Below, piece by piece: positions 1-26,220 of a stretch of 26,220 bases of DNA; within the stretch, counting starts at the first letter, position 1, and every line of letters begins with the position of its first letter. The stretch is from the IMG/VR virus record IMGVR_UViG_3300047277_000091, positions 1 to 26,220 of that record. One strand, written 5' to 3'. A program made the translations under genes and the position numbers. This DNA comes from a virus. A model generated the notes under the pieces. It was not told the origin of the DNA. It did not search any database and worked only from the letters and a program-made list of their open reading frames with translations.

Positions 1-2
1 CA

Positions 3-611
3 TTTGTTGTTGGAGCTGGTGGAGCAGGTGCTGCTGCTTCAGGTTATAACGTAGGAACTTCTCCTGCTGCATCTGGTGCATCTGGTGGATCTTCATATAT
101 ACAAGATGGTGGTGGAGCTATTATCACTGCTACTGCTGGATCTGGCGGAACAAACCCTACTGGCGGAACTGGTGGAACTGTTACTACAGGTCAACCAGCT
201 AAAGTTACAGGTACATTATATATAAATGGCGGAAATGGTGGTAACGGTGGTAATCACGATGCTTCACCATATGATCCTACTGCTGGTGGAAGCGTATCAA
301 GTGCTTACAGTCAACCTGGTGGTGCTGGTGGTGCAATTGGTGCAATTACTAATGGTAATCTTGGTTATGCTGGTGCTGGTGGTGGAGCAAGTTCAAATCT
401 AGGTGGTGGACGAGGTGGTGATGGTGCTGGTGGAGGTATTACCAGTGGCGTTGGTGGAGGTGGTGGTGGAGGTGGATATACTGGTGCAACTGCTGGCGAA
501 AATGAAGCTAGAAGTTATTATCAAGGTGGCGGTGGAGCTGGCGGAAATGGAAGACTTACATTTCTTTTTACTACAGCAAACGGTGGATCTTCAGGTAGTG
601 CACCAGCATAA
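3..611 (+). CDS. Glycine-rich phage tail/fibre protein, C-terminal part (5' truncated by window)
   Basis: The frame is open from base 3 to a TAA at 609-611, giving about 202 residues with no start inside the window, so the gene begins upstream. The product is dominated by Gly-Gly, Gly-Ala and Ser-Gly runs (GGGGGGGGY and GGGGAGGNG near the end). This composition is typical of glycine-rich domains at the tips of phage tail fibres and adhesins, where polyglycine helices can pack into a sandwich that carries host-binding loops. A second glycine-rich protein lies at 8014-8952. The gene is followed after 16 bp by a small possible fibre-assembly gene. The glycine-rich virion-protein class is clear; a receptor-binding role is inference. 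Confidence 0.75.
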   Translation, partial: FVVGAGGAGAAASGYNVGTSPAASGASGGSSYIQDGGGAIITATAGSGGTNPTGGTGGTVTTGQPAKVTGTLYINGGNGGNGGNHDASPYDPTAGGSVSSAYSQPGGAGGAIGAITNGNLGYAGAGGGASSNLGGGRGGDGAGGGITSGVGGGGGGGGYTGATAGENEARSYYQGGGGAGGNGRLTFLFTTANGGSSGSAPA

Positions 612-627
612 TTAAAAAGGGGAATAT

Positions 628-885
628 ATGAGAAATGCAATTGAAATTAGATTAGAAATAGTAAGAAGTCTAAGACAAGATAAGTTTAAAACACTAGATT
701 TAGAAGTAATCTTAGCAGTAGAACAAGGAGTTCCTCTTACAGATCTATATGCTAAGAAGCAAAGATATAGAGATTTAACAGAGCCTTATAAGTCTTTATT
801 ATTACAAGAAACAATAGAACAAGACGAAACAAACCCTATTTTAAGTCATCAATGGGATGTTTTTACTAGCGTAAATTGGAGTTAA
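628..885 (+). CDS. Small protein after tail gene, possible tail fibre assembly protein
   Basis: An 85-residue protein with SD AAAAAGGGG before the ATG. It is charged and predicted helical in the first half (RLEIVRSLRQDKF, then YAKKQRYRDLTEP). Small genes directly after a tail fibre often encode assembly chaperones with an R-D-x-x-L type helix followed by a later LRD-like segment, and the layout here resembles that. I see no diagnostic motif, so the function is inferred from position and general shape. The stop codon (883-885) lies inside a copy of the TTAATAAGT promoter motif, so this gene ends a transcription unit or is read through into the next. Confidence 0.55.
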   Translation: MRNAIEIRLEIVRSLRQDKFKTLDLEVILAVEQGVPLTDLYAKKQRYRDLTEPYKSLLLQETIEQDETNPILSHQWDVFTSVNWS

Positions 886-891
886 TAAGTT
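882..891 (+). promoter_or_regulatory. Late-promoter motif, variant TTAATAAGTT
   Basis: Nine of ten bases match the recurrent TTAATAAGTA motif. It overlaps the stop codon of the preceding gene. Directly after it, CATATAG (892-898) can pair with CTATGTG (916-922) with one G-T pair, giving a leader stem-loop. A terminator hairpin follows before the next gene at 969. Confidence 0.55.
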
Positions 892-935
892 CATATAGAT
901 AGATGTCTCCTCTAACTATGTGAATTAATATAAAT

Positions 936-957
936 AGGGAGGTAACTCCCTGTTTTT
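936..957 (+). terminator. Intrinsic terminator between promoter motif and holin-like gene
   Basis: AGGGAG-GTAA-CTCCCT forms a perfect 6-bp GC-rich stem with a 4-base loop, followed by GTTTTTA. It lies between the promoter motif at 882 and the ATG at 969, so it would attenuate transcription from that promoter as well as stop read-through from the fibre genes. Confidence 0.65.
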
Positions 958-968
958 ATAGGATAAGA

Positions 969-1166
969 ATGTTTAAAAGGTTATTAAAGTTTCTTAGTTT
1001 AGTTGATAGAAGTGGAAACCTTTCTATTACCAATATAGCAGTAATCGTTTGTATTACTAAGATAGCCATAGCACCTACCTTTACAGTTACTGAAGTAGGA
1101 GCACTTATGTTATCTTTATTTAATTATGCACATAAAAGAATTGAATCAAATAAGGTAAAAGAGTAA
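969..1166 (+). CDS. Small membrane protein, holin candidate
   Basis: A 65-residue protein with two hydrophobic stretches, about residues 21-38 (ITNIAVIVCITKIAIAP) and 42-54 (EVGALMLSLFNYA), between a basic N-terminus and a basic tail (HKRIESNK). SD AGGAT lies 5 bases before the ATG. Its stop overlaps the start of the next small membrane protein (TAATG), so the two are translationally coupled. Small adjacent membrane proteins of this kind in phage late regions are often holins or holin/antiholin pairs. The membrane location is well supported; the lysis role is inference, and the peptidase candidate lies far away on the other strand (14594-14986). Confidence 0.6.
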   Translation: MFKRLLKFLSLVDRSGNLSITNIAVIVCITKIAIAPTFTVTEVGALMLSLFNYAHKRIESNKVKE

Positions 1167-1408
1167 TGAAAGAAGAACGCAATCCTAATAGAATACTGGA
1201 TAAACTAGATGCAATGGATGCAAAACTACATTCTATTGATAAAACACTAGTAAAACAAGAAGAAAACCTTGCAGAGCATATGCGTAGAACTAAGTTACTT
1301 GAGGATAAACTTCAACCAGTAGAAGATCATGTTAAATATATGCATGGGGCTTTAAAACTGTTAATTGTTGTAAGTATAGTATTTGGAATAATGAAAGCAG
1401 TAATGTAA
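1166..1408 (+). CDS. Coiled-coil protein with C-terminal membrane anchor (XhlA-like)
   Basis: An 80-residue protein. Residues 1-55 are charged and show heptad-like spacing of hydrophobics (LDKLDAMDAKLHSIDKTL), predicting a coiled coil. Residues about 60-79 (HGALKLLIVVSIVFGIMKAV) form one membrane segment at the extreme C-terminus. This architecture matches the XhlA-type membrane-associated lysis proteins of phages, and also some tail-anchored i-spanin-like proteins. The start overlaps the upstream stop (TAATG), so it is coupled with the 65-residue membrane protein. Architecture is seen directly; family assignment is tentative. Confidence 0.6.
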   Translation: MKEERNPNRILDKLDAMDAKLHSIDKTLVKQEENLAEHMRRTKLLEDKLQPVEDHVKYMHGALKLLIVVSIVFGIMKAVM

Positions 1409-1409
1409 T

Positions 1410-1877
1410 ATGGATATAAAAGATTTTGAATCAGAATTAATGAAAACACTAAACAGTGTTATTAGTGAATTGAACTCAAAGCCAGTATTACAGGAAATAG
1501 GCGACCAAGTAGTTGAAATTATTAAAAAAAGAACACGTACAGGTTATGGCGTTGATAAGAGTGGTGGCAGTAAACAGAAGTTAAAACCCTTAGCAACTAG
1601 TACTAAAAAAACAAGAAAGAAGAAAAAATTAGATAGTACAACAACAGCAAGTAAGTCAAATGTGACTCAAACTGGTGATATGCTTAGAGATTTAGGTGCT
1701 TACGTAGAAGATGAAAAGGTAACTATAGGGTTTAAAGACTCAATTTTACTGAAAAGAGCTGAATATGTAAGTGAAGATAGACCTTTTAATACCTTGTCTG
1801 CTATAGAGATAGAACAGGTAAAAAAGAAAATAGAACTAAAGCTTAATAATTTAATAAAAAAAGCTAATAGTAAGTAA
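1410..1877 (+). CDS. HK97-gp10-like / virion morphogenesis (neck or tail completion) protein
   Basis: A 155-residue protein with the pattern seen in small head-tail joining proteins of the gp10 / phage virion morphogenesis type: an N-terminal helix (QVVEIIKKRTRTG), a glycine- and lysine-rich segment beginning YGVDKSGGSKQKLKPLATST, then TQTGDML, a strand pair ending VTIGF, and a RPFNTL motif close to the C-terminus. The 156-residue protein at 16417-16887 shows the same succession (IVDKIQENTSQGKDRHG, LTGDMMASL, VITIGY, RPFIGL), so the two look like distant paralogues. The start is 1 bp after the upstream stop. The family call is by pattern only. Confidence 0.55.
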   Translation: MDIKDFESELMKTLNSVISELNSKPVLQEIGDQVVEIIKKRTRTGYGVDKSGGSKQKLKPLATSTKKTRKKKKLDSTTTASKSNVTQTGDMLRDLGAYVEDEKVTIGFKDSILLKRAEYVSEDRPFNTLSAIEIEQVKKKIELKLNNLIKKANSK

Positions 1878-1884
1878 ATTCAAG

Positions 1885-1894
1885 TTAATAAGTA
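1885..1894 (+). promoter_or_regulatory. Late-promoter motif TTAATAAGTA
   Basis: Exact copy, 7 bases after the stop of the gp10-like gene and 55 bases upstream of the scaffold ATG at 1950. It would drive the scaffold and major capsid genes up to the terminator at 3421. Confidence 0.75.
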
Positions 1895-1901
1895 GTAATT
1901 A

Positions 1902-1920
1902 GGATAGAATGTTTCTATTC
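1902..1920 (+). promoter_or_regulatory. Leader stem-loop of the scaffold/capsid transcript
   Basis: GGATAGAA-TGT-TTCTATTC forms an 8-bp stem (one G-T pair) with a TGT loop, starting 7 bases after the promoter motif. The terminase and portal leaders have the same arrangement and loop. Confidence 0.6.
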
Positions 1921-1949
1921 AAAAAGATAGGTTGTACCTAGGAGTATTT

Positions 1950-2522
1950 ATGATTGATGAAGTGAATAAAGAAGTAGTAGATGAGTCAAAAGAGGAATTC
2001 GTTCCAAAAAAGGCTTACAAAGAAGTTTCAGATGACATGTTTAAGTATAAGAACAAGTTAAAAGAGACAGAAGCATTACTTAACCAGATGTCAGCTGAAA
2101 AAGAAGCAGCATCAGTTCAGTCCCTAAAGGAAAATGAACAATGGAAGACTCTTTATGAAAAGAATCAAGCTCACTTAGATACTATCGAGGCAACTAGAGC
2201 ACAAGAAAAAGACCAGTTTGTTAATTACCACAAGAAAAATGCGGTATTAAAAGAACTTGGTGGCTTTAAGAAAGATGAATATACTAGCTTTATCAACGTA
2301 GGTTCGATTGAGTTAGATGATGAAGGAAATGTAACTCCAACTAGTTTAATAACGGAAGTTAATAGAATTAAACAAAGTTACCCAGAACTCATCAAAAGTG
2401 CTCCTGCTAATAACTTACCAAGTAATGCTCCTAAGAGTATTGAAGTTGCAGGAAAGCCATATAGTCAGATGACAGAGAAAGAAAAGGGTGAATTTAAAAT
2501 GAGTTTACTAATAAAGAAATAA
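1950..2522 (+). CDS. Capsid scaffolding protein (GP20-like minor structural family)
   Basis: A 190-residue, highly charged, mostly helical protein directly upstream of the major capsid gene, the usual place for a scaffold. Residues about 20-95 are predicted coiled coil (DDMFKYKNKLKETEALLNQM and onward), followed by the short conserved-looking block KNAVLKELGGFKKDEYTSFI and a DDEGNVTP loop. This coiled coil followed by an LKELGGF/D-x-x-x-x-x-x segment is typical of phage GP20-type scaffold proteins. The frame is open back to a TTG at 1932, but the ATG at 1950 is chosen because AGGAG (1940-1944) lies 5 bases before it. No protease domain is seen. Confidence 0.75.
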   Translation: MIDEVNKEVVDESKEEFVPKKAYKEVSDDMFKYKNKLKETEALLNQMSAEKEAASVQSLKENEQWKTLYEKNQAHLDTIEATRAQEKDQFVNYHKKNAVLKELGGFKKDEYTSFINVGSIELDDEGNVTPTSLITEVNRIKQSYPELIKSAPANNLPSNAPKSIEVAGKPYSQMTEKEKGEFKMSLLIKK

Positions 2523-2550
2523 TAACAGCTTTTTACACAAGGAATAAACA

Positions 2551-3399
2551 ATGGCTATCTTATCAATCAATGACGTACTTCGTCAAGAAATCTTAGAATC
2601 TCTAGAAGGTTCTGAATCTATCCTAGTTAAGTCAATCATTAACTTAACTTCACAAGTTAAACCAGGTTCTGACAGAACTACTATTCCTAATGTTACAGGA
2701 TTGGCATTGTCATCTGTTACTTCAGGATCAAGAGCTTCTGCTGGTGGTATGACTACTACTGGTTCAGTATTATTGCTTGACCAAGTAAAACAAGTTCCTG
2801 AGTATATCGACTATGCAAACGGAGTTCAATCTGCTCTTGAGTTGAAACAAGCATTTCTTTCTCATTCTCCAAAAGTATTTGCTCAAGGTATCGAAGCTGC
2901 TATCGCTGCTAAACTTGCTACTGCTTCTGCTGGTGACTTTGATGCTGCTTCAGCTACTGCTGGTGTTTTCGTTATTGGTGACATTGCAAATGCTAAGAAA
3001 AAACTAGACCAAGCAAAAGTTCCATACAATGACCGTTGGATGGCTGTTAATGCTGAAGGTATGTCAATCCTTGCTTCTATGTCAGAATTCCAAGATGGAC
3101 AAAAATCTTTATCTGCTGAAGCTCTTCGTCAAGGTGCTGTTTCTCAAGTTAAAGGATTCAAAGTAATCCAATCTGAAGACATCGCTGGAACTGGTGCAAC
3201 TCTTAAAGTTCACTTTTATCATCAATCTGCTGTAGCATTCGCTCTTCAAGATGGTGTAAAATTTGTTGAACAAATGGATGAAGCATACGGACAAGAATTC
3301 GTAGCTTTACGTGGTATCTACGGTGTTATTGACACTGATAATGCTGGAGCTGCTGGTAAACGTAAAATCACTATGTTATGTTCTACTGCTACTGCCTAA
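2551..3399 (+). CDS. Major capsid protein
   Basis: A 282-residue protein straight after the scaffold gene and closed by a strong terminator, with SD AAGGA. It has features of an HK97-fold coat protein: an N-terminal helix, a glycine/serine loop, a helical spine segment (QSALELKQAFLSHSPKVFAQ), an ADIANAKKKLDQAKVP-type helix, the strand NDRWMAVNAEG, and a VKGFKVIQSE strand followed by an HQSAVAFALQ motif, both common in coat proteins of the P22/HK97-like class. Codon choice differs from most neighbours: frequent GAC, ATC, TTC and CGT suggest selection for very high expression. Confidence is high from fold pattern plus position, though the exact subfamily is not determined. Confidence 0.85.
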   Translation: MAILSINDVLRQEILESLEGSESILVKSIINLTSQVKPGSDRTTIPNVTGLALSSVTSGSRASAGGMTTTGSVLLLDQVKQVPEYIDYANGVQSALELKQAFLSHSPKVFAQGIEAAIAAKLATASAGDFDAASATAGVFVIGDIANAKKKLDQAKVPYNDRWMAVNAEGMSILASMSEFQDGQKSLSAEALRQGAVSQVKGFKVIQSEDIAGTGATLKVHFYHQSAVAFALQDGVKFVEQMDEAYGQEFVALRGIYGVIDTDNAGAAGKRKITMLCSTATA

Positions 3400-3420
3400 T
3401 TACTAATTAAGACCTTAAAT

Positions 3421-3449
3421 AAGGGAGCCTAGGCTCCCTTTTTTTTTTA
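3421..3449 (+). terminator. Strong intrinsic terminator after the capsid gene
   Basis: AAGGGAGCCTAGGCTCCCTT is a perfect palindrome (9-bp stem, 2-base loop on paper; fewer pairs close in practice) running into ten T residues. It ends the scaffold/capsid transcript 21 bases after the stop codon. Confidence 0.92.
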
Positions 3450-3454
3450 TGCAG

Positions 3455-3464
3455 TTAATAAGTA
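3455..3464 (+). promoter_or_regulatory. Late-promoter motif TTAATAAGTA right after a terminator
   Basis: Exact copy 6 bases after the T-run of the capsid terminator and 16 bases before the ATG at 3481, with SD AGGAG in between. Since the terminator should stop upstream transcription, the fibre operon 3481-8952 needs a promoter here and this motif is the only candidate. This is the clearest evidence that the motif is a promoter. Confidence 0.8.
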
Positions 3465-3480
3465 CTGTTAGGAGAATCAA

Positions 3481-3711
3481 ATGACATTTATTACACCTAA
3501 ACCGTACATATCATATAAACACATCGAAGCTAAATCTCCACAGGAATTAGAATTGATTATGTTAGCTATATCTGTAAAATCACAAACACCAACAGAATTC
3601 ACTCCTCCATCTTTTAGTAATAATAAATGGCATAGTTGGTTCTTATATGATTTTTCAATAGATGTTTTACCTAAAGATAAACTAGATATGTCTAATGAGG
3701 ATAAATTATAA
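3481..3711 (+). CDS. Small protein of unknown function, first gene of the fibre operon
   Basis: A 76-residue protein with a good SD (AGGAG, 6 bases before ATG). I do not recognise a family. It contains a tryptophan-rich patch (NNKWHSWFLYDFSIDVLP) and no membrane segment or signal peptide. Its stop overlaps the start of the next gene (ATAATGG), so it is co-translated with the virion protein that follows. Position as the first gene before the long fibre suggests a virion or fibre-assembly role, which is inference only. Confidence 0.65.
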   Translation: MTFITPKPYISYKHIEAKSPQELELIMLAISVKSQTPTEFTPPSFSNNKWHSWFLYDFSIDVLPKDKLDMSNEDKL

Positions 3712-3998
3712 TGGCTATATCTAGAGAAATTAGAGATTTAGAACAGGGTAAATTTGCAGATGTAGATTCTAAACCAGCTGTACGAGTTACTAGTGGTGAA
3801 GAAGCGCAGGTTATGGATTTAGTATCTGATACTGTATTTTATTTCGGATACGCTGCTATAGGAACAGTTACTACCGCTGCTAAATGGAAGATAACAAAAC
3901 TTACAATAGCTGGTACTTTAATTTCAGTTACTTATGCTGATGGTAATGACTCATATGACAACATATGGGAAGATAGATTGGGGTTAACATATGTCTAA
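3711..3998 (+). CDS. Small fibre-associated phage protein
   Basis: A 95-residue protein with a beta-rich core (VSDTVFYFGYAAIGTVTTAA, then WKITKLT) ending in YADGNDSYDNIWEDRLGLTY. I recall this type of short sequence, with a YxGYA-x-x-G-T start, a KWxI strand and a final ADGN-x-x-x-D-x-x-W-D/E-D-R segment, as a stand-alone small protein next to tail fibre genes in many phages, of unproven function. It overlaps the 3' end of the upstream gene and the start of the fibre gene at 3991, so all three are translationally coupled. Probably a virion component; not certain. Confidence 0.65.
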   Translation: MAISREIRDLEQGKFADVDSKPAVRVTSGEEAQVMDLVSDTVFYFGYAAIGTVTTAAKWKITKLTIAGTLISVTYADGNDSYDNIWEDRLGLTYV

Positions 3999-6900
3999 TT
4001 TTCAAATAGTAAAATTATTAAATCCTATAGTAATAGATGTAGGAATAAATCCTAGAGGTGCTTATGATAATGGCACAGCTTATGTTACTGGAGATATGGT
4101 AACATATTCTGGTACTAGTTATATTGCTATATCGTCTACTACAGCTAATTTACCTACTGATGTTAGTTTTTGGCAAGTAGCTCCAACAGGTCCACAAGGT
4201 ATACAGGGTATACAAGGTGATGCTGGTTTAGATGGAACTAATGGAACTAATGGTACTAATGGCACAGGTGTTCCAACTGGTGGTACAACTGCTCAAGTTT
4301 TATCTAAAATTGATGGTACAGACTACAACACTCAATGGGTTACTCCATCAGGTGGTGGTGGTGGAGGTGGTACTTGGGGTTCTATTACAGGAACACTATC
4401 TACTCAAACAGACCTACAAACAGCCTTAGATCTTAAAGCTACAATAGTCTACACTGATTCTAAAGTAGCAGATGCTATCAACAATGGCACTATAACTGTC
4501 GCTCCTTCCCAAAACGCTGTCTATGATGCTTTAGCTCTTAAAGCAAATACTACAGATATAGAACCTCATCTTCATAATTTAATGTCCACTTCTTTGATAA
4601 CTTCCACTTCAATGTCAATCAATGCAAATACAGCAAAATTTGATATAGCTGCTTTTTCAGCTGTTTTTATTGATAATTATACAGATCCTCTAAATCCAGT
4701 GTATACTGAACTTAATTATGCTGGTTCAACAGCTAATGTTGTTACAAATTTAGCTACTCAAGATGCTACTATCATATCTATGGATAAAAATGGGAACATT
4801 TTACAAACTTCTAGTTTTATTACATCCACTCAACAAAGAGATTATGTAAGTTTAGGTGGACTTATCCATATTACTCGTACTGCTATCAATAGCATAAATC
4901 AATGGACAAGTACAGTAGGAATAGACATTCCAAATAGTTTAGTTGATTTTTCTAATTCAGTTGGTCCCATAAATGTTTCAGGAAATATACTTTCTGGTAA
5001 CTTATCTAACACATTAAAAATAAATAAATCTGCTGGTGAAACTTTTAAAATAGGTGGGAACTGGGATAATAACAAACAAAGTCCAAATATAAAAGTAGAT
5101 GCTTCATCTAATGCCGCTTCCTTCTTTTATGGTTGGAGAGATGGTGCTGGAAATTTTACAACTATATTAACAGACACTATAATTCCAGATAAATACGATG
5201 ATAACACAACTGGTGGAGTTACTTCCCCTAATGGAGTTGTTGCTACAAATAAATGGCAATTATTTAAAGTTTGGAGAGTAATTCAATCAAATGTTCTAGC
5301 AATAGAATATGGACAAGTATTATATAATTCTTTTGATGCAGCTTTTGCGGCTAAAGAAGTAGTAACTAGTGTTAATCCTTCAGCAGCCCCTTTACAATTT
5401 AGAGGATGGTATATTGTTAGGGGTGCAGCAACAGATTTAAATAACATAGCTGATGCTCAATTTATTGATGCTGGTAAATTTGGTATTTCTCTTGGTGGAT
5501 CAATAGGATCTTCTACAACTACACTTCAAGGTGCTTATAATAACTCAGTTACTCCTGAGGTTATTACAGATAGTACTCGTTTAGCATTAACTATACAAAG
5601 AGGTTCTGGTGCAGATACAGATACTGTTTTTGAAGGTAAAAATGGAGCAGGAACAACTACTTTTAGTGTAACTGGTAATGGTGCACTTGCCGCTTCTGGA
5701 GCTATAACAGGTTCTAATTTATCAGGTACAAATACAGGCGATAACTCAGCTAACACCTTGTATTCAGGTTTAGCTGCTTCTAAAGAAAATACTGGTGTTG
5801 CTGCTAGTTTAGATTCTGCCCATTTATCAGCTTTTGCTCATGCAGACATCGCTCATACTAATAGAGCTGCTTTAGATTTAGTATCAGGAACAAATACTGG
5901 TGATCAAGATTTATCTGGTTATATATTATCTTCAACTAAAGGAGCAGCTTCTGGTGTTGCATCTTTAGATACAAATGGTCTTATACCTATAGCACAGTTA
6001 CCACCAGCAGCATTAGAAAGATTAGTAATTGTAGCTGATCAAGCAACAAGATATGCATTAACTACAACAACTGTTCAAAATGGTGATACTGTAAAGCAGA
6101 CTGATACTGGTGAAATGTATTTTATAAAAGATGATACTAATCTTGCAAATTCAGCAGGTTACTCAGTTTATACTGCTGGCTCAGCTTCTTCTGTTCCATG
6201 GGGTGGAATTACATCAATTCCTGCTGCTGTTACAGCTTTATCTGGCACTAATACTGGAGATCAGACTAATATATCTGGAAATGCTGCTACAGTAACTACT
6301 AATGCTAACTTAACAGGTGTAGTTACAAGTTCTGGTAATACTACATCTATAGCAAATTCAGCTATAACTAATGCTATGTTAGCTAATACTGCTGTCGCCA
6401 ACTTATCAGGAACAAATACAGGTGATCAGGATTTATCAGGTAAAGTAACTGGAAACACTGCAATTACAGGCGCTACAAAAACTAAAATTACATATGATTC
6501 TAAAGGGTTAGTTACATCTGGTGCAGATGCTACTACTGCGGATATAGCAGATAGTACTAACAAAAGATATGTAACTGATGCTAATTTAACTACAATAGGT
6601 AATCAATCTGGTACTAATACTGGTGATAACTCAGTTAACACCTTGTATTCAGGTTTAGTAACAAACGCTACTCATACAGGTGACGCAACTGGTGCTACAG
6701 CTTTAACTGTTGTTAAGATAAATGGAACTTTAATGTCTGGTTTAGCTACTGGTATATTAAAAAATACAACTTCAACAGGTATTCCTTCTATAGCTATTGC
6801 TGCTGACTTTCCTACACTTAATCAATCAACCACTGGTAATGCAGATACAGCTACTTTAGCTACATCTACTTCTGCTTTAAAATCAGCAACTACAACAGTA

Positions 6901-7518
6901 AACGTAGCTTCTGCAACAGCTCCAACTACTGGTCAAGTATTAACAGCTACTTCTACTACTGCTGCTACATGGCAAACACCGTCAACTGGTATGACTAATC
7001 CTATGACTACTGGTGGAGATCTTATATACGGTGGTGCTTCTGGTGCTGCTACAAGATTAGCAAATGGTACTACTGGACAAGTCCTTTCTTCTAATGGTAC
7101 AACTACAGCTCCTACTTGGATAACTCTTGGTGCTGGTTCTGGAGATATGATACTTGCCTCAGTTCAGACAGTAACTGGAGCTAAGACTTTTGGTGATGTT
7201 GGAGCAGTTAATAAGTTTATATTAGCTGGATCTACTTCAGGTTCAACTATAGTTAATGCTGCACCAATTGCAGGATCTACTACAATGACTCTTCCTGCTA
7301 TATCTGGTACTATATCTTTGAATCCTATGACAGCTGTAGGTCAGATAGTATACGGTGGTGCTGATGGAGTTGAAACAGCTTTAGGAGTAGGAACAGCTGG
7401 ACAGTTATTACAAAGTAATGCTTCAGCAGCTCCAACATGGGTAAATCCTCCATCAGGTGGCAGTAGTGTTCCAACAGGTAAAATTTTTAGTATCTCAAAC
7501 AGTTTCTATAATATATAA
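3991..7518 (+). CDS. Long tail fibre with CBM-like N-terminus, collagen-like stalk and SGTNTGD repeats
   Basis: A 1175-residue fibre. Residues about 22-62 resemble a carbohydrate-binding module of the chitin-binding 5/12 type (AYDNGTAYVTGDMVTYSGTS, then FWQ). Residues 67-92 are collagen-like (GPQGIQGIQGDAG, then GTNGTNGTNGTG), and a glycine run (about 121-127) follows. A Ser/Thr/Ala-rich shaft makes up the rest and includes five SGTNTGD repeats and two NPMTTGG/NPMTAVG-type modules near the C-terminus. These are hallmarks of trimeric phage fibres that bind surface glycans. No intramolecular chaperone or enzymatic domain is apparent. It overlaps the upstream gene by 8 bp and is followed after 9 bp by another virion-protein candidate. 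The C-terminal module recurs in the fibre at 24769-25935. Confidence 0.88.
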   Translation: MSNFQIVKLLNPIVIDVGINPRGAYDNGTAYVTGDMVTYSGTSYIAISSTTANLPTDVSFWQVAPTGPQGIQGIQGDAGLDGTNGTNGTNGTGVPTGGTTAQVLSKIDGTDYNTQWVTPSGGGGGGGTWGSITGTLSTQTDLQTALDLKATIVYTDSKVADAINNGTITVAPSQNAVYDALALKANTTDIEPHLHNLMSTSLITSTSMSINANTAKFDIAAFSAVFIDNYTDPLNPVYTELNYAGSTANVVTNLATQDATIISMDKNGNILQTSSFITSTQQRDYVSLGGLIHITRTAINSINQWTSTVGIDIPNSLVDFSNSVGPINVSGNILSGNLSNTLKINKSAGETFKIGGNWDNNKQSPNIKVDASSNAASFFYGWRDGAGNFTTILTDTIIPDKYDDNTTGGVTSPNGVVATNKWQLFKVWRVIQSNVLAIEYGQVLYNSFDAAFAAKEVVTSVNPSAAPLQFRGWYIVRGAATDLNNIADAQFIDAGKFGISLGGSIGSSTTTLQGAYNNSVTPEVITDSTRLALTIQRGSGADTDTVFEGKNGAGTTTFSVTGNGALAASGAITGSNLSGTNTGDNSANTLYSGLAASKENTGVAASLDSAHLSAFAHADIAHTNRAALDLVSGTNTGDQDLSGYILSSTKGAASGVASLDTNGLIPIAQLPPAALERLVIVADQATRYALTTTTVQNGDTVKQTDTGEMYFIKDDTNLANSAGYSVYTAGSASSVPWGGITSIPAAVTALSGTNTGDQTNISGNAATVTTNANLTGVVTSSGNTTSIANSAITNAMLANTAVANLSGTNTGDQDLSGKVTGNTAITGATKTKITYDSKGLVTSGADATTADIADSTNKRYVTDANLTTIGNQSGTNTGDNSVNTLYSGLVTNATHTGDATGATALTVVKINGTLMSGLATGILKNTTSTGIPSIAIAADFPTLNQSTTGNADTATLATSTSALKSATTTVNVASATAPTTGQVLTATSTTAATWQTPSTGMTNPMTTGGDLIYGGASGAATRLANGTTGQVLSSNGTTTAPTWITLGAGSGDMILASVQTVTGAKTFGDVGAVNKFILAGSTSGSTIVNAAPIAGSTTMTLPAISGTISLNPMTAVGQIVYGGADGVETALGVGTAGQLLQSNASAAPTWVNPPSGGSSVPTGKIFSISNSFYNI
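5722..6627 (+). repeat. Five SGTNTGD coding repeats in the tail fibre
   Basis: SGTNTGD is encoded at 5722, 5884, 6241, 6406 and 6607, followed each time by N or Q. The first and last copies extend into NS(A/V)NTLYSGL; bases 5740-5772 and 6625-6657 are identical over 33 positions except one. These are shaft repeats and a likely substrate for recombination that changes fibre length. Confidence 0.9.
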
Positions 7519-7527
7519 GGAGTTCAT

Positions 7528-8004
7528 ATGGCAGTAGCAAATACAGCCCCAATCTTCAGTCTAACAGGAATGGTCCAAAGATCTAGTATTACAAATGCTA
7601 TTACAGCTTTGGCTACCTCAAATGGCACAGCAGCAACAGGTGTTACTACAACTACTGGTGAAATGGTTGTAGTAGCTACAGGTGATGTTACTAACGGTTC
7701 ATATCTACAACGCCTAAGACTTAGATGGACAGGCTCAACCTCAACATCTGCTGCTTCTGCTCCTGTAGTAAGGATCTATGTCTCTACAGTGAACTCTGGA
7801 GCAACTACAAGTTCTAACACATATTGTATCGAAGAGATTGTAATGGGTACTCAGACAGCAGCTTCTGCTACTGCAGCCACATTTCCTTATGATGTTCCAC
7901 TTAACTTTATTCTTCCTGCAGGTTCATACCTATTGGCTTCTGTAAGTGCTAAACCCACTGCAAACACTGAGATTGCAATGACAGTTTACGGTGGAAATTA
8001 CTAA
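7528..8004 (+). CDS. Virion protein of unknown role, possibly high-copy
   Basis: A 158-residue, Ala/Thr/Ser-rich, beta-dominated protein with SD AAGGAG. Visible segments include LQRLRLRWTGSTSTS, PVVRIYVSTV and LPAGSYLLASVSAK, ending NTEIAMTVYGGNY, a pattern of alternating strands that suggests a compact beta-sandwich. It sits between the long fibre and a glycine-rich protein, each with 9 bp spacing and its own strong SD. Codon use is richer in C-ending codons than the fibre, like the capsid gene, which fits a high-copy virion component such as a decoration or fibre-associated protein. The family is not certain. Confidence 0.65.
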   Translation: MAVANTAPIFSLTGMVQRSSITNAITALATSNGTAATGVTTTTGEMVVVATGDVTNGSYLQRLRLRWTGSTSTSAASAPVVRIYVSTVNSGATTSSNTYCIEEIVMGTQTAASATAATFPYDVPLNFILPAGSYLLASVSAKPTANTEIAMTVYGGNY

Positions 8005-8013
8005 GGAGTATTT

Positions 8014-8952
8014 ATGATAGATTTTAATCATCAACCAACAAATAAAGAAAAATTCGTACAGATCTTTAAACAGATGGGCTTATCTGCTACTGCTGGTATT
8101 GGTGCTTGGCAAGTATGGAACAAACCTATGGGAATCACCATGGTTCAAATGCTCTGTATTGGTTCAGGTGCTGCTGGTGCAGGTGGAACTACTCGTGCAT
8201 CTCTAGTAGCTGCTATTGCTGCTGGTGGCGGTGGAGGAGGATGCTCAGGTTATACTAAGCTCACTATTCCTGCTTGCTTCTTACCTGATAAACTATACAT
8301 CTCTGTTGGTCCTTCTGCATTAGGTGGAGCTGCCAACGCTGCTGGTATCGTAGGGAATAACTCCTATGTATCTGCATTCCAAGGATCTATTGCTGCTGCA
8401 AACTTATATCTATCTGCTAATACCAATAACCCTGTTGCTCCTGCTATCGCTGGTACAACTGGTGCTGCTGGTGCTGTAGGTACTATTGCTGCTCAAACTG
8501 GTATGCTTCTATCTACTGCTGGTCAGTGGAGTGCTTTTGTAAGTATTGCAGGTGGTGCTGGTTCAGTGGGTGCGGCTGATGCTGCTGCTGTAGCTCATGG
8601 TGCTACTTCTATTCTGTGTGGCGGTACTGGTGGTGGTGGAGCTGCTTCTGGTTCAGATACAAATAGAGCTGGTGGAAATATAACAACTACTAACTCATTT
8701 TTTAGTCAAGTTAACGGTGGAGTTGTAGCTGGTGGTAACGGTAACCCTGGCTTTGGCTCATTGCTTAGCCCTACATTACCTTTAACATTCTCTGGTGGTA
8801 CTGGCGGAGGCTCAAATGCTGCTGCTGCTGGTGTTGGCGGTATCGGTGGAAACGGCGGTATTGGCTGTGGAGGCGGAGGCGGAGGAGAGGGTGTTACTGG
8901 CGGTCGTGGTGGTGCTGGTGGATCTGGTTTAGTGGTGATCATATGCTGGTAA
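8014..8952 (+). CDS. Glycine-rich virion protein, possible receptor-binding adhesin
   Basis: A 312-residue protein. The N-terminal 40 residues are ordinary (FVQIFKQMGLSATAGIGAWQ), followed by MVQMLCIGSGAAGAGG, a strand-like start of the kind seen in glycine-rich fibre domains. The rest is Gly/Ala-rich, with many GG runs clustering after residue 200, and ends GGRGGAGGSGLVVIICW. This short hydrophobic strand after a GGSG run is typical of the C-terminus of phage glycine-rich domains. SD AAGGAG lies before the ATG. Together with the upstream genes it would be transcribed from the promoter at 3455. The protein class is clear; binding to a host receptor is inferred from related glycine-rich adhesins. 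Confidence 0.75.
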   Translation: MIDFNHQPTNKEKFVQIFKQMGLSATAGIGAWQVWNKPMGITMVQMLCIGSGAAGAGGTTRASLVAAIAAGGGGGGCSGYTKLTIPACFLPDKLYISVGPSALGGAANAAGIVGNNSYVSAFQGSIAAANLYLSANTNNPVAPAIAGTTGAAGAVGTIAAQTGMLLSTAGQWSAFVSIAGGAGSVGAADAAAVAHGATSILCGGTGGGGAASGSDTNRAGGNITTTNSFFSQVNGGVVAGGNGNPGFGSLLSPTLPLTFSGGTGGGSNAAAAGVGGIGGNGGIGCGGGGGGEGVTGGRGGAGGSGLVVIICW

Positions 8953-8955
8953 TGA

Positions 8956-8965
8956 TTAATAAGTA
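8956..8965 (+). promoter_or_regulatory. Late-promoter motif TTAATAAGTA
   Basis: Exact copy 3 bases after the stop of the glycine-rich gene and 29 bases before the ATG at 8995. It starts a neck and tail-tube unit that ends at the terminator at 11486. Confidence 0.75.
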
Positions 8966-8994
8966 CACTTAGTAGATAATATAAAAGGAATAAA

Positions 8995-9834
8995 ATGATA
9001 GATTTAAAATCAACATTAACTGTAAAAACTGAACTTGAAACTACATTTAGCGATATAAGTTCAAAAACAGCTAATTTTTCTAGAGATCTAGTGACGATTA
9101 CTCTATTAGACACATCAGATCATATTTATGTTGGGTTTCATAAACCTATAAATAGTTTCTATTTTAATCATAATACAGTTGATTTAACTGAAGCAACAAT
9201 GACATTAGAGTTCTATAATGGATCTGAATGGGTTGCTTGTTCTGATCTTGCTGATGACACTTTAGGACTTAAGCGTTCTGGATTTGTTAACTTTAATAGA
9301 GTTCAATTAAATCAAGTAGTTAACGCAGTTGATGGATTAAGTAAGTATTGGTATAAAATAACTATATCAGCTGGAGTAACAGACTTAGTAATTTCAGGTA
9401 TCAATTTGGTATTTGCTGATGATTACTCTCTTTTATTAGAACAACCTTATGTAACCATGCCTGAGTTCTTAGATACTCAACTTAGTCATATCCTTATCCA
9501 TGCTGCTTGTAGAAACGAGATTATCCAGTACTTCCGCAATAAGGACTACTATAAGATAGATGCACAAGGGGTTAAACAAGACATTAATGCTTGGGATTTA
9601 TTAGAGATTGAAGAGGTTAAACAAAGTGCGGTATTCCTAGCCATGTCTAAGATCTATTTTAACATGTCTGATACAAATGATGACATCTGGGCTGTAAAGG
9701 CTAATGACTATAGAGAAAGAAGCCTAAAAATGCTTCAAGTAGCTAGTTTATCAGTGGATTTCAATGATAATGGCTTAAGTGATGCTCCTGAACAAAAAAT
9801 GGCTAAACTAAACTCTACTTATATGAGTAGATAA
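8995..9834 (+). CDS. Neck / head-tail connector-like protein
   Basis: A 279-residue protein with SD AAAAGGAA. The N-terminal 140 residues are beta-rich (HIYVGFHKPINSFYFNHN, MTLEFYNGSEWV, KYWYKITISAG) and resemble a jelly-roll or Ig-like domain. The C-terminal half is helical with paired segments (HILIHAACRNEIIQYFRNKD and EEVKQSAVFLAMSKIYFNMS, then YRERSLKML), the kind of helix bundle found in head-tail adaptor proteins. It is followed by a tail-terminator-like gene and the tail tube gene, the usual neck order. The function is inferred from this order plus the helix pattern; an extra beta domain fused to an adaptor would be unusual. Confidence 0.5.
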   Translation: MIDLKSTLTVKTELETTFSDISSKTANFSRDLVTITLLDTSDHIYVGFHKPINSFYFNHNTVDLTEATMTLEFYNGSEWVACSDLADDTLGLKRSGFVNFNRVQLNQVVNAVDGLSKYWYKITISAGVTDLVISGINLVFADDYSLLLEQPYVTMPEFLDTQLSHILIHAACRNEIIQYFRNKDYYKIDAQGVKQDINAWDLLEIEEVKQSAVFLAMSKIYFNMSDTNDDIWAVKANDYRERSLKMLQVASLSVDFNDNGLSDAPEQKMAKLNSTYMSR

Positions 9835-9839
9835 CCAGC

Positions 9840-9849
9840 TTAATAAGTA
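9840..9849 (+). promoter_or_regulatory. Late-promoter motif TTAATAAGTA
   Basis: Exact copy, 13 bases before the ATG at 9863; SD AGGAGG follows at about 9853-9858. This is the shortest motif-to-start distance in the window, implying a very short leader if transcription begins at or just after the motif. Confidence 0.75.
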
Positions 9850-9862
9850 TATAGGAGGACAT

Positions 9863-10303
9863 ATGGTTAAAACTATTAATGACGGTATTCTTGCTAGACT
9901 TTTGGTTGTTTTGCCAACATACTCTAAACTAAGCTTTGGAAGCAATGTTTCGCTTAATAAGTTTGGAAGAAGTAGTAAGAGATTTGGAGTTATTCCAAAA
10001 GGAGCTAGCGATAGTTCTGGATCAGTAGGGGTTAATACTATTGATCATAGTTTTGAAATAACACTAACTGATGGATATGTATCTGGTCCAGCAATGGGAT
10101 TAAATGATGACCTAAAGATGCTTAAGGTATCAGAATTACAGGATAATGCATTATTGGTATATAAAGATTTGCAGTTAAATAAGAACCTATTAGCGAGTGG
10201 AATTCTTATTGTAAGTGAAATTAATATGAGTGAAGTAGTGTTTTTAGAAGAAGAAAACGTAGCAGTATTAAAATTTGATTTAAAAATAAAATATAAAGTT
10301 TAA
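9863..10303 (+). CDS. Tail terminator / tail completion-like protein
   Basis: A 146-residue protein with a near-perfect SD (AGGAGG). It has an N-terminal helix (INDGILARLLVVLPTYS), central strands (SFEITLTDGYV), and a C-terminal strand pair (VVFLEEENVAVLKFDLKIKY) that resembles the beta-alpha pattern of tail terminator proteins, which also end in long strands. It directly precedes the tail tube gene (15 bp gap), as tail terminators usually do. I see no sequence signature that settles it, so the assignment rests on size, position and secondary-structure impression. Confidence 0.5.
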   Translation: MVKTINDGILARLLVVLPTYSKLSFGSNVSLNKFGRSSKRFGVIPKGASDSSGSVGVNTIDHSFEITLTDGYVSGPAMGLNDDLKMLKVSELQDNALLVYKDLQLNKNLLASGILIVSEINMSEVVFLEEENVAVLKFDLKIKYKV

Positions 10304-10318
10304 ACACAGGAGTTATAA

Positions 10319-11473
10319 ATGGCATACACGGTAAAAAACAATACAAAGATTGGAGTAATGAAAGAAGTTACAGAAGGAACATATGTTGCTCCTGCTGCTG
10401 CAACTGATTTTATTCAAGTTTTGTCAGATGGAGTTGAGATCAATCCATCTAGAGAATTATTAGAAAGAAATGTACTTGGTACAGGATTAGGGAAAATTAA
10501 CCCTAGAACAGGTCTTAAAAGTGTAAAAGGTTCAGTACCTTGTTATATGAGAGCAGCTTCAACTGCTGTTGGTGTTCCAGAATCAGATGCTCTTTTAGAG
10601 TCATTAATGGGTACGAAAAGAAATTCAGCTTCTTATATTTCAGGTTCAACTCATACAACTACTGTTATTAACGTTGCAGCAACTGCTGGTTTTAAAGTTG
10701 GTGACATTGTTGTTGTTAAACAAGCTGGTGCTTATCACACTTCTCCAATTGTTTCACTAGTAACTGACACAAGTATTACTCTATTGGTAGCTATGGCATC
10801 TGCTCCAGCTAACGCTGTAGTAATCGAAGCTTTTACAACCTACGTACCTGCTAACTCTGGACACCCTTCTTTGTCAGTATCTAAATATGTTGAAGATGCA
10901 GTATTAGAGCAAGCTACTGGAGTTAAAGTTAATTCATTTAGTTTAGATAGCTTTAGTACTGGAAAAATTGCTTCAATGAAATTTGGATTTGAAGGATTAG
11001 ATTTCGATAGAAGTTTAACAGCTCCTCCATTTACTCCTTCATATGATACTTCTGAAACTCCAGTAATTTTAGATGCTTGTATTTGGCAAGATGGTGTTAA
11101 GATTTCTGTAAATGAAATCACTTTATCTATTGAAAATACTATTGGATTTATTCAAGATACTTGTGACGGTAAAAAAGCTTCTAGAGTTACAGCTAGAACT
11201 GTAAAAGGAACTATTAATCCATATAAAGAAAATAACTCGATTGCAAACTTTACTAAATTCAATACAAACGCTCCTTTTTCTTTATTTGTAACTGCTCACA
11301 ATGCAACTTCAACTGCTGGTCAATATAAAGAATCAGTTTCTTTTTACTTGCCTAATTGTTTAATTAATGAACTTGCTGAAGGTGACATTGACGGTGTATT
11401 AACTGATGCTATTAGTTTCAGTGCAAATACAGTTGATGGATCTATTGGTGAAGTTTTCATCTCTGTTTCTTAA
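10319..11473 (+). CDS. Major tail (tube) protein
   Basis: A 384-residue protein with SD CAGGAG. The N-terminus is typical of phage tube proteins: KIGVMKEVTEGTYVAP followed by an I-x-x-LSDGVEINPSRELLERN segment. An inserted beta domain occupies about residues 108-180 (TTTVINVAATAGFKVGDIVV and a TDTSITLL strand), then the tube fold resumes (GKIASMKFGFEGLDFD; NEITLSIENTIGFI; RVTARTVKGTINPY) and ends with strands. Its length above the usual 150-250 residues is explained by the inserted domain, which would project from the tube surface. It ends the tail unit and is followed by a bidirectional terminator shared with the minus-strand block. Confidence 0.8.
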   Translation: MAYTVKNNTKIGVMKEVTEGTYVAPAAATDFIQVLSDGVEINPSRELLERNVLGTGLGKINPRTGLKSVKGSVPCYMRAASTAVGVPESDALLESLMGTKRNSASYISGSTHTTTVINVAATAGFKVGDIVVVKQAGAYHTSPIVSLVTDTSITLLVAMASAPANAVVIEAFTTYVPANSGHPSLSVSKYVEDAVLEQATGVKVNSFSLDSFSTGKIASMKFGFEGLDFDRSLTAPPFTPSYDTSETPVILDACIWQDGVKISVNEITLSIENTIGFIQDTCDGKKASRVTARTVKGTINPYKENNSIANFTKFNTNAPFSLFVTAHNATSTAGQYKESVSFYLPNCLINELAEGDIDGVLTDAISFSANTVDGSIGEVFISVS

Positions 11474-11485
11474 TTATAAAATAAA

Positions 11486-11515
11486 AAAAGACCAGTTCAT
11501 GCTGGTCTTTTATAT
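11486..11515. terminator. Bidirectional intrinsic terminator between converging units
   Basis: AAAGACCAG-TTCATG-CTGGTCTTT forms a 9-bp stem with an A-run on its left and T-rich sequence on its right, so it can stop the tail-tube transcript (+) and the minus-strand block (-), which converge here. Confidence 0.9.
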
Positions 11516-11537
11516 TATTTATGTAATTTATTTTTTA

Positions 11538-11684
11538 TTATCTAACCCCACTAATATGTTTTCTTCCCATTATAGCCTGACATTTCTCTGTCTTAAAGTC
11601 AACTTTTTTACATTCTTGATAATCTAAAGTTTCTAACGTAAAAGATGCTGTAAAAAATGTCCAAAGTGCTAGTAAAACGATCAT
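11538..11684 (-). CDS. Small exported or membrane-anchored protein with two cysteines
   Basis: A 48-residue reading frame on the minus strand with a perfect SD (AAGGAG) 6 bases before the ATG at 11684. The N-terminus MIVLLALWTFFTASFTLET is a hydrophobic signal or anchor with no positive charge before it. The remaining 30 residues are polar, with cysteines at 25 and 35 (YQECKKVDF, EKCQAIMG), fitting a small periplasmic domain held by a disulfide. There is no lipobox, so it is not an obvious o-spanin. It is the last gene of the minus-strand block, 49 bp after the upstream stop and just before the terminator at 11486. The coding call rests on the SD and the coherent signal-like N-terminus; function unknown. 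Confidence 0.65.
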   Translation of the reverse strand: MIVLLALWTFFTASFTLETLDYQECKKVDFKTEKCQAIMGRKHISGVR

Positions 11685-11733
11685 AAATACTCCTTAAAAT
11701 TTTAATTCTTTGTTTATTATACCATACTTTTTT

Positions 11734-12252
11734 TTATTTCTTCATTTGTTTTTGTCTTTTATCTTCTTTTTTAGTTAAAATATATAATTTAACTACATTA
11801 TAAGCAAAAGTTTTTAATCCCTCTTCAGTGTTTTTACCTATTATTTTAAAATCATCTGTAAAATCTTTTATTAAACCACTTAGGATTATTTCTGGTGAAG
11901 TAGTAACTAATTGATTTTCAATAGATAAATCTTCAACTCTAGAAAGAACATCAGTAAAAAGGTTTATATCTAATATGTTAAAACTACATCCAGCAATAGC
12001 AACAACATCTCTGTTTTGAGCATTCATATCTCCATGAAGCTGTTGTTTTATATTCTTTTTACCTTCTACCTCTTCATCATACTTGTTACCAAAGGCTTCT
12101 TTATGTAAAGAATTTGGCTTATTATGACCACCACAATAATACTCATCAGTAAACATAGTCATAAACTCTCTTTCTTCGGGACTTAACTTATCTAAATAAT
12201 CCATATCAACAAAATCTTTTACATTTTTTCTGACTTTATTAAATTTTGACAT
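11734..12252 (-). CDS. Conserved phage protein of unknown function (YLDKLSPEE family)
   Basis: A 172-residue protein with an N-terminal block, DMDYLDKLSPEEREFMTMFT, followed by DEYYCGG, a leucine-histidine segment and a MNAQNRDVVA motif. I recall similar short proteins, with LxxLspEEr-x-hhxxFxxEYY followed by an N-A-x-x-R-D motif, from several large lytic phages, where they are annotated as hypothetical. The second half is helical (IILSGLIKDFTDDFKII; YNVVKLYILTKKEDKRQKQ). SD AGGAG lies inside the 3' end of the upstream membrane-protein gene, which it overlaps by 14 bp, so translation is coupled. Function unknown. Confidence 0.65.
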   Translation of the reverse strand: MSKFNKVRKNVKDFVDMDYLDKLSPEEREFMTMFTDEYYCGGHNKPNSLHKEAFGNKYDEEVEGKKNIKQQLHGDMNAQNRDVVAIAGCSFNILDINLFTDVLSRVEDLSIENQLVTTSPEIILSGLIKDFTDDFKIIGKNTEEGLKTFAYNVVKLYILTKKEDKRQKQMKK

Positions 12253-12427
12253 AAAGCACTCCTATTCTAGCAACGCTTAAAATGGAAATAATACTGTAAA
12301 AAATAGCCATAAAAGCTATTAAAGGGGTAGCAGAAGGGGTAAAAAGAGATAGAATTAACATAAAAGCGGTATAAATGTTAATCACTGTACATACTGGGAA
12401 AATATAGTTATTAAAAAAATTAGACAT
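12239..12427 (-). CDS. Small two-span membrane protein
   Basis: A 62-residue hydrophobic protein with two predicted membrane segments, about residues 9-28 (IFPVCTVINIYTAFMLILSL) and 36-57 (LIAFMAIFYSIISILSVARI), joined by a short TPSATP turn, and a short basic tail. SD AAGGAG lies before the ATG. Membership in the minus-strand non-structural block, downstream of the M15 peptidase, makes a lysis function (holin or antiholin) possible, but membrane proteins of this size also serve in superinfection exclusion. The architecture is clear; function unknown. Confidence 0.6.
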   Translation of the reverse strand: MSNFFNNYIFPVCTVINIYTAFMLILSLFTPSATPLIAFMAIFYSIISILSVARIGVLYVKI

Positions 12428-12436
12428 AAAAACTCC

Positions 12437-13147
12437 TTAAAGTTTATTTATCCATCGACCGTTTTTGTCGAGGATCATTGGTATTAATACTGGTTTAGAA
12501 TCAATTATAAGTCCTGTACCTATGATTGGTCTGCTTAAATTAAGCTTATCATAAGCAAAGGCAAGTGATTTAGAATCAATCATACATCCTACTTGCATAG
12601 AGAATAATAGATCATTAGGATTACCTACATAGTCTATTCTGAAATCTGTGTGAAAATGCCCTTGTACACAATTTACTCCTCTTTGAGTAGTAAGTTTGAT
12701 ACCTTGTTTAGAGATTCCATGAGCAAAGTAACATAACTGACCATTAGGTAATGTAATTGTTAAGTCGTTTTTCCAAGTCCATTTATCACTAACTCCATAG
12801 ATTTGTTGAGGAGTAGCTAGTAACTTCATAGGAATACCATGATGTTTAAACTTACGTTCAGCTAAAGAACCGTGATTAGAGTCAATTGTAATCATTTCTG
12901 GAAACATCTTTTCCATTTGTTTAATAGATACTATAGCTTTCTTAAGTTCATCTCCAGCACTAGGTAAGTCACTGTCTGAATCATGGAATGAAAGTGCATG
13001 ACAATCTACTGCATCACCCATATTAACTATCAATGTTGGCTTATACTTCCTCTTGATAGCTGCCAAGAATTTAAACATGTCTTGGTGTTGATATGGCATG
13101 TGTTGGTCAGATATGGTTAATATGACCTTTGTGTTTAACTTTTTCAT
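12437..13147 (-). CDS. Calcineurin-like metallophosphoesterase
   Basis: A 236-residue protein with the ordered metal-binding motifs of the calcineurin-like phosphoesterase fold: SDQHMP (Asp14, His16), NMGDAVD (Asp45), SNHGS (Asn91, His92), FAHG (His143) and GHFHTD (His164, His166). Length fits a stand-alone domain. Such enzymes in phages hydrolyse phosphodiester or phosphomonoester bonds in nucleotides or nucleic acids; the substrate cannot be told from sequence. The gene overlaps the preceding small gene (TAATG), and 9 bp separate it from the next membrane-protein gene. The GNHE motif of the family is here reduced to SNHG, but the metal-ligand Asn and His are kept. Confidence 0.88.
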   Translation of the reverse strand: MKKLNTKVILTISDQHMPYQHQDMFKFLAAIKRKYKPTLIVNMGDAVDCHALSFHDSDSDLPSAGDELKKAIVSIKQMEKMFPEMITIDSNHGSLAERKFKHHGIPMKLLATPQQIYGVSDKWTWKNDLTITLPNGQLCYFAHGISKQGIKLTTQRGVNCVQGHFHTDFRIDYVGNPNDLLFSMQVGCMIDSKSLAFAYDKLNLSRPIIGTGLIIDSKPVLIPMILDKNGRWINKL

Positions 13148-13335
13148 TATTTTTTCCCTTTTAGCATATCTTCTGTAATTTTTTCGTCTAATTGATCTGT
13201 CATAAGCACTTTTAATGTCATTTCTAATCTGTACTGTAAGTAGTCAAATGCACATATATCTATATATTGATCTAAATTTGGTACAGTATCTAGTGAAGCA
13301 TAGTGCAGTTCATAGTTTAAATTGTAGGGTTTCAT
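13147..13335 (-). CDS. Small acidic protein of unknown function, coupled to the phosphoesterase
   Basis: A 62-residue acidic, probably helical protein (LDQYIDICAFDYLQYRLEMT, then DQLDEKITEDMLKGKK). SD AAAGGA lies about 8 bases before the ATG. Its stop overlaps the start of the phosphoesterase (TAATG), so it may act with that enzyme, though no partner motif is visible. It is the first gene after the promoter-like sequence with flanking inverted repeats at 13374-13407. No family recognised. Confidence 0.6.
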   Translation of the reverse strand: MKPYNLNYELHYASLDTVPNLDQYIDICAFDYLQYRLEMTLKVLMTDQLDEKITEDMLKGKK

Positions 13336-13373
13336 TAGTTTAATCCTTTTTTTTTATTATTCACAAGTGTCTT

Positions 13374-13407
13374 ATTATAACAGGTCGCTTAATTAAACAA
13401 CCTGTTA
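13374..13407 (-). promoter_or_regulatory. Extended -10 promoter embedded in an inverted repeat (possible operator)
   Basis: On the minus strand TGTTATAAT (TG at 13382-13381, TATAAT at 13379-13374) matches an extended -10 box; the predicted start would lie about 30 bases before the ATG at 13335. TAACAGGT and ACCTGTTA (13378-13385 and 13400-13407 on the plus strand) form an 8-bp perfect inverted repeat around a 14-base spacer. The left arm covers the TG-TATAAT element, so a repressor bound to the repeat would block polymerase. No T-run follows, so it is not a terminator. Confidence 0.5.
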
Positions 13408-13417
13408 TATTGTTTAA

Positions 13418-13969
13418 TTACGCTGCTTTTAGTATTTCTACTGTTCTATTACTATCTTCATCAATCTTTGTTCCAATAACTGAAACTAATCCTGCATCTT
13501 GTAATGGTACGATTTGACCACATACAGTTGAAAGTCTAAGTTTTAATCTAGTTGCAAGTTCTGTTCTAGTCATAGGTTCGTTATTCTTTAAGAAGGCATA
13601 GATAAGATGAGCAACTGAAGTACCATTTTCTGCTTGAAAAGCTTCATAAGATAGTTTTTTAGTAGATTTAGGTGCTTTTGAAGCAATCTTTGCTGGAGCT
13701 TGTGGTATTTTGTTTAAAGTATTAGTAGTTCTAACTAAATTAGAAATCATCTGGTATGATTTCATGATAGATTCTTCCCATAATGCAGATTCAACCGATA
13801 ATGCTGTTCCATTGATCTTATTGTAAAGACCAACGTAGATTCCAAATCCTTTTAAGAAGTTGTCTGCAAAGGCAGTAGCTTCAACTCTTTGTGTTTGATC
13901 TGAACCAAACTCTACTTGAACTACTTTGTTGATAATCTTGTTTTTTGTGTTTTTGGTAATTTTAGACAT
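13418..13969 (-). CDS. Winged-helix DNA-binding protein, likely regulator
   Basis: A 183-residue basic protein. The last 70 residues form a predicted winged helix: HLIYAFLKNNEPMTRTELAT (helices 1-2), RLKLRLSTVCGQIVPLQDAG (recognition helix), then LVSVIGTKIDEDSNRTVEIL (wing). The first 85 residues are helical (ATAFADNFLKGFGIYVGLYN; WEESIMKSYQMISNLVRTTN) and may oligomerise, with an Ala/Pro/Lys linker between (APAKIASKAPKSTKK). SD CGGAG lies before the ATG. Upstream is an early-promoter-like sequence at 14016-14045; 82 bp separate it from the next gene, and that gap holds the inverted repeat noted at 13378-13407, so it could regulate that promoter. The wHTH is well supported; its target is inference. 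Confidence 0.68.
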   Translation of the reverse strand: MSKITKNTKNKIINKVVQVEFGSDQTQRVEATAFADNFLKGFGIYVGLYNKINGTALSVESALWEESIMKSYQMISNLVRTTNTLNKIPQAPAKIASKAPKSTKKLSYEAFQAENGTSVAHLIYAFLKNNEPMTRTELATRLKLRLSTVCGQIVPLQDAGLVSVIGTKIDEDSNRTVEILKAA

Positions 13970-14015
13970 ATATGCTCCGTTTAACTATAGTGACTTAATT
14001 GCCACTTATTTTTTA

Positions 14016-14045
14016 ATTTCTTTTATACTTTAAAGGTTAGGGTTT
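14016..14045 (-). promoter_or_regulatory. Early-type promoter, copy 2
   Basis: On the minus strand AAACCCTAACCTTTAAAG leads into TATAAA (14027-14022) and AGAAAT. It shares the order ACCCTAA, CTTTAA, TATAA, GAAAT with the sequence upstream of the 15622 gene. It lies about 53 bases before the ATG at 13969. Confidence 0.55.
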
Positions 14046-14150
14046 ATGAAAATAAAAGTGGGCTTTTTTAAGGCTTTTTTTGAACTATTTTTACTATTTT
14101 TGAATAATAATCAAAGAAATGAATAATATCAATAAGTTAGATGAAACAGA

Positions 14151-14160
14151 TACTTATGGG
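14151..14160 (-). promoter_or_regulatory. CCCATAAGTA element, copy 1
   Basis: Identical to the minus-strand 10-mer at 14591-14600. It shares the ATAAGTA end of the late motif but differs in the first three bases. Both copies point into the minus-strand non-structural genes. It may be a weak or alternative phage promoter; evidence is limited to two identical copies in similar positions. Confidence 0.3.
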
Positions 14161-14169
14161 AAAAATAGT

Positions 14170-14556
14170 TTAAACCCATAATTGTGACTTTTTATTTGTT
14201 TTATGTCTTCTATCTAAAATATATCTATTCATCCATCTTTCTGCTGTAAATTCATTATCTTCTATAAATTTCAAACCATTTTTAATAAAATCAATTACTT
14301 CCTCATATGTTACGTTATACCATTCAGTTTTTTCTTTATGATCTGTTATTGATCTTCTTCCTGCGAAGAAATGTTTTGTAACAGTTTCTAATATATTAGA
14401 GTTATTTAATCTAAATATATCCATTCTACAAGAATAATCTATATTTTCATTTCTTTTGCATACAGAAGCAGGTCTATAGTGACTTGCGCTTATTCCAATT
14501 TTTACACACTTATTTAAATCCTCTATAACATAGATATATCTTTTAATTACTTTCAT
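14170..14556 (-). CDS. GIY-YIG / T5orf172-like domain protein
   Basis: A 128-residue protein with the pattern of the T5orf172 branch of the GIY-YIG superfamily: the first strand RYIYVIEDLN and second strand KCVKIGISAS (equivalent to the GIY and YIG strands), a conserved Arg in the following region (R28 in SHYRPAS), a glutamate (ILETVTKHF), and KTEWYNVTYEEVIDFIKN, whose EWY/F-x-x motif is diagnostic of this family. The GIY-YIG fold is a DNA-cutting or DNA-binding module; short phage members may be nucleases or nucleic-acid-binding regulators. SD AAAGGAG precedes the ATG. It is the last gene of the minus-strand operon beginning at 15622. Confidence 0.72.
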   Translation of the reverse strand: MKVIKRYIYVIEDLNKCVKIGISASHYRPASVCKRNENIDYSCRMDIFRLNNSNILETVTKHFFAGRRSITDHKEKTEWYNVTYEEVIDFIKNGLKFIEDNEFTAERWMNRYILDRRHKTNKKSQLWV

Positions 14557-14590
14557 TTATATCTCCTTTGTTTTATAATACAATTACAAC

Positions 14591-14600
14591 TACTTATGGG
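14591..14600 (-). promoter_or_regulatory. CCCATAAGTA element, copy 2
   Basis: Overlaps the stop codon of the M15 peptidase gene and lies 34 bases before the ATG at 14556. It occupies the same stop-overlapping position as several TTAATAAGTA promoters. A TATTATAAA sequence lies between it and the SD, so a conventional -10 box could be used instead. Confidence 0.3.
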
Positions 14601-14986
14601 TAAAAGAATCTTTTACCAGATTTTGGAGGAACTGATTGAAAATGAACTCTTTTTTGATTATCTGGTTCTTCCATCCATAAACCAAATGTTTCCATAAGTC
14701 CATAATTAGCTTTAACCCATAACATAAGTTTACCATCTGGATCAGATATATCAACAGCTTGACCTGTAAGGTGCTTAGATCCTAATGGAGGGGTAAGTAT
14801 ACCTCTATCAGCATAAATCTCTGTATGGTGCTTTAATGATCTATAACCAGATGTAACAGTCATAGTTTTAGCATAAAGAGTCCTGACGGTATTTATTTTT
14901 ACTAAAAGATCCATCAAATTAGTAAAATGTTCTTTTGGTATTTTAGATTTAAGATTACCACTTAATAATTCAGTTATTGTTAACAT
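14594..14986 (-). CDS. M15-family peptidase, probable endolysin
   Basis: A 130-residue protein of the peptidase M15 (D-Ala-D-Ala carboxypeptidase / L-Ala-D-Glu endopeptidase) fold. The zinc ligands are visible: His72 and Asp79 in SKHLTGQAVDI, and His115 in RVHFQS. The preceding TVTSGYRS motif (44-50) is also characteristic. Length equals a bare catalytic domain with no cell-wall-binding or signal sequence, so release would need a holin. It cleaves peptide cross-links of peptidoglycan and is the only lysis enzyme in the window. SD AAAGGA precedes the ATG, and the start overlaps the repeat-protein gene by 7 bp. Placement in a non-structural, early-promoter-driven block rather than in the late region is unusual for an endolysin. 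Confidence 0.88.
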   Translation of the reverse strand: MLTITELLSGNLKSKIPKEHFTNLMDLLVKINTVRTLYAKTMTVTSGYRSLKHHTEIYADRGILTPPLGSKHLTGQAVDISDPDGKLMLWVKANYGLMETFGLWMEEPDNQKRVHFQSVPPKSGKRFFYP

Positions 14987-15174
14987 TGTTTTTCCTTTAA
15001 GTCCTTTTTTAGCTCGGAATCTAGCGTGTAATCTAGCTCGGAATCTAGCTTGGAATTTAGCTTATAATATAGCTCGTAATACAGCTTGGAACCTAGCTTA
15101 GAATATAGCTCGGAACCTAGCTTAGAATATAGCTTGGAATTTAGCTCGGAATGTAAGTTAATTGGCTTTTTCAT
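14980..15174 (-). CDS. Tetrapeptide-repeat protein encoded by a 12-bp tandem repeat
   Basis: A 64-residue protein made almost wholly of four-residue units with the pattern S/Y-K/E/T-L-x (SELN, SKLY, SKLG, SELY, YELY, SKLD), between MKKPINLH and a charged tail KKDLKEKQC. Leucine every fourth residue with alternating Lys and Glu suggests one long amphipathic helix whose leucine stripe slowly winds around it. SD AAGGA lies before the ATG, and the gene overlaps the upstream winged-helix gene by 17 bp and the M15 gene by 7 bp, so it is embedded in the operon and translated. Similar period-4 repeat proteins occur sporadically in phages and other mobile DNA as far as I recall, with no known role. 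Function unknown. Confidence 0.7.
   Translation of the reverse strand: MKKPINLHSELNSKLYSKLGSELYSKLGSKLYYELYYKLNSKLDSELDYTLDSELKKDLKEKQC
15010..15153 (-). repeat. Twelve perfect-length 12-bp tandem repeats (coding)
   Basis: On the plus strand twelve consecutive 12-base units follow the consensus TAGCT(C/T)GGAAT(C/T), starting at 15010, 15022, 15034 and every 12 bases to 15142, with no indel. Most differences fall at bases 6-12; AGC is present in every unit and AGCT in all but the second. Each unit gives one tetrapeptide in the minus-strand gene. Confidence 0.95.
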
Positions 15175-15622
15175 TTAAGTCCTTTTCAACTAATTGATAC
15201 TCATTAAATTCATTTGCTTTATTTATTCTTTTTTCAATAGCGTTCATTCTTTCTAATGCTCTTTGAACTTTTTCTTTAGTAGAAAGCACTGTTTCTTCTT
15301 TTTTGTTTAAGTTTTCTACTTTTTTAATAAACTCAGGATGTAACTCATAAGTAGGCGTAGTTCCTTTGTCATGTCTAATTGAAATCCCTTCTATCAGTAC
15401 ATCATTTTTTAATAAATCATTAAATGCTCTACATACATTACTTTTGTGTTTATTCAATGACTTAGCTATTGATTCTTGAGTTGGGTTCCATTTAGGGCCA
15501 TTAGTAAACCACATTAAAAACACATTTCTTTTCAATTGACAGCGATTAAATGGGCCTAAATTCAATATACAGTATTGAACAATTTGGTCTGCTAGTTTAA
15601 GATTTGATTCTGGTACTTTCAT
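15158..15622 (-). CDS. Winged-helix protein, replication or transcription regulator
   Basis: A 154-residue protein. Residues about 8-80 form a winged helix: LADQIVQYCILNLGPFNRCQ, then WNPTQESIAKSLNKHKSNVC with the recognition helix KSNVCRAFNDLLKNDVL, and a wing reaching TPTYELHPEF. The C-terminus is a long charged coiled coil (STKEKVQRALERMNAIEKRI). This layout resembles the N-terminal DNA-binding domains of phage replication initiators (O-like) as well as stand-alone regulators. It is the first gene of the minus-strand operon, adjacent to the iteron region, which favours binding to the repeats at 15.80-15.98 kb. SD AAAGGAG lies 6 bases before the ATG. Confidence 0.68.
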   Translation of the reverse strand: MKVPESNLKLADQIVQYCILNLGPFNRCQLKRNVFLMWFTNGPKWNPTQESIAKSLNKHKSNVCRAFNDLLKNDVLIEGISIRHDKGTTPTYELHPEFIKKVENLNKKEETVLSTKEKVQRALERMNAIEKRINKANEFNEYQLVEKDLNEKAN

Positions 15623-15644
15623 ATTTTGCTCCTTTTAGTTACTA

Positions 15645-15674
15645 TTTCTTATTATATCTTAAAGCTTAGGGTTT
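15645..15674 (-). promoter_or_regulatory. Early-type promoter, copy 1
   Basis: On the minus strand AAACCCTAAGCTTTAAGA leads into TATAAT (15656-15651) and AAGAAAT, about 29 bases before the ATG at 15622. The -10 is a perfect TATAAT. The sequence is shared with copy 2 at 14016-14045. It would start the operon of winged-helix, repeat protein, M15 and GIY-YIG-like genes. Confidence 0.6.
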
Positions 15675-15800
15675 TCATATAATATATATTAACTTAATTG
15701 TTCGTTTTTTTATCATATTTACATATAAAAACTCAATTTTGAATAATTTCAACCATTTAAAATTAAAATATATTTTTTAATAAAACAAGAATCCGATAAA

Positions 15801-15842
15801 CTCTCCGAACACTCTCCGAACACTCTCCGATAAACTCTCCGA
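15801..15842. repeat. Four CTCTCCGA direct repeats at 11-12 bp spacing
   Basis: CTCTCCGA starts at 15801, 15812, 15823 and 15835, with AACA or TAAA between copies; a partial fifth (ATCCGATAAA) precedes at about 15791. Spacing near one helical turn would place bound proteins on one face of the DNA. Confidence 0.9.
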
Positions 15843-15849
15843 GCTAACT

Positions 15850-15975
15850 GGTTATCATTTCGAGCACTTTTTAAGGTAACTGGTTATCATCTCAGCATTA
15901 GGTGGTTATCATCTCAGCATTAGGTGGTTATCATCTCAAGGACTTTTACGCCAAAAAGTGCTCGAAATGATAACC
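15850..15975. repeat. GGTTATCAT iterons inside a 23-bp perfect inverted repeat
   Basis: GGTTATCAT occurs at 15850, 15882, 15904 and 15926 on the plus strand and inverted at 15967-15975. The copies at 15882 and 15904 are part of two identical 22-bp tandem units, and the unit at 15926 is a partial third. The first copy and the inverted copy belong to arms 15850-15872 and 15953-15975, which are perfect reverse complements over 23 bp and enclose 80 bp. Confidence 0.92.
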
Positions 15976-15987
15976 TTCTTATAAATC

Positions 15988-16022
15988 TTATAAAAGTACT
16001 TATAAAAGTACTTATAAAGAAC
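15988..16022. repeat. 12-bp direct repeats carrying tandem TTTATAAGTA elements on the minus strand
   Basis: TTATAAAAGTAC repeats at 15988 and 16000, followed by a shortened third copy at 16012 (TTATAAAGAAC). Read on the minus strand, TTTATAAGTA appears twice (16018-16009 and 16006-15997), one base different from the late motif TTAATAAGTA, both pointing into the iteron region. Confidence 0.8.
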
Positions 16023-16089
16023 TTTTTCTTAAACCTTTTTAATTTAATAAATTTAAGATCAGCTCGGCAAGCCTTCGCTGAAGAGTAGC

Positions 16090-16108
16090 CAGTTAGATCA
16101 TCTAACTG
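16090..16108. repeat. Perfect palindrome in a GC-richer island
   Basis: CAGTTAGA-TCA-TCTAACTG forms an 8-bp perfect inverted repeat with a 3-base spacer. Just left of it CTTC-GCT-GAAG (16073-16083) is a further small hairpin within GGC...GCC. No T-run follows, so an operator or structured element is more likely than a terminator. Confidence 0.6.
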
Positions 16109-16306
16109 ATAAATTATTGTTTGATTAAAGTTTGTTTTTATTGATTTGTTTTTATTACTTGGTTTATATTGATTGATCATTAGAACTGATTAAATGGCTT
16201 AATTTGATGTTTGTTTTAGTTATATGATAAAAGGGTAGGCCTAATTAAAATAATGGCTTAAAATGGCTACAATGACTTCGTTTTATAACAAATGGTATTT
16301 TTGACC

Positions 16307-16339
16307 AAAAAAAAGCCCAGTATTTTACTACTTGGCTTT
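16307..16339 (-). terminator. Intrinsic terminator of the portal unit / small RNA
   Basis: On the minus strand AAAGCC-A-AGTA-GTAAAA-TACT-G-GGCTTT forms a stem with one internal mismatch, followed by eight T residues (16314-16307). On the plus strand the downstream sequence is only moderately T-rich, so it mainly acts on minus-strand transcripts. Confidence 0.85.
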
Positions 16340-16411
16340 GTTATTATTTTGGAGGAGCTTCCGACTATAATTGAGTCAAGAAACACGTTACCACACATAT
16401 CCCTTAATACT
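16307..16411 (-). ncRNA. Candidate small RNA between a late promoter and a terminator
   Basis: A minus-strand TTAATAAGTA (16420-16411) lies just 70-100 bases ahead of a strong minus-strand terminator, with no start codon followed by a useful reading frame between. If the motif is a promoter, a transcript of about 100 nt would result. It contains a small GACT...AGTC hairpin and an exposed GGAAGCTCCTCC stretch. Its existence depends on the motif being active here; no homology to a known RNA is recognised. Confidence 0.35.
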
Positions 16412-16420
16412 ACTTATTAA
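16411..16420 (-). promoter_or_regulatory. Late-promoter motif TTAATAAGTA, minus strand
   Basis: Exact copy overlapping the stop codon of the gp10-like gene. Unlike all other intergenic copies it has no gene shortly downstream; the next element is the terminator at 16339-16307. Confidence 0.6.
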
Positions 16421-16887
16421 AAACCTAGAAACTTTTTAAGAAGATTATTAACTACATCATTTTTTTTAGCTATATAATCACTACCAGAATTAACAGTAGC
16501 TATTATTAAGTCTAAATCGTTCTGAGGTAATCCAATGAATGGTCTTTTATGATCAACTTGATTACCCTCTACTTTACCAGCATCTGGGCTACTGCTTTTA
16601 TAACCTATTGTAATTACACCACTTTGAATACTTATAACTTCTAGACTTGCCATCATATCACCAGTAAGTTCTAGATTTACTAAATTGGTTTTACCAGCAT
16701 TCTTAAAGTCTAAACTATCTTTATATGATTTTGAGTAAGATTTAAATGAATTACCATGTCTATCTTTACCCTGTGAAGTATTCTCTTGAATCTTATCAAC
16801 TATCATCTTAGCAGCCAATGATAGCTGTTCTTCGTTAAAGGACGTAGGAATACTAAACTTTGTTTGTATATTACTTAAAGTCGCCAT
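16417..16887 (-). CDS. HK97-gp10-like / phage virion morphogenesis protein
   Basis: A 156-residue protein with the pattern of the virion morphogenesis / gp10 type of neck and tail-completion proteins: a helix AAKMIVDKIQENTSQGKDRH, a G-x-x-F-x-x-YSKSYKDS segment, VNLELTGDMMASLEV, a strand VITIGY, the sequence AGKVEGNQVD, RPFIGL, and a C-terminal helix. These proteins help join head to tail or finish the tail. The start is coupled to the portal gene: SD GGAG lies in the last portal codons and the ATG is 2 bases past its stop. A second protein of the same type lies at 1410-1877 on the opposite strand. Confidence 0.72.
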   Translation of the reverse strand: MATLSNIQTKFSIPTSFNEEQLSLAAKMIVDKIQENTSQGKDRHGNSFKSYSKSYKDSLDFKNAGKTNLVNLELTGDMMASLEVISIQSGVITIGYKSSSPDAGKVEGNQVDHKRPFIGLPQNDLDLIIATVNSGSDYIAKKNDVVNNLLKKFLGF

Positions 16888-16889
16888 AC

Positions 16890-18350
16890 TTACTCCGAAA
16901 TAGGAGTGTTAAGTATTTTATTTACCTGATTCACTTGATCATTAGCGCCACTTGCTTTAAAATCAGCAATTTCTTGTAACATAAGATCAATTTGTTCTTC
17001 AGTAGCTTCTGGATTAAGTTTAAATAAAGCCATTTTTGGAGTCATTAAACCTAGATCAAATGCTAGTTTTAGTTCTTCTAGTGTTGCTTTCTCATCTACT
17101 ATTACTTTATGTTCACAAAATTTAATACTCGGTTCAAAGTCAATGCTAAAGTCACCAGATATATCTACTAATTGTTGAGTAGAAGCCCAGTATCCATGCA
17201 TAGTTTGAATCAAATCCCAAAGATCATCTTCATAAGCTTTAAACAGGTTTATTTGCTTTCTAGTTACAGCACTGGCATCACCCTCATCAATAAGCTTAGC
17301 TATACCAGAACTGGCATTAGCAGCGTTAATAGAGCCATTAGCACCTGACTTAATTCCTTTAGAACTTAACCACATATCCATTTCAGTATTAATCAAAAGT
17401 ATTACCTTATCAATGTCAACTTCTGGTTTAATTGTTCCAATGCTAGGAGTCTTTCCTTCACCAGGTACACTATTAATAGACCAAAAAGCGTCAGGGTTGT
17501 TATCTAATTGTCCTATTTCAATGTCTATACCATAAACAATGCTATGTGATTGAAATTGCGTAGCATAATTTATATCTGTTAAAAGCTTAGGTATTAATAC
17601 AACCATTGCAAGATTATCTGCATCTGGTGTAGGCATAATGCTAAAACTATTAGTAGCACAATATACAAAAGGAATTTCACCATAAGGATTATCTCTAATT
17701 TCAATTATAACACCATCAGCATCCATGATCATAAACTCTAAATCACTGTAAACATGATACAAAGCAACATCTCGTACAGAAACTTCAGCATTCTTACTAA
17801 TAACTCCTCTAGAGTCTACAACAGGAGTATCAGTTTTCTGTATAGTTCCCATAAATTTAATAAATACAGTAACATCATTAGGATCGTTAGGATTATCACT
17901 CCAAACCAAGAATTTATCAGCAGGAAGGATTCTCATATCAGGAACACCTCTTTCAAGGTATGGTTCTAAAGCAAAGTATTTATTAAGGTTCAATAACTCA
18001 TTAGCTAAAGCCATAGTGTTATCTACATCTAACTCTTTTTCATAATAAGCCAATAACTCTTGGTCAATAACATTATCACCAGCATCTCGTACTGCTGGTT
18101 CAACATAAACCTTACTTAACTTCTCAACTACTTTGTTCAATATATTGATAGGAGCAATCCTACCTCTACTTCTTTCAAAAGCTCTAGGATTCAACTCTAA
18201 TTTCAAACTATCTTCCACATATTTCAATAAGTTACCGCTATATATGTCTAAAAGCTTTTTATTATAGATGACTTGGTTCTGGTAAGAAACTCGTATATAA
18301 GATAAGAGTTCAACAGATAGGTCTTTTAATGGTTTTTGAGTGTTTGACAT
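16890..18350 (-). CDS. Portal protein
   Basis: A 486-residue protein, the usual portal length. Segments typical of SPP1-type portals include FERSRGRIAPINILNKVVEK in the N-terminal part (the R-x-x-x-N region), DMRILPADKFLVWSDNPNDP, a NPYGEIPFVYCATN motif (the N-P-Y/F-G-x-I-P-F signature of the portal clip/wing region), a long helical stretch (MVVLIPKLLTDINYATQFQS), and a C-terminal KATLEELKLAFDLGLMTPKM helix. It forms the dodecameric DNA gate at one capsid vertex. SD AAAGGAA precedes the ATG. Transcription would start from the minus-strand motif at 18403-18412. It faces away from the terminase genes, whereas in most phages they are co-directional. Confidence 0.9.
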   Translation of the reverse strand: MSNTQKPLKDLSVELLSYIRVSYQNQVIYNKKLLDIYSGNLLKYVEDSLKLELNPRAFERSRGRIAPINILNKVVEKLSKVYVEPAVRDAGDNVIDQELLAYYEKELDVDNTMALANELLNLNKYFALEPYLERGVPDMRILPADKFLVWSDNPNDPNDVTVFIKFMGTIQKTDTPVVDSRGVISKNAEVSVRDVALYHVYSDLEFMIMDADGVIIEIRDNPYGEIPFVYCATNSFSIMPTPDADNLAMVVLIPKLLTDINYATQFQSHSIVYGIDIEIGQLDNNPDAFWSINSVPGEGKTPSIGTIKPEVDIDKVILLINTEMDMWLSSKGIKSGANGSINAANASSGIAKLIDEGDASAVTRKQINLFKAYEDDLWDLIQTMHGYWASTQQLVDISGDFSIDFEPSIKFCEHKVIVDEKATLEELKLAFDLGLMTPKMALFKLNPEATEEQIDLMLQEIADFKASGANDQVNQVNKILNTPISE

Positions 18351-18382
18351 GAATGATTCCTTTTAATACGTTATTAGGTTTA

Positions 18383-18395
18383 ACAGTACAACTGT
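18383..18395 (-). promoter_or_regulatory. Leader stem-loop of the portal transcript
   Basis: On the minus strand ACAGT-TGT-ACTGT forms a 5-bp stem (6 with a flanking G-T pair) with a TGT loop, 7 bases downstream of the promoter motif. Confidence 0.5.
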
Positions 18396-18402
18396 CTAAT
18401 AC

Positions 18403-18412
18403 TACTTATTAA
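18403..18412 (-). promoter_or_regulatory. Late-promoter motif TTAATAAGTA, minus strand (portal)
   Basis: Exact copy on the minus strand, 52 bases before the portal ATG at 18350. It is paired head-to-head with the plus-strand copy at 18418, separated by 5 bases, so the two share one divergent promoter. Confidence 0.75.
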
Positions 18413-18417
18413 GTCGT

Positions 18418-18427
18418 TTAATAAGTA
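18418..18427 (+). promoter_or_regulatory. Late-promoter motif TTAATAAGTA, plus strand (terminase)
   Basis: Exact copy 53 bases before the terminase small subunit ATG. With its mirror copy at 18403-18412 it forms an almost perfect palindrome driving portal and terminase in opposite directions. Confidence 0.75.
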
Positions 18428-18433
18428 TCTATA

Positions 18434-18452
18434 TAGAGGAATGTTTCCTCTA
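18434..18452 (+). promoter_or_regulatory. Leader stem-loop of the terminase transcript
   Basis: TAGAGGAA-TGT-TTCCTCTA is a perfect 8-bp stem with a TGT loop, 6 bases after the promoter motif. There is no T-run after it, so it is not a terminator; 5' stem-loops of this sort often protect transcripts from degradation. Confidence 0.65.
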
Positions 18453-18480
18453 CCCTATATTTGTAATACAGGACTTTATT

Positions 18481-18930
18481 ATGCCAAAACCAATTTCATC
18501 TGCCGATGCCGTTCCTAGAACGTCCAAAGCTCAAAAAACCCTATTTATTTCATTCTTACTAGATATGATAGCTCAAAATTCTACAAGAAATCAATGTGTT
18601 AACGCATTAGCTGCTAAATTTAGCATATCTACACATCAAGGATATAAGTACTTCATAGAAGCTTCGGAACAACTTGAATCAGATTTACATGATAAGGTAT
18701 CAAAGATTAGATATAGAAGAATTCATGCTCTAAACAAAGATATACAGGATGCTTATAAAAACTATATAGAAAGTAAAGATCCTTCTATTAAGGTAAAATG
18801 GTACACTCTCTATTTTAATCTTAAGAATCAACTAGACAATTACTACCCTAACGCTTTAAAACCTGTTCAAAATAACGAAGAACTAAACATAAGTATTGTT
18901 TATAATAAAATCAAAGCTTTAGATAAATAA
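18481..18930 (+). CDS. Terminase small subunit (putative)
   Basis: A 149-residue basic protein immediately upstream of the terminase large subunit. The N-terminal half carries a helix-turn-helix-like region (FLLDMIAQNSTRNQCVNALA, then AKFSISTHQGYKYFIEASEQ), as expected for the DNA-recognition domain that binds the packaging site. The second half is helical (IRYRRIHALNKDIQDAYKNY) and could serve as the oligomerisation core. SD CAGGA lies before the ATG. The gap to the large subunit is 33 bp. The identity comes mainly from location, size and the HTH; small subunits are poorly conserved. Confidence 0.7.
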   Translation: MPKPISSADAVPRTSKAQKTLFISFLLDMIAQNSTRNQCVNALAAKFSISTHQGYKYFIEASEQLESDLHDKVSKIRYRRIHALNKDIQDAYKNYIESKDPSIKVKWYTLYFNLKNQLDNYYPNALKPVQNNEELNISIVYNKIKALDK

Positions 18931-18963
18931 GGTATTCTAGTAAATTCAAGGACTTAGAGACAA

Positions 18964-20184
18964 ATGGAACATAATATAACATTATTAGATTACCAGTTAG
19001 ATGCAATACAAGCTAAGCAAAGAGAGATACTTGTCTCAGCTGGTATTGGTACAGGTAAATCATACTTAGGAGCAAATTGGTTACTATCAAAGATAATAGA
19101 AAACCCAGGTTGTAGAGCATTCATAGGTGCTAATACTTACTCACAGCTTATCCAAGCATCAGTCAAAACCTTTACCACACTATTAGATGAACTTAAAATA
19201 CCATATACTTCTACTTTATCTGGATCACGTAAACGTATAGAGATTGGATCAACACTAATCTACCTTTACTCATTAGACACACCAGACAATATAAGAGGTA
19301 TAGAAGTCTCATTTGCTTGGCTAGATGAGATAGCTTATTCAAGTCTAAAAGCTTTAAACGTAGTTAGAGGTCGTATGAGGGCTAAACAAACCCCATATAG
19401 ACAGATGCTCATGACTAGTTCACCTAATGGTTTTAACTTCTTATATGATGAGTTTGTAGTCAATATATCGAATAATCAAAGACTTATACAGGCTAAAACA
19501 AGGGACAATATATTTTTACCTGATGGATACTACCAAGATCTACTACATCAATATGGAGGTGAAAACTCTCCATTAGCTCAACAGGAATTGTTTGGAGCCT
19601 TCGTTAACCTACAAGAAGGGGCTATCTATAACCAATTCACTAGGGGTATAAATGTTGTCCCTTGTACTTTAAACTCACTATATCCTGTTTATGTTGGATG
19701 TGACTTTAACGTTGATCAAATGTCTGCTACATATATGCAGTATATTAATGGTATATTCTACCAGTGTAAGGAGATACAACTTACACATAGAGATGCTAAT
19801 ACTTATGATTTAGGTCAACGTATTATCAATGACTTAAAAGGCTTTAACATTCAATTAATATGTGACTCTACTGGTAAAGCACGTAAGACATCAGCTAGTT
19901 CTGGTAAGACTGATCATCAAATCCTTAGAGACTTAGGCTTAACCGTAATGGAGACATCTAATCCACTAATAAGAGATAGGCAAAATACAGTTAATGTAGC
20001 TTTCCTAAAGAAACAATTGGTTATTGATCCATCATGTCCACAGACAATTAAGGAAATAGAAACGCTTTCATCTAGGGATACTGAAGGTAAAGTAAGTCAT
20101 TTATCAGTAACAACTGGTTATGTTCTATGGAAACTTGCTCCTCTACAACCTAAACGTAAAGCATCGCACACTATACACATGTAG
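18964..20184 (+). CDS. terL: Terminase large subunit
   Basis: A 406-residue packaging motor with ATPase and nuclease domains. Walker A is GIGTGKS (27-33), Walker B is FAWLDE (117-122, Asp121 and catalytic Glu122), and the coupling motif is TSSPNG (151-156). The nuclease domain begins around residue 235, with acidic residues Asp247 in VGCDFN and Asp301 in ICDST. The usual third acidic residue, normally in a D-A-x-x-Y context near the C-terminus, is not obvious: the corresponding segment reads HLSVTTGYVLW, so another residue such as Asp372 may serve. At 406 residues it is on the short side for the family. The SD is weak. The protein pumps DNA into the prohead through the portal. Confidence 0.92.
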   Translation: MEHNITLLDYQLDAIQAKQREILVSAGIGTGKSYLGANWLLSKIIENPGCRAFIGANTYSQLIQASVKTFTTLLDELKIPYTSTLSGSRKRIEIGSTLIYLYSLDTPDNIRGIEVSFAWLDEIAYSSLKALNVVRGRMRAKQTPYRQMLMTSSPNGFNFLYDEFVVNISNNQRLIQAKTRDNIFLPDGYYQDLLHQYGGENSPLAQQELFGAFVNLQEGAIYNQFTRGINVVPCTLNSLYPVYVGCDFNVDQMSATYMQYINGIFYQCKEIQLTHRDANTYDLGQRIINDLKGFNIQLICDSTGKARKTSASSGKTDHQILRDLGLTVMETSNPLIRDRQNTVNVAFLKKQLVIDPSCPQTIKEIETLSSRDTEGKVSHLSVTTGYVLWKLAPLQPKRKASHTIHM

Positions 20185-20194
20185 TTAATAAGTA
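20185..20194 (+). promoter_or_regulatory. Late-promoter motif TTAATAAGTA
   Basis: Exact copy directly after the terminase stop codon and 30 bases before the chaperone ATG at 20225, with SD AGGAG in between. Confidence 0.75.
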
Positions 20195-20224
20195 TACTAT
20201 AAACAGCTTAAACAGGAGATATGT

Positions 20225-20656
20225 ATGAGCAATGGATTCAGAATTTACAAAACAAACCAGAAAATCGAGATTAAAGTAGATGACATATCTATCTTCATCT
20301 CACCCCTTTCTTACCACCAAAAGTTAGATTTACAAGATCTTATGCTAAAAGCCTCTCAAGGTGATATGAATGCGGCTATGTCTGCTATTGTTAAAGCATT
20401 AAAAGTATCATTAAAAGACATTAAAGGTGTAGTGCAAGACGATGAAGGAACTGAGTATAAACTGGAGTTTATCGATGGTGAAGTATCTGATGATTGCGTT
20501 AATGATCTTCTTAATATGCCCTGTTCTAATAAAATTAGTACTATATGTACTTCTTTACTAGCAGGTGTTCCAGATAAAATCCTAGGTGCAGACGGACAAC
20601 CACTAGAAGGTGTATCTATCGTTAAACAAAAAGCAGTGTCTAAGCCAAAAAAGTAA
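20225..20656 (+). CDS. Tail assembly chaperone, short form (gpG-like)
   Basis: A 143-residue protein upstream of the tape measure. It contains FISPLSYHQKLDLQDLMLKA, a strand followed by a helix as in chaperone N-domains, then an acidic region and a C-terminal tail ending SKPKK. These proteins coat the tape measure during tail assembly. The SD AGGAG fits the ATG at 20225 (7-base spacing). The last codons CCA AAA AAG TAA contain a -1 slippery heptamer that allows a fraction of ribosomes to continue into the next frame, giving a fusion of about 300 residues. The family is assigned mainly from this arrangement. Confidence 0.85.
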   Translation: MSNGFRIYKTNQKIEIKVDDISIFISPLSYHQKLDLQDLMLKASQGDMNAAMSAIVKALKVSLKDIKGVVQDDEGTEYKLEFIDGEVSDDCVNDLLNMPCSNKISTICTSLLAGVPDKILGADGQPLEGVSIVKQKAVSKPKK

Positions 20657-20703
20657 TAGGGGTTTTCTATTACAGTAGTCTTTGGGAGTATGTTTACTCC
20701 CAA
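20647..20703 (+). promoter_or_regulatory. Programmed -1 frameshift signal (slippery site plus two stem-loops)
   Basis: The heptamer A AAA AAG occupies 20647-20653 in the correct phase for a -1 slip just before the stop of the first chaperone frame. Directly after, GTAATAG-GGGTTTT-CTATTAC (20653-20673) is a 7-bp perfect stem-loop, and TTGGGAGTA-TGTT-TACTCCCAA (20682-20703) is a 9-bp one. A AAA AAG is the same heptamer as in E. coli dnaX. The new frame is open from here to 21126. Confidence 0.85.
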
Positions 20704-21126
20704 GTATTGGAAATCTCTAAACTTTCTGACGCAGACTACGCCCTTATAAATGCTACTTGGTTAAACTTGACTAATGAAGACTTTCAGTGTAAGCGAACAG
20801 AAGGGTTATTATCTAATAGAAGTGATGCAGAAGTTGCAATTAAAGCTATAAGACAAAAGAAAGGTTGTGGAGTTATAACTAAACATTCAAAGGTCGAGAT
20901 AGATAGCATTGCTTTTCACTCATGCTTATGTCATGAGAACTTTCAACATCCTTTAATGGGATCGTTTTTAACATTAGAAACAGCTTACAGTAAAGGAACA
21001 TTGCCATTTACTGGTGGTTTAATGGATCAACCTGCCCAGATCATTGATATACTTAGCTTAATAAGTAGTCTAAGAGCAGAACATGATCTAGATATACAGA
21101 CAAAAGCTGCCAAAAAGAATAAGTAG
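20653..21126 (+). CDS. Tail assembly chaperone, frameshift extension (gpT-like part of GT)
   Basis: The -1 frame is open without a stop from the slippery site to TAA at 21124-21126, giving 157 residues joined to the 143-residue short form (about 300 in total). The junction reads VIGVFYYSSLWEYVYSQVLE, then SKLSDADYALINATWLNLTN, a helical region like that after the shift in siphovirus GT proteins. A stand-alone start at the TTG 20707 is possible by frame but has no proper SD, because the nearby GGGAG is locked in the second hairpin. The tape measure gene follows after 23 bp. This is the usual G-GT-tape measure order. Confidence 0.82.
   Translation, partial: VIGVFYYSSLWEYVYSQVLEISKLSDADYALINATWLNLTNEDFQCKRTEGLLSNRSDAEVAIKAIRQKKGCGVITKHSKVEIDSIAFHSCLCHENFQHPLMGSFLTLETAYSKGTLPFTGGLMDQPAQIIDILSLISSLRAEHDLDIQTKAAKKNK
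21058..21067 (+). promoter_or_regulatory. Late-promoter motif TTAATAAGTA inside the end of the chaperone gene
   Basis: Exact copy within the last 70 bases of the GT reading frame, 82 bases before the tape measure ATG at 21150. It is the only exact copy that lies well inside a coding sequence; position suggests it gives the tape measure its own transcript, though chance cannot be excluded. Confidence 0.55.
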
Positions 21127-21149
21127 TTGATTTTACACAGGATATAATA

Positions 21150-23498
21150 ATGGCTTCAGTCAATTTTGATTTAAAACTAGCTACTGCTGGTTTTCAACAA
21201 TCCTTATCTCAGGCATCAAATAGCGTTAATTCATTTAGCAAGACAGCAACAGATAGCTTAGACAAGGTAGATACTAGTAGTAATGATTTAAGTAAAACTA
21301 TGTCAGGATCTCTAAAGGGATCTATTTCTGGCATAGGTCTTACTATGTTTGCAGCTAACATAGCAACAAGTGCTTTTCAAGCATCTATGCGTTTTCTATC
21401 AGATACTATTACAGGATCTATATCTGCTTATGCTGGATCTGAAGAAGCTCTAAATAAACTAAAACAATCAATGAACTTAACTGGTACTTACTCAGAAGCT
21501 GCCTCTAAACAGGTTGAGCAATTTGCTACTGCATTAGAAGCATCCTCTAAGTTTGCCGATGATGCCATAGTTACTCAAGTAGCTTATGCAAGATCTCTAG
21601 GTCTTTCTACAGATCAATCTGAGAAATTAGTCCAAGCTGCTGCTAATATGTCTGCTCAGTTTGGTGGAAGTCTAGAAGAAAACGTAGCAATCCTAGGTAA
21701 AACACTAGATGGTACTATAGGACGATTAGGTAAACAGATCACAGGAACTGATCAATTAGGTAAATCTATTAAGGGTTTAACCGAAGAACAGTTAAAAGCT
21801 GGCGGTGCTGCTGACTATATTAATGCTAGATTTAACGGAGCTGCTGCTGCTGATCTAAATACATATGCTGGTAAAGTAGCATACATGAAGAATCAATACG
21901 ATAACTTACAGGAATCAATAGGTAGTGTTATAGTCAATAGTGGAGTATTCCAATCTGCTATGGAGATAACTAAGAATGCTATTATAAACACTACTAAGTG
22001 GATAGAATCACACACATCTCAATTAAATGATTTAGGTTTAACTATTAAGATAACAAGTGCTTTAGCTGCAATAGCTGGTGCTTCTTATGGTATATACGCT
22101 GGATACATTGCCATTACTACTTCTGGTTTAACCTTAGTTACAGCAGCACAATGGGCATGGAACCTTGCTATGAACGCTAACCCAATCGTTTTAATAATAA
22201 CAGGTGTTGTTGCTTTGGGTGCTGCTATTTATGGACTTATAAGATACTGGGATGATTTAAAACTTGCAACCTTAAATATGACAGCTTCAGTATTATCATC
22301 ATTACTTCCTTTAGAAAAAGCTTTTAATGCTTTATTCCATACTGATGTAAGTGTAGTATCTAGTGGTTTAAAATCTATAGGTAAAGATGTAGATGATCTT
22401 ACTAAAAAGATACAAGAAAAGAACAAAGCACAAGCAGCTCCAATAACTACTACTGTAGCAACTGCTTCTAAAACTGATGGTTCTGGTACAGTAGACTTAG
22501 GTGCACAAAAGGCTATCAATGCTAATATAATTATTGAACATAAGTCTATGATAGCTCAAAAAACACTTATATCACAACAAGGTGCTCAGTCATTAATTGA
22601 TATAGAAAATGCTGCAAATAATGATCAAATTAATACTAGCATAGCTAACTCTACGTTATCATTAGAAGAGAAACAAACAGCATATCAAACTCAATTAGAG
22701 ATTAGGATAGCTCAACAACAAGAAGAGTTAATAGCTAATCAGGCATTAGAAGATGCTAAGGTTCAACAAACATTAGACGCTGAACTAGCTAAAGCAACAT
22801 TACTTACAGATTCAACAGAAAAGAAAAAGGCATTTGCTGCTGCTAATGATAAAGCTGAATTGGCTAGAGTTACTAATGCTTCTAAGCAACAAACAGATGC
22901 TTTAAGCTTGAGTACTAAACAACAAAAAGAACTTCAGACAAAAGCTGCTTCTGATAAGAAAGACATAGATGCTCAAAAAACAGCTTTAGAAGCAGGGTAT
23001 CAAACTGCTGCTTCTGGTTTTATTACTGCTGGTATGGCGTGGGCAAAGAAAGGTTCTGCTACATATAAGCACTTAGCTATAGCTGATGCTACTGTTTCTA
23101 CATACTTAGCAGCATCTAAGGCAATGGCAACAATACCTGCTCCAGCTAACTTTGCAGTTGCAGCTTCAATTATTGCTGGTGGTTTAGTTAATGTTGGTAA
23201 GATAACTTCAGTTGGTGACTATGCTAATGGTGGTTTTATTGGTGGAAGTTCATTCCAAGGTGATAATTTACAAGCTAATGTTAACTCAGGTGAAGCAGTA
23301 TTAAATACTTCTCAACAAAAAGAGTTTATGAAGATAGCTAATGGTGGCAATAATAACAATAGTTTACTTGATGCTATACATTCTTTAGGTGATAGAATAA
23401 TGAATATGGAAATCAAACTAATCGCAGATGATACAGAGATTGCTAGATCTACATCTAGAGGAGTTATGAATGGTATTCAAATAGGGAGTTCAAGATAA
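21150..23498 (+). CDS. Tail tape measure protein
   Basis: A 782-residue protein. The N-terminal 60 residues are helical, low complexity and Ser/Thr-rich (FQQSLSQASNSVNSFSKTAT), followed by a region typical of tape measures with EEALNKLKQSMNLTGTYSEA and ALEASSKFADDAIVTQVAYA (about 90-160). A hydrophobic segment of about residues 300-366 holds two likely membrane spans (ASYGIYAGYIAI and NPIVLIITGVVALGAAIYGL). Long Ala/Gln-rich helices follow, and the end shows ANGGFIGG, then VNSGEAVLNTSQQKEFM, a motif often found near tape-measure C-termini. At about 1.5 A per residue the tail would be roughly 115-120 nm. SD AGGA lies before the ATG. The stop overlaps the next start (TAATG). Confidence 0.9.
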   Translation: MASVNFDLKLATAGFQQSLSQASNSVNSFSKTATDSLDKVDTSSNDLSKTMSGSLKGSISGIGLTMFAANIATSAFQASMRFLSDTITGSISAYAGSEEALNKLKQSMNLTGTYSEAASKQVEQFATALEASSKFADDAIVTQVAYARSLGLSTDQSEKLVQAAANMSAQFGGSLEENVAILGKTLDGTIGRLGKQITGTDQLGKSIKGLTEEQLKAGGAADYINARFNGAAAADLNTYAGKVAYMKNQYDNLQESIGSVIVNSGVFQSAMEITKNAIINTTKWIESHTSQLNDLGLTIKITSALAAIAGASYGIYAGYIAITTSGLTLVTAAQWAWNLAMNANPIVLIITGVVALGAAIYGLIRYWDDLKLATLNMTASVLSSLLPLEKAFNALFHTDVSVVSSGLKSIGKDVDDLTKKIQEKNKAQAAPITTTVATASKTDGSGTVDLGAQKAINANIIIEHKSMIAQKTLISQQGAQSLIDIENAANNDQINTSIANSTLSLEEKQTAYQTQLEIRIAQQQEELIANQALEDAKVQQTLDAELAKATLLTDSTEKKKAFAAANDKAELARVTNASKQQTDALSLSTKQQKELQTKAASDKKDIDAQKTALEAGYQTAASGFITAGMAWAKKGSATYKHLAIADATVSTYLAASKAMATIPAPANFAVAASIIAGGLVNVGKITSVGDYANGGFIGGSSFQGDNLQANVNSGEAVLNTSQQKEFMKIANGGNNNNSLLDAIHSLGDRIMNMEIKLIADDTEIARSTSRGVMNGIQIGSSR

Positions 23499-24262
23499 TG
23501 AGCAATATGATTTTTGGTAATGATAACATGTTATTAACCGCACAACTATCCATTGTCTCAGGAACAGCTGATGCTCAATTCCCATTAGATAATGTTAAAC
23601 ATCCTTTTACTACTAAAGTGTTTAGAAGTACAGGAGCTTCATGCTCTATTCTAATAGATCTTCAATCAACTCAAGCAGTTGATCTTATATGTATTAAGGG
23701 TAGTTCAGTCGATGGACTAGGGTTTTCTACAGCTACAATAGAAGGTAGTGCTTCACCTGTATTCTCTGGTACACCTGTATCAATAGACATTAATACTATC
23801 AATGCCTTTGCTTTCAAAGAAATGTCTTCCTTATCTCTTCGTTACTGGAGACTTGTATTAACTGGATCTTCTTATGTAGAGTTAAGTAACATCTATATAG
23901 GAGTGAAGACTCAGATGGCAACAAACAACCTTAATATAGGTTTTAGTTATACAAGTAATACTAACAATAAAGTTACAAAGAACAACTATGGACAGAAGTT
24001 TGTAGATACATATAATTCTATTAAGACTATTTCTGGTGATGTTAAGTATGTAAATTCTACTGAATATGATACATTAAATGACATACATGTAGCTCATGCA
24101 GAAAACACTCCATTATGGTTTATATTAGATAGTGATAACTCTATTGGAGTAACAGACTCTAAGTATATGTTTTCAGGTATGTTCTATATGAAAGACTTAG
24201 TTTGGAAGAACATTGCACCAGGTCTATGGGATGTAAACATTAACCTAGATGAGGCGGTTTAA
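23498..24262 (+). CDS. Distal tail protein with discoidin-like fold (putative)
   Basis: A 254-residue protein right after the tape measure, where distal tail or baseplate proteins are encoded. Residues about 40-145 resemble an F5/8 type C (discoidin-like) beta-sandwich: CSILIDLQSTQAVDLICIKG, then TATIEGSAS, and LRYWRLVLTGSSYVELSNIY, the R-Y-W/L-R-x-x-x strand being typical. The second half has strands and ends LVWKNIAPGLWDVNINLDEA. Discoidin-like domains bind glycans or make contacts within tail tips. Start and stop overlap the flanking genes by the TAATG arrangement, so tape measure, this gene and the next form one translationally coupled series. Confidence 0.65.
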   Translation: MSNMIFGNDNMLLTAQLSIVSGTADAQFPLDNVKHPFTTKVFRSTGASCSILIDLQSTQAVDLICIKGSSVDGLGFSTATIEGSASPVFSGTPVSIDINTINAFAFKEMSSLSLRYWRLVLTGSSYVELSNIYIGVKTQMATNNLNIGFSYTSNTNNKVTKNNYGQKFVDTYNSIKTISGDVKYVNSTEYDTLNDIHVAHAENTPLWFILDSDNSIGVTDSKYMFSGMFYMKDLVWKNIAPGLWDVNINLDEAV

Positions 24263-24744
24263 TGTCAATCTTAGCTGTAAATTCTTTACAAGATAGTATA
24301 GCGGTAACTCAGACTATATACACATCTAGAAATATAACTGTTGATGGAATCAGAGTTCATATGTTAAAACTAGGTGTATTAACTGATGGAACAATAACAT
24401 TATTAGTTAAAGTAAACGGAACTACAGTTAAAACACTTACTAAAAGTTATACTGAATTCAATACCTTAGGCACTGAATGGCATGGTATGAAAAGTTGGGT
24501 ATTTGATAACCCATTGATAATAAAGAGATTACCTACCTTAACAGAAAATACTATAGAATTTGTATTAACTATTTCATCACATACAGACTCAGATACAGTA
24601 TTTTTATCAATAGTAAAAAGCTCAGATGTAGTAGGAACTATTAGGCATATACCAGCAGGATCTTATTATGCTACATATGGAGCAGATAGTGCTGAAGATG
24701 TATATAATAATCCTTATGATATAGAATTATACACACTTAATTAA
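24262..24744 (+). CDS. Beta-rich tail protein of unknown function
   Basis: A 160-residue protein of alternating strands (VDGIRVHMLKLGVLTDGTIT, LLVKVNGTTVKTLTK, IEFVLTISSHTD, VFLSIVKSSD), suggesting a jelly-roll or carbohydrate-binding-like sandwich. It is coupled to the upstream distal tail gene (TAATG). Its stop overlaps a TTAATAAGTA promoter that starts the next fibre unit. Probable tail-tip or fibre component on context; no family motif recognised. Confidence 0.6.
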   Translation: MSILAVNSLQDSIAVTQTIYTSRNITVDGIRVHMLKLGVLTDGTITLLVKVNGTTVKTLTKSYTEFNTLGTEWHGMKSWVFDNPLIIKRLPTLTENTIEFVLTISSHTDSDTVFLSIVKSSDVVGTIRHIPAGSYYATYGADSAEDVYNNPYDIELYTLN

Positions 24745-24750
24745 TAAGTA
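24741..24750 (+). promoter_or_regulatory. Late-promoter motif TTAATAAGTA
   Basis: Exact copy overlapping the stop codon of the upstream gene and 18 bases before the fibre ATG at 24769, with SD AGGAG between; the same arrangement as the copy at 3455. Confidence 0.75.
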
Positions 24751-24768
24751 CTTTTAGGAGAATATAAT

Positions 24769-25935
24769 ATGACATTAAAACGAGTAACTTTTGACGATGG
24801 ATATACTACGCTAGTAACTCCAGCCTCAACTATAGGAATTTCCGCAATTGTAGCAAGTGGTGTATCTAACACACCTTCTGGTAACTTAGCTGCTACAGAC
24901 CAACAATCAGCCAATAATGAGTTACAAACCGATATAAATTCAAGACAATTATCTTCTGAAAAAGGTGCTGCTAATGGTTATTGTCCATTAGACGGTACAA
25001 CTAAAATAAGTTCAGCATACTTACCTGCTTATGTAGATGATGTATTAGAATACGCAACTTTAGCTGGTTTCCCTGTTACTGGAACTACTGGTATCATATA
25101 TGTAGACTTAGCTACTAATAAAACATATAGATGGTCAGGTTCTGCTTATATTGAAGTATCTCCATCTAGTATCACTAGTGTAAATGGCTATACAGGGGTT
25201 GTTGCACTAACTAAAACTGATTTAAGTTTAGGTAACGTAGACAATACTTCAGATGTTACTAAAAATGCTGCTGCTGTTGCATTAACTAACAAAACTATTG
25301 ATGCTGCTAGTAATACAATTTCTAACATTGCAAACACTCATATTTCATCTTCTGCTGCTATTGATTTATCTAAACTTGCTGCTTTAACAGTATCAAGAGT
25401 TCCTCAAACTAATGCTTCAACTGGTATTTTAGAGGTATCTACTGTAACAAATACTGAATTAAGTTATGTTTCTGGTGTTACATCGGCTATTCAAACACAA
25501 CTTAATGCTATAATGACTAACCCTATGACAACTGGCGGTGACGTTATATATGGTGGAGCATCTGGTGTTCCTACTAGACTTGCTAACGGAACTGCTGGTC
25601 AAATGTTAACTTCATCAGGAACAACTGCTGCTCCTACTTGGGTTACACCTGCTGGTGCTTCTCCTGTAACTGCTGTATCAAGTAATATATCATTAGTTAA
25701 TAATAACATATACTTAGTTGATACATCTGTTGCTAGAACTCTCACTCTTCCTACACCTACTTCGGGTGTTCTTATAATAATAAAAGACAGTATAGGTACT
25801 GCCAATACTAACAATATAACTGTTGATAGGTTTGCTGCTGAATCCATTGAAGGTGTAGCTGCAAGTCGAGTGTTATCATCTAACTGGGGTTCATGGAGCT
25901 TTGTATCAAATGGTACAAATTGGTTCATGATATAA
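24769..25935 (+). CDS. Tail fibre protein sharing a shaft module with the long fibre
   Basis: A 388-residue Thr/Ser/Ala-rich fibre. The first part contains QLSSEKGAANGYCPLDGTTK and ISSAYLPAYVDDVLEYATL, a common phage fibre segment (the LPAYVDDVLEY region), followed by YVDLATNKTYRWSGSAYIEV. The middle has the VNGYTGVVALTKTDLSLGNV segment (N-G-x-x-G-x-V-x-L-x-x-x-D-L-x-L-x-N-V), typical of phage fibre shafts. A 43-residue module at 25513-25641 matches 35 of 43 residues of the module at 6991-7119 in the long fibre. The C-terminus is beta-rich and ends NGTNWFMI. SD AGGAG lies before the ATG. A host-binding or fibre-network role is likely. Confidence 0.82.
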   Translation: MTLKRVTFDDGYTTLVTPASTIGISAIVASGVSNTPSGNLAATDQQSANNELQTDINSRQLSSEKGAANGYCPLDGTTKISSAYLPAYVDDVLEYATLAGFPVTGTTGIIYVDLATNKTYRWSGSAYIEVSPSSITSVNGYTGVVALTKTDLSLGNVDNTSDVTKNAAAVALTNKTIDAASNTISNIANTHISSSAAIDLSKLAALTVSRVPQTNASTGILEVSTVTNTELSYVSGVTSAIQTQLNAIMTNPMTTGGDVIYGGASGVPTRLANGTAGQMLTSSGTTAAPTWVTPAGASPVTAVSSNISLVNNNIYLVDTSVARTLTLPTPTSGVLIIIKDSIGTANTNNITVDRFAAESIEGVAASRVLSSNWGSWSFVSNGTNWFMI

Positions 25936-25944
25936 GGACGTAAA

Positions 25945-26220
25945 ATGAAGAAAACAAACAAAGGTAGTATAAGTAGTAAGGTAGCGCCAGTATTACCAAC
26001 CGTTACAACAGACACAGGTTTTACAACTACAGTGGATACACTTGGAGCAAACACAAGTGGTCGTCATATAACTTTAGATAGCAGTAAGAACGTACTAGTT
26101 GGGACTTCTTTAACTACATATAGTTTATTAAATAGAATCAGTCCTACAAATGTCAATGACAGTGCCTTTGCAACAGCTCAAGGTACTGGATTTTCATGGT
26201 TAGAACCTACTACTATTTAT
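25945..26220 (+). CDS. Tail/fibre protein, N-terminal part (3' truncated by window)
   Basis: An open frame of 92 codons running off the right edge, starting at ATG 25945 after SD AAGGA, 9 bp past the upstream stop. The visible sequence begins MKKTNKGSISSKVAPVLPTV, then TLGANTSGRHITLDSSKNVL, and is Ser/Thr-rich like fibre proteins. It lies directly after a fibre gene, so a virion fibre component is likely. Too little is present for a family call. Confidence 0.65.
   Translation, partial: MKKTNKGSISSKVAPVLPTVTTDTGFTTTVDTLGANTSGRHITLDSSKNVLVGTSLTTYSLLNRISPTNVNDSAFATAQGTGFSWLEPTTIY

Follow-up and report, generated by a model that had tools for sequence, protein, structure and literature searches.

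A short element, TTAATAAG, with the features of a -10-type promoter recurs before structural genes in a group of small siphovirus-like phages

The DNA analysed here, referred to throughout as the window, is a 26,220-nt stretch of IMG/VR record IMGVR_UViG_3300047277_000091 (labelled G000 in our searches). It is an incomplete contig of a siphovirus-like phage, with tail genes cut by both contig ends, and the principal genes are as follows:

1950-2522, plus strand: scaffold gene
2551-3399, plus strand: P22-like capsid gene
11734-16180, minus strand: non-structural block, with a phosphoesterase, an HTH protein and a peptidase M15 endolysin candidate
11734-12252, minus strand: gene for a 172-aa protein of unknown function
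13418-13969, minus strand: gene for a winged-HTH-like protein (phrog_1123)
16890-18350, minus strand: portal gene
18481-20184, plus strand: small and large terminase genes, the small one (18481-18930) named from its position alone
21150-23498, plus strand: tape measure gene

Protein searches of IMG/VR gave two relatives for comparison, G001 (31.8 kb; capsid 88% and large terminase 76% identical to those of the window) and G005 (33.1 kb; terminase 61% identical). The first 232 bases of G005 repeat its last 232 at 97.8% identity, so that its genome is probably complete at about 32.9 kb. Further relatives found in IMG/VR were G006 (terminase 50% identical) and the short contig L163 (capsid 60% identical).

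The commonest 10-mer of the window, TTAATAAGTA, is present in ten exact copies over the two strands, all of them at the positions and in the orientations given in a preliminary description of this DNA. Between 0.41 and 0.96 copies are expected on both strands under Markov models of orders 0 to 5 (0.46 at order 3, P = 7e-11). The conserved core common to the window, G001 and G005 is TTAATAAG, of which TTAATAAGTA is the form seen in the window; this core is followed by T in the window, by T or A (C once) in G001 and by G or T (A once) in G005. The sites in the window, with their distances from the start codon where these were compared between genomes, are:

882-891, plus strand: variant TTAATAAGTT, overlapping a stop codon and before gene 969-1166
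1885-1894, plus strand: TTAATAAGTA element before the scaffold gene (1950-2522) and the capsid gene; 65 nt from the start codon in the window, 68 nt in G001 and 67 nt in G005
3421-3440, plus strand: intrinsic terminator just upstream of the 3455 element
3455-3464, plus strand: TTAATAAGTA element directly after the terminator and before gene 3481-3711; the SD begins 7 nt past TTAATAAG
8956-8965, plus strand: TTAATAAGTA element before gene 8995-9834 (phrog_16539, function unknown); not kept in G001 or G005
9840-9849, plus strand: TTAATAAGTA element before gene 9863-10303; the SD, AGGAGG, begins 5 nt past the core; 23 nt in the window, 25 nt at the orthologous G001 site
16411-16420, minus strand: TTAATAAGTA copy overlapping the stop codon of gene 16417-16887 (minus strand), with no structural gene just behind it
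18403-18412, minus strand: TTAATAAGTA element before the portal gene; 62 nt from the start codon in the window, 65 nt in G001 and 40 nt in G005
18418-18427, plus strand: TTAATAAGTA element before the small terminase gene; 63 nt in the window, 64 nt in G001
20185-20194, plus strand: TTAATAAGTA element before gene 20225-20656 (tail assembly chaperone type); 40 nt in the window, 45 nt in G001 and 50 nt in G005
21058-21067, plus strand: TTAATAAGTA copy inside the tail-chaperone reading frame 20707-21126, with the tape-measure start 92 nt further on; without a counterpart in G001 or G005
24741-24750, plus strand: TTAATAAGTA element overlapping the stop codon of gene 24262-24744 and before the tail gene 24769-25935; the SD begins 7 nt past the core; 28 nt in the window, 27 nt in G001 and 50 nt in G005

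Measured from motif end to start codon, the gap to the next same-strand gene is 13-55 bases for eight of the ten exact copies, a range that had been reported for most of them; the exceptions are the copies at 21058 and 16411(-). The former is doubtful as a promoter. The latter is followed by a possible 42-aa ORF only and then, at about 16338-16305 and within about 90 bases of the motif, by a terminator-like hairpin (AAGCCAAGTA/TACTGGGCTT, one mismatch, then T8), and it is possible that this copy drives a short late transcript or a small RNA. The elements at 18403(-) and 18418(+) form a divergent pair, which is mirrored in G001 at 10054/10067. Several other statements of the preliminary description were borne out: the gene-strand placement supports its view that motif orientation follows gene direction, the terminator that it placed ahead of one copy is real, and the minus-strand non-structural block is indeed without an exact copy. 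It listed one variant, that at 882, but missed two more TTAATAAGTT copies at 7208 and 9954, both of which are inside genes and look like chance occurrences. The TTAATAAGTT form is also found before genes in G001.

An unbiased scan was then used to examine position, in which every 8-mer of a genome was scored, strand by strand, for its occurrence within the 90 bases ahead of gene starts as compared with the remaining sequence. TTAATAAG ranked first in both G001 (9 of 11 copies upstream, P = 6e-10) and G005 (8 of 11, P = 1e-8), and in the window it was among the top three overlapping words (9 of 13, P = 7e-9), where the first was the overlapping word AATAAGTA (10 of 11, P = 8e-12). Taken over the window, G001 and G005, 28 of the 35 TTAATAAG copies are no more than 110 nt before a same-strand start. 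Overlap of several copies with stop codons (TAATAA) could be a partial source of the position bias. Since the genome-wide excess of TTAATAAG in G005 is modest (11 copies against 6.8 expected, P = 0.09), the evidence from that genome is one of position and not of count. The genes concerned are mainly structural, but the motif is not restricted to structural units as had been proposed, two copies in G005 preceding non-structural genes and one in G001 preceding a peptidase M15 gene (probable lysis). TTAATAAG was not enriched before genes in G006, which lacks the motif, and no motif was found before the portal or scaffold gene of L163 despite the 60% capsid identity. Scans of IMG/VR by motif only (TTAATAAGTA with SD and ATG; TTAATAAGTAnnnTTAGGA; divergent pairs) returned mostly single chance matches.

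Orthologous genes were paired by reciprocal best hits between genomes, and presence of the element was compared by Fisher's test. Between the window and G001, six genes had the element in both genomes, two in the window only and one in G001 only (P = 0.0017), and at the six shared genes (sites 1885, 9840, 18403, 18418, 20185 and 24741) the spacing to the start codon agrees within 5 nt. The corresponding tests with G005 were not significant (P = 0.5 for the window and G005, P = 0.12 for G001 and G005); the portal, scaffold and chaperone genes carry the element in all three genomes, and the tail gene at 24769 has counterparts with the element in both relatives. The flanks around the orthologous sites are 27-45% identical, which is near chance, and operon order and orientation differ between the genomes, so that the core stands out as a conserved island, with the qualification that these sites were picked by exact core match and identity of the core itself is thus by construction.

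Alignment of the sites on the core revealed no conservation from -40 to -1 and no -35 element. At six sites (3455, 9840 and 24741 in the window; 15058, 30706 and 2886 in G001) the SD begins 5-8 nt past TTAATAAG, and because a transcript that includes this SD must start in the gap, TTAATAAG falls at the -10/start position. We rejected an arrangement in which the element is a distant activator site and is followed by a separate -10 box, since the same six sites leave no room for such a box. A terminator directly precedes the element at 3455 in the window and at 23933 in G005. Start codons follow TTAATAAG at distances of about 23 to 108 nt, and the 10 bases past the core are 73% AT against a background of 66-68% (raw percentages). 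The sigma70 pattern TTGACA/TATAAT with 16-18 spacing was not seen at the sites; one consensus match begins at 24741, but its -10 would fall on the start codon. An element of promoter type, common to the relatives and without sigma70 -35/-10 anatomy, is consistent with the promoter reading offered in the preliminary description.

We consider that TTAATAAG is probably a core promoter read by the host polymerase together with a non-housekeeping factor. Under this model TTAATAAG (in the window, TTAATAAGTA) would serve as the core of a promoter of the -10 type that has no -35 box. It would be recognised on the non-template strand, transcription would start about 5-8 bases downstream, and the element would head many structural and lysis operons in a small siphovirus-like phage group. 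Host RNA polymerase would open these promoters once carrying a non-housekeeping specificity factor, either a phage protein whose sequence does not reveal its role or an alternative sigma of the host, and the outcome would be a late-type programme. Counts, strand and position bias, conservation between the genomes, the missing -35 and the spacing to the SD are computed observations; that the element is a promoter, where transcription starts, that it is late and that host polymerase with a factor is used are inferences. The earlier designation as a late promoter agrees with a promoter-type element found mainly before structural genes, but the word late is taken from gene content alone.

In T4 the late promoter has been described as a TATA box of 8 bp that lies one turn ahead of the start, lacks -35 conservation and is followed by an AT-rich stretch (PMC2988020). 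As a yardstick, the identical 8-mer script was run on T4 73-120 kb, where the known late promoter TATAAATA was the first word (13 of 18, P = 6e-14); its sites are mostly 22-36 nt before an ATG and include two divergent pairs, stop-codon overlap and one site directly after a terminator. Like T4 late promoters, which depend on gp55, gp33 and gp45, the element of the window group is an 8-bp AT-rich sequence at the -10 position without a -35, and it too occurs in divergent pairs, overlapping stop codons and right after a terminator; the window sites read AATAAGTACTnTT against TATAAATACTATT. The core is different, however: TTAATAAG has an invariant G, unlike TATAAATA. The group is also unlike T4 in being of a siphovirus-like 30-33 kb type, and no relative of gp55 (by tblastn and phmmer, which a highly diverged gp55 could escape) or of gp45 was found in the window, G001 or G005. 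We take the likeness to T4 to be one of working parts and not of membership.

The preliminary description had raised as a real possibility a promoter for a phage single-subunit RNA polymerase of the T7 or mitochondrial kind. AATAAGTA does resemble the end of the yeast mitochondrial promoter at 7 of 9 letters (a partial letter match to ATATAAGTA), the element shares with T7-type and yeast mitochondrial promoters its shortness, strand specificity and location near the start, and the window contig is incomplete. Nevertheless, PF00940 was not detected in the window, G001 or the probably complete G005, with a T7 positive control at 1e-109; the large ORFs of G005 are accounted for by structural, helicase/primase or exonuclease functions; and no conserved initiation region is present outside the core. 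T7-type promoters are also about 20 bp in length, as compared with only 8-10 bp for the window element. The resemblance in letters is not accompanied by the enzyme, and we regard this explanation as highly improbable. Scarcely more plausible is an RNA processing or translation site, which would account for an element always on the mRNA strand and between stop codon and ribosome site but would sit poorly with its variable distance from the start codon, with the operon-internal genes that lack it, and with its occurrence between divergent genes and directly after terminators, where a promoter is needed.

Host polymerase redirected by a phage factor, which the preliminary description also entertained, fits better than a T7-like enzyme, although no factor is recognisable in G005. 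The search for a sigma or late factor gene that it recommended yielded a sigma70-family protein in G001 (G001:19068-19997; L146:4068-4997), with matches to Sigma70_r1_2, Sigma70_r2 (E = 1e-20) and Sigma70_r3 and none to region 4. Sigma70_r2 was not detected in the window, an incomplete contig, or in the apparently complete G005, and phmmer with the G001 protein found no relative in either. A phage sigma of this type (regions 1.2, 2 and 3, no region 4) might itself read the element, a special case of the preferred explanation in which the window phage would have its copy of the gene outside the sequenced part, and G005 would rely on a diverged factor or one from the host. The missing region 4 would explain a -10-only promoter, and the gene adjoins a phosphoesterase gene that the window also has. 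There are parallels in phages 7-11 and phiEco32, where phage sigma factors read short promoters and a short conserved intergenic motif directs middle/late genes (PMC4331800). The present group is like these systems in its short motif and in the sigma70-family protein of G001, but no sigma gene was seen in G005 or the window, and the 7-11 core is TGATGT then TATA, not TTAATAAG. Against a window copy, synteny would place tail genes in the missing part of the contig. The G001 protein also has an HNH-like C-terminus, and with several HNH-type genes elsewhere in that genome the gene may have been invaded by one and is possibly broken. We think it rather unlikely that a sigma of this type reads the element. 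A site for a host alternative sigma, or an unusual host housekeeping promoter, would make a phage factor unnecessary, and we rate this as somewhat unlikely. It accords with the lack of any visible sigma or polymerase in G005, with the absence of recognisable function in the sole sure non-structural protein common to the three genomes, and with a motif limited to a narrow clade, as expected for one host group. On the other hand, the motif-free non-structural block of the window argues for stage-specific use. No related prophage was found in the 84,980 genomes scanned, and no relative with a named host was reached through the portal, regulator or integrase. The two sigma explanations are in part sub-cases of the preferred one, host polymerase with a non-housekeeping factor, and our confidences in them overlap accordingly.

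As to a phage-encoded reader of another kind, the 172-aa product of 11734-12252 is the only non-structural protein that BLAST found in the window, G001 and G005. It is helical, its structure is predicted with low confidence (pLDDT 63, pTM 0.34), and its candidacy as the specificity factor is speculative. Equally speculative as a second candidate regulator is the HTH protein (13418-13969), which is common to the window and G001. A search of 50,697 named phage records gave no match to the portal, 172-aa and HTH proteins, and the G001 integrase had none in named phages either; terminase, phosphoesterase and exonuclease searches matched many distant phages, none of which indicated a host. In G001 a tRNA-Arg (TCG) gene (L146:8082-8158) beside the tyrosine integrase gene is a likely attachment site and a handle on the host.

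We tentatively suggest that this siphovirus-like group of about 33 kb may have its own T4-late-like, -10-only system, in which a small phage protein of unknown type and not a recognisable sigma (for example, the 172-aa protein) re-aims the host polymerase to TTAATAAG. If so, promoters in the T4 late style, with a short element and no -35, would extend beyond the large T4-like phages to a 33 kb siphovirus-like lineage with an analogous system, another letter code and no recognisable gp55 or clamp. In that case the motif would also let operons be mapped directly in these uncultured phages, and would leave only a handful of small early genes among which to look for the factor.

Other features of the window were noted during this work. 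Its minus strand at 16417-18350 carries the portal gene and one HK97-gp10-like gene and its plus strand at 1410-3399 a second gp10-like gene, scaffold and capsid, unlike G001 and G005, where portal, gp10-like, scaffold and capsid genes form a single operon; the split may reflect either a rearrangement or an assembly join. CCAAAAAAGTAA closes the gene at 20225-20656, and the reading frame that follows runs on as KKVIGVFYYSSLWEYVYSQVLEIS without a start codon, an arrangement (window 20600-20720) also present in G001. The pattern suggests a tail assembly chaperone pair linked by -1 programmed frameshifting, and if so the TTG at 20707 is probably not a true start. The phosphoesterase (12437-13147) is closest to versions from T7-like and Pelagibacter phages, at no more than 53% identity, and the window phage is otherwise unrelated to those phages. 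Within ORF 14980-15174, eleven 12-base repeats lie head-to-tail at 14986-15167 and encode a repeat peptide of the (S/Y)KL/SEL type. Lastly, a 30-base inverted repeat at 15850-15975 (90% complementary, arms 66 bases apart) falls between the non-structural block and the portal gene, and is a possible origin or attachment region.
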